Shown: piece after piece, positions 1 to 64,000 of the stretch
How the letters are laid out: each line of letters starts with the position of its first letter
Numbering within the stretch: the first letter of the stretch is position 1
Made by a program: the position numbers and the translations under genes
The notes under the pieces: generated by a model
Databases searched by the model: none
What the model was told of the DNA's origin: nothing
What the model saw: only the letters and a program-made list of their open reading frames with translations
Assembly (NCBI GenBank): GCA_028554795.2
Contig: CM068839.1
Coordinates: 38,159,006-38,223,005, forward strand
Source of the DNA: Sinohyriopsis cumingii
Taxonomy: Eukaryota; Mollusca; Bivalvia; Unionida; Unionidae
Reading direction: 5' to 3'
DNA: 64,000 nucleotides

Positions 1-413
1 TACAAAGAACTCACATCTAAAAACACTAACAGGAAAGTTGATAATATGCCAAAGATTGTGTCAGATTACAATAACACTAAACATAAAATACTTAAAATGT
101 CGCCCAAAGAAGCTGTTAATAATCCAGTACTGGTGAACGAGTGTATATACCGAAGACCCAAGTTTAATATGGGTGATCATGTTAAAATTTCTTTAGTGAA
201 GAAAACGTTCGAGAAAGGAATGACTCCGAATTGGTCCGAGGAAGTATTCGTTGTTGATAATATTTTAAAAACAGTCCCTGTTACATAAAAGCTGACGGAT
301 CTGGCCGGGAATAGTAATCCCGGAGAAGAAATTATAGAAGGTTTCAACGAAGAGGATATATTCGTCATCGAGCAAGTAATAGCAAGGAAAGGTAAGCGAA
401 GTTTGTTCAAATG
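1..413 (+). pseudogene. Polinton/Maverick integrase, C-terminal fragment
   Basis: The frame is open from the left edge. It contains SDYNNTKHKILKMSPKEA and, further on, FEKGMTPNWSEEVF. This is the usual C-terminal layout of Polinton/Maverick-type DDE integrases: end of the catalytic core, SH3-like segment, then a chromodomain. A TAA at 286-288 interrupts the frame directly after PVT, where the family usually has tyrosine. The same frame then continues through a chromodomain-like start (FVIEQVIARKGK) to TGA at 411-413, short of a full chromodomain. The catalytic residues lie outside the window. It cannot be the missing end of the integrase start at 26381 in a simple linear element, because it lies upstream on the same strand. 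Family assignment is firm; which element it belonged to is unknown. Confidence 0.75.
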
Positions 414-1058
414 AGAGGTTACGGCACCAGTTTTAATAGCTGGATGCCAACTAGTGAAATCAAAAATCTTTAATCGCTAGCGATCCAATCCAGTCACCAT
501 AAAATATTTTCGAATTTCAGCATAACCGACTTCCATTTCACTGCCCTGCACAGGTTGTATTCGCTTAGATTGTAAAGCGGAATGCTCACACTCTCTTATC
601 AAGTTAAAAATCTTAACAAACAGAAAATCAATATTTTTACTTTTTCGGCGGCCATAAACTTCTAGCTGTATATTATTCATGAATAGCTTTAACAACTCCC
701 AGAGTATCGGATTTCAGAGACAGTAAAATTAAATTTTTGAATATTTTACCGAGGTGATATTTTAAATCATCCCGAGATATTGATGCTATATAAACTTGTC
801 CGTCTTGAGGTACTATACCTGGCTCATCTGCAAATTTATACTCGTGGACAGAAGCAAATACGTTTCTATATCAAATTTAGGAGCAATGCTTCTCTGGGTA
901 AAAAAAACAAACTATAATTCTTCGAATCCTGATGCGCTGCAGTATTTAGATTGATAGCAATCCAGTGATGTTTTTAACTGTTTTGACTGTGAATATTATT
1001 GGAATTGGAAGAGTAAAGGTCTGACAATCTTTTCGCGAACAATAACTCTGTTTGAGAC

Positions 1059-1154
<96 letters not shown>

Positions 1155-2639
1155 ACTTTTAAGTAATTTACTGTATTTAAATGAGGGAAGAAATAAAAAA
1201 CATCGTAAGAGCTAAAATCGTAAATATGAATTTCTTATTCGACGCTGTCAAGCTATTTATGAGCAATGATAAAACAGGGCAAGTATGTGAATTTTATCTT
1301 TGAATATTATCCTTATTCGGCGTTTTATGTGCTACTGACAGATTCAGAGGTATCACAACTTGAGAAATATATTTTTAAAAATTGTTAGATATGACAGGGA
1401 TACTGTTATGAAATGGGCTCACTGTTGTTTGACAAGGGAAGATTTCAGAAACAAATTTTAAAATGATCTGTAAATAAACTGCAATTTTGTGATTAATTAT
1501 TAAATATGGACAAATATCTTAAACAAGTCTACTCTCGTCTCCTATACCGCTAATGCTAAGTCTTACTATAAATTAGCAGCCCTTAAATATTCACTAAGAT
1601 AATAATTGATCAAATACAATACTGTTATATCATTAGACATGAGCGTGACACAGTTTACATGTAATGTGTTGTCGAAGATTCGATGAGCTACATATCATAT
1701 GCAATCCAAATTATGCTACGTCACCATGAAATTGTATTGGCGAAAAAATAGTGCCCAAGGTATTAAGATGATCCAGTTTAGATGGAACAATAAATGTTGC
1801 TAATGTGAACTGTTTGGGTTGGTCTTAAATTTAACTGGAATAGACAGTTATAATTCTAGTTGACAGTGTATGGAGTAGTTTACGTAGAATACATATAGTT
1901 CTTAGCTTCATACAATTTACATTCAATCCTTGCAATCATTTGATTTAACTTATGTCCCCCACAAAAAACCAAACAAGTTCCAAAACGACAAAATATAAAG
2001 TTTTGGCCAATTTGCCAGTCTCGGTTACGAAAGGGAATGAACAATAATTGCATTATATCGCTAATATTGAAAATGTTACAGACTTATCTGGATAAACGAG
2101 GTGTTGTGGGAGTGATATCATTAAAAAGAGAATATCTGCATTTCTGAGTAGTTATATTTCACGAGTTTAGCGGAAAATATTGTATTCTCACGAGCGCTCC
2201 TCAGCAAAATAGTGGGTATATGGTGGCTACTAAACGTAGATGTTCAAACTTGTTAAAATCAATTTCATATAAACCATTGTGAAAAATAAATTTAAACTTA
2301 GTGTAAAAGATAAAATATAAAATATCCAAAATATTGAATGTAGAAATGTATATAAAACAAAATGTCACAAATGTATTGTTTGAAATTTGTCTACGTGGTA
2401 TTAAGCATGTTAAATGCTCTATTAAAGACTAAACATAAATTGAATATATGCAATATATATTAAAAGAATTAGAACTGGCAGGCGGAGCACATTGCTCCCG
2501 TTATACGCAAGTTTAGGTTTTGATATTACCATAACATATTAAGTTAGTACATGTACCACATTTTTTAAAAAAAGACGTAGGAAAATACTTACCTCTCTTC
2601 GAAAACATTTATGAAATAATGAAATGCTCAAGAGAGTGT
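414..2639. other. No gene recognised; AT-rich spacer
   Basis: Both strands carry only short broken frames without recognisable motifs. The one clear feature is the dinucleotide run at 1062-1152. Remnants of the old elements on either side may be here but are beyond recognition by eye. Confidence 0.6.
1062..1152. repeat. (TA)n microsatellite
   Basis: About 90 bases of uninterrupted TA dinucleotide. Length is likely polymorphic and assembly-sensitive. Confidence 0.95.
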
Positions 2640-3699
2640 TGGACTTTATTATTACAACGTGTGCTTAGTGGCAAAGCTGGAGAAGTCTACAGTTCACTCT
2701 CGGTGCAATAAAGTTATGCTGGTTGTTAAGGAATGTGTCTTGACGGGTTATTAGGTGGTACCTGAGGTATATCAACAAAGGTTTAGGAGTTGTAGAAAAT
2801 AAACTTGACAATCCTATGTCAAATTTGCGAGGGTAAAATGAAACAGCTATTTGATTGGTGGTGTTCAGCCAATACAGAGTTCAGGAATTGCATACCTATT
2901 GATGTCAAGACCAATCTTGATGAGCAAAAGGTGGAAATGTTTGGAAAATGCTATTTGCAAACCTGATAATTATTTATTGACTCACAAAACCTTCCTCTTT
3001 GCATCTTGTTTGGTTGAAAACCATTTAAGTTTGATATGTGTAGTTCCAAATGTCAACCTGACACAACATTTAAAATGAAACATCTGATAAAACTGAGCAG
3101 AAATCCTTATCTCTTCCTACGCCTCACTTAGTATAATAAAAAAGGACACGTCATTTATGAATTAAGGACCACATTAAAGAGTGCACCAGTTATTTAGGTG
3201 CAACTTTCAATCAAAATATTTAAAATAACTGTGGATAAAAATCATTTAGGGATATGTGTATTATTGATTCTAGAAGGAAAAAATGATGTGGATCATCTAG
3301 TATGCTATTTTTCTTTAAAGAATCTATACAAGCACCAGAGAAATTATTCTGCAATTGAAAAATAACTTTTGCTTTGATATTGGCTTGTAACACTTTGAAG
3401 TGTATATTAGTTCAGCTTCTTCTTCGGTTATTGTACTTAGTGGTCACAATCCTATTACTTTTATTAGCAAAAAGAAACGAAATCTGAGAGATTGATGATG
3501 TGCATTTTGATGTTGCAGGAATACAACATTAAGCACACCAAGATAATCTGATTGCAGACGCATTTTCACGCGGATATACTTTATCATTTGAAAGACAAAA
3601 TTATGTGTAATTTTAAAAAATGGTATAGTATATAATATTTAATCAATATGCAAAAAATACTTTATTGTATAGATGTTCGTTCCCTTTATGAGAGGAGGT
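2640..3699 (+). mobile_element. Decayed Ty3/gypsy retrotransposon (gag and RT/RNase H remnants)
   Basis: Two coding remnants lie in order on +, both broken by stops and shifts. At about 2640-3010 a gag-like stretch reads LQRVLSGKAGEVYSSLSV and later KQLFDWWCSAN and LDEQKVEMFGKC, as in SCAN-like gag of metazoan gypsy elements. At about 3150-3600 the end of reverse transcriptase and RNase H is visible: DHLVCYFSLKNLYKHQRNYS, SGHNPITFISKKK, EYNIKHTK and ADAFSR. A purine-rich AGAGGAGG at 3691-3698 is followed by TG and could be the polypurine tract at the start of a 3' LTR; I found no second LTR copy. Protease, most of RT and the integrase are missing. Confidence 0.7.
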
Positions 3700-4089
3700 G
3701 TTATTTATATTTAATTTATGTTGTGTGCTTTGACTTTGTTCGTGGTTGAGGATAAGGTTTGTGTGTACCTGATTTATATCATGTTTGTTAGTTATAATAA
3801 GTTGCTTACTGATATATTAGTTTAAGGTTACGGCTTATCTACAAACTTATAATATTCTTGGGAAGAACTTGTGACCCACATTTTGTGAATTTTATTGTGT
3901 CTTGCATGAGATTAGTACTGTTGTGTTCGGAAAATTTCAGACATTTGAGAGGAATGATTGACTTAAATTATTCATTGAAGTTCAAAATACCTTTTGGACT
4001 GAAACACTACTTTGGGATTATTGTGAATTCATTTAAAGACATTCTGGATTACATCGTTGTTATACATATAGACTATTGGTACATCAGCT
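3700..4089. other. Possible gypsy 3' LTR remnant; no gene recognised
   Basis: AT-rich sequence between the gypsy RNase H remnant and the start of recognisable PolB. Open frames here have no family motif. It could be the LTR that cut off the 5' part of the PolB gene, but without a second LTR this is inference. Confidence 0.3.
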
Positions 4090-4799
4090 GATTCAAGACT
4101 ATTGGTACAAAAATGCCCGAAAATATGCATTCTGTCACAAGCCCTCAAACGACCAATTTTATCAAACGTCAACACTCGGTCAATGTTCTACACTGGCTAC
4201 ATTATTTGTGCTACAAGGAAGACAAATGGATCCAACATGTCCGCAATGCAGGAGGCGAAAAGACCATAAGAAGGTATTCGGTGGATGGATGAGACTTAGA
4301 AAAACCCAAGATCATGTATGAGTTTAACATATGCTTAGTTCATGGATGTTCCATCTGCTACCCTCAATGTGGCATTAAATATCAGTTTGAGCAACATACC
4401 TTGGAAGACTTGTACCAAGCCACTTGTCAGCGGTGCTTGAAGTTAGAACAGCAAGGATACCAAGTGGTAGAAATGTGGGAACACGAGTACCATCACCGTT
4501 TGAAAACCGATCCCGAGTTTAAACGCATCGTGGAAAGTTACAGGCTGGTGGACCCACCGAACCCACGGGACAGTGTGTACGGAGGACGGATGAATGCTAC
4601 ATGTTTGTTGTACCACGCCGACGAGGAGAAAGGAGAATAAATAAAATACTTGGATATGTGTTCTCTATATCCTTACGTGTGCAAATATTGTCACTTTCGC
4701 GCAGGGCACCCACAGTTACTGACGGAACACACTGACCTGGACAACATTCAACAATACGAATGTTTGATGAAGTGCAAAGTCTTGCCTCCCATGGACTTG
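4090..4799 (+). pseudogene. Protein-primed DNA polymerase B of the older Polinton, left part
   Basis: Successive frames give a B-family polymerase of the Polinton/adintovirus type: an early FIKRQHSVNVLHWL and HVRNAGGEK region, then YEFNICLVHGCSICYP, VVEMWEHEYHHR, RLVDPPNPRDSVYGGRMNAT, and polymerase motif A DMCSLYPYVCKY at about 4650-4690. These elements replicate linear DNA by protein priming. The N-terminal exonuclease part upstream of 4090 is not recognisable and the readable part changes frame near 4315 and 4640. The gene is cut at 4799 by element 1; the reading frame at the break (PPMDL) is taken up again at 20199. Stops and shifts on both sides show that it is dead. Confidence 0.85.
4795..4799. 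repeat. Target site duplication of element 1, left copy (ACTTG)
   Basis: ACTTG directly precedes the left terminus AGCAGCAGGGGGG; the same five bases directly follow the right terminus at 20194-20198. Collapsing one copy leaves the PolB reading frame continuous across the insertion point, which independently supports these boundaries. Confidence 0.88.
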
Positions 4800-5350
4800 A
4801 GCAGCAGGGGGGCGAATCCGACAACTTTTTAGACAAAATTTGATTGAGGTTTTAAAACGACAAATAGAGCCTTCCTTCGAAATCTCACTTTTCAAACAAA
4901 AAAAAAATAAAGTCTCCGTTTGGCAAATGGAGACTTAGCATTTTTTGCTCGAAAACGCTATATTTCGCGACAACATCTCGTTGGTGTTTTCCCGTGGTAA
5001 TCATCGGGCGTCCCGCGTCGATGTCATTTCCCCCCCTGCTGCTAAGGGGTTATTTACAACTAACCGAATATTTGGTCAAGTCCGATACGATATCGTGAGC
5101 AGGGGGGGCGAATCCGACATTTTGTCCAATCGTTATTTTGCTTAATTATTACTTTCTGCATTCAGCGGATCCGGTGTAGTCAGCGCCTGGTAAAAAAAAA
5201 ACGACGACGGTCCATCCTACACGACGGTGACGTCATTTGGTTTAATACATTTTCTGCGAGCCGATCCCAGCGTCGTCAGCGTCCGGTAAACACAGCGACG
5301 ACCGCGTCGATGTCATTGCCCCCCTGCTGCTAAGTGGTTATTTACAATGA
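4800..5350. repeat. Left terminal inverted repeat of element 1 (mosaic)
   Basis: Pairs with the complement of 19625-20193 at near identity; visible differences are mostly homopolymer lengths (G6 against G14 at the tip). Internally it is composite: an outer unit of about 245 bp (4800-5045) begins AGCAGCAGGGGGG and ends CCCCCCTGCTGCT; a 45-bp copy of the 3' end of the ATPase gene follows (5053-5097); a second unit (about 5098-5333) again begins AGCAGGGGGGGCGAATCC and ends CCCCCCTGCTGCT. The small open frame at 4945-5145 lies wholly in this repeat and is not a gene. Confidence 0.93.
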
Positions 5351-5363
5351 AAATGATTTACAA

Positions 5364-6026
5364 CTAACCGAATATTTGGTCAAGTCCGATACGATATCGT
5401 GTCCGAGGATCATGTAAATTTATCGTTACAAATCCATGTGGGGTCGACTGAGCATGACTAAAAAAGTTTCGAAAACCATTAAAGTCCATGTCACCGCCGC
5501 ACCATGTCTGCCAAATATTTCGTAGCGTGTGTGTATCAACGCCGTTGAATACAGCAAGAATATTACAGTTGTCTCTGATTACTTTTGGAATCCGAGTGTA
5601 TCGTTGAGTGACATATATCACGTCGGTGTTTTTATGCCTGCCTCTGGAAAATATCCTAGCTGGGTTTTTTTGATTGGCTAACATAACATCATCGTACACG
5701 ACTAGATTGTTAACGTCGCCATCAATATCATCAATACCTGGTGCATCATTGATATCTGTAATAAACTCAATAACATTTTTTTCAGCGATCGCTGATGCAT
5801 TCTCGTTAAAATCTTTCAACACCTCGTAGCATCGTTGATCATCCACGCTAGGGGCGATTAAATACAACTTATCCCACTTCATCCATCTCATTATTAAATT
5901 GAGTAACAATTGCGTCTTGCCGGATCCAGATGGTCCGATGATAATCATCCGGATCGAGTTTGGTAACGCTGCAACATGCTTAACTGGTTCTCTTGTTTTA
6001 GTCGCCGAAAAATCAATTATATTCAT
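5364..6026 (-). CDS. A32/FtsK-HerA-type genome packaging ATPase
   Basis: Encodes about 220 residues. Walker A is IIIGPSGSGKTQLLLNL near residue 35 and Walker B is NNLVVYDDVML near residue 110, followed by VTQRYTRIPKVIRDN, the sensor-like stretch typical of the A32 family. In Polintons, adintoviruses and nucleocytoplasmic viruses this ATPase pumps the genome into the preformed capsid. ATGs at 6038 and 6026 are both possible; 6026 (MNIIDFS) leaves a more plausible 17-bp gap to the divergent zinc ribbon/PLA2 gene. The stop is only 13 bp from the inner edge of the TIR, and its last codons are repeated within both TIRs. A decayed orthologue lies at 31540-32188. Confidence 0.92.
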   Translation of the reverse strand: MNIIDFSATKTREPVKHVAALPNSIRMIIIGPSGSGKTQLLLNLIMRWMKWDKLYLIAPSVDDQRCYEVLKDFNENASAIAEKNVIEFITDINDAPGIDDIDGDVNNLVVYDDVMLANQKNPARIFSRGRHKNTDVIYVTQRYTRIPKVIRDNCNILAVFNGVDTHTLRNIWQTWCGGDMDFNGFRNFFSHAQSTPHGFVTINLHDPRTRYRIGLDQIFG

Positions 6027-6043
6027 ATCTCTATACATAAATT

Positions 6044-6585
6044 ATGGATTTATATTGTGTGAAGTGTAGAGTGCGTACTGGCACAAATGATATGACAACC
6101 GTTACAACAAGAAATAACAGATCGGCACTTACTGGTAAGTGTGTACAATGCGGTACAAAGAAATTTAGATTTATTTCTATTAGACCCGGGGATGCTTTAA
6201 AAAAAAGCGAGGAGGTGATATTGCAGCCAAGTTATCAAAACTCCCCGGAACACCGTGGGCAAAGTATCCAGGAGAAAAGCACCTCCCAGGATATAGCTAC
6301 TGTGGCCCCGGAACACGATTAGATATCAGACTCGATGATCAAAATCAGCCCAAACCCGGTGAGTATCCAATAAACGCTATCGATAAGGCGTGTCATGCTC
6401 ATGATGTTGCTTACTACAAAAGTAGCGATCTGCAACAGCGTCATATCGCGGATGTAAAATTAATTCACGCGTTAAATGCTATTCCTGATAAATCCCTCAA
6501 AGAAAAGTTGGCTTCATGGTTGGTAAAATCGGCTATGAAAGGTAAATTAATGATTGGAAGCGGAGCTTCTCGCGCTGCTAATTGA
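6044..6585 (+). CDS. Zinc ribbon plus parvovirus-type phospholipase A2, with a -1 frameshift at an A8 run
   Basis: The first frame (6044-6322 if unshifted) encodes a two-CxxC zinc ribbon of DUF5679 type: YCVKCRVRT and GKCVQCGTKKFRF. The phospholipase A2 part lies in the -1 frame from the A-run 6199-6206 to TGA 6583-6585. It shows the Ca-binding loop YCGPGT and the catalytic DKACHAHDVAYY, and ends IGSGASRAAN. Parvoviruses and Polinton relatives use such a domain to breach endosomal membranes during entry. The PLA2 frame has no ATG of its own. The heptamer T TTA AAA at 6196-6202 resembles a -1 slippery site, but in the decayed copy in element 3 ribbon and linker are in one frame, so a simple indel or an assembly error is also likely. 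Confidence 0.85.
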
Positions 6586-6610
6586 AAACGCTAGCGTTTA
6601 TAATAACAAC
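6580..6610 (+). promoter_or_regulatory. Repeated start signal before the integrase
   Basis: AATTGAAAACGCTAG overlaps the PLA2 stop (TGA 6583-6585), then TTTATAATAA, then ATG at 6611. The same layout precedes the virion genes. This fixes the integrase start at 6611 rather than the upstream ATG at 6554. Confidence 0.6.
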
Positions 6611-7555
6611 ATGGAATCCATCTATTATTCTCCGAGAGGATACTGGAAGGGGAAGGCCGCAATTGGTAAACTCGCAAGCGCTGCAAAGGTAACAAAGGCC
6701 ACTGCGGCTAATTGGTTATCCAAACAGGCTATATGGCAAATTTATCTACCACCGCCTAAACAAATCAACTTCTCGCACTTTGATGTCAGCGTACCTAATG
6801 AAGTTCATCAGGCTGATATACTATTTCTGCCGCATGACAACGGTTACAAATACGCGCTAACCGTAGTTGATGTTGCGAGTCGATACAAACAAGCGGAGCC
6901 GTTAAAAACAAAGTCAGCAACTGAAGTAGCCGATGCGTTTGAGCGGATTTACCGAAGGGGTCCTCTGCGCTGGCCAAATCTATTACAAGTTGATCCTGGC
7001 AATGAATTTCGCGGCGCTGTTCTATCAAGGCTGAAACATCATAGCGTCGCGATACGACGAGGTCATACTGCGCTACATCGTGATCAGGCAATTGTTGAAC
7101 GATTCAATCGGACTCTTGCTGAACGGTTATTTGGATATCAATACGCGAAGGAATTCATCCAGGAAAAACGATCTCGTGAATGGGTCAAAAGGTTGCCAGG
7201 CGTAATTGCAGCGTTAAATAACGAGATTACCCGAGCAATCAACATGAAGCCCAGCGACGCGATTAAATACGAGTACATACCCGGAAGATCAAAAATAGAT
7301 AGCGTTTCCAAGCCGATTCTCGGCGATGTCACTGTTAGATATCTGTATGAACCAGGAGAGCTTGAAGGCGGTAAAAAAAGAGCTACTGATCCTATTTGGA
7401 GTGTTACCACGCATAACATATCAACGATAACACGATCAACTGGTAGACCACCGATCTATAGACTGGATTCAACTGCTCCTCAGCGCGGATTTACTCGCGA
7501 GCAACTACAAGTGATACCTGACGATACTCAATTGCCCCCGCGTGGCCTTAACTAG
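6611..7555 (+). CDS. Retrovirus-type DDE integrase (rve fold)
   Basis: 314 residues. The catalytic triad is visible as D69 (VHQADILFL), D128 (LLQVDPGNEF) and E163 (AIVERFNRT), the last two separated by 34 residues. It starts SIYYSPRGYWKG with a helix-turn-helix-like N-terminal region and ends with a small beta-rich domain (VTVRYLYEPGELEG) but no chromodomain. It inserts the linear element into host DNA and is the likely maker of the 5-bp target duplication. The start at 6611 is chosen because the conserved start signal ends there. Its last codons overlap the convergent replicase gene by 8 bp. A decayed relative lies at 30127-31010. Confidence 0.95.
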   Translation: MESIYYSPRGYWKGKAAIGKLASAAKVTKATAANWLSKQAIWQIYLPPPKQINFSHFDVSVPNEVHQADILFLPHDNGYKYALTVVDVASRYKQAEPLKTKSATEVADAFERIYRRGPLRWPNLLQVDPGNEFRGAVLSRLKHHSVAIRRGHTALHRDQAIVERFNRTLAERLFGYQYAKEFIQEKRSREWVKRLPGVIAALNNEITRAINMKPSDAIKYEYIPGRSKIDSVSKPILGDVTVRYLYEPGELEGGKKRATDPIWSVTTHNISTITRSTGRPPIYRLDSTAPQRGFTREQLQVIPDDTQLPPRGLN

Positions 7556-10500
7556 CGCCGTTGCGTCTATTGCACTCAAGACAGGTCAACCTCACATTGT
7601 TTTTGACATGACCGAGACTGTTATCGATCCTGTCCACGGTAAATTGGCGAGCGTCTTTATCCGAATAACGCCAGCGCATTACACAATTGCAACTCGCGCA
7701 GTGATTATTTTGTTGTTGTCGTAACGCAATTATTAATTCGGCATCAATATCAAAACGCCGCTGTTTTTTTTTATCCTGTTGGCGGTAACCCGAGAGTTTT
7801 CTATCAATGACGCTAGCATCAATAATGTCATCGTTGTCGCCGGCTTCGTCGGTGGCTTCGTCAATAACAATTCTTCGAAGCTGATTCATTCTCCGTACTC
7901 TGGACACTGCAAGATAGACTAGATTTGACCATTCGATGCGATTATCAACTATCCAAACAATTGTATCCGTGATAGTCAATCCCTGCGAGGAATGTATTGT
8001 CGTTGCGTATCCTAGCGTCCACGGGGATTTATCAGCACGTAGCGCGTCCTCGACGACGCTGATATCAACGAGCACAATATCATTCAGCACAAGAATTTGT
8101 TTTTTTGTCCCTGACGCTGTCGGGCACGAGATTTCAACTTCAATATTCTGCCGCCGTGTGTCCGCGGGTCTATAACATAACGGCACTGGACGCGTTGGAA
8201 ACTTTTCCTTATGCAACGTAAACAACTTCCGCTGAAGTGTGTCTCTGACTATCTTTCTACTCGCTACAATCAAATCGTTTGGTCTCCATGTTTCCCAGAA
8301 TTCATTTAACGGCGTTTCCGGAATCACCTCGCGGATTATTTCACATTGAACTCTATCCGGCTGTAATCTGATTAATTTTTTAACCTCGCGCAGTTGTTCA
8401 TCAAGTGCTCGGTAATCAGTATCGGTTTCTTCATAATAGTCCACAAAACCCTTTAACCAATCATGTGGACCCTCGCCGACAAATGGTGGTGGTTGGCCAT
8501 GGTCGCCACACATGATTACCGCTGTATTCGCGTGCAGCAACCACTCAAGAAACATTTGTAAAGTATCTAACGAAACAGTACATATCTCATCCCAGATGAT
8601 AACCTCAGGAATAAATTTTTCACCCATTCGATCAGGAGTCCACTCACCGCCGCTGTATCGAAAAAAGCTGTGATAAGTAACGGCGTCAACATTTCGTTGT
8701 TTTATCTCTCGCGCTAGTCTATGGGTAGGTGTAAGCACGATTATACTTGCCCGCGTTCGAAATAATTCAATTGCCCGAGTCGTCTTTCCTGACCCGCCAC
8801 AGCCGCTTAAATAAACTGTTTTATATCTACAAATTGGATCAGAACACGGTGGTGCATTAGACCATTCTGATAATTTATCACCGCGTAAGTAATTATTTTC
8901 AACGGTGACATTTGCTGACGGGGAATAATCGCGTCGTATTTCATTTTTAATTCTCCATATACCCCAACTCTCGTCCGGACTAGTAAACTCGGTTATGTTT
9001 CCCTTGTACTTTACGTCTATATAAAATGAATCAATCGCAACTCTAACCGCGGTGTCGGGAAATCTATTTATCATCGAGAATAAATTGATAGCGGCGTAAC
9101 CCAGCATAGACGCCCTCAAATGCGGATACGCGGGGCTGTCTCCATCGGCGTAAGTAACAACTGTACCCAACTTTGTTCCATTGGACAAGAAAGCTGTTTT
9201 GCAGTTCACGTATCTATTTTTTGCCACTGCGTCCTTGATTACGAAATCATATTCTGCGTCATCTATAATCAGCCGTGAGCAATATCGTTTGTAGTCGCAG
9301 TTTTTTCCACCTTGTGTGAACTTACCAATTATTCTTCTACCGAGATCTTTTGCCTTGCGGTTTCGTTGGTTGAATATCTTTTTGGACCATTCGATGATAT
9401 ATTCCTCGTCGGCATCAATGTGTTTTCTGGACTCGTCAATTATGCTATCTAGACGCTCTGGTTCTGGTAACCAGACTTCAGTCTGCGCCCGGTATGATAT
9501 AATCGCGTCACTGACAATCAACGATACAAGCATGCTACAATCAATCATATACCGTAGCAGCGCTATTGGCAGCCACTTCTTTTCAGCCATGTGTCTACCG
9601 ATCCAAATATAACAACAGCGATGAAGTCCTGCCGCGAATTCAAATGATACTATGCGAGCGAATCCGGTTAAATCAAAATCAGGCAGTGGTCCATTAATAG
9701 CAACACGAGTCATTTCATGTCTGGGGTGTCCAAATCGTTTGAAATACTCAGCGGCGGATCCATACCCGAGAAAACTCGCTGGATAACAGGCAACCATATC
9801 AACGGAAATCATAGCGTCGCGGTTGTATTCAGTGTTCCATAGTCCACCGTGATAATATTCCAAACAACTGGATTGTACATCCGGTAGAAATTCCTTGCGC
9901 GTTGGTCTCCACGCATTTTTCCTTGCTGCAACATGAGCCGCAACCGATGGAATCGTAAAACAATTTGTTAGCAGTTGTTCATCATGCTCTTCAAATTCCA
10001 TTGCGGTTTTTTTCATCTTGTTGTGAAACGCTTCAGTGCGATATAATTCACCGTTTGGTCTTACAAACTGATCAAAGGTATCCACATCGTTTTCAGCGCT
10101 GCGAAGTAACCACACTGACACAGGGTCGTTTTTACACAAGCAGGCAATAGCATCAAATAGTTTCCTCTCCGCGAGAAAACCATCCTCTCCCAGGAATTCC
10201 CCCGGGATATACTTTACTGTTCTATCCCGTGGAAATATTGTGACCGCGGACGTCCACGCGTGTTCGTTATGATCAATAATTTTGATTGGGGCTCCATTTG
10301 ATTTATACTTTGATTCATATAATACTTCACCGGTTATTGTTGTAACGGTTATTGGAAATCTCAGCGACGTTTCTAATCTCGCTATGTCGCTGATGGTTGC
10401 TCCTCGCTCGCGCACTGTCTCCTCCCATTGGTTTATTTTACTACGTCGTAAATCAGTCAGTTTATTTCCTCGACACGCATTTGTAAAATGCCCTATTACT

Positions 10501-11030
10501 CGTTCTGCTACACAATTTATCCCCGTTGACTGTTTCATCGGCGCTAGTTTTCCGATATCAGGTTTCTTATTTAACGGGTATATTCCATAGACAACTGCTG
10601 TTTCAGGATACGCTCGTTCATAGTATGGTCTGTCAACTCCGGTTAACAGCCCCGGCTTGGAGTCGCGGCTAACAATGACTGTTTTCTTGTCGCTGAGAAC
10701 CGGTTCAAATTTATCACGTATGATCCAATTACCTGATTCCACCCGGACAATGAATTTTACTCTGAAGAAATACTTGCTGGAGCCAAGTTGTGATATTATC
10801 GTTGCTGCGCGGTTGTCGTTCATGGTAGCATCAACAACACCATCAATTCGAAATGTTGACCAACTATGAGATGCACCATCACGCTTGAATTCATTGATAC
10901 AGTCGCGTATTTTATTCAACAGGGTTCTATCGTTTATTAACGCTTTTGGTGCGTCCTTGAGGACTCTATCGAGATTGAACTTAATATTTTTCCAGGGCTT
11001 AATTGCTGCTAATCTCTCGAACTCATCCAT
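7548..11030 (-). CDS. Replicase: PolB-like palm, SF1 helicase and HNH nuclease in one protein
   Basis: 1160 residues from ATG 11030 (MDEFERLAAIKPW). Residues 1-400 have no recognised fold. Residues about 400-675 carry divergent B-family polymerase-like motifs: SVDMVACYPAS (409-419, motif A-like), IGKFTQGG (568-575, motif B-like) and AIDSFYID (665-672, motif C-like). Residues 740-1050 are an SF1 (Pif1/RecD-like) helicase: Walker A GCGGSGKTT, VIIWDE, CGDHGQPPP, IHSSQG and LAVSRVRR. The C-terminus is an HNH domain with paired CxxC (CASC 1111-1114, CLEC 1150-1153) and VDRID. It presumably replicates the viral genome; the polymerase assignment is by motif resemblance. I have seen similar proteins in other invertebrate genomes. 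It is read opposite to the virion genes and convergent with the integrase. Element 3 holds a decayed copy. Confidence 0.88.
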   Translation of the reverse strand: MDEFERLAAIKPWKNIKFNLDRVLKDAPKALINDRTLLNKIRDCINEFKRDGASHSWSTFRIDGVVDATMNDNRAATIISQLGSSKYFFRVKFIVRVESGNWIIRDKFEPVLSDKKTVIVSRDSKPGLLTGVDRPYYERAYPETAVVYGIYPLNKKPDIGKLAPMKQSTGINCVAERVIGHFTNACRGNKLTDLRRSKINQWEETVRERGATISDIARLETSLRFPITVTTITGEVLYESKYKSNGAPIKIIDHNEHAWTSAVTIFPRDRTVKYIPGEFLGEDGFLAERKLFDAIACLCKNDPVSVWLLRSAENDVDTFDQFVRPNGELYRTEAFHNKMKKTAMEFEEHDEQLLTNCFTIPSVAAHVAARKNAWRPTRKEFLPDVQSSCLEYYHGGLWNTEYNRDAMISVDMVACYPASFLGYGSAAEYFKRFGHPRHEMTRVAINGPLPDFDLTGFARIVSFEFAAGLHRCCYIWIGRHMAEKKWLPIALLRYMIDCSMLVSLIVSDAIISYRAQTEVWLPEPERLDSIIDESRKHIDADEEYIIEWSKKIFNQRNRKAKDLGRRIIGKFTQGGKNCDYKRYCSRLIIDDAEYDFVIKDAVAKNRYVNCKTAFLSNGTKLGTVVTYADGDSPAYPHLRASMLGYAAINLFSMINRFPDTAVRVAIDSFYIDVKYKGNITEFTSPDESWGIWRIKNEIRRDYSPSANVTVENNYLRGDKLSEWSNAPPCSDPICRYKTVYLSGCGGSGKTTRAIELFRTRASIIVLTPTHRLAREIKQRNVDAVTYHSFFRYSGGEWTPDRMGEKFIPEVIIWDEICTVSLDTLQMFLEWLLHANTAVIMCGDHGQPPPFVGEGPHDWLKGFVDYYEETDTDYRALDEQLREVKKLIRLQPDRVQCEIIREVIPETPLNEFWETWRPNDLIVASRKIVRDTLQRKLFTLHKEKFPTRPVPLCYRPADTRRQNIEVEISCPTASGTKKQILVLNDIVLVDISVVEDALRADKSPWTLGYATTIHSSQGLTITDTIVWIVDNRIEWSNLVYLAVSRVRRMNQLRRIVIDEATDEAGDNDDIIDASVIDRKLSGYRQQDKKKQRRFDIDAELIIALRQQQNNHCASCNCVMRWRYSDKDARQFTVDRIDNSLGHVKNNVRLTCLECNRRNGAS

Positions 11031-11069
11031 ATAATTAAAACAAGTATTTAAATGAAAGAATATAGTATA
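11031..11069. promoter_or_regulatory. Bidirectional start region between replicase and zinc protein
   Basis: The 39-bp gap between divergent ATGs contains TAATTAAAACAAG and a TATAGTATA box just before ATG 11070. Element 3 keeps the same GTTTTAATTATA core and ATTTAAATG at 26872-26901, so the core has outlived surrounding coding decay. Confidence 0.5.
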
Positions 11070-11393
11070 ATGAATCACTGCAAATGGTTGATGATTGGGT
11101 CGATAACCCCGTGCAATAAATCATGTAGAGGTGAATTCTGCGGGTATCATTTACAAAGCGTTCGTAATGGTTCTCTTGGCCCCCTACCGTGCTTGGTTTG
11201 CCACGTTGGTGTAAGAAGAAAATCACAGTTGTGTATCAATTGTGGCGGAAAGCGATACAGAGAGTTAAAACGTTATTACGACAAGCGAATAAAAAACGCC
11301 GTCATTGACCCCACCGCTGACTCAGTCATCAAAACTCCTCAGGACTACATTGCAAGGTTTATAATTAAACCAAATAATGAATTAGACAAGTAG
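11070..11393 (+). CDS. Small conserved cysteine-rich (zinc) protein
   Basis: 107 residues from ATG 11070; an ATG at 11052 would add six residues, but 11070 sits at the end of the start signal. The N-terminus reads CKWLMIGSITPCNKSC then FCGYHL, followed by PCLVC and LCINCGGKRYRELKRYY, giving at least two probable zinc sites and a basic helix. No enzyme motif. It is divergent from the replicase with a shared intergenic region, and the same pair is kept in element 3, so a role in replication or early expression is a reasonable inference only. Confidence 0.75.
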   Translation: MNHCKWLMIGSITPCNKSCRGEFCGYHLQSVRNGSLGPLPCLVCHVGVRRKSQLCINCGGKRYRELKRYYDKRIKNAVIDPTADSVIKTPQDYIARFIIKPNNELDK

Positions 11394-11406
11394 TATTATT
11401 ATACAA

Positions 11407-11940
11407 ATGAACCAAGAATTTCAGCCGCATCCTGTGCTCGTTAATTACGAGGCATCTCGCGACGGCGTTGTTAGAAACCGCAGACTGAAGAAGCCGGTTG
11501 GTACCGTAAATAATCACGGGTATTTGGTATTTGGTGCCGGGGGGAAAATTTATCTTGTTCACAGGGTTGTATATGAAGCGTTTAACGGATTGATCAACGA
11601 CGGTCTTGTTATTGATCACATTGATGGATGTCCTCAAAATAACAGACTGTGTAATCTGCAAGCCATCTCTCAGAGTCAAAATAATAAAAAAGGCCAAACT
11701 GGTAAGTTTTCAAAGCAAGCAAGGGGGGTCAAATCGTTTGATACATCAACGCACGAGGAAAAAATATTTCAGTCGATGAATGAGGCAGGAAAATATTTCG
11801 ACATTTGTAGGGCCTCAGTACGATTTGTTGCAGAACGAGTATATCAAACAGCGATCTCAAAAAAGACGGGTCACAGAATTCGATTTTCGTATATAAATAA
11901 ATCCTCCGATTATAAGGTCACCGTGACAAGGTCACCATGA
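11407..11940 (+). CDS. Free-standing HNH endonuclease (NUMOD4/HNH/NUMOD1-like)
   Basis: 177 residues. The N-terminal NUMOD4-like part contains NYEASRDGVVRNR. The HNH core reads VHRVVYEAF, then VIDHIDGCPQNNRLCNLQAIS, with the histidines and asparagines expected for catalysis. The tail has a NUMOD1-like helix-turn-helix (NEAGKYFDICRASVRFVAERVY). Such enzymes are homing endonucleases in phages and large viruses. Here it stands between the replication and virion modules. AATTAGACAAGTAG and a TATTATTATA box precede its ATG, a degenerate version of the common start signal. It is distinct from the HNH tail of the replicase. Confidence 0.88.
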   Translation: MNQEFQPHPVLVNYEASRDGVVRNRRLKKPVGTVNNHGYLVFGAGGKIYLVHRVVYEAFNGLINDGLVIDHIDGCPQNNRLCNLQAISQSQNNKKGQTGKFSKQARGVKSFDTSTHEEKIFQSMNEAGKYFDICRASVRFVAERVYQTAISKKTGHRIRFSYINKSSDYKVTVTRSP

Positions 11941-12038
11941 CGAATTGTCTGTTTCAACTTCATACTAGATAACACACCTCGGGATTGATACGCGGGGTTC
12001 ATTTTGTAAAATAATTTTTTTTTGATATTAGAAATAAG

Positions 12039-12474
12039 ATGTTTTATAAGAATATGAATATCGAAGACATCAGTAATATATTAACCGAGATTTTAAAATT
12101 AAAAAATCAAGGAATTGAATTATCTGATAAGCTTGATAACCAAAAAATATTGTCCGATTATGAAATTATTAACGAGCAATCAAAGAAAGGTCGATATACC
12201 TTGCCACGCGAGTATTCTTTTATAAAGCGATTACAATATACGATCAATGAAAACTTGTATGGCAATGACGTAAATGCATTTATTGGACTATTTACTGCCG
12301 TTGAGACAGTACGAAAAAAAACTCGGACAGGCTTTTGAACGACGTCGAGAAATCTCTAATAAAATTAAAAACATTAGAAGGATTATAGACGAAAACTCCC
12401 TGGAGCCCCTGGGATATATCCCCCCCCCCGCCACACTCGGCGGGAAATTAGAAATTACGGAGCAATTGCAATAA
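12039..12474 (+). CDS. Coiled-coil protein, frameshifted at an A8 run
   Basis: Two overlapping frames (12039-12338 and 12274-12474) look like halves of one gene of about 145 residues. The first half is helical and charged (LTEILKLKNQGIELSDKL, PREYSFIKRLQYTI). The second begins with KKLGQAFERRREISNKIKNI and ends in a proline-rich tail. The change of frame coincides with the A8 run at 12314-12321, where the run appears one base too long for a continuous frame. The next gene starts in an ATG overlapping the stop (TAATG at 12472-12476), as expected for coupled genes. Function unknown; Polinton relatives often have a helical minor virion protein here. It could instead be two small genes. Confidence 0.55.
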
Positions 12475-13388
12475 TGGTAGGCGAATCACTTACTACTCGG
12501 CTAGCCAGAGAGCGGCTGGTAGCGCTTAAAAAGTTCATACCGTTACGAGACAGGGTCCGAAAACAACTTCAAACGCGGCAACAACTACAAACTGATTTTG
12601 CTGTTGGAAGCGAACAGCTCTTTGCTCCGGTAACTAAAGCGACCAAAGATGTTAGGGCGGCAACTGTGCCCGTCCTCGGTGCGCTTGAAAAGATAGCGGC
12701 TCAGACCGAGCAAACAAAAAAGTCTCTGGAAACACTCCCTGCGAAAATAGCGGTTGCTACAACACGGAGGCCGCCACAACTCGCTATAACGGACCCACAA
12801 GAACCTTATGTTACAATGGCCGACGAGGAAGAACTAGGCGCCACCGCAAGAGAACCAGAAGAAGAAATACCGGAAGAAATACCGGAAGAAATACGGAAAG
12901 AGGGGAATATACCCCGTAATGTTCTTAAAAAGGACACAATAGATAAAATTAGAAATCTCGGCTACGAAGAATTAGTTAATTTTACTGTTACAAATTTTGA
13001 TAAGGACACACGAGATGAGCATATCAATAGCGGCTACGAGAAAAATATAAGGTCGTTAAAGGATTGGACAAGAATAGTGTATTTGGCAAATAAACATAAA
13101 AATGAATTACCACCGCGTGATAATAATTATATAATATTCCACAATAAAGTAAAAAGTGAAAGACCAAAACACGGAAAAGGATACTCTGTTGGTAAAGACG
13201 TTACTTGTCCTGGTAGTGTTCTCAGTGATATATCACGGCTAGAAATACTAATCGGAGGAAAACGAGCCGGAAATAACTCTCCGGAAATAATCAATGAGGC
13301 CGCTGATATTTGCAGGCGGTTATTTGCCGGTGGTATCATGGACATTAATGCATATCGAACGCTCATTGACGAGTTAGTGGATGATTAA
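12474..13388 (+). CDS. Coiled-coil, acidic-linker minor virion protein (hypothetical)
   Basis: 304 residues. Residues 1-100 are helical and heptad-like (ARERLVALKKFIPLRDRVRK, LEKIAAQTEQTKKSLETL). Around residues 120-145 is an acidic repeat (EEIPEEIPEEIRKE). The C-terminal half has LKDWTRIVYLANKH and ends with SRLEILIGGKRAGNNSPEI and ICRRLFAGGIMDINAYRTLI, a tail I recognise from proteins at this position in other invertebrate Polinton-like elements. No enzymatic motif. Its place at the head of the virion module suggests a structural or scaffolding part. Confidence 0.7.
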   Translation: MVGESLTTRLARERLVALKKFIPLRDRVRKQLQTRQQLQTDFAVGSEQLFAPVTKATKDVRAATVPVLGALEKIAAQTEQTKKSLETLPAKIAVATTRRPPQLAITDPQEPYVTMADEEELGATAREPEEEIPEEIPEEIRKEGNIPRNVLKKDTIDKIRNLGYEELVNFTVTNFDKDTRDEHINSGYEKNIRSLKDWTRIVYLANKHKNELPPRDNNYIIFHNKVKSERPKHGKGYSVGKDVTCPGSVLSDISRLEILIGGKRAGNNSPEIINEAADICRRLFAGGIMDINAYRTLIDELVDD

Positions 13389-13635
13389 AATTGTCGTTTT
13401 TTGTCGGTTTTTGGTCGTTTTTTACGGGTGAAAACCCCAGGAAATCATTTAGAGAAAATCGATGTTTTTTACCAAAAACCGGCAAAAACCGACCAAAATC
13501 GACAAAAATTGACAAAAATTGACAAAAAACGCGGATTTTTACCGCCGATGAAAACCCCAGGAAATCATTTAGAGAAAATCGATGTTTTTGACAAAATTTA
13601 TAATTCAGTGGTGGGAAGGGGGGTGATCAACCACT
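13389..13635. repeat. Repeat- and hairpin-rich spacer between replication and virion modules
   Basis: A 40-bp direct repeat starting GAAAACCCCAGGAAATC occurs at 13430-13469 and again at 13550-13589. Between and before them are short tandem GACAAAAATT units (13501-13525) and T-rich GTCGGTTTTTGGTCG on the left facing CCGGCAAAAACCGACC in the middle, which can pair. An open frame across this stretch (13401-13637) merely translates the repeats. Candidates are a replication origin or enhancer-like element, or a transcription boundary. Confidence 0.7.
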
Positions 13636-13668
13636 AATTGGAAAACACTGGTGTTTTTTATAATAAAG
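13636..13668 (+). promoter_or_regulatory. Repeated start signal before the first pX-like gene
   Basis: AATTGGAAAACACTGG, then TTTTTTATAATAA, then ATG at 13669. This rules out the upstream GTG at 13651 as the start. Confidence 0.6.
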
Positions 13669-14121
13669 ATGATTATACACTACAACCATGATAAACCAGT
13701 CAGCGTCTACGTGGTAAACTCACGATTGCCCGTATACCGCGCGTGGTACGGAGACGGTCTCGGTAGCACCATTGCGGGGTTATTTACAAGAATGGCTCCA
13801 AAAGTGGCGCCATTAGCCAAACAATTAGGAATGAAGGCTATTGATGTTATTCGTGATAAGGGAATCAGCGCTATTGGAGATGTCACCGGAAGGGCGTTTT
13901 CTGCAGCAAAGGACAAACTAATGTCGTTGGTGAGAAAAAGAAAACAGAAACCACCGGTGATGCCATCAACGACAGTGATGCCTGCAAATGTCAGTAAAGT
14001 AATAAATAACGCCGTGGAAGAAAAACTAGAGTCATTGGCGGCTCAGTCATCCACCGATGCAACAACCAACGCGCTCATGAACGCGATAGCGGGAAGTGGC
14101 CTACGACGAAAACGACGTTGA
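13669..14121 (+). CDS. pX/pVI-like virion protein (glycine-rich hydrophobic plus basic tail)
   Basis: 150 residues from ATG 13669 (MIIHYNHDKPV), set by the start signal. A short leader is followed by YGDGLGSTIAGLF and a hydrophobic, basic amphipathic region (residues about 45-90), then VRKRKQKPP and a C-terminus ending SGLRRKRR. Small proteins of this kind next to the capsid gene resemble adenovirus core or membrane-lytic proteins pX and pVI in composition. The similarity is compositional and positional, not a firm homology. It is followed within 25 bp by the next start signal. Confidence 0.65.
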   Translation: MIIHYNHDKPVSVYVVNSRLPVYRAWYGDGLGSTIAGLFTRMAPKVAPLAKQLGMKAIDVIRDKGISAIGDVTGRAFSAAKDKLMSLVRKRKQKPPVMPSTTVMPANVSKVINNAVEEKLESLAAQSSTDATTNALMNAIAGSGLRRKRR

Positions 14122-14129
14122 TGAATTGC

Positions 14130-14160
14130 AATTGAAAACATCAACATGATAAATAATAAA
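14130..14160 (+). promoter_or_regulatory. Repeated start signal before the major capsid gene
   Basis: AATTGAAAACATC, then ATAAATAATAAA, then ATG at 14161. An ATG at 14146 lies inside the signal; the spacing seen at other genes favours 14161. Confidence 0.55.
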
Positions 14161-15588
14161 ATGTTTGCGCGAACCGCTGATCCCGAGTTTGATATGGATG
14201 CCCCAGTGCGCAGGGATGACTCTGTCCGTGATTATCAATTTTATTCCTATCAACCACCACAAGCCGACCTACGATCGCGAATTGAACTTCAAGTCCAAGA
14301 TACCAGTAGATACTTTTTACCGTGTGAAGCGTTTATCGAAATCGAGGGAGAACTCGTGACAAATGTCGCCGCTAATACACCATACGCAGATGACCCTCGT
14401 GTTCGAGTTGGCTTCGTCAACAACGGTATCATGGCGTTATTTGAGAGTGCCAGATATCTTATTGACGGGCGAGAAATTGAATCAATAGAACGCGAGGTTG
14501 ATGTTGCAACAACGATAATTGGGTTAGCGAGATACTCGGATGATTATACAAGATCGGCGGGTCCATCTATGATGTTCGCAAAGGACATCTCTAATAGCGC
14601 TGACCACCTTCAGTACATTAACGTGCTGACACCACAAGATACTTCAGTTGCTAATCAAGCTGAAGCAGCTAACCCAGACCGCAGGGCAAGACCAGGCGCT
14701 GATTTCAATATTATAAAAAGTATTAACGGTAATTACAATCTAGGATTCGCAACACGAGTAGGGATGTTGCAAGGACCACGCCGACAGTTTTCATGCGCGA
14801 TTCCACTCCATCACATATTCGGATTTTGCAGAAATGTCAGAAAAGTTATCTATGGGGCTAAGCATACAATCGCGCTAACGCGAAGGGGTGATGATAACAA
14901 TGCAATATGGCATGCTGCTGGCGTCGATAACGGTAAAGTCGTTTTAACTAAAATAGCATTGTGGATGCCGGTGTTGACTCCATCAGTTACCACGGAAGCA
15001 CGATTGTTGTCATTTATGGAACAGGGGGGGAAATCGTTGTTGAGTTGGCTAGCGGTAACAACTGATGCTAAAGAGGATAATGTCGCTGATACATTTACAT
15101 GGCACTTGACATCAAAGCAAGGCGTTTCGTCCCCACGTCATATATTTATAGCGCTACAGAATAGGGAACGATTGGGTAATCAAGAACGCAGCCATATGAT
15201 ATTTGATCAATTAGGAGTCAGGGATGTTTCGCTGAGAATAAACGGACAACAGGAACCATCCGAGGATATACAGCTTAATTACGACAACAACCATATCGCA
15301 CGTGTGTACCATCGATTGCTGTCATACATGGGTCGTGATCAAAACGTCGACACCGGGTTGCAAATATCACAACTTGATTTTAAAAACATGTATCCGATTT
15401 ATTATTTTTCGTTGGAACATCTTGATTTAACGAGACAATCCGTCGTTGATATACACTTCAGAGCTCGTATAGCCCCGGGTGGTGTCGATTATAGAGCGGT
15501 TGCTGTCATTCTCAGCGATAAATCAATGCTATTGGAAGGTGTTGGTGGACGAATGAGAATCGTTGATGCACCAGTGGAAAACATGTAA
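14161..15588 (+). CDS. Major capsid protein, double jelly-roll type
   Basis: 475 residues from ATG 14161 (480 if 14146 is used). The sequence is beta-rich without enzymatic motifs. It contains LFESARYLIDGREIE early and, in the middle, FSCAIPLHHIFGFCRNVRKV and IYGAKHTIALTR, a signature of double-jelly-roll capsid proteins in invertebrate Polinton-like elements. The end has DFKNMYPIYYFSLEHLD and VVDIHFRARIAPG. Length fits this family. Trimers would form the hexavalent capsomers of an icosahedral particle. The frame is intact. Its stop TAA (15586-15588) overlaps the next start signal. Confidence 0.9.
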   Translation: MFARTADPEFDMDAPVRRDDSVRDYQFYSYQPPQADLRSRIELQVQDTSRYFLPCEAFIEIEGELVTNVAANTPYADDPRVRVGFVNNGIMALFESARYLIDGREIESIEREVDVATTIIGLARYSDDYTRSAGPSMMFAKDISNSADHLQYINVLTPQDTSVANQAEAANPDRRARPGADFNIIKSINGNYNLGFATRVGMLQGPRRQFSCAIPLHHIFGFCRNVRKVIYGAKHTIALTRRGDDNNAIWHAAGVDNGKVVLTKIALWMPVLTPSVTTEARLLSFMEQGGKSLLSWLAVTTDAKEDNVADTFTWHLTSKQGVSSPRHIFIALQNRERLGNQERSHMIFDQLGVRDVSLRINGQQEPSEDIQLNYDNNHIARVYHRLLSYMGRDQNVDTGLQISQLDFKNMYPIYYFSLEHLDLTRQSVVDIHFRARIAPGGVDYRAVAVILSDKSMLLEGVGGRMRIVDAPVENM

Positions 15589-15617
15589 TTGAAAACATAA
15601 ACGCGTTTACAATAAAA
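15587..15617 (+). promoter_or_regulatory. Repeated start signal before the second pX/pVI-like gene
   Basis: AATTGAAAACATAAAC overlapping the capsid gene stop, then TTTACAATAA, then ATG at 15618. Confidence 0.6.
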
Positions 15618-16094
15618 ATGTCGTATAATGTTGTCGGTGTAGAGTTGACCGATGGTCAAGTCAAGAAATTACGATCAAAGTCGGCTAAACAATGTGGAAC
15701 CACAATAACGTTAAAGCCGTCACAGATGGCAGGTGATAATCATAAGATATCGTTGACGGCGCGTCAAATAAAACATTTCAATGATGCGATGAAGAATAAA
15801 AAGGGTGTTCAAATAGATTTTTCAGCCGCAGCGATTAAAAACATGGAAAAGACCGGTGGGATATTTCCGCTGTTAGCTGCGATTCCAGCGTTGATTGCCG
15901 CGGCGGCCCCAGCAGTGGCGAAGGCGGCGGCGTTAGGAGCCGTTGGTACCGCGGCGGGAATGGCATTGAAGAAGGCAACCGGGAAAGGCTATAAAAAAAA
16001 ACGACCCGTAGCCGGAAAGGGTCTAAGACTACCGGGAACCCCGTATTCATGGTACTCGGGGAAGGGTCTAAGACTACCGGGAACCGTTTATTAA
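15618..16094 (+). CDS. Membrane-active pVI/pX-like virion protein
   Basis: 158 residues. The N-terminal half has paired VELTDGQVKKL and SLTARQIKHF motifs. It is followed by KTGGIFPLLAAIPALI, an alanine-rich hydrophobic stretch (residues about 80-120), and a basic KKATGKGYKKKRP. The C-terminus repeats GKGLRLPGT twice (16013-16087), matching a DNA repeat. This layout, ending the first half with GG-I/F-PLL, is common for small virion proteins in Polinton relatives and resembles adenovirus pVI/pX in composition. Glycine-rich junctions could be sites for the neighbouring protease. The protease gene starts 12 bp after its stop. Confidence 0.72.
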   Translation: MSYNVVGVELTDGQVKKLRSKSAKQCGTTITLKPSQMAGDNHKISLTARQIKHFNDAMKNKKGVQIDFSAAAIKNMEKTGGIFPLLAAIPALIAAAAPAVAKAAALGAVGTAAGMALKKATGKGYKKKRPVAGKGLRLPGTPYSWYSGKGLRLPGTVY

Positions 16095-16105
16095 CGCAAG
16101 AGTCA

Positions 16106-16531
16106 ATGACTCCAATGTCTAATTTTGATTTAATAGATGCCGCAAACGCGTTAGCGATAAAAAACTTCAGAAGTGTTTTTATGAGGGATCAATTGCCGAC
16201 AAAACCAAGGAATATTGAAACCGGTATAATTAACCTCGATAAATCCTCCGGAGCGGGAACTCATTGGGTTGCATACGCAATTGATCCGCGTGCGATCGTC
16301 TATTTTGATTCATACGGGTTAGCCCCGCCAAACGAGTTCATGCGGTATATCCGGGCGTGTTCAGCCCCGGTTTTTTATTCCACGCTGCCAACACAACAAT
16401 TAAGTGACCCACCGATATGCGGCCGTGAGGTATTGAACGTACTCGCGGCGATTTCATCATCGCGGAAACCACCTCATGTGGTTGTAAACGAATACACTAG
16501 TGGGGTCGTAGAGGCCCGGCGGGTTAATTAA
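16106..16531 (+). CDS. Adenain-type cysteine protease (virion maturation)
   Basis: 141 residues from ATG 16106; 16115 is a second choice. It shows the expected order His53 (GTHWVAYA), Asp68 (YFDSYG), Gln97/98 (TQQL) and Cys105 (PPICGREVL), which matches the ULP1/adenovirus protease fold. It would cleave capsid and core precursors inside the particle. The open frame extends upstream to 16049 inside the previous gene. The common start signal is not visible upstream of this gene, so it may be expressed from the preceding transcript. The stop at 16529-16531 overlaps the next start signal. Confidence 0.9.
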   Translation: MTPMSNFDLIDAANALAIKNFRSVFMRDQLPTKPRNIETGIINLDKSSGAGTHWVAYAIDPRAIVYFDSYGLAPPNEFMRYIRACSAPVFYSTLPTQQLSDPPICGREVLNVLAAISSSRKPPHVVVNEYTSGVVEARRVN

Positions 16532-16558
16532 AAACACCGTTTTTTTTTTATAATAATA
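16526..16558 (+). promoter_or_regulatory. Repeated start signal before the fibre-like gene
   Basis: AATTAAAAACACCG overlapping the protease stop, then TTTTATAATAATA, then ATG at 16559. Confidence 0.6.
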
Positions 16559-17629
16559 ATGATTGATATTTGGGGACGACCGGTTTCGGCGCTGAAAAAA
16601 CCCACGGAAACGCTAGCCACCGATGACATAAAAAAACTAATCGAGGATGAAATCGCTGATACGTTAAATTTAACCAGTGTTGACCCGGGCGAAATAGTTG
16701 TATTTCAAGACCGCCAGGGTAAACTGAAATCCAGTAATGTGTCGCTGAATGACGTTTTAACACGAAATAATGATGCCGCCGAGAACAATATCGTGTTGTA
16801 TACCGATGACGGACGACTTAAGTCAGGTGAATCCATCTTGACGATAAATGGAAAAATAAGTACACTTGGCAACAATTATATATCCATGTCGGATTCGTTA
16901 AAAAATTTGTATGATAAATTTAACGCGCAAGCAAATCAGTTCGAGGGGATACAAAAGTCTGTCACCGGTATACAACTCACTACTGCTAGTTTTTTTGGAA
17001 CCCCGACGGTAACCGAACCGTATCTTGTAGGGATAAAAAATACTATTTCGGAGTTTACAACGCTGTCGGGCCAATTTTACACGTTACGAAAAAATTTTAA
17101 CAGGGCTGATAACACCATTGATAAATTCTTTGGTAAAAAAAATACCAGACCGGAAGAAATTACAATAACTATAAATGATATCACTGCATATGGACAGGAA
17201 ATAGAAACAATCAAAAATTATGTTGAAATATTCAAAGAGGGTATAGAAACGCATACACAGGAAATAGGAACAATCAAATTTGATGTTGAAATGATTAAAG
17301 ACAGACTACCGGAAATGACAAAAATAAAAATCCCTCATGAAAACACCATCAACTCGGTATACACAATTCGGCATGGACAATTAACTTGGACTCCTACACA
17401 GAATATAATAAATATCACCGCAACTGTTAAGGGTATTTACCGATTGACACTGGTTTCAATGATGCAGTTTAATATATCATCGTCAAGTTCATCCGGGTTT
17501 AACAATACAATATCAACAATTATAGACAAGGGCACAATTGAACCGTTTACAATTGAAGCCGTTAATAAAAATTTAATCAGGACAAACATTACATGGTATG
17601 CGGAATTTGTAGCGAATCTAAGTAATTAA
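16559..17629 (+). CDS. Fibre-like structural protein (hypothetical)
   Basis: 356 residues with no enzymatic motif. The N-terminus reads MIDIWGRPVSALKKP and could be a capsid-anchoring peptide. It is followed by short beta-repeat-like segments (VVFQDRQGKLKSSN, VLYTDDGRLKSGESIL) and a long helical region with two related stretches, EIETIKNYVEIFKEGIE and EIGTIKFDVEMIKDRL (around 17196-17310). The C-terminus is beta-rich and Ser/Thr-rich (FNISSSSSSGFNNTIST), as in a knob. A trimeric fibre or spike is the best guess from layout and position; I do not recognise a specific family. Confidence 0.6.
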   Translation: MIDIWGRPVSALKKPTETLATDDIKKLIEDEIADTLNLTSVDPGEIVVFQDRQGKLKSSNVSLNDVLTRNNDAAENNIVLYTDDGRLKSGESILTINGKISTLGNNYISMSDSLKNLYDKFNAQANQFEGIQKSVTGIQLTTASFFGTPTVTEPYLVGIKNTISEFTTLSGQFYTLRKNFNRADNTIDKFFGKKNTRPEEITITINDITAYGQEIETIKNYVEIFKEGIETHTQEIGTIKFDVEMIKDRLPEMTKIKIPHENTINSVYTIRHGQLTWTPTQNIINITATVKGIYRLTLVSMMQFNISSSSSSGFNNTISTIIDKGTIEPFTIEAVNKNLIRTNITWYAEFVANLSN

Positions 17630-17654
17630 AAACACTAGCTCTTTTAAAATAAAA
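17624..17654 (+). promoter_or_regulatory. Repeated start signal before the membrane protein gene
   Basis: AATTAAAAACACTAG overlapping the previous stop (17627-17629), then CTTTTAAAATAA, then ATG at 17655. Confidence 0.6.
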
Positions 17655-18266
17655 ATGACCACCAAGGTAATTGAATCAGAGGTATCACCGACGTCACATC
17701 AATATCGATTCAATACCGTAAAAGAATTCTCCGCGAATTTGAAAACGCTTTCCGAACAATACCGTGTAAAAATAAAAAAATACCGCCGAAAAATAACCAC
17801 CATCGACGCGGTCGTGTACTCGGTGTCGGGTATAGTAGCCGGTACCGGTGTTATTTTATCCACGGTGACCATGATGGCCCCGATCGCTGTTCCAATCGCT
17901 ATCTCCGCGGCGACAACAATTGCTGGAGTCGCCAACGCAATCACTAGAAAGATATCATCGTGTTCTCAGAAAAAACTCAACGAGTATACAGTAAAACATC
18001 AAATAGTATCCGACGCGTACTCGAAATTATCCGGGTTTATCTCGTTGGCGATAGATAATTCGTTTATATCCGATGTTGAATTCTCCACGATGGTCCAGTT
18101 GTATGACTCCGCGATGTCAAAAATCGAGGATTTTCAACTGGAAGATGGAAACCACGTGGCTGAAACCACTTCAATGGGCTTAAAACATTCTCCTGAAACC
18201 ACTTCAATGGGCTTAAAACATTCTCCTGAAACCACTTCAATGGGCTTAAAACAAGCAGGTTGTTAA
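17655..18266 (+). CDS. Membrane protein with central hydrophobic segment and C-terminal repeats
   Basis: 203 residues. A helical, basic N-terminal half (SEQYRVKIKKYRRKIT) leads into a long hydrophobic stretch at residues about 55-100 (VVYSVSGIVAGTGVILSTV, then PIAVPIAISAATTIAGVANA), enough for two membrane passes, then KISSCSQKKLNEY and a helical tail. This layout is widespread at the same place in invertebrate Polinton-like elements. The C-terminus carries three copies of an 11-residue unit ETTSMGLKHSP, encoded by near-perfect 33-bp DNA repeats starting at 18162, 18195 and 18228. The repeats look like a recent expansion. A role in virion membrane interaction is inferred only. Confidence 0.65.
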   Translation: MTTKVIESEVSPTSHQYRFNTVKEFSANLKTLSEQYRVKIKKYRRKITTIDAVVYSVSGIVAGTGVILSTVTMMAPIAVPIAISAATTIAGVANAITRKISSCSQKKLNEYTVKHQIVSDAYSKLSGFISLAIDNSFISDVEFSTMVQLYDSAMSKIEDFQLEDGNHVAETTSMGLKHSPETTSMGLKHSPETTSMGLKQAGC

Positions 18267-18279
18267 TATTCGGTGTTGA

Positions 18280-18310
18280 AATTAAACACTAGAAACAGCG
18301 AATAATAATA
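18280..18310 (+). promoter_or_regulatory. Repeated start signal before the penton-like gene
   Basis: AATTAAACACTAG, then AATAATAATA, then ATG at 18311; the first box lacks two of the usual As. Confidence 0.5.
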
Positions 18311-19633
18311 ATGTCGCTGAACCCCGAAGGGTTGCAATTACTTCAACGGATCGCGGAGAACACCACTCCGGTGCAAACAAATATGATATCGATAACATCA
18401 ACGATGCCAGAATTCAGTGTAAACTTCCCTTCTCCGATTCCAATGAAGGAAATAGCGCTGGCAAAATTGCGAGTATATCACAGTTGGCCTAATATCCGAG
18501 CGGAAGCATTTAACGGACAACAACCTAATAACTCGCTGGTTTTTGCATGGACAAATAAACCCGATGGGACCCCAGACTGGAATGAGATTACAATACCAAC
18601 TGGGTCATACCAAGTAGAACAAATCAATAAAGAATTTCAACGCAGGATAAAATCGATCACAGGAAAAGAATCAAAAATCGCTATTACGGTTCATGAACCG
18701 ACGTTATCGTCGACGATTGAAATAAGCACACCGAGGTATATGGTTGATATTTATAACAGTTCAATAAGAACCATACTAGGTTGGCCCGAGAATCCACCTA
18801 ATGAAATCCCCGCGTATTTGCACACAAATGTGCAATCGTATCATGAGATTAATCCCAGTTATCAAGATGAATTGTCTATTATAAGAAACACGTTATTACC
18901 CAGCGGGTTTATATTTCAAGACAGGAATACCATGCAATGGTATTTTCCGTATAAGCAAACTCCTGAATCGTCCGCCACGGTCACAGTTGGTTTAAATGAT
19001 ATCACTGGTGCGTTTGCCGAGATTAATCGTAATTACCAATTACAACTAGAACAGCTACGGAAAACAAAAGCACGAAAACACGTTGAGGTGTTAAATCAAC
19101 TTATATCAGACATGGAATATATTAATGAGTGAATCGTTAAAACAATATCCGCTAACAGCGATGATAATAAACAAAAATTCCTAACCGAGTATAATATCAC
19201 AGAAGCCGATTTACCCGATTTCAAGTTTCCAGGATACAACGCGCCAGAACTAAGAAAGTCTCTTAATGATTTTTTCGGTCCATCAACTATCCTCAGACAC
19301 GATAACGGAGATGGTGGTAGGCATATTGCTCCATACAACGTAAATATCGCATCGGTGATAGCAATCAATCTAGTGTGTGATGTTATCGAAGGGAGTTACC
19401 AGGTAGATACCAAGCAATCAAATCAAGCTCAACAGGGGTATATCCTTTATTCATTTTCACCAACAGCCCCTCCCGGATTCTTAATCGTTGAGAGCCCGAT
19501 TAATCCGGTCTATATGCGATGCCATAATCGGTTTTTAACGAGAATTAATTTTAGACTTACCGATCAGTCAAATAACCTAATTGATCTACAAGAGGAGGAG
19601 TTAGTGATCACTCTGTTTGTAAGATCATTGTAA
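18311..19633 (+). CDS. Penton-like minor capsid protein, interrupted by one in-frame TGA
   Basis: One frame of 440 codons broken only by TGA at 19130-19132 (codon 274). The N-terminal part has KEIALAKLRVYHSWPNI and ITIPTGSYQVEQINKEF, matching the penton-like minor capsid proteins of invertebrate Polinton relatives. The part after the stop carries their C-terminal features (APYNVNIASVIAINLVCDV, INFRLTDQSNNLIDLQEEEL). The protein would close the fivefold vertices. As read, translation stops after 273 residues and the last 166 are lost. A nonsense mutation, readthrough or a sequencing error cannot be told apart here. The final codons and the stop at 19631-19633 lie inside the right TIR. Confidence 0.82.
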
Positions 19634-20193
19634 ATAGCCCCTTAGTAGCGGGGGGGGGGGGCAATGACATCGACGCGGTCGTCGCTGTGTTTACCGGACG
19701 CTGACGACGCTGGGATCGGCTCGCAGAAAATGTATTAAACCAAATGACGTCACCGTCGTGTAGGATGGACCGTCGTCGTTTTTTTTCTACCAGGCGCTGA
19801 CTACACCGGATCCGCTGAGTGCAGAAAGTAATAATTAAGCAAAATAACGATTGGACAAAATGTCGGATTCGCCCCCCCTGCTCACGATATCGTATCGGAC
19901 TTGACCAAATATTCGGTTAGTTGTAAATAACCCCTTAGCAGCGGGGGGGGGGGGAAATGACATCGACGCGGGACGCCCGATGATTACCACGGGAAAACAC
20001 CAACGAGATGTTGTCGCGAAATATAGCGTTTTCGAGCAAAAAATGCTAAGTCTCCATTTGCCAAACGGAGACTTTATTTTTTTTTTTGTTTGAAAAGTGA
20101 GATTTCGAAGGAAGGCTCTATTTGTCGTTTTAAAACCTCAATCAAATTTTGTCTAAAAAGTTGTCGGATTCGCCCCCCCCCCCCCCCGCTGCT
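19625..20193. repeat. Right terminal inverted repeat of element 1
   Basis: Inverse complement of the left TIR. It begins at the last codons of the penton-like gene, includes a copy of the ATPase 3' end (19884-19928) and ends in GCTGCT. It is about 18 bp longer than the left arm because G/C runs are longer (up to 14-16). Apart from those runs, only scattered substitutions are seen. Confidence 0.93.
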
Positions 20194-20198
20194 ACTTG
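20194..20198. repeat. Target site duplication of element 1, right copy (ACTTG)
   Basis: Matches 4795-4799. The PolB frame resumes directly after it. Confidence 0.88.
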
Positions 20199-21250
20199 TA
20201 CCATCCTGTTTTACCTCACCATTGCCATGAAAAACTGATGTTTCCCCTGTGCCGTAATGTGTAATAAAGACTAGCCTTTTTAGCACACCCAGGAAGAACG
20301 CGCCTTGAGAGGAACGTGAGTCAGAGTGGAATTGTTTAAAGCTCTGGATCTGGGATACTAACTGTTAGAAGTGTACGAAATTAACCACTTTCCCATGATA
20401 AAAAAATACCACAAGGGCGATGCGACTCAGAAAGGCATTTTCCCAGACTACGTAGATGCCTTTTTGAAACTGAAACAAATAGTCAGCGGCTATCCTTCCC
20501 AGTGCCATACTCCCGACGACCAAAATAAATTAAAACAGAAATACAGGGAGCAGGAAGTTATCTATTTAGAACACATCGAGAAAACGAAGAAAGCGACCGT
20601 TTACCAAAGTGATCATGAATTGTTTAAGGGGCAAAATGGCACAACCACCGCATTTACCCAAGGCGGAGTTATTGTCCGAACCCTTCCCTACTTCCAGATG
20701 ATTCACATAACCTAATACATGAAACACGTGGATGTCATTCGTGAGGACTAAGTCAATTACGAAGAAGATCTGGACTTTGTAGAAGCCGACGAATATGGAA
20801 ATGTCATCATTGCGGACTACGTGACATCCCATGGTCGCAAAAATTTTTACGAAGTTTTAGAATTGTTAGTAGATCGTATGATGCATTTTGACACTTACAG
20901 TTGCATCTACATAAATCGCCTGAACTAGTGACTAAAAAAGTTCGATTCTCTACTGGAGTAAGATCACTGTTTTCATAAAATCGAAGGAGTCAATTTAGAA
21001 GCCTGGACGGAAGAGCACCCCGACAAAATTCTACGTTTTGCTAGAGGGGGTCCCAAACATTACGGCTCCTAGTACCGGGACCAACAAGGAGAAGTGAACA
21101 CCGAATGTAAAGTGAAAGGACTGAGTGGTGAACGTTTGGCGTGCTGAAAGAAGCTTTGCAGTCTGGAGAGGACCGAGATTCTAGAGTCACCACCTACGAA
21201 CCGCACAAGGTTTACGCTTATCCACTCATCAAATTGTCAGTGAGCCTTTA
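20199..21250 (+). pseudogene. Protein-primed DNA polymerase B of the older Polinton, right part
   Basis: The frame resumes at the break with YHPVLPHHCHEKLMFPLC, then a broken HTQEERAL stretch, then GIFPDYVDAFLKLKQIVSGYP (the palm region of Polinton PolB) near 20430-20490. A degraded NVIIADYVTSHGRKNFYEVL and motif C remnant FDTYSCIYI lie near 20800-20915, where the DTDS core is altered. Near 21000-21150 FARGGPKHYGS and ECKVKGLSGERL mark the C-terminal region. Double stops just after the insertion point, several later stops and frame changes, and the damaged motif C show a dead gene. Confidence 0.85.
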
Positions 21251-22038
21251 GAAAAGTCTATCTAATTGTGTGCCAGGAGCGAGTGCGGCTTCCCAATCAC
21301 TTCACTTTACCGTATGGTCACATCGATATTGGTCAGCATATAAAAGGGGAAAACATCCAAGACCGATAGCTCATTGTAACTACCAACACCAAGCAAGAAA
21401 GATGAATTCTGTCAGAAAAGCACAAAATAAATTCAGACAGACATCATTAGAGTTCGGGGATTCTCAAGTGGAGTGCGATGCTGTGCCTTGCGATTGCAAG
21501 GATGTCGTACGCTGTGATCTCAGCGATTCAGTAACACACCATGGGAACTTTACTGTGACTACTTCTGCAGGACATCATGTGAACTTTGCTATGACTACTA
21601 CTACCATTACACATATCATGGAAAGTGATGATGTGCGTGTCAAACCTGGCGGATGCGAAAGCCATGCCACTCGTTATCGTGGACTTTTTACTGGTTTTCA
21701 GGGCGGATGTCTACCTCGACGTGAAAGCATGCAAGTACCCTACGGATGATATCCAGCCCCAGTTAAACTCCTATCAGTATACCCTCATATAAATGATCAT
21801 GTGAAAGACGAATAATCTTTCCCTGTGCGTTCTCTGAATACTGCGACTTCGAATGCTGATCCCAAACGTTCTGAGGAAAATTGCCTAAATATGTAGGAGG
21901 GCCTACTTTTCAGGAATAAGTCAGAGCCGGATTTATCTACTTGGACAAAGCGGATAAAGTCAAGTGTTTAAGTTGTGGTGTGTCACTTCACGAGTGTGAG
22001 CAGAATGATTCCGCTTACCTGAAACATACTCGATGGTC
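21251..22038 (+). pseudogene. Unrecognised old-Polinton gene with TATA-like promoter
   Basis: CATATAAAAGGGG at 21337-21349 is a good TATA box and lies about 60 bp before ATG 21401, which opens MNSVRKAQNKFRQTSLEF. The frame runs to 21749 with cysteine pairs (CDAVPCDCKDVVRC) and low-complexity Thr-rich stretches. I recognise no family. A later shift leads to DVYLDVKACKYPTDD. It lies between PolB and the tandem paralogues, so it was probably an accessory gene of the old element. Confidence 0.35.
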
Positions 22039-23180
22039 TCCAGATTGTCACTACCTGCCTTTATTGGGACGACCTCAGTAATCTCTGGATGGATACTTTG
22101 CAAGAGAACATTCGTGGTTTGTCTGTGGAGTTGAGAGATCGCATTTACCGAGAGTTGGTCAAAATACAAAGTGAAACGCAAGAAATAAATGCATCCATTT
22201 CGTCACCAATGTAGGAACAACTGGTACCTGAATGCTATAAGAGGACTGATTCAATTTAAAGCGTTCCAATGATCAGAGATTGTTCAACTGGACGAGGGCC
22301 AGTAGACTTTGGTAGCTACTCATCCTACTACTTACATGGTGACAGCAAATTGTAGAGGAAGAGTTAAATTATTACCAAAATATTTTACGCTATCAGATTG
22401 TATCTATAGAGGACAATTCAGTGCGATGTGTAGTGTGTGAACTAGTGACTAAATAATTTCGATTCGCTATTGGAGTATGATCAGTTCTGTGCGAAAGTAC
22501 ACTTATTACCCAATCAAAATAAAGACATTGCTGTGAATGTCTAGTTTAGAAGAGGGCATTTAGAATCTACCTCTGTAATTGAGAGAACGCATATACCGAG
22601 AATTAGTCAAAATACAAGTGAAACGCAAACTAAAAATCATTTTTCTATTTTTAAACTGAGTACCTTTTCAAAGTAAACGAAGACAGAACATGAGAGGACA
22701 CTACTTCAGTGACAAATATAAACGACGCTATTGGCCACGACCCCGCTATTCCTGATTCTTGGAGGACACTGAATAGATACTTTACAAGAGAACATTCGTG
22801 GTTTGCCTGTGGAGCTGAGAGAACGCGTTTACCTAGAGGTGGTCAAAATACAAATTCATTGCAAAGAACAATTGCATCCGTTACGTCACCGATCCTTAAA
22901 TCACTGGTACCTGATATGCTATAAGAGGACTGATTCGGGTGAAATTGTTCCAGTGGTCAGACATTTATCAGCTACTTACGGACAAGAATGATTTTGTTTT
23001 TACTACGAGACAGACTTACTGCAACGAAGAAGAAGAAGAGTTACAGGGTTATTGAAATCTTTTACACAACATAAACTTAGTTCAAGAGGAAACTTCTGAA
23101 CGACGGTGTGTGATGTGCATGTTAATGACTGAACCATTTAGATTCGCTACTGGAGTACGATCATCTCTGTGCAGAAAGTA
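22039..23180 (+). repeat. Three degenerate tandem paralogues in the old Polinton
   Basis: A block encoding versions of LQENIRGLPVELRERVY followed by VKIQ recurs at about 22091-22181, 22545-22630 and 22766-22860. A second block, CGATTCGCTAYTGGAGT-like, recurs at about 20940, 22460 and 23150. The units are therefore diverged copies of one small gene family, all broken by stops. The LP-x-EL-x-x-x-I/VY pattern is faintly F-box-like; that is not a firm assignment. Confidence 0.5.
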
Positions 23181-24028
23181 CATTTATTGCTTCCGAAAAA
23201 AGAGGGCATAAAAACGGACTGCCATGCCACGACCATTATCAGTGGTTATACAAAATATTCCGTGGAAGGAAATCAATGACACTATTCAAACGGTGGAGGA
23301 TTACCAAACTTATTACGATCACTGTATCCTATGAATTTGGGTCGTCATCTAATGCGTGCCTTAGTGACTTCCTTTCTGCGATTTCGTTTACCAGCCGATT
23401 CCGTGTGGTCTCTGTACGATCTGCACAGTGAGATACCACCAAAACATAAAAGTGGTTCCTTTAAATAACCACGAGAGATTCATTCTGTTAAAAGCCTTGC
23501 GCTTTCATCTGGACACTTCTCGACCTACAAGAAAAAAGATTAGTCAAAGTTTAGGTACTGATGATGTATACGATGATGTGTGTGTGGTTTGGATCAAAGA
23601 AGTCGCCAATCATGCCCAAGAGTTGTGATGCTAAATTCAAAGGTCCAGTGAAAAACAGGTAACTTTTAAACCTGTGTTAGTGACAGTGCCAGACGAAGAA
23701 GCCGACACCAATGTAAACCACTCCCTTTAGGAATGGACTGTCATGGACATTCCGGAAAGATCATTCCCGGAGGACTTCTGTGTGAATGTACCCGATGTAG
23801 AGATTGTAAGAACATTACACGCTGTCCTTATAGCATGTTGTACATTGACTTGTTTATATTCCACTTTCATCGTTGTGATGTGCATTTGAATGGTGTACAT
23901 AAAACTTTGGATTTTATGTATTTTTGTTTTTCGTGTAGTTCCATATTAACTTGCAATAAATGTGGCCTGAAACAAGTAGAAAAACTCTTATTTTGTTTGT
24001 CTTCGTGTCAAAAATTATTCCTTGCACT
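23181..24028 (+). pseudogene. Broken frames of the old Polinton, not recognised
   Basis: Short + strand frames such as MPRPLSVVIQNIPWKEIND, ALRFHLDTSRPTRKKIS (23428-23628) and a cysteine-rich CECTRCRDCKNITRCPYS (about 23780-23850) suggest several degraded small genes between the paralogues and the ATPase. The cysteine-rich frame could be a zinc-binding protein. No family assignment. Confidence 0.3.
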
Positions 24029-24790
24029 ATGGCCACCTCTATTGTATCTGCTTCCTCTTCCTCCACTTTCAAAGTCATCGACGAAAACATAGATCGTGCC
24101 AGTTTGGAGACCTTGTATCTTCGCCATCCCTTTAACATATTAATTGCCAGACCAAGCGGTTCAGCGAATCCGACATTGTCAAACTTTTTTTCAGAACACA
24201 TACACTATTTGATTGAACGTCCACCTCAACGGATAGTGTGCTGCTACAATGAGTTACAATGGGCGTACAGCATCTTGCGAGAAAGTCAAATCGATTCAAC
24301 CGTGTTTGTGGAAGGCATTCCTGGCGAAGACGACGGGACCGTGTCTGACCCCAGTCAAACCCATCTGGTCATCTGGTCATCTTCGACGGCATATTAGGAG
24401 AACACTAAGAAGAAATTAAACTAGTTTACACGCAAAGGGCAAAATGCCGGTGTCACTTACATCACCGTAAATTTGTTTCATCAAAGTAAAGACCATTGCA
24501 CTGTCAGACTCAATGCTAAGTACGTGGTCTTGTTTAAAGCGCTAGAGATAATCGCAAGTGCAAGTCTTAGTCAAAGTGTTAGGAACGCCTTGGCTGACTC
24601 ATGCGTACGACGATGCCACTCAACCCCCTCACGCCTATGTACTCGTGAATTTAAAACCCTGTGGTTCATGATTATTCGCGATTTCGTACCCATCTGTTTC
24701 ACCACTGGTGCCAAGACGAGGGCCTGTAGTATACAAGTACCCGACGTTGACTTAACAAAAAAAAAATCTATAAAAGTTTCGGACACTTTG
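24029..24790 (+). pseudogene. A32-type packaging ATPase of the old Polinton
   Basis: Starts MATSIVSASSSSTFKVID, then RHPFNILIARPSGSANPT, where the Walker A site (normally GPSGSGKT) is destroyed. PPQRIVCCYNELQWAYSIL and VFVEGIPGEDDG follow, as in Polinton ATPases. After stops near 24397 the trail resumes in other frames: VTYITVNLFHQSKDHC and LNAKYVVLFKALE, which is the C-terminal half of the same family. Order and strand fit the PolB pseudogene upstream. Clearly non-functional and only distantly related to the element 1 ATPase. Confidence 0.75.
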
Positions 24791-25009
24791 GGTCTGTCTC
24801 ATACAGCGTCAACATCACGTTTCTTCAGTCTCATCTTCCCATCAAAATGATTCGTGCCTTGTACGTCACCAGTCGCAAAAAATCCATAAATAAGTGCTTG
24901 TGTTTTAGAAGCTAGTGTCAAAGGAGTCTTACGATCGTTTACCGTGACGATACTTTAATTACTGAAAGGCATCATTCACATTCCACATCAAACCCAATGC
25001 TTTGTTGAC

Positions 25010-25720
25010 AGAAGCAAAGTAGCCTTGACGCAACTGGCCGATTCTCCCATCGACAGTCAAACCAAAAAGCAAACCATTTTGAAACCTGGAGGGAGTGGAG
25101 GTGTCATCTTTCGCATCCGCTGAAAATGGGATCACAATGCCCCCAAAGTCCTTCAGAAGATAAAAGCCACTCCCAACATATCCAAACGGACTCAGAAGAA
25201 GAAAAATAGCAACGGTGTCAAGACCCGCTCACAGCCTCAGACAAAGAAAAGTCCCCAGAAAATGAAAACACCCAGAAAACAGCGTCTACCCGCAAGAGAG
25301 AAACGTCTGTCAGGACGCAACCTTACATTCTTAAACCACGACCTTCAGGGACGGTGACCGCGTTTCCAAGTAGATTCGGGTACAACCACTTCTCCGCTGC
25401 TGGTGATGCCTGCCACGCCCAATCTGAGACCCGTTCTTCCTCATTTGATGAAACAATGGAAACCCTCGTCTCCAATAACTTCTCCAGCTGTGACAGACTA
25501 CCCTTTTTAACCGGCGTGGCGTCTGCTCACACAAACAACTGCCCCCAAAATCAAGGTCCAAGAGAGATCGGGCATGTTACAGAGTTTACTGGATTTATCC
25601 AAGCAAGAACTGTCCCAATTTAATATGTTGCGAACCCCTCCACGACGCGTAATATCTGTCATCAAGTTGATAAGACGTAAACACAATCAGTGATGACGCA
25701 TTTCAGTATCAAAAAGACCT
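25010..25720 (+). pseudogene. Lysine/proline-rich virion-type frame of the old Polinton
   Basis: A mostly open frame with a few stops. It reads KVALTQLADSPIDSQTKKQ, then a very basic Lys/Pro stretch (NGVKTRSQPQTKKSPQKM), and ends LLDLSKQELSQFNMLRTPP and VISVIKLIRRKHN. Composition and place suggest a DNA-binding core or minor capsid protein. No family is recognised with confidence. Confidence 0.35.
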
Positions 25721-25957
25721 ACGGTAAAGAATAGGAGTCGAAGTGCACACTGTTACTATCATCGTCGTTCTCCTGTCTAAAAAGGAAAAAAACCAAAGGG
25801 ACAAGCTCGTCATCCAAAAAAACACTTAGTCAAGCATCGACGTCACCGCCAGAAAAGAAGCAGTCGTCCAAAGAAAAAGAAGAACAACGAAAAATAAGAT
25901 AAAAGGACGTATATCAAGCCACATACTTCAGTGTATTTTTGCTCCTGATCCAAAAAG

Positions 25958-26314
25958 ATGTCTCCTGAAAGAAGTACACAACACTCTCTGGCTAATATGG
26001 GAAAGAAAAGGAAAGGACTGCCTCTTCGTTTAGCCAAACATTGGGACATGTTGTATGTCCTGTTTAATGCTCTTTCACGCATGCGAAAACAACTCATGCA
26101 AACCGCCTCGAAAGGTTTCACTGATATCGTGAGCAAATGTTGTCTGAATGTCTTGAAAGGAACGATACATTTGTCTAAACACCAAGAAGAATGCTTGGCC
26201 AAACATCTACACGTTCTTCGCCAAATGGTCCAAAAGAAAATACCCATTCGTCAAAAGAAAAAATTATGGTGCAACACGACACCTATCGCTCGCCGGACAC
26301 GCGAAAAATTATAA
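25958..26314 (+). CDS. pX-like basic protein of the old Polinton, frame still open
   Basis: 118 residues, the only well-preserved frame of the old element. It is basic and helical, with CCLNVLKGTIHLSKHQEECL and LRQMVQKKIPIRQKKKLW. This matches the small conserved Polinton protein with the pattern CALNVLKGN-x-LT-x-x-QKR-x-L followed by a K/R-rich stretch. It is presumably a core or membrane-active virion protein. The usual hydrophobic C-terminal GGFLP-type tail is not visible, so it is probably truncated. Expression is doubtful given the state of its neighbours. Confidence 0.55.
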   Translation: MSPERSTQHSLANMGKKRKGLPLRLAKHWDMLYVLFNALSRMRKQLMQTASKGFTDIVSKCCLNVLKGTIHLSKHQEECLAKHLHVLRQMVQKKIPIRQKKKLWCNTTPIARRTREKL

Positions 26315-26380
26315 TCCAAGAAAATACCACACGAGAAAAAATAGTAGCATCAGTGAAGAGTGGGTGATATATTAACATAA

Positions 26381-26526
26381 ATGGAGAAAGTGTCAGCTAG
26401 CATTTACTACGACCCATCCAATCCTGCAGGTTACAGAGGAGTTCAGAAATCGTATCGTGTTGTCAAAACTAGACTGAAAAGTCTCCGTTTACCTAAAGTT
26501 TAACAATGGTTACAAGAACAATGATA
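26381..26526 (+). pseudogene. Integrase N-terminus of the old Polinton, truncated
   Basis: MEKVSASIYYDPSNPAGYRG, then SYRVVKTRLKSLRLPKV, a stop, then QWLQEQ. This is the N-terminal pattern of Polinton integrases (YYDP..PA.., helix-turn-helix, ..WL..QD). The match ends at about 26526 where element 3 begins. No remaining integrase was found after element 3. Confidence 0.65.
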
Positions 26527-26597
26527 GGATGTTTTACAAATTTTTCTGCTCCATTTATATATAATATTATTTATTTAAATGATTATTTGCCAAATAA

Positions 26598-26871
26598 TTA
26601 TTCTGAAAATCTAGCTAGATAATCTTCTGCATTTCTTACAACTTTGTTATTATTATCAGTATTAGTTTTTTTAAAATCATAATATCTTTTCAGTTCTCTG
26701 CATTTTTTACCACCACATTGCATACACGACTGTCTTTTTCCTCTAACCTCAACACCAAATTTCAAACACGGTTTAGGTCCCAAACTCATTCTACGTACTC
26801 TGTAAATGATATCCGCAGAATTGGTTGGCATAAGCTTTGTCACAAGGAGTTGTGGAGCCTATCATAAGCCA
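26598..26871 (-). pseudogene. Decayed small zinc protein of element 3
   Basis: Reads WLMIGSTTPCDK at its start, then a shift, then LGPKPCLKFGVEVRGKRQSC and MQCGGKKCRELKRYY, residue-for-residue similar to 11070-11393 of element 1. The first CxxC has become CxxF and the frame is broken near 26845. Divergent from the replicase copy as in element 1. Just beyond its end, on the same strand, KFVKHPIIVLV (about 26515-26550) may be the first codons of the HNH gene copy. Confidence 0.75.
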
Positions 26872-26900
26872 TTTAAATATATAGTTGTTTTAATTATAAT

Positions 26901-29900
26901 ATGGACGAGATAGTATCCACGATTAAAATAAAGCCTTCTAAGGATAATTTTAATCTTGACATAATATCCCCTGACTCACCGTTGCGAGCTCTGGTTGATC
27001 CGACGAATAAAACTTTGATTAATACTATTCATGACGCCAAGAAAGAATTTAGTAAAGATGGTGTATGTTATGTGTGGTCAACGTTTAAAATCATACGCGA
27101 CACCGATGGTGACGCCGATGTAATCAATGCTACAATGAACAACAAACGAGCGGCAACGATTAATAATTAGCTCGACGATCAAAGATATTTTTTCAGAGTA
27201 AAGTTTATTGCATTAGCACAAATAATGAAAAAATGCCGAATTAAGGAAAAATTCCAAACCAGGATCGTGTAACAGCGGTTATTTATGGAATTTATCTGAT
27301 AAATGATAAACCCAGCGTTAATAATCTAAAACCGATGAAATTTTTCAAAAATAAATTTTGTAGCCGAGCGAGTAACTGAACTTTTCACAAACGCGATACG
27401 TGGAAATGGTTTAATGAATAAAAGATAAGAAATAGTTATCGGAGCATCTGTCAAAGACGTCGCTGAGCATGGAAATAAATTAAAATTCCCGATAACAATA
27501 AGAATAATAACTGGAAAGGTTTTATATGTATTAAAATATCAATCGAAATGAACTTCGATAGAAATTATTGATCATAATGCGCGCGCGTGGACTTCTGAAG
27601 CAACAATACTTCCACGAAATCGAATTGCTAAATTTCATCAAGGCGACATATTTGATTTTATTAACGAAATAAGTAAGATTGATCCTGTATCAGTAAGGCT
27701 GTTTCAAAGTTCGGATAATGGAAACTATGATCAGTTTTGTACGGCCTAATGAAGATATTTATCGCACATAATATCTCCATAAAGAAATGAAAAGTCTTGC
27801 GCTCAGTATATACCCACGATGATACTGAACAGTTAGTGAGTAATTGTTTTACCGCTCCGTCAGTTGCTCTCATTTTGCTAGAGAGAAAAATTCGTGGAAA
27901 CCAACAAGATTGGATTTTCATGAAGAAATACAACACAGTTGTGTCGAATACGGACAGGGTGCATTATGAAATGCTAAATACGATTATAGGGATGTTATTT
28001 CGGTTCATATGGTTGCATATTACCCTGTTAGTTTTCTTGAAATGGGAGAGTGTTCTAAGTATTTTGAGCTATTTGGACATCCAACACACGAGGTGACCAG
28101 AGTATCGCTACATGGACCTTTACTAGATTTTGACCTGATTGGATTCGCTTGTATCGAGTAATTTACGTTTACGTCTTCATCCGATTTGTTATACCTGGTT
28201 TGGCAAACTCTTTTTCAGAACAAATGTAGGCACCAACAGTATTATTACGATATATGTTCGATGTAAAACTACTAGTAGTGTTAAAGTAAGTGAAGCAATT
28301 ATATCGTATCGTCCGCAGAAACAAGTTTAGTTACCACAACAAAAGAAATATTCTGATGATGACATTCCTGATATAACTAATTTTGAGAATAAAATCGCAA
28401 AAGATGTTGGCAGAAAGGTAATCGGTAAATTCACCCAAGGAGGATCAAATGATCATAAGCGACATTGCACAAGATTCATTTTAGATGATGCTGAACTAGA
28501 TTTTATAATTGCTGATACAACAAATAGAAACACATTTATCAGTCAAAGTAATATTAATCTATCAGACGGAACTAAATTAGGTACAATTGTGAGTTATAAT
28601 GATGGAGAGTCATCGCAGTTTACTCATTTAAGATCTTCAATGCTCGTGTACTTTTCGATAAATCTACTATTGATGATAAATAGAGTTTCTGAGTTTGCTA
28701 TCAGAGTCGTTACGGATTCATTTTATATCGATAACAAAATACAGGATTGCTACAAGAACTAGATATCGGCATGGGGTGAATGGAGAATAAAACAAGAAAA
28801 TATACTTAATTATTATGTGCCACCGACGTTGAAATTAAAGATATTTATTACCAAAAAATTCCAATATCAAAGTTGTCATCAGCACCATCTGTATTTGATC
28901 CTGTAGCTAGACGTAAAACAGTTTATCTCAATGGGCCTGTAGGTTGTGGTAAAACAACTCGTGTGATCGAATTATTCTTGAATAGTTGTACAGAAAGAGT
29001 TACACCTACACACAGACTCGCAAGAGAAATGAGAAAGAAATATTGAATCATGCACTTATCATATTTCGATGGAAGGGAGATAAATGTTCTCCTGAACGAA
29101 TGAGAGATAAAAATTTTTTACAAGGATTGTTGTTTTAGACAAAATATGCAGTTTCATTGGAAACGTTAAAAATATTTCTTGATTGGTTATTGACAACAAC
29201 AAAAATGTAATAATGCATGGCGATCATGGTCAACCACCGCCTCTTGTTGAATTGTCTCCACATAAATGGCTGATGAATTTTGTAGATTATTACGAAGAAA
29301 TAACTGATGATTATAGAGCACTTGTTTCAGAATTAAGAGAGTTTAAAGAATTAATCAGACTTTAAAATTCAAAGTGAAATAATGCGTGAAATAATTTCAG
29401 AAACACCTATTAATTTTTTGAATTGATGGAGACCAAATGAATTGATAGTGGAAGTAGAAAAAAAAATCGAGATACACGTCAACAACAATTACTTATGTTA
29501 CATAAAGAACAATTTTTAAATCTACCCGTACCATTGTGTTATCAACCAGCAGATACGCGACGACAGAATATCGACGTCGATATACCAGGATCGTCAGAGA
29601 AACAAACTCTTGTATTAAATGATGTTGTTTTAGTTCCTGTCAGTGTTGTTGACAGCGCGTTAACTATTCACAAAACTTCATTGACGCTAGGATACGCAAT
29701 GACGATTCATTCATAACAAGGATTAACCATCTCTGATACAAATGTTTGGATCGTCGATGATCGTATCTAATGGTCAAATTTAGTTTATCTCGCGGTGTCT
29801 CGAGTCAGATGAATATCCCAGCTGTGGACAATTGCCATAGACTTCACAGAAAATAATAATCAAATTCAGGAAACAATTGCTGAAAAAAAATAGTTTGTTA

Positions 29901-30125
29901 TAAACAGTGTGACAAAAAAAATAGTTCTTAATTTATCATGACATTAAAACAATAACAGAATAATCATTGTGCGAGCTTAACAAAGTAATTTTGTGGCAAT
30001 ATTCAAAAAATAATCCAAGAGAACTTACCATAGATAGAATTAACAGTAGTCTTGGTCACACACGTGAAAATGTGATGCTTACCTGTCTTGAATGTAATCG
30101 ACCTCGAGGTGCAAGTTTACAACTG
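26901..30125 (+). pseudogene. Decayed replicase of element 3
   Basis: Colinear with the element 1 replicase from MDEIVSTIKIKPSKDNFNLD to a C-terminal HNH remnant (LTCLECNR near 30080-30105). Along the way are YVWSTFKI, ATMNNKRAATI, GKFTQGGSNDHKR (28421-28460), a broken GCGKTTR Walker A near 28945, MHGDHGQPPPLVE (29213-29240), PLCYQPADTRRQNI, and LGYAMTIHS followed directly by a stop. There are dozens of stops and frame changes. It shows that the polymerase-helicase-HNH arrangement is old in this lineage. Confidence 0.85.
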
Positions 30126-30126
30126 T

Positions 30127-31010
30127 GAACACGGTGGTAATTGTGTATCTTCAGGAATTACTTGTAATTGCTCACTTACAAATCCACTTTGAGGAGCAGT
30201 TGAATCTAATCCGTATATTGCCGGTCTACCCATGGATCCTACCACGCTAGAAATTGTATGTGTCGTATTACACCAAATAGGATCAGTCGGTTTTTTTTCA
30301 CGACCTTCAAGTTCACCAGGCTCATATAAATATCTTACAGTCACATTACCTACTACCGGTTGTTTTGAATATTCACGTCGTATTGGTATGTGTGGGTTTT
30401 TTTGTAGTTGCAATAATGGGTTTCATGGCAGCTGTTCGAGTAATTTCATTATTTAATGCTGCTATCACACTTGGTAATCTTTCTGAATTATTTCCTTCGC
30501 ATATTGATATCCAAATAACCGCTCAACAAGTGTTCGATTAAATCGTTCAACCATTGCCTGATCACAATGAATTGCAGTATGTTCTCGTTTTATTTTTACT
30601 TTTTTTTTTTCCATCAGAGATTATACTTCACCAAGAATTTCTTTGCCAGAATCAGCCTGTAATAGTTGTGGCTATCGTAAGGGTTCTCGTTGATAAATTC
30701 ATTAAAAAGCAGAAGAAACTTCAGTTGCTGTTTTGTTGATAACGGATCTGCTTCCATATATCTACTTGCAACATCAAAGATAGTTAACCCATATTTGTAT
30801 GTACGTGATTTACGTTTACCAATTTTAATAGTATCATGTGGTATAAAATATCTGCTTGATGAACTTCATTAGGTAGTGGTAGCCATATTGCCTGTCGTGC
30901 TAATCAATTTGCAGCAACAGAACGTGTAACATTTGCTGCATCAGCGAGTTTACTAATCGCTTCTCTACCCCTCGAATATCTCCTTGGGATATTTTATTAT
31001 AGTTTCCATT
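30127..31010 (-). pseudogene. Decayed integrase of element 3
   Basis: The C-terminal end is well kept (30117-30413: VRYLYEPGELEGREKKPTD and STAPQSGFVSEQLQVIPEDT), matching the element 1 integrase. Further upstream on the strand are AIHCDQAMVERFN, LLQADSGKEI and a degraded N-terminus. Frameshifts and a homopolymer insertion near 30600 disrupt the core. Convergent with the replicase as in element 1. Confidence 0.78.
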
Positions 31011-31049
31011 ATTATAATAATTGGTTGATTAATTACTGGCTTCTAATAC

Positions 31050-31470
31050 TAGTTTAGCTTTCATCGCAGATCTATCCAACCAATTAGTTAATGATTCTCC
31101 AAAAGATTTATTTTTATGGAATTTAACGAGAGAATCAACTTCACATCTGCAATATGTTGTTGTTGTAAATCTTCACTCTTATAAGCTCCATCAATCGCAT
31201 TTATTGGATACTCTCCATGTCTTGGATGATCTCGCTCGTCAAGTCGAATATCAAGTCGGGTTCCAGGACCAAAATAATTATATCGAGGAAGATGTTTTTC
31301 TCCTGGGTATTTAGCCCATGGAGTTCCTAGTAATTATCTAATGAATTAGCGATATCACTACCAAACACTTTGTGTCCGGAGATACATTTATATTTATTTT
31401 TACCACATTTCACACATTTACCTGTAAGTGCACGCTTTTATTTTTTGTTATTACTGTTGTTAATCCACTT
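31050..31470 (-). pseudogene. Decayed zinc ribbon/PLA2 of element 3, active site deleted
   Basis: LTGKCVKCGKNKYKCI continues in one frame into FGSDIANSLDN, the linker that lies in the shifted frame in element 1. After one break, LGTPWAKYPGEKHLPRYN and GPGTRLDIRLDE follow. The catalytic CHAHDVAY segment is gone through an apparent in-frame deletion of eight codons (AIDGAYKSEDLQ remains). The calcium loop has Phe in place of Cys. Confidence 0.75.
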
Positions 31471-31539
31471 GTGGCGTACACGTTCTACATCGAACATAAT
31501 ATAAATCCATATTATTTATTATATTTGTACAACACTGAT

Positions 31540-32188
31540 TTCTCAGAGACACAAAAACAAAAACCAGTAAAACATATTTCATCATTATCGAATTCCATCA
31601 GAATGATAATTATTGGTCCATCCGGATCGGGTAAAACACAATTACTGCTTAATTTGATAATGAGATGGCTCAAGTGGGATATGTTGTATTTAGTATCTCC
31701 GTCAGTTGATGATCAGAGATATTACTATGTACTTAAAGATTTTAATGAAAATGCGAAATTGTCGGACAAAGATGGTAATGATATTATTAATTTTATCAGC
31801 GAGATTGATGAATCGCCATCTGTAGATGACCTCGATGGATTTATTAATAATTTAGTAGTATATGACGATGTAATGCTTGACAAACAAGTTCAGGAAGAAT
31901 ATTTTCTTGAGGCAGACATAAAATACTGAAATGACTTATGTTACTCAACGATATACACAAATATGTATAGTGATCAGAGATAATTGTAATATTTTAATTG
32001 TGTTTATTGGAGTCGATATACATACTCTGAAATATTCATCAGACTTGGTTCTAGTGGGGATATGGATATGATTAGGTTTGAAAACTTCTTTTCAAAGGCA
32101 CAATCAGCTCCACACAGATATATCACAATACATTTACATGATCTTCGATAGCGATATTGTATAGGTCTTCATAAAATATTTGATTGAG
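31540..32188 (+). pseudogene. Decayed packaging ATPase of element 3
   Basis: Very close to the element 1 ATPase: IRMIIIGPSGSGKTQLLLNL and LVVYDDVML are intact. The frame breaks at about 31925, after which MTYVTQRYTQI, VIRDNCNIL and a final HLHDLR, stop, RYCIGLHKIF follow in other frames. It lies 28 bp from the terminal unit, mirroring the ATPase-TIR spacing in element 1. Confidence 0.82.
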
Positions 32189-32215
32189 AGATTGATTTAA
32201 TTACTCACACTTTTA

Positions 32216-32457
32216 TAGCAGCAGAGGAGGTGCGACCTCAATGAAACGTTCGGCGGGTAAACGAACGCACATACAAATTTAGAAACACACGAACGACAAA
32301 GATAAAGTAATAAAATAACTAACCCAATTAGAGAAACTCTCGGTAAGTTAGAGGTTTCGCTTTGGCGTTATTGACCTTAAGTTTTCATTTTCGTAGAAAG
32401 CTTTATTTTTTCAAAAATGACGTTCTTGCAAAAGGTCTGTTCACCTCCTCTGCTGCT
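32216..32457. repeat. 242-bp terminal unit of element 3
   Basis: Begins AGCAGCAGAGGAGGTG and ends CACCTCCTCTGCTGCT, a 16-bp perfect inverted pair. Size, end sequence and place next to the ATPase parallel the two units that make up the element 1 TIR (4800-5045 and about 5098-5333). Confidence 0.65.
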
Positions 32458-35400
32458 AATACTGTTTTAATTATACAATATTTAATTTTTTTCCAGATAA
32501 AACGAAACGTAATTTCTCCTTAATATGGTTATTGATGCTTCTTAGGTCAAATGAGATTAATAATGAGTGCTACGTGTGAACACTGGCAATATGCCACATC
32601 AAGCGTGAGATGCCAGTTCCAAAATGGAAAATCCTTAAAACGCATACAGAGTGGAATGTACAGTCTAGCACTGACGAAGCGAAATGAAATATTTAAGCAT
32701 CCGTGTACCTCTAGGCGTACATAATTAGCGGATTGTCAGTTCTCGATAGACGAGTATATAACAAAGCTGAATTTGGGCAACGAAAATTGCTTATCAGTAG
32801 TATCCGATGCTGGATCACCGCTGTTAATAAGACACTAAGTTTCTTCATACTGGAGCTTGTACATAGTTGGACAGTGAGCTTAAATCAAACTTGTTTGTTA
32901 TTGCATGTCTAGACATACGGTGAAGCATTCCTTACAGAAACATTTCCAGACGCAGTCGCACGCATTCTTTCTGATAAAGAGAACATCCAAATGCGGAGAA
33001 AATATTATTTAGTGTGAAAACCATTTCCAAGGAACAATATAAGTTCTCTTCAATGTGATCATTGTTGTTACTGGCGATGGGCATACGATAGGATCGTGAT
33101 ATCAAGCAGAATTTGTAAGATATGAACCCAAATGTGCAATCAAACTAGTCAGTGTGACTGGGTACCAACAGCCGCACGTAAATTAAGGTATACTGCTACT
33201 TCATAAATTCATAAAAACAAAGACCAATCATGGCAGGGTGCTATCCAAAACAGAAGAAGATATATACATTGCAACGGACAGTTGGCTATCTCAAAGAACA
33301 GTTGCTGCAGAAATGTTGTATAGAAAAAGCCGAGATAACCACTATGGCGGATTTCCTGGAATGTCTGTCAGAAATATAGCTCAGACAATGAAAGTAGAAA
33401 GGCATAATCAGTGTGAGGAATGATCCTTTTGTAATCTTGAAAGGCTGAATATGGAAGGGACGATATTTTATTTCAGTTAGTTAAAGATAATCAAAAGTAC
33501 TTATCATCCCTATGAATATGAAAACCATGTATATCTTTTGAAATTATTATCCTAACGCTGAGCTGTTTATATAATGGCTTTATATTTGCTATACATTCTA
33601 TGTACAAGCTGTTTTGGAAGCAGACGATGAAATGTTTACATGGTTTTTGATTGAACAATATGGTTTAATTTAAATCACGTCTTGCAGAATGCCTTCGGGG
33701 AAGATCTAAAGGAGCTTATTGAATCAATTCCTTGGAAGAAGAGACCTGTACTCTAACAAAACTGCAGACCATAACCGGTGGAATGAAATGAATGACTGAG
33801 ATTTCCACATCCTTTCAGTGCAATGTTTATGAGCAATAGGCCATTTATTGCCAACAACGAGAGTACTGTATGTGAAAGCCATAACGTGTTTTTATAGTGC
33901 CCGGAAATGAAAATTTCTTGCAATGCACAAACTCCTGAAAGGGTCCAGCATTATCGACTTCGACTGAAAAAGAAATATGAAATAGACAAAGGAAGAAAAA
34001 AAAATCGATATAAAATTCCTCGTATACGCCGCAACCGTAATTATCTCCATGAAGGGACGCAAGCGTTACTTGCAAAAATAAGATTTTGTTAAATAAAAGT
34101 CCTTTTCTCTATAAACTGCTGAGTTTCGAAATCATGTCATATTTTATATAAAAAAACCAACACATCAAATTTGCAAACAAATATATTTTTATTGCACATT
34201 TTAGTTAATATACTCACAAGATAAGTACAGTAGGAAAGTCTGTGTAATCGCCTCTACCTTGAACATGGTGACATGGATGGATGAGTGTTGAATCCGTCTG
34301 ATATACCCTTAAGATATACCCAAATACTGAATTACGTTTATTTGATATAAAGTATTTGTTTTTAAAAATCCAAGTAATTTGGATGGCATCGTTAAAGGGT
34401 ATTCCTCAGATATATCTAATGACTGGGTTGGATGATAATTCATGTATACTTTTTGGCTGAAGTATATAAGATGGATGGTTGACTACTTCATACATTTTAG
34501 AACATGATTAAAGACGTTTGACCTTGAAATGTTTGCAAGAGTGTAGAATGTCAAACTGTTAATGAAAAACAACAAAATTCGAAGTATAATCATGTTATTA
34601 TAGACACAGAAGTAACTTTGACAAGTTTAGTTAAGTAAGCAAATATAAACAATGATATTGGACTTGAACCCAAAGTCAGTTAGGCTTTGATTCCAACCTT
34701 GTTATCTACAGAGCTGACATTTTGGCAGTCAGATCTTCTTCATTTTCATTCAAGACAAATTATATATAACAAATATTTGGCGTTCTATCGTAAAAAAATC
34801 TTGTCAGAAAATATATCCATAAAAATCCAATACGTTATACCATAATGTGTAGGGGTGTTTCTGATACTTGTATTCCAACTCCTGTGCTTCTGCTTTGAAG
34901 CATTCTCGTCAAAACCACCAAGGCGTTCAAATTAATCTAATTAGACATAAGATATTTCAAATGTTTACTGTACTAAGAGTTGTTAGATAAAAACGAAAGT
35001 GTGTACATTTGACATTCACCAACTAAAGGTCTAGAAAAGTGGTAAGTAATTAGTTTCCTTGTGGTAATGAGAGAAACAGTCATTTGTCAGCGTAGCAATT
35101 CGGACAGTTGGTGGAAAATCAATGCGTCTTATCGTTTGTTTACACATCGATGGACACAAGTTCCACAAATATTAGCAAAAGTGATTATAAGCTAGGTAAA
35201 TACTTTTCTATCATTATTCTTTCTTTTGTATACGCATTGGAATCTGTCTCTCTCATTACTGTCATTATCACTGAAGGTAGAACTATCGTAAATTTTTTTG
35301 TCCTTTATTATTTTATTTTTCAAATTTGAAAAACAACCCTAAATAATCATGCAAATTGTAACAGCAAGCAAATTCCATTCAAAATTTATCAAATCCATTT

Positions 35401-35554
35401 TGAATTTACTGCCTCCAATACCTTGGCCTGGACATTATAAATTCTCTGAAGGCATGATCAGTCTTTAACTGTGTGAATTTTAATGAAACATTCTTCTGAA
35501 ATGTTTATTAAAATTCTTATATGATGAATTTGTAAATAAAATTGAGGAAAAGCA

Positions 35555-35585
<31 letters not shown>

Positions 35586-37049
35586 ATCAACAGTTAGTTT
35601 TATCTCATGGAATAACTATCTTCTTTCGCCTCCAGAACGACATTTTGACGGGTAATGTTCAAAAGAAGGGCTAATTCACAAGATTCATTTCGAGCCATGG
35701 TCATATGAGAATTATGCGTATCTTAATGTCTTTTGAATCGATATGTGAATTTTTCAAATACGGAGAAGTGGTGAAGTCGGGCTTGCATTTCATAGTATAG
35801 TGCTAGTATTTATTTTTGTAATATTTCGCTTTGTTTTTCTTATTCTTTAGTAACAAAATTTTAGAACCCATTCGTTAATGTTAACCAATTCTCGTTACCT
35901 CCAGCCAGGCTTAAATTCGTCTTATTTGTTGATTGTTTAGATTTTCCATTGGATTTTGGTAGTAGTGAAATGAAATTCTTTAGCCCAATGTCATCATGAT
36001 TAGACAAAACAAACTGAAAAGAATATGAATAAACTATAAGCAAAGGTATTTTGGTGCATACAGGACGACCAGTCCTTTTGAATTTTAGGGTTAACAGACC
36101 TCATACTTTAAGCTTGAAATAACAAGGTGTTCTATAGTAAAATTTATTTGATCAAATATCGTTATTTTATAACATTTGGTGTGCTAATAACATGTACAGT
36201 TTAAATGCGTTCCTCATCTCTACTGGTATGATCACATATGTAATGAAAGCAATCAACATTTTATTACTAATGTAGAAGTGATATACAATTCGCCGTTGCA
36301 GGGAATATTTCTATCCGGGATATAATCTGAGCTAAGAGATTTGTCACAATAAATAGATGGCGCTGAGATTGGCTTTAAGTAGGTTCATGTAGACCAAAAC
36401 GTGGTTCGTCGGAGTTATTGAGAATAGACGCTGATAATTATTAAATCTTATCGGGATTACAATGCATTCGTAAAACTGATTGATATGGTAGAATAATGAT
36501 TACGAGTAGTTTAAACTTAGTCGACTGAAACTTAATCGATGGCCCAGGACAACTCAACTGTTAAAAGTGAAAGTAGGATATCTTGCCGTGGGTCCAATTT
36601 TGTTGTTGTTGTTGTTTGTTTGTTTTAAAGATAAATGCATACAAGAAATAATCTAGTTGGATTATTTCTACAGGGCACGAATGAATATCGCGAGGGTGAA
36701 CATAGGATTAATTGGATTAATAACGTCTCATTGTCTGACTCGGGTGACGAAGCTATACAAGTTGTTCTGCTTTCATTTATCGAAAGAAACAATGTATCCT
36801 AATTTTATAGCAGATTAATAAATCCATAAAACGTGTGACAGTCGCAAAACTTTGAGTTTGTTTACTTTACCTTTTTAATTATTGACATGCATGCATGATC
36901 GTTCTTCACGGTGCACATGTACCCGGTAGTTTTGTCGTCAACAGTGGTAGTGACATGAGGTAATGTTGGGCTCCCAACTTGAAGTGACAATGTCAAGCGA
37001 TATACACAGACCGGTTTTGTAATTGGACGTACACGACCGAATAGGCGCA
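32458..37049. other. No gene recognised; AT-rich host sequence
   Basis: Only short frames without motifs, the longest clean ones near 33238-33423, 33907-34092 and 35108-35329. A T28 run lies at 35555-35582. No TE termini recognised. Confidence 0.55.
35555..35582. repeat. Poly-T tract
   Basis: 28 consecutive Ts; possibly the tail of an old minus-strand retroposed sequence, but no body or target duplication was recognised. Confidence 0.9.
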
Positions 37050-37540
37050 CACATCGAAATTTTTTCACTATTACTCAAAAAAATGTACTTAAAAATTAAC
37101 ATATCTGTACAATGAGATATCCAAAATTTATAATACAACATCACTCGAAGAAAGATTAAAATTACAAAACATTATATTTCAATACAACATTTAAAATAAT
37201 TGAGACAGTCGTCAAATATGACTCCTCTTATGGACTTTGTCAAAGATTTTTCCACTATTACTCAAACATTTTACTTAAAAATATTCTCATCTTTAAATTC
37301 CAAAATTCCAGAAAAATTCAAGTTAAGTACATGATGTTTTTAATTACATCCGCGCTTTTATAAATTTCAACCCGTTTTTCTGATCAAGCTTGGCGTCACA
37401 ACTTCATATAAAACAACAGACTTGAAAATGTTTTAAATTACGTCCGCGCATTCTTCAATTTTAATCTGTTTTTCTTGGTGCCTAAGAAAGCAACATAATG
37501 TAATAATGCTACAACGCTTTAACAAAAACAGTATTTTATA
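37050..37540. repeat. Degenerate tandem repeats, left of the hAT insertion
   Basis: CACTATTACTCAAA recurs at about 37065 and 37255. TTACRTCCGCGC-like blocks recur at about 37345 and 37440. GCAACAT/CAATGATAC-like sequence recurs on the other side of the hAT element (39951-40260), including TCACGTCCGCGTATACC near 40080 and TCCTTTTAAGGACTCTGT near 40245. Diverged copies of one unit. Confidence 0.5.
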
Positions 37541-37548
37541 ATTTAAGG

Positions 37549-39942
37549 CAGGGGTGTCAAACTCAATCGCTCAGCGGGCCAAAACTCGAATCACACGTAA
37601 GGTTGCGGGCCGAACAGGATAAACATTCAATAAGCGAAAAATTAAACCTTTTTAAAACATTAATATAAAATAAAACAAAAAAGTTTTAATAATAAAAAAA
37701 TCATTGGCATACCCATTTTCGCTCTTATGCCAATTTGTCAGAGGTGGATGTTTGGCATCTTTTCTTGGCTACAAGTTCGTTTATGTTGGGAGTAATGTTC
37801 TGTGTCATTGAGATTCTCATGATGGACTGCAAGTGTTAATCAGTGAGACGACTCCTGTGTGATGTTTTGTTTATCTTCATCACAGAAAACAGCTGCTCAA
37901 ACAGATATGTGCTACCAAACATGCTCAAGGTTCGAGCCGCATGTAGACGAAGCTGAAGCATCTCTTCAGGAATGAAACGAGTGAACTGTGCAGGCCCCAC
38001 AGTGTCGTAGTTTGCCTTTAGTGTCCCATTACACTGCAGCTCTATTAGCTCCATCTGCAAATTTACAGGTACAGTTTCCACGTCTGTGGCAAATGGGTTA
38101 CGAAACAGCTTGAAATTACTTTTATGTGCTTCAAAGTCACTAAAGCGCCGTGCGAACTCGGCGCGAAGTAAGTTAAGTTTGTCAGCAAAGTGTGCATTGG
38201 GAAACACCATAGCGTTGACTTGGTTCAACATTGCTTGGCAACAAGAAAAGTGAGACAAGTTGCATTGGTGCATTTGTGTCTCCCATAAGCGCAGCTTCAC
38301 TTGAAATGCCTTCACTGCATCATGCATATCGGTGATCAAGTGGTCCCGTCCCTGGAGCTGCAGGTTCAAGTCGTTGAGATGAGTGGTTATGTCAGACAGA
38401 AACGCCAACTCACATTTCCACTTTTTATCCCGAAAAACTGTGGAGTCTTTTCCTTTGCTGTCCATGAATTGACAGATTTCCTCGATCAGCTGGAAAAATC
38501 GACTGAGAACTTTTCCCCGATTTAGCCACCGCACCTCTGTATGATAAGGCATGTCGCCGAACTCTGAGTCTATTTCCTGTATAAAAGACTGAAATTGGCG
38601 GTGATTTAAACCTTTGGCTCTGATAAAGTTGACGGTTTGTGTTACAGTGCTCATTACACCTTCCATGTTGAGGACTTTACCACACAGCGATCCTTGGTGT
38701 ATGATGCAGTGATATGCTATCAATTCACCAGTACAGTTCTCCTGCATCTTTAACCGCATCCTTCCAACTAGTCCACTTTTTTCGCCGCACATCGCCGGTG
38801 CTCCATCTGTTGTAAGTCCAACAAGTTTGTCCCAAGGCAGGTTCATGTTGGTTAAACTTTGACATACGTTGTCAAAAATGTCTTTTCCTGTCGTTGTCCC
38901 ATGCATGGATTTCATGTCCAATATTTCTTCTGTAACATTCAAACTGGAGTCCACTCCACGGATGAAGATGGCGAGCTGTGCAGTGTCGGTCGTGTCATTA
39001 CTTTCATCGACAGCAAGGGAGAATGCAACAAAGTCTTTGCCCTTTTCGATCAGCTGTGTTTTCACATCAGTGGCCATCTCACAAACCCGATTAGCAACCG
39101 TATTGCTGCTAAGGCTTACATTTGCAAACATCTGCTTTTTGTCTGAACACAAGACGTCACACACTTTCATCATGCAGCGCTTCAGAAACTCTCCTTCTGT
39201 AAAATGGTCGGCCTGATTTTGCGATCTCCTCCGCCACAATAAAACTTGCTTTCACAGCAGCTTCAGTTTGTGATTTTGCTTTGGTGAAAAACGTCTGCTG
39301 TGATGTTAAATGCCTCTTCAATTCTTCTACCTTCTGTGGCTTCTGCTCTGCATTCAGGCTTTTTAACTTGTCTTGATGTTTAGTCTCGTAGTGCCGCCTC
39401 AGATTATATTCCTTGATCACAGCCACATTATCTCCACAAATTAGACACACAGGTTTACCGCCAATATCAGTAAACATATATTCAGCCTCCCAGCGGCTTT
39501 GAAAGGCTCTGTTTTCAGAATCAACTTTTCTCTTGGCCATTTTAAAGACTAGCTTTGATTTAAAAAAAAAGATTGTGCATCGACCGACAGACGCTTGATT
39601 GATATCACGTTAGCCGTAGCGGGAAAAGGTGATGTAATATCCGGGCACAACACTACTTTCATTTCTTATGCGCCAATCCAAAACGAGCAACTGAACGTTG
39701 CTAGGTTACTGTAACGACGAACATCCACTCACTACACAACTTTTATTTTCGCTTATTCTGATCGAAGCGAGAACGCTCTCAGATAGCCTATCGTTCGGCA
39801 AGGCTGCTAATTAGGGAATTTGATTTGCACTTTATATCGCAGGGCCATTAAAAAATATTTTTGCCTAAAATTTTCTCTCGGGCCGGATATAATTGTACGC
39901 CGGGCCTGATGTGGCCCGCGGGCCTTGAGTTTGACACATGTG
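37549..39942 (-). mobile_element. hAT transposon (GTF2IRD2/ZBED-like), with TIR and 8-bp TSD
   Basis: A perfect 8-bp duplication ATTTAAGG flanks the unit (37541-37548 and 39943-39950). Termini are CAGGGGTGTCAAACTCAA on the left and, as complement, CACATGTGTCAAACTCAA on the right. The 2394-bp body carries one minus-strand transposase gene with two lesions. Termini, TSD length and protein all agree with hAT. Confidence 0.95.
37836..39540 (-). pseudogene. hAT transposase, BED zinc finger plus RNase H-like and dimerisation domains
   Basis: The N-terminal frame (39540 down to about 39200) starts MAKRKVDSENRAFQSRWE with a BED-type finger (CLICGDNVAV, RRHYETKH). After a frameshift near 39195-39200 the other frame continues FTEGEFLKRCMMKVCDV, with DESNDTTDTAQLAIFIRG, LVGLTTDGAPAMCG and the hAT dimerisation region ARTLSMFGSTYLFEQLFSVM to HRSRLTD, then TAA at 37836-37838. 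Beyond this stop the same frame remains readable for about 30 codons, so the stop is premature. Family relatives are annotated as GTF2IRD2-like or ZBED-like. The transposase is likely inactive but young. Confidence 0.93.
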
Positions 39943-39950
39943 ATTTAAGG

Positions 39951-40260
39951 TATAGCTTTCAGTTTGCCGAAACTATGTTAGTAAATATCCTTTATATCTC
40001 AAAATATATAATCGACCATAGAATAAGGTATATGAAAAATATTAGAAACCAGGAAAACGCGCGACTGAATGTTTTTGATCACGTCCGCGTATACCGGTAC
40101 AATTTCATTCCGTTTTTCTTACTAAGCTCAATACTATGATACTGTCAAGATCGGTGCCTAATAAAGCAACACGATGTAACAATGATACAAAGCTATAACA
40201 AAAGCAATACGTTATAACAGAGATGTCGGATAAAACTGGCTCCTTTTAAGGACTCTGTTA
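39951..40260. repeat. Degenerate tandem repeats, right of the hAT insertion
   Basis: Continuation of the repeat family at 37050-37540. The hAT element landed inside this array. Confidence 0.45.
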
Positions 40261-40711
40261 AAGCACTCTACACTGTCCAGTTAATTAAAGTCTCTCTTTC
40301 TCTCTGAGAAAAGAATCCGTGTGTAGAGCCACATACACCCCCTTTGCGTTTAGATGTACCCGTCCTTGTCCATATAAATTCCACGGAATCCATCAAAACG
40401 ACACAATGCAATACGTGCAATGCAATGGCCTCCATGACCCTGGAAAGTTCATGATTAATCACCCGAGCCCTCCGCCCTTACTGGGAACGAGACACACAAA
40501 CCCATTGGTTGGTACCGCGGCAACATTGTTCCAATAAAAATAAACTGCACACCAGAATTAAATAACTGATGACACAGCTGTAAAAGCTGGCCCACAATAA
40601 CGTTCGGGTCCCAAAAAAAACCACATTCTCCCCAAGTATTATAAAAACTACCTCCGGCAATGGATCTAGGTTTGTCGCCTGTGCGTACCCGCGCCCCCGG
40701 GCGTCAATCTA
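40261..40711. other. No gene recognised
   Basis: Spacer between the repeat array and the CACTG-ended element; short frames only. Confidence 0.5.
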
Positions 40712-40714
40712 TAA

Positions 40715-43114
40715 CACTGGACAACAAATTTTTACAAAAGTCATGTTACTGAAATAAAATTAGTCAATTCTTATCAATTTTTATGTGCTGAACACGAATA
40801 TGACAGTCAAATTGCAAAATTGGCTCTAGTTTTTTTGTAATCTGCAAGAAATTAATGTTTACATAACGAAATGCATTCCAATAGTAAAAGGTCAACTGTA
40901 ATAGCCTACCTATAAAAAATCAAGTCATTGACTACATCTTAGATTTCTTCGCCTGTCTCTTGTACAGCTGTTCGGGAGCATCTCTGAGGAGTGTCCAGCA
41001 GTAGTCAGCCAGCATTGTAGTGGACCATTTTCCCTGGTATCTTTGTTCCATTGTTGCGATATCTTGATGAAAACGTTCGCCGTGTTCATCACTAACAATA
41101 CCACAGTTGCTAGGAAAGAAATCCAAATGGGAATGAAGGAAGTGAATCTTTAGAGACATATTGCAGCCAAGTTTCTTATACTTCATCAACATGTCTTCTA
41201 CTAGTTCCTTATAGTTTTCTGCGCTAACATTTCCGAGGAAGTTTGTAGAAACTAGGCGAAAAGCATTCCATGCTTGTTTCGCGTCACCTTCCAGCAAGTT
41301 GTTGAACCGGTCATCTTTGAAAAGCTCTCGAATCTGAGGACCCACAAAAACTCCCTCTTTAATCTTTGCTTCGCTGAGTCGAGGGAATTTTTCATGCAGG
41401 TATCGGAATGCTGGCAAAATCCGGTCAATGGCTTTCACGAAGTTCTTCATCAAACCTAGTTTGATGTGAAGGGGTGGTAGCAAGATTTTCTGAGCCTCAA
41501 CCAGAGCTGGGTGTTGGATATTCTTCTCTCCAATGGCTACATTCTGCCTGTGAGTCCATTCCTTCCTCATGTAGTGCATTTCCCTTGCTCGGCTATCCCA
41601 CTCGCATAAGAAACACATGTATTTTGTATATCCTTGCTGCAGTCCCATTAAAAGGGCAACTACCTTCAAATCACCACAGAGGTGCCAGCTGTACTTGTTA
41701 TACTCAATGGAATTCAGTAGCTGCCTTAAGTTATCGTATGTCTCTTTCATGTGGACAGCATACGCTACTGGAATAGATGGAAGAATGTTTCCATTGTGCA
41801 AAAGCACAGCCTTGAGACTCAGTTTCGAAAAGTCCACAAATAGTCTCCATTCTTGTGGGTCATGAGTGATTTTTAAAGCATTCATGAGGCCCTCAATATC
41901 GGAACAGAATATCAGATTACTTTCCTTTCTGAAGAAAGGCTCCAATTGCTGGTGGCGCTTTCGATATGCAGTAATTGTGACATCTTCTTCTAGAAGATTC
42001 CATTGTTGGAGTCTTGATCCTAGCAATTCTGCCTTGTTCTTTGATAAGTCCAAATCACGAATCAGGTCATTTAGTTCTTCCTGTGTTATTCTGTGTGGGG
42101 TTGATGATGCACCACAGTGAAAATCTGGATCACTGCATGCTGATGGACCAGGAGAAGAACAGGTCGACTCACCTTTGTCTTCGTCAGATGAATCAAGAGA
42201 ATATTCTGCTGGAGGTTCTGGAATAGGAAGTCCCTCACCATGTGGAACTGGTCTCAATATAGACGGAATGTTTGGGTAGACTATTCTCGACTTCTTTCGC
42301 TTCGTTATTCCGCCGGAAAGAGGAGGAACCAAGCAGAAGTAACAGTCATTTAGGTGGTTGCTTGGCTCTATCCACACCATTGGGACTGCAAACGGCATTG
42401 ATGACCTTTTGCAATTCAACCACTGTGAAAGCTGTGTTGTACATGTAGCACAGCATATATGCGGAGCCCAAGGCTTGTCTTGGTCACCAACCTTGCATCC
42501 GAAGTAAAGATGATATGCCTTCTTCACTTGAGAATTGATACTTTTCTTCTGGTTGGCAAATGTCACTTCCCCACAAATATAGCAAAAATTGTCCGCGGTA
42601 TTAACACACTTTCGAGGCATTACTGTTCTTTATTGTACGTAAATGGATAAAATAATAAGTTTTATGTAACAGTAGCTTGAACTGTCTCGCACAACGTCTA
42701 AAATATTTTAAATGCTGAACCTATCTGATTGGGCTTTATATAGTACACTGCTTACGTCAGCTTCAGCAGCCGCCTGGCATTAGTATAATAGGCCTACACA
42801 TGTATAGTACACTGCTGACGTCAACTTACTTCAGCAGCCGCATGGCATTAGTATTGCATTGCATCAGAAAATGATGCAATCAACTGTGGATGATGTGAGC
42901 ATGATGGTATTATGCAATGTTACATCATTATTCCGGATGTTGCTGCAGTCCTACTGGAGAAATTTACACAGTGAAACATAGAAAATGAGGTATATGAATA
43001 TCTTCAAAACGAGAGCCAATACAAATTTTTCACGGTTATATTCGTGTTCGGCACACCAAAATACTACAGATTAGGGCCTTTTCAAGTCAGTAATGATTTC
43101 ACTGTTGACCAGTG
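40715..43114 (-). mobile_element. CACTG-ended DNA transposon with intact gene (CACTA/EnSpm-like termini)
   Basis: The left end CACTGGACAACAAATTTT and the complement of the right end CACTGGTCAACAGTGAAAT form imperfect TIRs. A second paired block lies inside (GAACACGAATATGACAGTC at about 40793 against GAACACGAATATAACCGTG on the other strand near 43050). TAA flanks both sides (40712-40714 and 43115-43117), a 3-bp target duplication. CACTR ends and 3-bp duplications are typical of CACTA/EnSpm elements; the encoded protein is not a textbook member. Confidence 0.7.
40932..42620 (-). CDS. Transposon-encoded protein, probable DDE transposase, intact
   Basis: 562 residues, uninterrupted. It starts MPRKCVNTADNFCYICGEV with an N-terminal cysteine cluster (CYICGEV, CCATCTTQL, CYFCLVPP), a Ser/Asp-rich linker (residues about 145-175), then RLFVDFSKLSLKAVLLHNG, CGDLKVVALLMGLQQGYTKY with CFLCEWDSR, and near the end IVSDEHGERFHQDI. 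Acidic residues in those three blocks could form a DDE/D triad; that is inference. Near-identical proteins are common in many invertebrate genomes as uncharacterised repeated genes, which fits a mobile element. The protein ends KRQAKKSKM. Confidence 0.8.
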   Translation of the reverse strand: MPRKCVNTADNFCYICGEVTFANQKKSINSQVKKAYHLYFGCKVGDQDKPWAPHICCATCTTQLSQWLNCKRSSMPFAVPMVWIEPSNHLNDCYFCLVPPLSGGITKRKKSRIVYPNIPSILRPVPHGEGLPIPEPPAEYSLDSSDEDKGESTCSSPGPSACSDPDFHCGASSTPHRITQEELNDLIRDLDLSKNKAELLGSRLQQWNLLEEDVTITAYRKRHQQLEPFFRKESNLIFCSDIEGLMNALKITHDPQEWRLFVDFSKLSLKAVLLHNGNILPSIPVAYAVHMKETYDNLRQLLNSIEYNKYSWHLCGDLKVVALLMGLQQGYTKYMCFLCEWDSRAREMHYMRKEWTHRQNVAIGEKNIQHPALVEAQKILLPPLHIKLGLMKNFVKAIDRILPAFRYLHEKFPRLSEAKIKEGVFVGPQIRELFKDDRFNNLLEGDAKQAWNAFRLVSTNFLGNVSAENYKELVEDMLMKYKKLGCNMSLKIHFLHSHLDFFPSNCGIVSDEHGERFHQDIATMEQRYQGKWSTTMLADYCWTLLRDAPEQLYKRQAKKSKM

Positions 43115-43117
43115 TAA

Positions 43118-46100
43118 TCATTAGAGAACTTGGTTGCCGACATAACACTGGCAGCCAGGCATCCCTAGATACCCTAGCAACGAAACTGACCAATAATATG
43201 TAGATGCATCTTGATAATGATGTTTACGTGTCAGAAACTTAAATGAACTTCAAATGATAGTAATTCACAATATTAACACCAAACTCACCAACCAAATATA
43301 AGGATATTCCCAATTAATCATATAGTTTGCAGACGTGAATGATAACACAAATTTGTGAGAAGGATTTTGGACAGTAATGTATTGGGGGTTCTCACCTTCA
43401 TCAGTTTCAAGTTAATTTTATGCTAGGTGAAAGTTAAATCTTACAAAGTATTTTCTAGGTACATTTAGTTTATTGTATAAGTTGAAGAGAATAGAAATGA
43501 CTGAAAGAAAAGTTATGTTAACATTTGAATTTTAATATTGTACTGTATTGATTTCTGATGGTAGCTGTAGCCACTGCATAGTCACGATGGTATTGCAAAT
43601 CATTTGAATACCTTCACTAATATTTCATCTGCTCTATTAGAGAAATTAAAACAAACTTCTAGCTCATTTACAACAGAATGAACCATTTCAAAGAATTTAT
43701 AAGACTTATGAGAAAAATCCATACTACAACTGATATCAGCACTTTCACTTTTATACACGAACATTTTTACAAACTTTTTTTAAAACAAATCACCAAATTT
43801 TATAATGGAGACTTATTTTTGTCCTTGTACGACATTTGTACCAGTGTATTTCACGTCTTGAAGTGTTACAACAATACGGAATTGCAAGTTAATCATGATT
43901 TCTTGAGAGCTTTACCAAATACGATATACATAATGTACAGGAAACCAATAATAGATTCATAGTGTATACGGAAACACAAAACTATTAATAATATAACAAT
44001 ATATAAATGAAATCAACTGCAGTAGAAATAGCGCAAGTATATAAGATGTATAAAGAACTTTATCATGATTCTGAAGCAAGGATGGAAAATTAACTAAAAA
44101 TCGTTAAGGAATCGTATAATATTTAATACTGTGAACACAAGAATCTAAAACATTTTGGAATACATCATTGTGATCCATCAAGACTGCTAGCACATCAACA
44201 CTTGTAAACCTATGCCAGGTTGTTGGTATATCAGCACTTTCAAGTTTCGACTTCATTCAGAACACCACTCGAATTCATTAGAATACTCTATACTTTTGGA
44301 CTATACAACTGTTTGGGTGGAACGTCATGTTACATGTTTGCGGCATGATGCCCCAGTGCTGGGCATCACTGTAAACTGCCACACCTCAGACATCGTAGCG
44401 ATATGACTGAGTTTTTTTAAAGCTACGTTGAAAATCCAAATCACACACATTCAATAATCAATAGTACGATTACAAATAAATATCAGTTCTTAATACAATT
44501 GAACATTTGAATACATTAAAATAAAGAATAATAAAAGTATGAAAATAATACATTTTGGAATCTCGTCGGTCTCATTGAACTGTTACCCCCAAAACATTAC
44601 CCTAATATTTTAAGACACTAAACATTGCTATACCCTAAAGAATTGTTTTTTTTTACAAATACAGACAAATTATTTGTCTGCAAGAAAGACGAGACGTGGG
44701 TTCTGTCGAACGAAGAAATTTACGTAAACGGACATATGATATAATGGTTACCACCAGAATTCCAGGGCTCTAGACCTTTTCTGTTTGTTCTTGGGTTTGT
44801 ATACGTCATTACATCAAAATCTACTGCAACATCTTTTTTCCAGTAACCACATGAACTTGTAACTACTTAGCAGAAAAAAAGTAACATTCTCAACATAAAC
44901 TTGTACTAATGGTACTGAGCCTACATTTGTCGACTTGGAATCCAAGAAATGCGTTTTGCAATGCGAGGGATTTTACAATTCCCACATAAATAGAACAATC
45001 CTATTGAAATAATACATACTTGCATTACAATAATAAAAACTGCTTTTTAGTAAAGTACGCTGAGAAAATTCAATTATGATAGATATCCTCTTGGATTTCT
45101 GCGTGTTTCGTTCTTAGCATCTTCAAAATCTTCATGAGTTGTCAGATCCTACAAAATGGTGTACAGTTGGTGTTGAATATAATTCATGTTCATATTTCAT
45201 TAATACTGAACTGTTTTGGTTGTTTTTTAACGGCAATAATGGCTGAAATTCCTGAATCCTCATCCCTATGATATATATTGAAATGTAGGCGGCATTGCAA
45301 AGTCACGAAGATATTTTTGAAGACATTTTCATTTGTACTTAACAATGCATCGCTGTATTGCCTATATTCTAAGATGTACTCAAATTAATACGCATTGGTA
45401 AAGCACTGTTCTTGCTGCTAGATTTACACCCGTTTTCATTATGGAAGGTTTTGATATTTTCCGAAGCTGCAGCTGCCTTTGGTACACCTGGTGTCATTTC
45501 CAAAAATCCCAGGTAGTCGCCGTTGTCAGTCGTGCTAATAATTTTAAACTATTGACTCGCAAATAATTTTGATAATTTTTCCACACTAAAATCTTGCAAA
45601 TTCGGAAAGTTAACAACCAGTAATAACAGACCTTGGAGAAACATAACTTTCTCGTAGTTTAGAAGAACGGTACGTTATATTTACTGCCTACTTAAACCGA
45701 GTTAAGGGCAATGGAAGTGCAGATAAAGCAGTGCAAAGCTATAACGCATTCGCCCGTTTCGGAACAGAGGGTTCCATACGCTGACGTGTAATATTACATA
45801 AACCGTTATTATGTTCACTTGGCAATATACGTGGAATGAAATGGCTGTTGCGATTTAATATTTTATGTCCGATAAATCTTTGCTATGTTGGTTTTCTTTT
45901 ACACCAGATGTTATGTCGGTATGGTGCCATGGTTCAGAATTCCCGTATCTCCTATACCGGTTTTTCTCTGGATTTAAACAGAAATAGTGCATTCTGGCCT
46001 ATCTCCCGGATGTGTCACTCGCGATGCACGACTGTTGCATCGTTGTATGTGAGAGGGTATCGGTATTGAAACTGTAAGGAAGGGCAGAACTCTTCGAGAT

Positions 46101-47365
46101 GAACAATTTTCGCGGTTTTTGAAAAAATATATAATACTATATCAAACAACACTATATAGAAATTTTCACACTATAAGTTGTACAGTTTAGATAAAGACTT
46201 TCACAAAATAGAATATGTATTCATACCTTTCCATCCGCATATTTCTGTTGTATTTATATATAAAAAATTGTTTTCTCCATATAGTCACAACTGTGCCAAA
46301 GTAATGTCAGTTACCACATACATTGAATCAATATTCAGACCTCCAGTTCTCGTCCTAATATGAACCATGGGTAGCAAATAAACTTAGTTTGTAAGAAGAT
46401 GCCCTTAACTTGCGAAACTATATTATGTCGAAGGCTGGCTAATCGTTTGACAAATCTTTAAGAAAAATAGTAAAAATAAAACAAGTTTTATTCAGCAATA
46501 TGAAAAACGCCTTCTGTAGGCACCATATACATGGCGTGAACCATTACATTTAAATTTTAGATGAAAGCATGTACAGTTTGCAAGTAGCGTCATGAGCGCC
46601 GCGAGATCAGATTTGTATGGCTGTCTGTTCCGTTGCATTAGCAGCTTTTGATTTTCACTTCTATTTAATGTTTAAGTCTTTAAATCCTGGATCGATTGTT
46701 GTAAATTTACTTTCGTACCTTCAACAGGAAAAATATGATATCCGTAAGAAGTTGACAGTACTGGTAATCGATTCTTACTTTAGTGTATGCCAGTTTATAT
46801 TCTTTGTATTTAGTAGTATGAACATAAATGAGATGTTCGTAGGCTTGATTTGGGTTCATTCAAATACAGAGATTATAAACTTGTACACTAAACGAATGAT
46901 CTATTACCAACACATGAAATTTCACCAGAAGTTAATTTTCTTTGTGCTAAAAATACACTCGCCTCATTCAGTTTTCTTTACCTTCGTTGTTTCTGCATTA
47001 CGTACCCTTTAGTGTTCATAAGGTTACACGGGTCTTTAGCCAATCAAGTTTATTAAAAGGTTCAGGTGAGGAATGGATGTATATAAAAACTTTAGTCAAT
47101 TTTACTTGGTTTTACTTTTAATTATTAATGAAATAGTTATATAAGTAAATTCAACATTATTTGCCAGAGGATCAGGATACGTGTACCGTTTGTTGCATAC
47201 CACACATGATGGAAGTATTTTTCTATTTCTCTTTCTAAAGTGATGCCAGATCCAACTCTTAAATTGGCGATAAGCTATATATCTATATGAGAAAGGGAAA
47301 AGTTATTTTAGTTGTTCATAACATGTTTTATCACTCATGATCTTCGATGAAACTGCGTTATGCAC
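43118..47365. other. No gene recognised; host intergenic sequence
   Basis: AT-rich, with short frames up to about 130 codons (46617-47012) that show hydrophobic, low-information composition and no family motif. Confidence 0.5.
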
Positions 47366-47369
47366 TTAA

Positions 47370-47843
47370 GGACACACGGTACTAATTATACGGAAGAACT
47401 GTGAACCAGTCTAGAAATGGGTGAAGAAATGATAGAGTATTTACAGGTTTGGTGGTCCATAATTGGTTAATAATGAAAATTAAAATTTTAGGAAAAATAT
47501 CTTTTGAGAGCTTGTCCTATATGTAATGTAAAAAAAATATTGACAAATTTCTACTGATGCAATTTTAGCATTTTTACAGGCTTGACTCAGGAGTACTCAA
47601 TACTGAAAGTAGCACCTGATTCATTTGGTGCAGAATCAATAACACGTGTTTCATGCACATGTATGTAAACAAATTGCCGCGGGTCATATGGTGTTCTCCA
47701 CACATAAGCTTGCACCAAGGTTAGATGTGCACGAAAAATTATAGGTGTCATTATCAGCACCCATAAATTTTAAGTTATTGAATTTTGAATATGACAGTGT
47801 TTCCATATGTTTACCATTGGAGTGGAATTAGTACCGTGAGTCC
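47370..47843. repeat. 474-bp repeat, left copy
   Basis: Identical by eye to 50311-50784 over the full length. 17-bp imperfect inverted ends with one mismatch. No coding content. Confidence 0.93.
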
Positions 47844-50310
47844 TATATGCGACCTATACCATAATAGGAGTTTGTTGTTTCCATGGTTACCACGTGCATC
47901 CAGGGTATCAATTTGGTGGTTTTTACATATGACAGTGATAATGGAGTCTTTTTATCATGGTTTGCATGTGATTTTGGAGAAAAATTCTATACAAAAGACA
48001 GATGGGGATGGTTTTATACACTGGAGAGTGGAAGTATATAGCTCAGGCCATAGGGAAAAGAGCACAGTATGGCCTGATGGCAGAATTTCATATGATGGTA
48101 CCCATAGATTGGCCTGTATGGTTAAATACCATTTAACACATGCAATAATTCCCCAAAATGGGGTGGGGTGGGGTAGATTTTATATGTAAGCCACTTATGT
48201 CACAATCACTTATGTATCAGTACTGATCATTTAACTTTAGAGACACACTCAGCAGATCAAAGCAGAGAACATTGTAAAAATAAGGACTGTGCACAAAACT
48301 GCACATGCTGTATTGCCTCAACCTGTAAATTGAATTATTATATGTCGAGTCACATTGAATATCAATTATACCGGTCTTATTTCTTATCCTAGAATTAAAC
48401 TCCTTGACACCTATTCTATGTTCAGCATGTTTCTCATATTGGTACATTACATTTTTGGGCAAACAGTATTGGAACTTTTCTGCATTCCTTTTGTTGAGGG
48501 AGCAGGGAGGGACATTTTCACTTAAAATAATAGTTTTCAACCCTTCATTCCCAATATAAGTCTGCAAAAGTCCTATCTGTATTGCATTCTTTACACAGGC
48601 AGTTTTTCTTCCCCAACCTCCCTTCATACAGTTGAAACATTCTTGATGTATAACTGCATGGTGAACATACTGCTCTCTCCCACCAAACCAGATCTCTTTT
48701 TTCTTCATGTACCAAGTCCCATGATAGAAAACCTTTATACTCAGGGTGTTGCAACTTGTGGTCTCAGAACACATTATTCCAAATCTCAGCATTTGATTAC
48801 TGCGTGCACTAAGTGATATGGGTTTTCTTCACCATATATGTTGTTGTGAATAAATGAAAACAAGCTTCATGTCAGAAATATGGTTTCATATTTGAAACAA
48901 AAGCTATTTATTAAACCTACATTGCTCTGTTCTTACCATCAAGTAATAGTAAGGAATCATTTAGCTGTAAATTAGAGCTTGCTATTTGGTTTGCCAATTC
49001 AAGGTGTATTACCTCCCCTTTGACTGTAATTGAGTGATTGCAATGTTTGCTTTGTTTCTCTTTTGTTCAATAATGTATGCATTTTTTCAGCTTTATATTA
49101 AAAAGTAAGTAATTTAACACTGCTTATAGTGGAAAGTAGCCACAGTAATGATTTTGAGACTTTTTCTTAACTTTTTATGAGCTTTGGGTAAATGTAGGTA
49201 TATGTTTATGTATTAGACAACTTCAATATGCAATTCAATTCTATTACTTAAATTTAACAAGTAGTGTATTCAGTGACAATTTTTATCAGTGTCTGCATAT
49301 TGCATAGAGACATGAACTTGTCTTGGCATAGCAAAGTTTTTCACACATTTCTCCACCTCCAGCATACTTAATAGCTTGAGTCATAACAGTTTGTGCATAC
49401 ACTTTCTGTCTCCAACATCAATGTCAGCATTATAGGAACTTTGGATAGCTTTTTCAAATTTGTCTCTTGCTGTCCTTATGTAACATACCTCATGCTGATG
49501 TGTTATTTGGGTTGATACACATTCCCCCCACCCCCGTTGTGGGGAACATTACCAGGCTTGAAGAAATTACTCTGTCTATTCTTTGCTTATTCACCCTTCC
49601 CCATAGTTTTATACTAAAAAGTAGCACTATGTTATTTAATTATTCAGTATAATAAAGCTTATGGAACTCTTCCTTGGCTTTTATACCTTTTTATTAACAT
49701 TTGGGGGTCATGAATCACATGTGATGATAGTTTAAATAAGTTTGGAATGTCAGCATCTCTTGATGCTTCAGTGGTGTGTGTATATGTTTTAGTCACAAAA
49801 GGGCAATGGCCTCTTATCATTTTGACCTGTCATGTGGCACACTTATTTGTTTTGTTTGATTGATGTGAATAGGGATGCACTGTATCTTATTTCTGTGAGA
49901 GTCAGCAAGAAAAGAAATGCAGTTTTGAAATTTAAAACATTTAAAACTTGTCTTATAGCCAGTGAGAGATGAAAAAACAATGCGTCATGTAATTTGATAC
50001 CCTGTGATGTCATACTTGCTGATGTCAGCATGCTTGTGTTTCTTTTGTGTAGCATGCATGCCATAGAAAGATAACATGAAGATACAAAGGCAGAAAACAA
50101 TTATTTTAATAGCAAGAATAAGCCATTAATAAGTACAATACAACACAGCAACATGTGATGCGGATGCAATTTAACTATAGATATTGGTATCACATAAAAT
50201 GCTATTGCACTATTATCCATGCACAAGCATGGCCACTTCTTTCTTACAATTATGCTCTAATATCAAGGAGTAAAATACAACTTTTTCAAAAAAAATTAAA
50301 TCTGGTTATA
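47844..50310. other. Internal segment of the TTAA-flanked unit
   Basis: Carries one notable minus-strand frame (48217-48792) and a + frame at 47785-48189 without motifs; the rest is T-rich sequence. No gag, pol or PPT/primer-binding site is visible, which argues against an LTR retrotransposon. Confidence 0.5.
48217..48792 (-). CDS. Possible decayed Mutator/Kolobok-like transposase fragment
   Basis: 191-codon open frame. It contains NKTGIIDIQCDSTYNNSIY followed by MCSFVH and VLCFDLLS, reminiscent of the start of the Mutator-like transposase domain found in TTAA-type Kolobok elements, and a separate CVKNAIQIGLL and YIGNEG stretch. The order of these blocks is not what I expect for the family, so it may be rearranged. 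The match is weak and by eye only; it may instead be an unrelated host exon. Confidence 0.35.
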   Translation of the reverse strand: MLRFGIMCSETTSCNTLSIKVFYHGTWYMKKKEIWFGGREQYVHHAVIHQECFNCMKGGWGRKTACVKNAIQIGLLQTYIGNEGLKTIILSENVPPCSLNKRNAEKFQYCLPKNVMYQYEKHAEHRIGVKEFNSRIRNKTGIIDIQCDSTYNNSIYRLRQYSMCSFVHSPYFYNVLCFDLLSVSLKLNDQY

Positions 50311-50784
50311 GGACACACGGTACTAATTATACGGAAGAACTGTGAACCAGTCTAGAAATGGGTGAAGAAATGATAGAGTATTTACAGGTTTGGTGGTCCA
50401 TAATTGGTTAATAATGAAAATTAAAATTTTAGGAAAAATATCTTTTGAGAGCTTGTCCTATATGTAATGTAAAAAAAATATTGACAAATTTCTACTGATG
50501 CAATTTTAGCATTTTTACAGGCTTGACTCAGGAGTACTCAATACTGAAAGTAGCACCTGATTCATTTGGTGCAGAATCAATAACACGTGTTTCATGCACA
50601 TGTATGTAAACAAATTGCCGCGGGTCATATGGTGTTCTCCACACATAAGCTTGCACCAAGGTTAGATGTGCACGAAAAATTATAGGTGTCATTATCAGCA
50701 CCCATAAATTTTAAGTTATTGAATTTTGAATATGACAGTGTTTCCATATGTTTACCATTGGAGTGGAATTAGTACCGTGAGTCC
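50311..50784. repeat. 474-bp repeat, right copy
   Basis: See the left copy; offset of 2941 bp, no mismatch seen. Confidence 0.93.
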
Positions 50785-50788
50785 TTAA

Positions 50789-53700
50789 GTGCAACAAAGA
50801 CAATCCTCTTCAGAAGGCATGAACATGGACTTGCAATGCTGACAAATACGCCTTTAAAAAGTGACAGACCCAGGTGTGAAATTTGCATAATATCGCGATG
50901 TTTACCGTTGAATTGAACCGAATGCTTCTTTTTTTAGGGTAATGTGCCACTCTATAATGCATTGTTGGTATACGAAATATACACAGTTGAAGGAAAATCT
51001 GACCACAGTATCTATGCACACGAGCACATACCCCCATTACCAATACACTGACCGTCACAAGCACATAACTGCATACGACATTGTAAACCCACACTACGAC
51101 GCAAGGATTAATACAGAAAAAAACTTGTTAAAGATAATTAACACAAAAACACTTGTAAAACAAAGAATTGTCAAATTGTTCAAAATCTTGTATTGATTTG
51201 TTAAAATGTCGTTTTCATTGTCATTTACAATGTTTAAAAGTCCCAGAAGTTGCTGTTGTATATGCCATGGTATATGTGTTCTATACGCTTCCTGTTGATA
51301 AATTTGCTTTACAGTCACTTTAAAATGGCCACATTGCTAGGAACCAGCTCTCGAGAATCTTGCTGTTATATCCCACTTATTGTGTTCAAAATCATGGCGA
51401 GGGTATGGGATATGAGTTTACGTTCCCAATGTACATTATCATCAATGTCTTGCCATAATTCAGTGAGGGTATCAGCTAGTACAACCCATAAACCATCTCC
51501 AGCATCTATCTCACCACAGTAAAGTAACAACTTTAAACACAAAGCTTTGTTATAACTAAGAATGGTGTCTTTCTCAAAGCCTCAAAATAATATTCCATAG
51601 CAAAACCCCGGCGGATAAGTTCCTGTCAAAGTAGTTTAATGCGATTGACATACATCTATTGTCTATGGATATGGTTTCAGACAAATATTGAGGTTCATAA
51701 CTAAATGGAAGGGTCCAAATTGAATTGTGGTCTGGATCAGTGTGAATATTAGCAGTGTCTAGTAATCGTTTGAACGTAGCCTTTACGCATTTTTCAGTAC
51801 CAAATTTTATTCTAAATGTATTATTATTATAAAAACCCTCATTCCCATTCTATTCTAAGTGGTGCTAGAAATGTCTAGTTTCCTTGTGACATGTACTACA
51901 CAGCTTTAGTTTTATATGTTCAGCTGTTTGGAATATGCGCGTAGCAAGTGTTACGAATCTGTGCTCTTAAAATAAGTAACAAATAAAAGTAAAGACAACA
52001 AACTTTGTAAAATTTAACAAATAATTTATTTTCCTAGACTACAAAGTAAAATAATAAAAACATCTTACGCTATGCTGAATTAAATCCCATTTGTAATCCA
52101 AGAATTAAAACACAAGTACTATCAATGAAAAGCTCTTAGTGAATCCTAGATCATATCCCGATGATATTCAAGATGGAAGCCGAAGACGCCTGTAATAGTC
52201 AGCGTTGTACTGATGTGTCAACGGTCTCTTGCTGAATCACAGAAAATATTCTAGTTTTTGAATTCCGTGTAAATCCCAGTAAATGTCTTTGTCCAAGAAT
52301 TATCAGTACTTTGCACACATTCACTATGTCGGAGTTTAAAAAACGAGGAAAAAGCAAAATAATCAGAATTTCTAAAATTACGTTCATACTAAATAGACGG
52401 CCATTAATGCCATTATGTTATCTCTATGAATTCTTAAAAGAACATAATGAAATAAAATATAACATTAGTAATATAACAAGTGTAAAAGATTTATGAGATT
52501 CTTCATTGTATAACATTTTCCGAATGAAGCCATTCGACACAGATGCATTTCTAGTAATTTCTGTACAATACAACACTTCCCATTCCGAGTTTTCTGAACG
52601 AAGTCACAACTAACGACCTTTATTTTTTTTATTTAATATACCTTTTACAGAATTTAACATCTTTACGATTTATAATTTATCTTGTTGATCATAATGTTCC
52701 CATTTATTTGGAATGGTTGGTCTTCCTAAACTTAGTGCAAATTCGCAGATCATGTTCAGTGTACCTTTAGTTGTCACTATATAGCCACTATTGTGCTGAG
52801 GTGCCATAAAATGTAACATCACCAAAGATGATCACTATCTATCTACAGCTGTACAAATACGTTTATTAGAAGTAAATAATTGATCTACATATGGACAGAC
52901 ATGATTATTCAATGTAGCATGTGGGCACATGCTAAGGTATTAAAGAAAATTTCACATTTTGCAGAATAATTAAGCAAATTATGTCTTCCTTAGCCAATAA
53001 ACAATCCTACAGAGTATGACAAAGATCTCCATATTCTAGAATCTATTCAAAACAGTGCAACACTTTCAAAGGGAATGAAAATAAATTTACTTTATCTTCC
53101 ATTTTTTGGAAATAGTGTGGAACAGGACAGGCTTTATCAAAGCTGTACAGAGCAATCTGTTCAATGTTTAAGATTTTTAATAAAAGTTTGTGACCAATAA
53201 CAATTAGCCTACCAAGCGGTTTCCCCTTGCAAAATATATTGTACGCACTATGCCCTTTCAATTATATTGATTCTGGGTAGGAAACAGAGCTTGAGATAGC
53301 AGGCTGCTGAATGCAGCATTTCAATCTTTGCCGCTTATATCCAGTTCCAGTCCTGTAAATAATAAATAACCAGACTGTACTATTCATTTTGTCAGACACA
53401 TAAAATTGGTCCATGGATAATGAGCTTCCACTGACCTGCTGCACCGTTTCATCATGTTTGTTTCCTGTATAATGTGTTCTTGAGAATAATGGACAATGGG
53501 CAATCCCATTTGTACCAACCTCCAAAAACCAAATTGCAAAGCATGTGGCTACCATACGGTTTTTAGGTAGAATAACACAAATTCAAAGGTGCAATAAAAT
53601 CATTTCTGAGAATGGATGTATTTAAATGATTTACAAAATACTAATTATAAGTACTACTTAAAGAAACACCCAACAAAAAAATTTATATAAAAAATACCCG

Positions 53701-56566
53701 ACAGATTTTTTTCTTAGGTGAAATAGAGATCAAAAAGCCTTAAGAAATGTTAAAGCGAAAGAGTTAATCTAAAAGAATTGTGCGTTTGAGAAGTTTCACC
53801 TTTTGAAAACTGAGAGACAAACACTGGACATACCCTGCAACTCGTGACAGTCATGGATTAATATAACTACATTGCTTTTAAATTATTACGAAATAAAATT
53901 CATAAAGCTTTGCTAGAAAGAGGACATTCTTTTAAACAACCAGCTTTGACCTTTTGCTCTGTAAGGTTCAGAGAGTGGGACAGGTTCTCGATTCTTCTGC
54001 CAGCCTTTACACTGGTCAAACCTGGATTCCATTCTGCATCCAACGTATGCAAGTTGTTCGTCTGTAAATACGTGTCGCAGCTGTTTGCATGCTGACTGCA
54101 GCAGATGATAAAAAAACTACGAATTATTGCATTGTTCGCATACCATTTAAATATGACTACCAATTCAGGGGAAGTAGCTAAATGATTCTGAAGATGACGT
54201 AAGAAATGTCTAAGAGGTATATTTCATTTTGAATCGATAGGACATAAGTCTTTGAGTAAAACCCCATATCAACTAATTTGACAAAATGGCTGCAGTTGTA
54301 GCAATATTAGATGCTATACTGGTACTATTTTCATTCAAGAAAAACAAAGCATAATAAAAAAAAGTATTGATAGTACCGTCAATTCAAAATACAGGACCAG
54401 TGGTGATAAGATTTTCATCAAATCATGTTGATTTTGGGTCATCTTTGGCACAATCACCATATCTACATAAACATCCATTATGGAGGAGTAGTAATTAAAG
54501 GATTTTCAAATTGAAAACCATGGCGTAAATATTAGACATTGTAAACAAAAAATTATTCTTTTAGTAAATGACATATGACCAAGAACCCACTAAGTGTATC
54601 TTAGCAGTTTTCAAGATGACCACCATGGTAACCGCATTTCATGTCAGAGGGGTATTATTTTCATTCAAGACGAAGCAGTGTGTATGAGTGTGATTTGCAT
54701 TTTTAACGTGCCTTGAACAGTTTTGGTCATATCGCTATGATGTTAGCAGTGTCAGTTGATCGTGATGTCTAGCATAGGGGCATCATGCCGTAGACGTGTG
54801 GCATTAATCCCACCCAGTCACATTATCTTGACAAATGACCTAAAAACCTAATGTCAATATAAGATATTGAACGTCCGAGGCTCAACATTGTCATTTAGAG
54901 CACTAGACTGGAGTACACATTTTTCAGAGCCACTACACAGTATACCAATAACACAGAAGGTGAGTTAGTGGTGAAATATTGAAATTTTAATCATATGGGC
55001 AAGAAACCAATTTCATATATTGTAACGGGTGTGTTAAGGTAATATTAGGATAAATATACCGGCATAGTATAACCTGTCATATGGGCCTGAGTCGACATAT
55101 TTTCCATTTCAAATACTCAACGCTCTGCCATCACCTACTTAAAGCTTCTGCAACCAGATGTAAAATCTCACACGTGTGTAATATAAAAAAAATATTCAAA
55201 CAAGATTGTTAAGACTTGGTGGTGAGATAACGTAAACGGATCGTACGAAAATGTACGTTATTGAGGGTTGAAGACTTGACAATATCAATAATTCCAGGCT
55301 TGTAGGGCTGAAACAAATCGCAGACCTGCTAACTCTAGTTCAGCCTTATATGTATAAGTCTATGCCAGCCAACACGAAGAGGAAACGTCTCCATTGGATG
55401 ACGGTTGTTACACAAACACCTAAAAGTGAAAATGTTTTTACCTATATTCTACAAAATCAAAATACCATAATTATCAGCCTCAAAAAGGGTTTAAAATATT
55501 GCTTCTAAAACAACATGCTACATGAAAGAAGTGTAAGAAAATATTAATTTTGACTATTTAAGACAGAATTCACAATTTTTAGTTTGAAACTAAAGGAACA
55601 AAATGTTTCCTTTTTTGTTGGTAGAATTTGAGGAGTGCTTCAGAGGCAGCTAATGAATTTTGCAACATGCTAAAAAGTCTGCTGGAAGATAATATGGAAA
55701 TTATATTTTTAAAGCACAATTTACAAAGCTCCAGGTAATACTTTCTCATTAAAAGAAGAATGTCACTTTTGGGGGGGAAAAAGGAGACTTTTTAAAATAC
55801 CAATAATAGTATATGATCCTAATGATGAAATGTAGCATGTAATTCATAATCCTGCATTTTAAAAGGTGACATGTAAGTGAAGTGAATATTATTCAATTAA
55901 AAAAAATTAGTTTCAGTAAAGATTTTGTTGCATAGAAGATCTTGAAGGATTGGGAAGAGAGCACGCAATTTTCTCTAGTTTGAGTATTGAATTGTTACCA
56001 AGAAAGTATGGCAGCAAAGCTAGTCTAAGAAATAGTACTGCACTAGTGTAATATTAACATTCTCCCTAGAAAACATGAAAAATGAGGCAGTACAATAAAT
56101 TGTGGCAATTCTTATATTCATATTTGTCAAGATACATACTAAGCTTGTCGCTGATTTTTTAACACGCGTACATGTATCGATATAAGTATATACTGTATTT
56201 CTATTTTTTAAAAATCTGATCTGTACACCAGGGTTCAGTACAAATGAAATAAAGATTATTGGCTGGGTGTGTTATAATGTTACAGTATGGGCTGAAATTC
56301 ATTGTAACGGGGGTGGTGGAGATAGGATCGTGTACGATTTGTTTACATTGTGGAACAAACTGTTGGGTTGTGGAAAACAAATAGTTCAAAGTTCTCATTA
56401 TCGTCTCTTGTAATCAAACTTATAGAAATAAAAGAATAATTAACTGTCAATAAATATATAAAACGGCGAACGTGGCTTACCACTCAACATTCCCAACTCG
56501 GTTTACTTCATCATTGCCTTGTTGCTCGTTATATATCGTGTCAGACTCAGAATCCCATGATTCGGT
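50789..56566. other. No gene recognised; host intergenic sequence
   Basis: Short frames only. GTTACGAATCTGTG at 51951-51964 resembles the end of some terminal-repeat elements but no partner was found. The rest is plain AT-rich DNA. Confidence 0.45.
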
Positions 56567-57120
56567 ATGCGCTGTAAACAATATGAGGAATTGCAGTGTA
56601 AGCTGGAATCAGTTTGTGACTGCATTACTCAGCATGAAGGGTTCCTGGGTTTTTGTCTCAACCCAGATGTTTTAGAAGTGTCCTTATATGAATTTATACA
56701 GGCAAATGGACCCATAGGTGACGAAGAGTCAATACACGAGTAAGTTATTTGTTTCAGAATTCAACTGTAGAGTTGCAATCAAATGTAATATCACAGCACA
56801 TTTATTTATATAAAAAAAATATAAAACACAGAAAGAACAAATAATAATAAAGTTTTTTATATGTTTCATTTATTCAACATTCCATTAAGAAATCATTTGT
56901 CAGTAAAACTCTCATGGTAATGAGGGATTACACAGCGGACATCTTATCTTTTCTTTTTTGTGTGGCAGAGTGTATAGACATTGCTTACCGCTCATTGGAT
57001 ATGGCACAGATCTGCCAAGTATGACGGGGGGTACTAACAGCATGTGCTGTGAATGCCATCAGAACCAGGTTTCCGTCGAACTACAAAGGGTTGAGTATGC
57101 CAGTGATCTGTGCATAGCGA
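56567..57120 (+). pseudogene. P2X7-like C-terminal domain exons, broken
   Basis: Exon 1 (56567-56739) reads CITQHEGFLGFCLNPDVLEV and ends IHE at a consensus donor (GA|GTAAGT). After a 229-bp intron with a CAG acceptor at 56966-56968, exon 2 begins EVYRH, then after a one-base shift AYRSLDMAQICQV, an in-frame TGA, and VLTACAVNAIRTRFPS. This matches the cysteine-rich intracellular domain of P2X7-like proteins, which is expanded in molluscs and often linked to repeated genes. The shift and stop in exon 2 indicate a pseudogene. It could be a fragment of a transposon-borne copy. Confidence 0.6.
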
Positions 57121-57578
57121 TGGCTTCTTCTTTGAGAACTTTATTGGCTGTGGTGGTGACTGGAGATACATTGAAGATTCCTCTTGTGCCTCTCTGTGAG
57201 AATTGTATTTTTGACGAAGAATGGTTAATTCGTTCAACAGAGTAGCCACATATTCTGTTTAAAAGAAAAGAACTTGTGAATGAATATTCATTCCTAATCA
57301 ATACAATTTTCAATTTCTAGAATATTTTTAAGTTCTGATAAAATAAATATACTGTATCATAAGGCAATGAAAGTGTTTATTCACAGAAGTTCTAGATATT
57401 AGGCAAATGAATTCCTGCATAAATTCAGTAGTATTTTTGGTGAGAAGCAATTGTTATTGTGTACAATCGTTCCATGATTATAAATTATTTATCCAGCAGC
57501 TATAAGAAAACTTTTCAACTGTGAAATTCGACAGCGTACTAGCCATGGAGTACATAAAGATTGTATTTAAGCACTAAC

Positions 57579-57685
57579 CATAGAAACAATCTTCCTTCAC
57601 CAACTTAAACCTCAACTGTCCATCTTTGTTCACAGCCTGAACTCTGACTGCATTGCAACATGTGTGTAGAACTGCCAAGTGCAAC
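57579..57685 (-). CDS. Exon of an uncharacterised repeat-rich gene family (downstream exon)
   Basis: A minus-strand exon with acceptor TTCTTGTAG before 57685 and donor-like GTTAGT after 57579. It encodes LHLAVLHTCCNAVRVQAVNK then FKLVKEDCFYG. The pattern of a helical LHLA-x-LH block followed by R-x-QA is familiar from uncharacterised invertebrate and fish proteins that often sit with P2X7-like domains. Phase fits a split glycine codon at the donor. Function unknown. Confidence 0.5.
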
Positions 57686-58333
57686 CTACAAGAATAAGAG
57701 ATTAAGTGTTATAAATGCAGTTTATATATCTAAATTTATTCAAAATTAAGTGTCATTCAAGATTTAGTTCATAGTTATTTTAACTTTTTTATCATTTGTA
57801 ATGCTGCAAAATGATCTGCACACACTTTTATTTGAATTCTCAATAGCATTGTTGTACCTGAATTTATGTTCATACGACAGAGTGATCTCTAATTCCTTGC
57901 CTTTGTTTCATTCCTGGATAGGAGAAGCTACTGACAGACAACCTTGTGTTGTGCCTCAGGCTGGGGAGAGTTTGCGGATGTCATTCAGCAGTCTTCTTTT
58001 AGATATCAACAATTCTAGCTGTGTGTGCGTCTTGGAGTCTGAATTATGACAAGTGCATTGCCGTTAAGTATTATAATTGATTATAATACATAACTGCAAC
58101 ATACACAACACTGTTGTAAACAAACTGCCAGAAGCATGCCTTTTTATAAGTATGCAAGAAAAAACTTGCAAATAAAAACAGGAACTAAAAAAGATGCTAG
58201 ACACAGGCATTGTTTTTGACAATATATATTATTTCCACTTTAAGAGTGCAAGGTATTTTGATAATTGAATTTTCATACCCATTAACTTATGGTAAATGAA
58301 GTACTGTAAAGTATATGTTTTGAATAATATTAC

Positions 58334-58530
58334 CTGCTTTGATCCTGTTCCGCTCAATATGGCCATAGAGACAATATGGGAATTTTTCACCATGGTTGGT
58401 CACATGATTAACAATTGACATTCTTTTCTGTTCCACTCCATCACCACCACTGGATGCTGCACAGTAGTATAGCTGATTTGATATGGACTGTGTCCACTGA
58501 TTAATAATTTCACACCCCATCTTCCTTAGA
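58334..58530 (-). CDS. Exon of the same uncharacterised gene family (upstream exon)
   Basis: 197-bp minus-strand exon bounded by CTTTGCAG acceptor (58538-58531) and GTAATA donor (58333-58328). It encodes GCEIINQWTQSISNQLYYCA then SIVNHVTNHGEKFPYCLYGH. The WCA/YCA followed by an NH(V/I).N..HGEKFP.C block is typical of the same family. Splice sites and intact frame support a real exon. Lying on the opposite strand to the P2X7-like pseudogene, it belongs to a separate or rearranged gene. Confidence 0.6.
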
Positions 58531-58920
58531 CTGCAAAGCTGTTTTTCATATCATAAGTATTTTTCATGTCATAAGTAATGACAATATTGTTAGTTCTATG
58601 TACAGATTGCTTGATTGCATTTCAGGCCAAGAAGATAATTATCAAATTGTCTTTTACATTTAAAATTTAGAATTTAATTTTTTTTTATAAATATCAAAAT
58701 TAGGACCAAACCACTGAATATCTGAAAAATAAATGCAATTTAGTAGGCAAATTTGTTAGCATATAAACAAATTTTTTCGAACACGGATTCAGTGCAGTGG
58801 TAGCTTACGTTTTGCAAAGAAATCTATTTTTGCAGCTTTTTTATTTGTATGCTTGATGTCAACAAATGCAATTTTCATCAAAGAAATGATGTGTGCCACT
58901 TAATTTTGTGAAAACAATTT

Positions 58921-59238
58921 TCTTTTTAAAACAGAAATTCATATGACTTAGCTAAAATTTTGCAAGATGCCTTTAATCAAACCAGTGGTTAATTGTTTTC
59001 TGTTCCTCCCTCGGGTAGCATTTAACCTGTGTATGCCGGTGCCACTAAAATCTGTGAAAATAATAAGTTTTCAGAATGTTACAAGCTGTGTTTAACACGT
59101 GTTCTTGCATTTTCTTTTTTAAAATAGAAATGCATAGAACTTCATATTAGCTAACGTGCTGCTACAAGATGCCATCCATCGAACCAGTGGTTACTCGTCT
59201 ATTTCTCCCCCAGGTAGCGCTTAACCTGTATATGCCAG
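58921..59238 (+). repeat. Two diverged direct repeats (~120 bp each)
   Basis: 58921-59040 and 59119-59238 share TTTTAAAAYAGAAAT at the start, CAAGATGCC, AACCAGTGGTTA, TAGCRYTTAACCTG and TATGCC at the end. Noncoding. Confidence 0.65.
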
Positions 59239-59247
59239 TCTGTTGTT

Positions 59248-59450
59248 GTTGTAGGGTTTAACGCCGTTTTTCGCACATGATAGGCTATATATGGCGGCCA
59301 GTATTAATAGTGGAGGAAGAACCACCGACAAGCTACTGGCAAGCTTTCTCACATACCCACATTGGTCGAATCCTAGACTCGAACCCACGCAGACAGAGGT
59401 GAGATGGCAGTGATCCGTAACGGAGAGCGCTTTCGACCACTCGGGGCCCT
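59248..59450 (-). mobile_element. tRNA-derived SINE with 13-bp target duplication
   Basis: On the minus strand it begins GGCCCCGAGTGGTCGAAAGC, containing an A box (TGGTCGAAAGC), then a B box GGTTCGAGTCT, a tRNA-unrelated body (TACTGGCCGCCATATATAG) and a (AAC)n-type tail. CCAGTCTGTTGTT flanks both sides (59235-59247 and 59451-59463). This head and tail are typical of mollusc SINEs. It inserted into the second of the diverged repeats' 3' flank. Confidence 0.85.
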
Positions 59451-60092
59451 CCAGTCTGTTGTTATGTCGGTGATGTGGACGCCAGCATCATGTATGCTCC
59501 GTAGTGCCCTCTTCAAACCCTCCAACTCCATTGCATTTGAATTTGCCACCTCGTTACTCTATTCTCCCTGCGGGTCCGGGGTTGTAGAATTGGCCCGACG
59601 TGCCTCGCTACGTGTCGTAAAAGGCGACTAAGTAGAGGCAACCTGTTTGCCGTGGGTTGCGTCCCGTGTCGGGGGAGGAAAGGATCCTGGTAGTTGAGCA
59701 GTGGCTTTCCCTGCAATACACTACTTTGGGCTCTACTTCTCTTAGACGGGTGGTCGGGATGGGCCCGGTTCCGACAAATCGGCTGGTCACGCCGAGCCCT
59801 AGGAGGTCTTTATTAACTTTCTCACCTTCTTTCTCTCTCTCCTTGTATCTCTCTTGATACCACCGTTGCCCCTATATTCTTTTCCTTTATATTTCCCTTT
59901 TCCAAGTCTTAGAAGGCGGTGGCTTAACGGGTCAATCGGGGGGTAATTTTACCGACCTTAGAAATTGGCGACTTCAGGGTCATTCAAAGGTAATTTTATC
60001 AACTGAGTATGGCATCTGTGTATCCCTGACACTTGAAAAGTGTCTCCTTGGTGGGTGGGGAGCACGGGTGCTGAATTTTTAATCTAGCCATC

Positions 60093-60989
60093 ATGGATAA
60101 TTAAAAAAAAAATCAAAATAAAAGATCGAAACCCTTATCAGAGTCTGACGATGAACCATTTAGTGTGGAGTCATTTCCACGCTTCATGGTCATACAGTCA
60201 AAAGATGCCACGAAACCGCTTGCCGCACTATCTCCATTTGTCATCGAAAAGACTATCACAGGATCGATTGGCACACCTAAAAGTGTTAAAAAGTTGAAAT
60301 CGGGTTGTCTTCTTATTGAGTGTGAGCGACGAGGTCAATCAGACAATATCAGGAAAATGAAAACGTTCTTTGATATCCCAGTAACCTCATTCGCTCACAC
60401 CACACTGAATACGTCCAAAGGCGTGATACGCTGCCGTGACTTGGCTGGAGTCACCGACGCTGACATCATCGAAGGAATGAAAGATGAAGGTGTCACTGCA
60501 GTCCGACGAATACGTATTAAACGTAATAACAATCTGCAGGACACCAACACCATTGTACTCACCTTCAACAGGCCAACTGTACCCAAAGTGGTGAAAGTTG
60601 GCTTTTTGCAAGTAAAGGTAGAGATTTACATTCCCAACCCCCTTCGGTGTTATAAGTGTCAAAAATACGGCCATCACGAAGACCGCTGCTCCAAGAGCCA
60701 AATATGTGGCCGATGCGGAGACAATGCTCATCAGGAATCTGATTGTAGAGCAACTCCGCATTGTGTCAACTGCGGAAAAGAGCACCACGCAAATTCCAAG
60801 GATTGCGATACCTGGAAACAGGAGAAGGAAATTCAGAGGGTAAAATACACAAATAATATTCCCTATCCAGAAGCCAGAAAAATTGTACAGGCAAAAACAG
60901 CCCATCCTGGCCCATCCTTCTCCACTGTAGTGAAGAGCAATCCTAAAACAACGAAGGACGCTCAAACACAAACAGAAGCACCCGATTAA
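60093..60989 (+). CDS. LINE ORF1, nucleic-acid-binding protein with three CCHC knuckles
   Basis: An ATG at 60093 is followed in frame by TAA at 60102-60104 and then an open frame to 60989 of about 295 codons. Visible are an RRM-like middle region (GVIRCRDLAGVTDADIIEGM) and three zinc knuckles, CYKCQKYGHHEDRC, CGRCGDNAHQESDC and CVNCGKEHHANSKDC, then a basic Ser/Thr tail. It would bind LINE RNA. The early stop next to an A10 run means this copy probably cannot make ORF1p from the first ATG; GTG 60165 or a later ATG is possible. Confidence 0.82.
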
Positions 60990-61323
60990 ACACCAAATTC
61001 AAAAACACCCCCCATTACCAAGCACAGAAAAACACGGCATCTACTCAGACTACATTTAATAATAACCAACAACCTAAATCACCAAAGAGTAAAAAATCTC
61101 ACGGAAACAGGCAACAAAAGGGGTCAGATGACCCCATCAAACTTTATAACAGGTTTGGAGACATCGAGAGCATGGATGCAGAAGAATCTGCTCCATGCGC
61201 ACAAGGGAACTCCAGACCTACAAACAAAAAATTCACCCCCGTACTTCCTCCAGAGAAATAACAAAACAAATTCCGTCTGCGAAAGGTCTAACCTAGCTCC
61301 ACAATCTTTAATTTAAATTTATA

Positions 61324-64000
61324 ATGAAAAACACTATCATACAATGGAATTGTCGAGGACTTAAAGCAAATTACAATGATATTCTCCTGCTTTTAAACGA
61401 ACATGATCCTGCGGTACTATGCCTTCAAGAAACATTCTTGAAAGATACAGACAATATCACATTTAAAAACGACTCCCTGTTTAACACCTGCTCTCCAAAT
61501 GTTGATAGGGCATCAGGAGGAGTTTCTGTTATTGTAAACAACAGTGCTCCTCATAGCTTCATTCATTTAAACACCAATTTACAAGCCATTGCTGTAAGCG
61601 TCACTCTACATCGAGTGATTACATTTTGCTCTATTTATTTACCACCAAACACTAACCTAGTACCAAACGAACTGGACAATCTTGTTCAACAGCTTCCCGC
61701 ACCCTTTGTTTTACTCGGGGATTTTAATGCCCATAACATTTTATGGGGATCAAATCATATAAGTGACAGAGGTCACAAAGTTGAAGACTTTATTTCTAGA
61801 CACGATCTGTGTCTATATAATACCAAAACACCTACATATTTACACCCAGGCACGGGTACATACACAAGCATCGATTTGACAATTTGTTCTCCTTCTCTGC
61901 TTTTGGACTATGAATGGAAGGTCGCTGATGACCTTCACAGCAGCGATCACTTCCCAATCTTTCTTGTAAATCTTAACTCTACAGGCGATGAAGTAATTCC
62001 ACATTGGAATTTAAAGAAGGCCGACTGGGCCAAGTTTGAAACACTCTGTAAAACTAGGCTGAATGAGGATACAGTTTTCACTGTTGACGACACCATTCAG
62101 CATTTTACATCTATTTTAATAGAGATTGCAGAAGAATCCGTTCCCAAGTCCTCGCCATATTGTAAAAGAACCCAAAAACCTTGGGTCACTAAGGAATGTA
62201 AGGAAGCCATTAAACTACGCCGAGAAGCATTAAGGAAATTTAATAATCAACCGACGCCCGAAAACTTAAATATATATCGCATTACCCGGGCGAAAGCTCG
62301 CCGCATAATCAAAGAAAGTAAAAGAGCATCATGGAAGAAGTATGTTTCTTCTTTAAACTCTCGTTCCTCTGTTAAAAAAGTTTGGGACACTATACGCAAA
62401 ATAAACGGAAAGAGAAAGCAAAACCCTCTCCGACATCTGACACTGAACAATAACAACTTTAGTTCAAAACGTGACATTGCAAATATTCTTGCTGACAGTT
62501 TCTCGAAAAATTCCTCATCATCTAATTATTCAGAAGCCTTCCAAAAACTTAAAACTCAAAAAGAAAAGTCACGTTTAAAATTCACATCCAACAACTCGGA
62601 AAGTTATAATCAATTGTTCTCACTATCGGAGCTTAGGGAGGCTTTAGATAAGGCCCATGATACATCCGCTGGGCCTGACGAGATACATTACCAGTTTCTG
62701 AAACACCTTCCAGAATCATCATTAACATCTCTTTTGAAACTCTTCAATGATTTATGGATTACTGGTAACCTACCTAAAATATGGAAAGAAGCAACAGTAA
62801 TACCAGTTCCCAAACCCGGTAAAGATAGTGAAGATCCTACCAACTATCGACCTATTGCACTCACAAGCTGCATGTGCAAAACAATGGAACGAATGATCAA
62901 TTCTCGGCTTGTATGGTACCTGGAAACTAACAATTTAATATCTCCTTTCCAAAGTGGCTTTCGTTATGGACGGAGCACCAACGATCATCTGGTTAGACTA
63001 GAAACATTCATTCGCGATGCATTTATCAAGAAAGAACATTTAGTAGCGGTTTTCTTTGATTTAGAAAAGGCCTATGACACAACATGGAAGTACGGGATAC
63101 TAAAAGACCTGCACGATCTAGGTCTTAAAGGCCGTCTGCCCTCTTTCATATCCAACTTCCTCTCCGACAGAGAATTCAAGGTACGAGTGGGCTGTACTCT
63201 CTCAGATTTGCACGAGCAAGAGATGGGTGTGCCCCAGGGCAGTATTTTATCTGCGACACTTTTCAATATTAAAATTAATAACATCACCAAGTGTTTGACT
63301 CCTGGTGTGGATTGCTCACTATATGTTGATGATTTTCTCATATGTTATCGGTCAAAGCACATGCATACAATTGAAAGACAACTACAGCAAAATATCAACA
63401 AGATTCAAAATTGGTCTAGTACGAACGGTTTCAAATTCTCGAAATCAAAAACGGTATGTATGCATTTCTGTCAATTACGACGACACCACGATGAACCTAA
63501 ACTCACGCTGGACGGAACACCTATTCCAGTTGTTGAGGAAACAAAATTTTTGGGTATTATCTTTGACAGAAAACTGACCTTTATTCCACACCTAAAAAAC
63601 TTGAAAGCCAAATGCTTAAAAGCACTTGACCTACTTAAAGTAGTAGCACACACTGACTGGGGTGCTGATAGAAAAGTCATCCTGAATTTATATAGAACGT
63701 TTATTCGCTCCAAACTAGACTATGGTTGCGTTGTGTATGGTTCTGCCAGAAAATCGTATCTTAAAATGCTTGATCCAATTCATCATCAGGGAATAAGACT
63801 GGCTCTGGGAGCATTTAAAACATCCCCGTGTGAAAGCCTTCTAGCTGAGGCGAATGAACCACCGTTATCGCATCGTAGAGAAATGCTTTCAGCACAGTAT
63901 GCTCTCAAATTAAAATCAAACCCTCTGAATCCTGCTTTTTCGGCTGTTTTTCAACCCAAATACAAAACTTTATACGAAAATAAACCAAACAACATACCTT
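61324..64000 (+). CDS. LINE ORF2, AP endonuclease plus reverse transcriptase (partial, open to the edge)
   Basis: At least 892 codons without a stop from ATG 61324 (MKNTIIQWNCRGLKANYND). The endonuclease shows CLQETFLK, LLGDFNAHNILWG and SDHFPIF. The reverse transcriptase shows PNYRPIALTS-like TNYRPIALTSCMCK, AVFFDLEKAYDT (motif A), GVPQGSILSATLFNI (motif B) and the catalytic LYVDDFLI (motif C) near 63320. The thumb follows (KFLGIIFDRKLTF, SKLDYGCVVYGSA). Motifs are intact, so this copy is recent. It performs target-primed reverse transcription in the nucleus. Confidence 0.93.
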   Translation, partial: MKNTIIQWNCRGLKANYNDILLLLNEHDPAVLCLQETFLKDTDNITFKNDSLFNTCSPNVDRASGGVSVIVNNSAPHSFIHLNTNLQAIAVSVTLHRVITFCSIYLPPNTNLVPNELDNLVQQLPAPFVLLGDFNAHNILWGSNHISDRGHKVEDFISRHDLCLYNTKTPTYLHPGTGTYTSIDLTICSPSLLLDYEWKVADDLHSSDHFPIFLVNLNSTGDEVIPHWNLKKADWAKFETLCKTRLNEDTVFTVDDTIQHFTSILIEIAEESVPKSSPYCKRTQKPWVTKECKEAIKLRREALRKFNNQPTPENLNIYRITRAKARRIIKESKRASWKKYVSSLNSRSSVKKVWDTIRKINGKRKQNPLRHLTLNNNNFSSKRDIANILADSFSKNSSSSNYSEAFQKLKTQKEKSRLKFTSNNSESYNQLFSLSELREALDKAHDTSAGPDEIHYQFLKHLPESSLTSLLKLFNDLWITGNLPKIWKEATVIPVPKPGKDSEDPTNYRPIALTSCMCKTMERMINSRLVWYLETNNLISPFQSGFRYGRSTNDHLVRLETFIRDAFIKKEHLVAVFFDLEKAYDTTWKYGILKDLHDLGLKGRLPSFISNFLSDREFKVRVGCTLSDLHEQEMGVPQGSILSATLFNIKINNITKCLTPGVDCSLYVDDFLICYRSKHMHTIERQLQQNINKIQNWSSTNGFKFSKSKTVCMHFCQLRRHHDEPKLTLDGTPIPVVEETKFLGIIFDRKLTFIPHLKNLKAKCLKALDLLKVVAHTDWGADRKVILNLYRTFIRSKLDYGCVVYGSARKSYLKMLDPIHHQGIRLALGAFKTSPCESLLAEANEPPLSHRREMLSAQYALKLKSNPLNPAFSAVFQPKYKTLYENKPNNIP

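What the first reader, a model, noticed from the sequence alone, without database searches (positions are those of the whole stretch)
4800..20193. Near-complete integrated Polinton-like virus with full morphogenesis set
TIRs, target duplication, integrase, packaging ATPase, adenain-type protease, major capsid, penton-like and two pX/pVI-like proteins all sit in one 15.4-kb unit with mostly intact frames. Most genomic Polintons are far more degraded, and this replicase type is outside the classic protein-primed lineage. The gene set suggests an element able to make particles or one that was so recently.
Basis: partly seen in the sequence, partly recalled or inferred. Interest (0 to 1): 0.9.

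Follow-up and report, generated by a model that had tools for sequence, protein, structure and literature searches.

The report
Integrated animal virus family swapping capsids
This animal chromosome carries one of roughly 2,700 copies of an integrated virus-like element, and comparing copies suggests that its particle genes stayed under selection and that capsid genes are exchanged between copies like cassettes.

Summary
The unit is real and exactly bounded (4800-20193): ~525-bp TIRs, a 5-bp target duplication, and empty sites in relatives of the target, itself an older PolB gene. Profiles support a packaging ATPase, rve/IS481-like integrase, SF1 helicase-HNH replicase and DJR capsid protein; the protease is weak. 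Two reader claims weaken: the penton-like frame has an in-frame stop here, and penton, pX and pVI identities are unproven. The 1,160-aa replicase has the layout published for Tlr1-type pPolB-S1H fusions, but its polymerase part rests on motifs seen by eye. Replicase and capsid words occur 2,706 and 2,768 times genome-wide (controls 0). Nine of 12 sampled copies keep a full capsid frame. Structural genes show pN/pS 0.13-0.48. Three copies with near-identical replicase (dS ~0.05) have very different capsid genes (dS ~0.8), the switch lying near the capsid gene's edges. Fibre-like shafts vary in repeat number. I read this as a Tlr1-type polinton-like virus family in an animal, spread through particles until recently and exchanging capsids. 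There is no transcript or particle evidence, and both AlphaFold models failed.

The parts
4795..4799 (.). target site duplication ACTTG, left
   Evidence: empty sites
4800..5330 (+). left TIR, composite of an outer and an inner TIR type
5364..6038 (-). packaging ATPase, 224 aa (Walker A GPSGSGKT at 35)
   Evidence: Pox_A32 2.6e-12; motif
6611..7555 (+). rve/IS481-like integrase, 314 aa, candidate D69 D128 E163
7548..11030 (-). replicase, 1160 aa: palm-like motifs (409, 558, 664), SF1 helicase (~735-1050), C-terminal EndoVII/HNH (1083-1159)
   Evidence: palm not confirmed by profile or model
11052..11393 (+). small Cys-rich protein, 113 aa, function unknown, also present in the degraded relative of the window
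11407..11940 (+). HNH (HNH_3) endonuclease, 177 aa, homing-type
   Evidence: PF13392 2.1e-14
12474..13388 (+). 304-aa protein, unknown
   Evidence: open frame, no family above cut-off
13669..14121 (+). 150-aa protein with basic C-terminus; pX/pVI-like only by size, place and composition
   Evidence: pN/pS 0.29
14146..15588 (+). [quoted passage not shown] exchanged cassette, variable block 149-195
   Evidence: PF21738 1.3e-18
15618..16094 (+). 158-aa protein with hydrophobic stretch and GKGLRLPG motifs; pVI/pX-like not proven
   Evidence: pN/pS 0.13
16049..16531 (+). adenain-like cysteine protease, 160 aa
   Evidence: Peptidase_C5 0.0057, below gathering; residues kept
16559..17629 (+). fibre-like protein, 356 aa here (no 21-aa shaft repeats), 503-714 aa in five other copies open from end to end
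17655..18266 (+). 203-aa protein with hydrophobic stretch; weak RTX-domain match below cut-off
   Evidence: pN/pS 0.36
18311..19633 (+). penton-like gene with an in-frame stop after codon 273
   Evidence: no profile match
19656..20193 (-). right TIR
20194..20198 (.). target site duplication ACTTG, right
4113..4799 (+). target: left part of an older, decaying PF03175-type PolB gene
   Evidence: 74-76% aa to five genomic PolB frames
20199..21126 (+). target: continuation of the same PolB gene

Best explanation
A member of a Tlr1-type polinton-like virus family (rve integrase, polymerase/SF1-helicase/HNH replicase, DJR capsid module) in an animal genome. Shown: an integrase-type insertion mark (5-bp target duplication in 3 of 3 copies whose two ends were read), insertion into an older PolB gene, about 2,700 copies, constraint on structural and replication genes, and exchange of the capsid gene between copies. 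Inferred: the replicase copies the linear genome from its TIRs, probably protein-primed; the protease matures and the ATPase fills particles; fibre-like and penton-like proteins serve entry; new insertions came largely through particles and (re)infection until recently; lineages that met in one cell recombined near the capsid gene's edges, so that capsid types changed while the replicase stayed the same. The window copy itself is probably defective.
For: Boundaries and empty sites. Gene set by profile. Copy number: 1,333+1,373 replicase words and 1,373+1,395 capsid words, controls 0; 29 of 34 listed replicase places on C1 have a capsid word 2.5-6.5 kb away in the same orientation, chance 0.035. 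Full capsid frame in 9 of 12 sampled copies, 1 more open to the edge of its piece. pN/pS 0.13-0.48 in seven gene pieces, replicase dN/dS 0.16-0.25 in 9 copies; shared changes more constrained (0.24) than single-copy ones (0.46). Replicase dS 0.043-0.054 against capsid dS 0.75-0.83 in 3 copies; replicase 0.11-0.15 against capsid 0.10-0.14 in 6 others.
Against: No transcripts, particles or virome relatives: five viral-contig scans found none. Every copy read in several places has lesions somewhere: in 6 of 6 copies chosen for close capsids the replicase frame is broken; by nucleotide alignment 11 of 20 high-scoring copies have neither a stop nor a frame-shifting gap in the capsid gene; fibre frames are interrupted in most of the 20 pieces. 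The palm domain is not confirmed: no PF03175 match, no similarity to PolBs of the same genome (a weak test), useless model. Constraint could in part be inherited from before integration.
Confidence: 0.7

Rival explanations
1. A capsid-independent, self-synthesising transposon: replicase and integrase amplify it inside germ-line nuclei, and the structural genes are passengers or serve only occasionally.
For: Thousands of copies in one genome, target duplications and TIRs suffice for transposition; no virome relative found.
Against: Capsid, protease and neighbouring genes are about as constrained (pN/pS 0.13-0.29) as the replicase (dN/dS 0.16-0.25); most sampled capsid frames are open; a variable capsid block and variable fibre shaft point to outward-facing proteins.
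Confidence: 0.2
2. The capsid mosaic arises by gene conversion or unequal recombination among integrated copies in the host germ line, not by recombination between replicating virus genomes.
For: About 2,700 similar templates in one nucleus; the switch points lie in conserved flanks.
Against: The exchanged stretch matches one gene closely in several copies (best inner segments 14029-15488 and 14032-15495 in L049 and L036), while most frames stay open. Not excluded; the two routes can coexist with the best explanation.
Confidence: 0.25
3. A host-domesticated element family, for example an antiviral or gene-delivery system like integrated virophages.
For: Constraint on structural genes and high copy number.
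Against: Copies keep full mobile-element anatomy (TIRs, integrase, 5-bp duplications) and decay one by one, which fits a mobile population better than a host gene set.
Confidence: 0.05
4. Chimeric assembly or contamination.
For: Higher G+C (37-45%) than the sequence left of 4 kb (28-35%).
Against: Exact target duplication and empty sites, target gene continuous across the insertion, copies across many large contigs.
Confidence: 0.01

Closest known systems
Tlr1 element of Tetrahymena and polinton-like viruses with a 'Tlr1-like helicase' (pPolB-S1H)
   Same: rve integrase, packaging ATPase, DJR capsid gene, TIRs, and a large replicase with palm-like motifs, first Asp of motif C replaced, SF1 helicase and a C-terminal endonuclease (PMC11071308 section 10 and passages; PMC4642659 and PMC12721341 passages).
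   Different: Host is an animal; tail is HNH/EndoVII-like where Tlr1 has GIY-YIG; adenain-like protease and a fibre with variable shaft. Palm, vOTU and terminal-protein domains not demonstrated here.
Classic Polintons/Mavericks (Eupolintoviridae)
   Same: rve integrase, ATPase, DJR capsid, protease, TIRs of a few hundred bp, size near 15 kb; purifying selection on core genes is reported for cyprinid Mavericks (PMC8097293, abstract and passages).
   Different: No PF03175 pPolB in the element; 5-bp instead of the 6-bp target duplications given for intact vertebrate Mavericks in PMC8097293; at most 38 intact copies per genome reported there against thousands of copies here (number fully intact here unknown).
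Adenoviruses
   Same: A fibre-like gene of conserved start, repeat shaft and conserved end; an adenain-like protease; a capsid protein with a hypervariable block (comparison recalled).
   Different: Shaft repeats are 21-residue heptad repeats; no significant fibre or penton homology was found.
Mass-expanded polinton-like elements of protists (Polarella, cryptophytes)
   Same: Hundreds to thousands of integrated copies (about 2,500 in Polarella according to a passage of PMC12721341; PMC12220804 seen as abstract start only).
   Different: Protist hosts; capsid-cassette exchange is not mentioned in the passages that I saw.

Membership tests
Tlr1-type polinton-like virus (pPolB-S1H) | SF1 helicase in the large replicase | tested here: met
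   AAA_19 5.3e-11, Dda-like 1.3e-17, RecD2 model 6e-9
Tlr1-type polinton-like virus (pPolB-S1H) | protein-primed PolB palm upstream of the helicase | tested here: inconclusive
   motifs in order at 409, 558, 664 judged by eye; no PF03175 match, model useless, no similarity to genomic PolBs
Tlr1-type polinton-like virus (pPolB-S1H) | C-terminal GIY-YIG or HNH endonuclease | tested here: met
   EndoVII/HNH models 2.5e-10 and 5e-7 over residues 1079-1159
Tlr1-type polinton-like virus (pPolB-S1H) | vOTU and terminal-protein domains before the palm | not tested
   no family match for residues 1-700; the model is too poor to look for them
Tlr1-type polinton-like virus (pPolB-S1H) | rve integrase (as in Tlr1) | tested here: met
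   rve 3.8e-8, above gathering
Classic Polinton/Maverick | pPolB with exonuclease (PF03175) | tested here: not met
   no match in the element's replicase at E <= 1, while 75 of 75 scored places elsewhere in the genome match
Classic Polinton/Maverick | 6-bp target duplication | tested here: not met
   5 bp in 3 of 3 copies
[quoted passage not shown]
   PF21738 1.3e-18 above gathering, residues 209-398 of 480; no PDB match by sequence
DJR-capsid viruses (Preplasmiviricota) | packaging ATPase | tested here: met
   Pox_A32 2.6e-12 above gathering
DJR-capsid viruses (Preplasmiviricota) | single-jelly-roll penton/minor capsid protein | tested here: inconclusive
   no profile match, model of the first 273 aa useless
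DJR-capsid viruses (Preplasmiviricota) | particles | not testable with these tools
   no reads, transcripts or virion data

The most novel reading that the evidence does not exclude
A circulating, integrating DNA virus of an animal that keeps a genome-wide library of about 2,700 proviruses, reuses one replicase backbone, and changes its outer identity by swapping capsid-gene cassettes, varying one capsid block and lengthening or shortening its fibre: serotype switching in a polinton-like virus.
Probability: 0.4. Interest if true: 0.88.

Novelty: new variant of a known kind. Interest (0 to 1): 0.72.

Why it matters
Particles of Mavericks had not been observed according to the abstract of PMC8097293 (2021). 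A family with thousands of copies, mostly open capsid frames in a small sample and exchanged capsid types makes 'do animal polinton-like elements still make particles?' directly testable in a living host. It would also place a Tlr1-type replicase in an animal; in the papers that I could see it is described from protists, algal viruses and transpovirons. I could not see Krupovic et al. 2016 (PMC5499653) or the 2024 review PMC11426020 (neither held), and the listings showed me no such animal report, which is no proof of absence. High Maverick load in bivalves as such is known: 7,091 annotated copies, 1.69% of the Mercenaria genome (PMC8905726, passage).

Tried and rejected
AlphaFold2 of the replicase (10-row alignment, pLDDT 39.9) and of the first 273 aa of the penton-like gene (36.4) were too poor to use, so no fold search was made; the capsid protein was not modelled. 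Replicase residues 1-735 against six PolB pieces of the same genome gave nothing, but the profile was effectively one sequence deep and two pieces were short, so this is a weak negative. Five viral-contig scans (capsid twice, replicase, ATPase, integrase) found no relative; phages none. IS481EU transposons were considered because of the IS481 match and rejected: abstract and introduction of PMC10045372 (first of five parts) describe parabasalid elements with TG..CA ends and duplications of about 4, 15 or 25 bp. The penton tail was first searched in a wrong frame, corrected. The first dN/dS run failed on three minus-strand loci and is superseded. The fibre N-part ratio (0.50) was dropped because 19 of 20 rows carried frame-shifting gaps in that nucleotide alignment. 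Family PF21738 in the own genome did not complete.
Full report
WHAT IS THERE. The unit is 4800-20193, flanked by ACTTG (4795-4799 and 20194-20198). The TIRs align over 526 nt with 4 mismatches, two of them at the edges of G/C runs, so the insertion is young if TIRs are equalised at each replication (inference). The two flanks joined with one ACTTG match 40 of 40 scored places at 83-87%; 30 cover 1-300 of 300, all cover at least 8-296 (3,473 first-look candidates). Two further copies read at both ends have CATTA and CCATG, also 5 bp. The window's TIR is composite: its inner part resembles the terminal TIR of four other copies (L021, L024, L028 and the copy ending in L033), its outer part that of L023.

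TARGET. The flanks belong to a PolB gene. Of six PolB pieces from the same genome (L063-L068), all match window 4132-4791 and the stretch from 20199 on as DNA. The five whose long frame covers the place resume at 20199 with the next residue (L064: 650-878, then 879-898). L064 and L066 are PF03175 at 3.3e-44 and 1.3e-44. The element thus sits about 40 codons after motif A of an older, decaying PolB gene. In the genome 75 of 75 scored candidates match PF03175, many with open frames near 1,360 aa (first look 21,499). Whether those genes belong to classic Polintons was not tested.

GENES. Packaging ATPase, rve/IS481-like integrase, helicase and HNH domains of the replicase, a separate HNH endonuclease and the DJR capsid protein are supported by profiles. 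The protease is weak (0.0057) but keeps four expected residues in nearly all of 20 copies (roles recalled). The product of 16559-17629 is fibre-like: five of 20 other copies have a frame open from a conserved start (MIDIWGRP.SALK) to the conserved end, 503-714 aa, with 4-17 'ANK' units of a 21-residue, three-heptad repeat. A sixth (L013, 763 aa, 16 units) ends in a shifted frame, the others are interrupted, and the window has no unit (356 aa). The penton-like frame has a stop after codon 273 in the window. Of 20 right-hand pieces, 3 show the whole frame open (L021, L023, L028), 5 show a lesion, 9 are open as far as the piece goes (one of them over 19 codons only), and 3 show no match. Its identity as a penton is not established.

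REPLICASE. Residues ~735-1050 are a Pif1/RecD2/Dda-like SF1 helicase and 1083-1159 an EndoVII/HNH domain. Upstream, SVDMVACYPASF (409), RKAKDLGRRIIGKF (558) and VAIDSFY (664) resemble PolB motifs A, B and C in order (positions; resemblance judged by eye). This is the layout of Tlr1-like helicases, now called pPolB-S1H, including the lost first Asp of motif C and an HNH or GIY-YIG tail (PMC11071308, section 10 read). No profile or model confirmed the palm. Membership in the Tlr1 type is probable by architecture and unproven for the palm.

COPY NUMBER. A 32-base replicase word with up to 2 mismatches occurs 1,333 + 1,373 times, a 24-base capsid word with up to 1 mismatch 1,373 + 1,395 times, the reversed patterns 0 times. 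On C1 up to 157.3 Mb, 29 of 34 listed exact replicase places have an exact capsid word 2.5-6.5 kb away in the same orientation (chance mean 0.035). At 15 kb each this would be near 1.4% of 2.9 Gb (estimate; copies need not be full length). Of the 89 scored capsid copies 77 have no stop, but those were ranked by score. Of the 40 scored replicase copies 30 have none. A less biased draw, 12 places chosen along the listed exact replicase words on C1-C3, has capsid sequence in 12 of 12, a full open capsid frame in 9 and one more open to the edge of its piece; 2 are broken. Against this, nucleotide alignment of the 20 high-scoring pieces finds neither stop nor frame-shifting gap in the capsid gene in 11 of 20, and in 17/19, 14/20, 18/20, 11/17, 12/16 and 7/7 for 13669, 15618, protease, 17655 and the two penton-like parts (some gaps lie at the first codons of the capsid gene). 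The replicase is broken in 6 of 6 copies chosen for close capsids. Integrated copies therefore decay.

SELECTION. Among the window and 7-20 right-hand pieces (20 of the 89 scored copies, plus-strand ones), pN/pS is 0.29 (13669), 0.27 (capsid), 0.13 (15618), 0.24 (protease), 0.36 (17655), 0.48 and 0.29 (two penton-like parts). Changes seen in one copy only have an N/S rate ratio of 0.46 with 10 stop changes, shared changes 0.24 with 1. The replicase has dN/dS 0.16-0.25 against the window in 9 copies. The family has thus been filtered for working structural genes, with weaker filtering on copy-specific changes. The same argument is made for cyprinid Mavericks in PMC8097293 (abstract and passages).

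CAPSID EXCHANGE. Of the 40 best replicase copies (97-98% aa) I fetched the capsid region of 8: capsid identity to the window is 72-73% in 5, 80% in 1 and 90-91% in 2. For three of the five, replicase dS is 0.043-0.054 and capsid dS 0.75-0.83; six copies chosen for close capsids have replicase dS 0.11-0.15 and capsid dS 0.10-0.14, so the capsid gene is not simply faster. In L049 identity is 98-99% up to about 14.03 kb, 70-89% over the end of the preceding gene and the capsid gene, and 98-100% after the capsid stop; L034, L035, L036, L038, L039 and L041 also return to 97-100% there. The best inner segment runs 14029-15488 (L049) and 14032-15495 (L036), less exactly in the other four, and in 6 of 6 its log-likelihood gain (42-121) exceeds the best of 20 shuffles (7-12; the shuffles were scanned at a coarser step and do not model rate differences between genes). 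Of 57 strongly variable or gapped columns among 10 capsid sequences, 30 fall in residues 149-195. Exchanged capsid gene, variable block and variable shaft are what surfaces under host pressure would show (inference).

HOST. 2.9 Gb in 1,138 contigs, no name available. A phosphagen-kinase exon matches taurocyamine and arginine kinases best: an animal, perhaps a lophotrochozoan.

VERDICT. The element is genuine and more interesting as a family than as one copy. It works like an integrating polinton-like virus with the Tlr1-type layout; it is not a classic Polinton by two tested features. This copy is probably defective in its penton-like gene.

Noticed in passing
window 26607-32181: A second, inverted and degraded relative with only the Cys-rich gene, replicase, integrase and ATPase recognisable (37-69% aa to the first); no capsid-module match. 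An older, diverged lineage of the same kind.
   Followed up: partly
window 4113-4799 and 20199-21126; L063-L068: PF03175-type PolB genes form a large family in this genome (75 of 75 scored candidates match, many open frames near 1,360 aa); the element landed in a decayed one.
   Followed up: partly
window 4800-5330 and 19656-20193: Composite TIR: two TIR types in tandem at both ends, each found alone as the terminal TIR of other copies.
   Followed up: partly
window 13429-13596: Two 48-bp direct repeats (96%) and short T-rich inverted motifs between the 304-aa gene and the 150-aa gene, a possible control region.
   Followed up: no
window 11407-11940: Stand-alone homing-type HNH endonuclease between the replicase and the structural genes.
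   Followed up: no
window 37836-39248, 40932-42629, 60105-60989: Long open frames of probable other transposable elements; one has a sub-threshold DUF4371 match, the other two no Pfam match.
   Followed up: no
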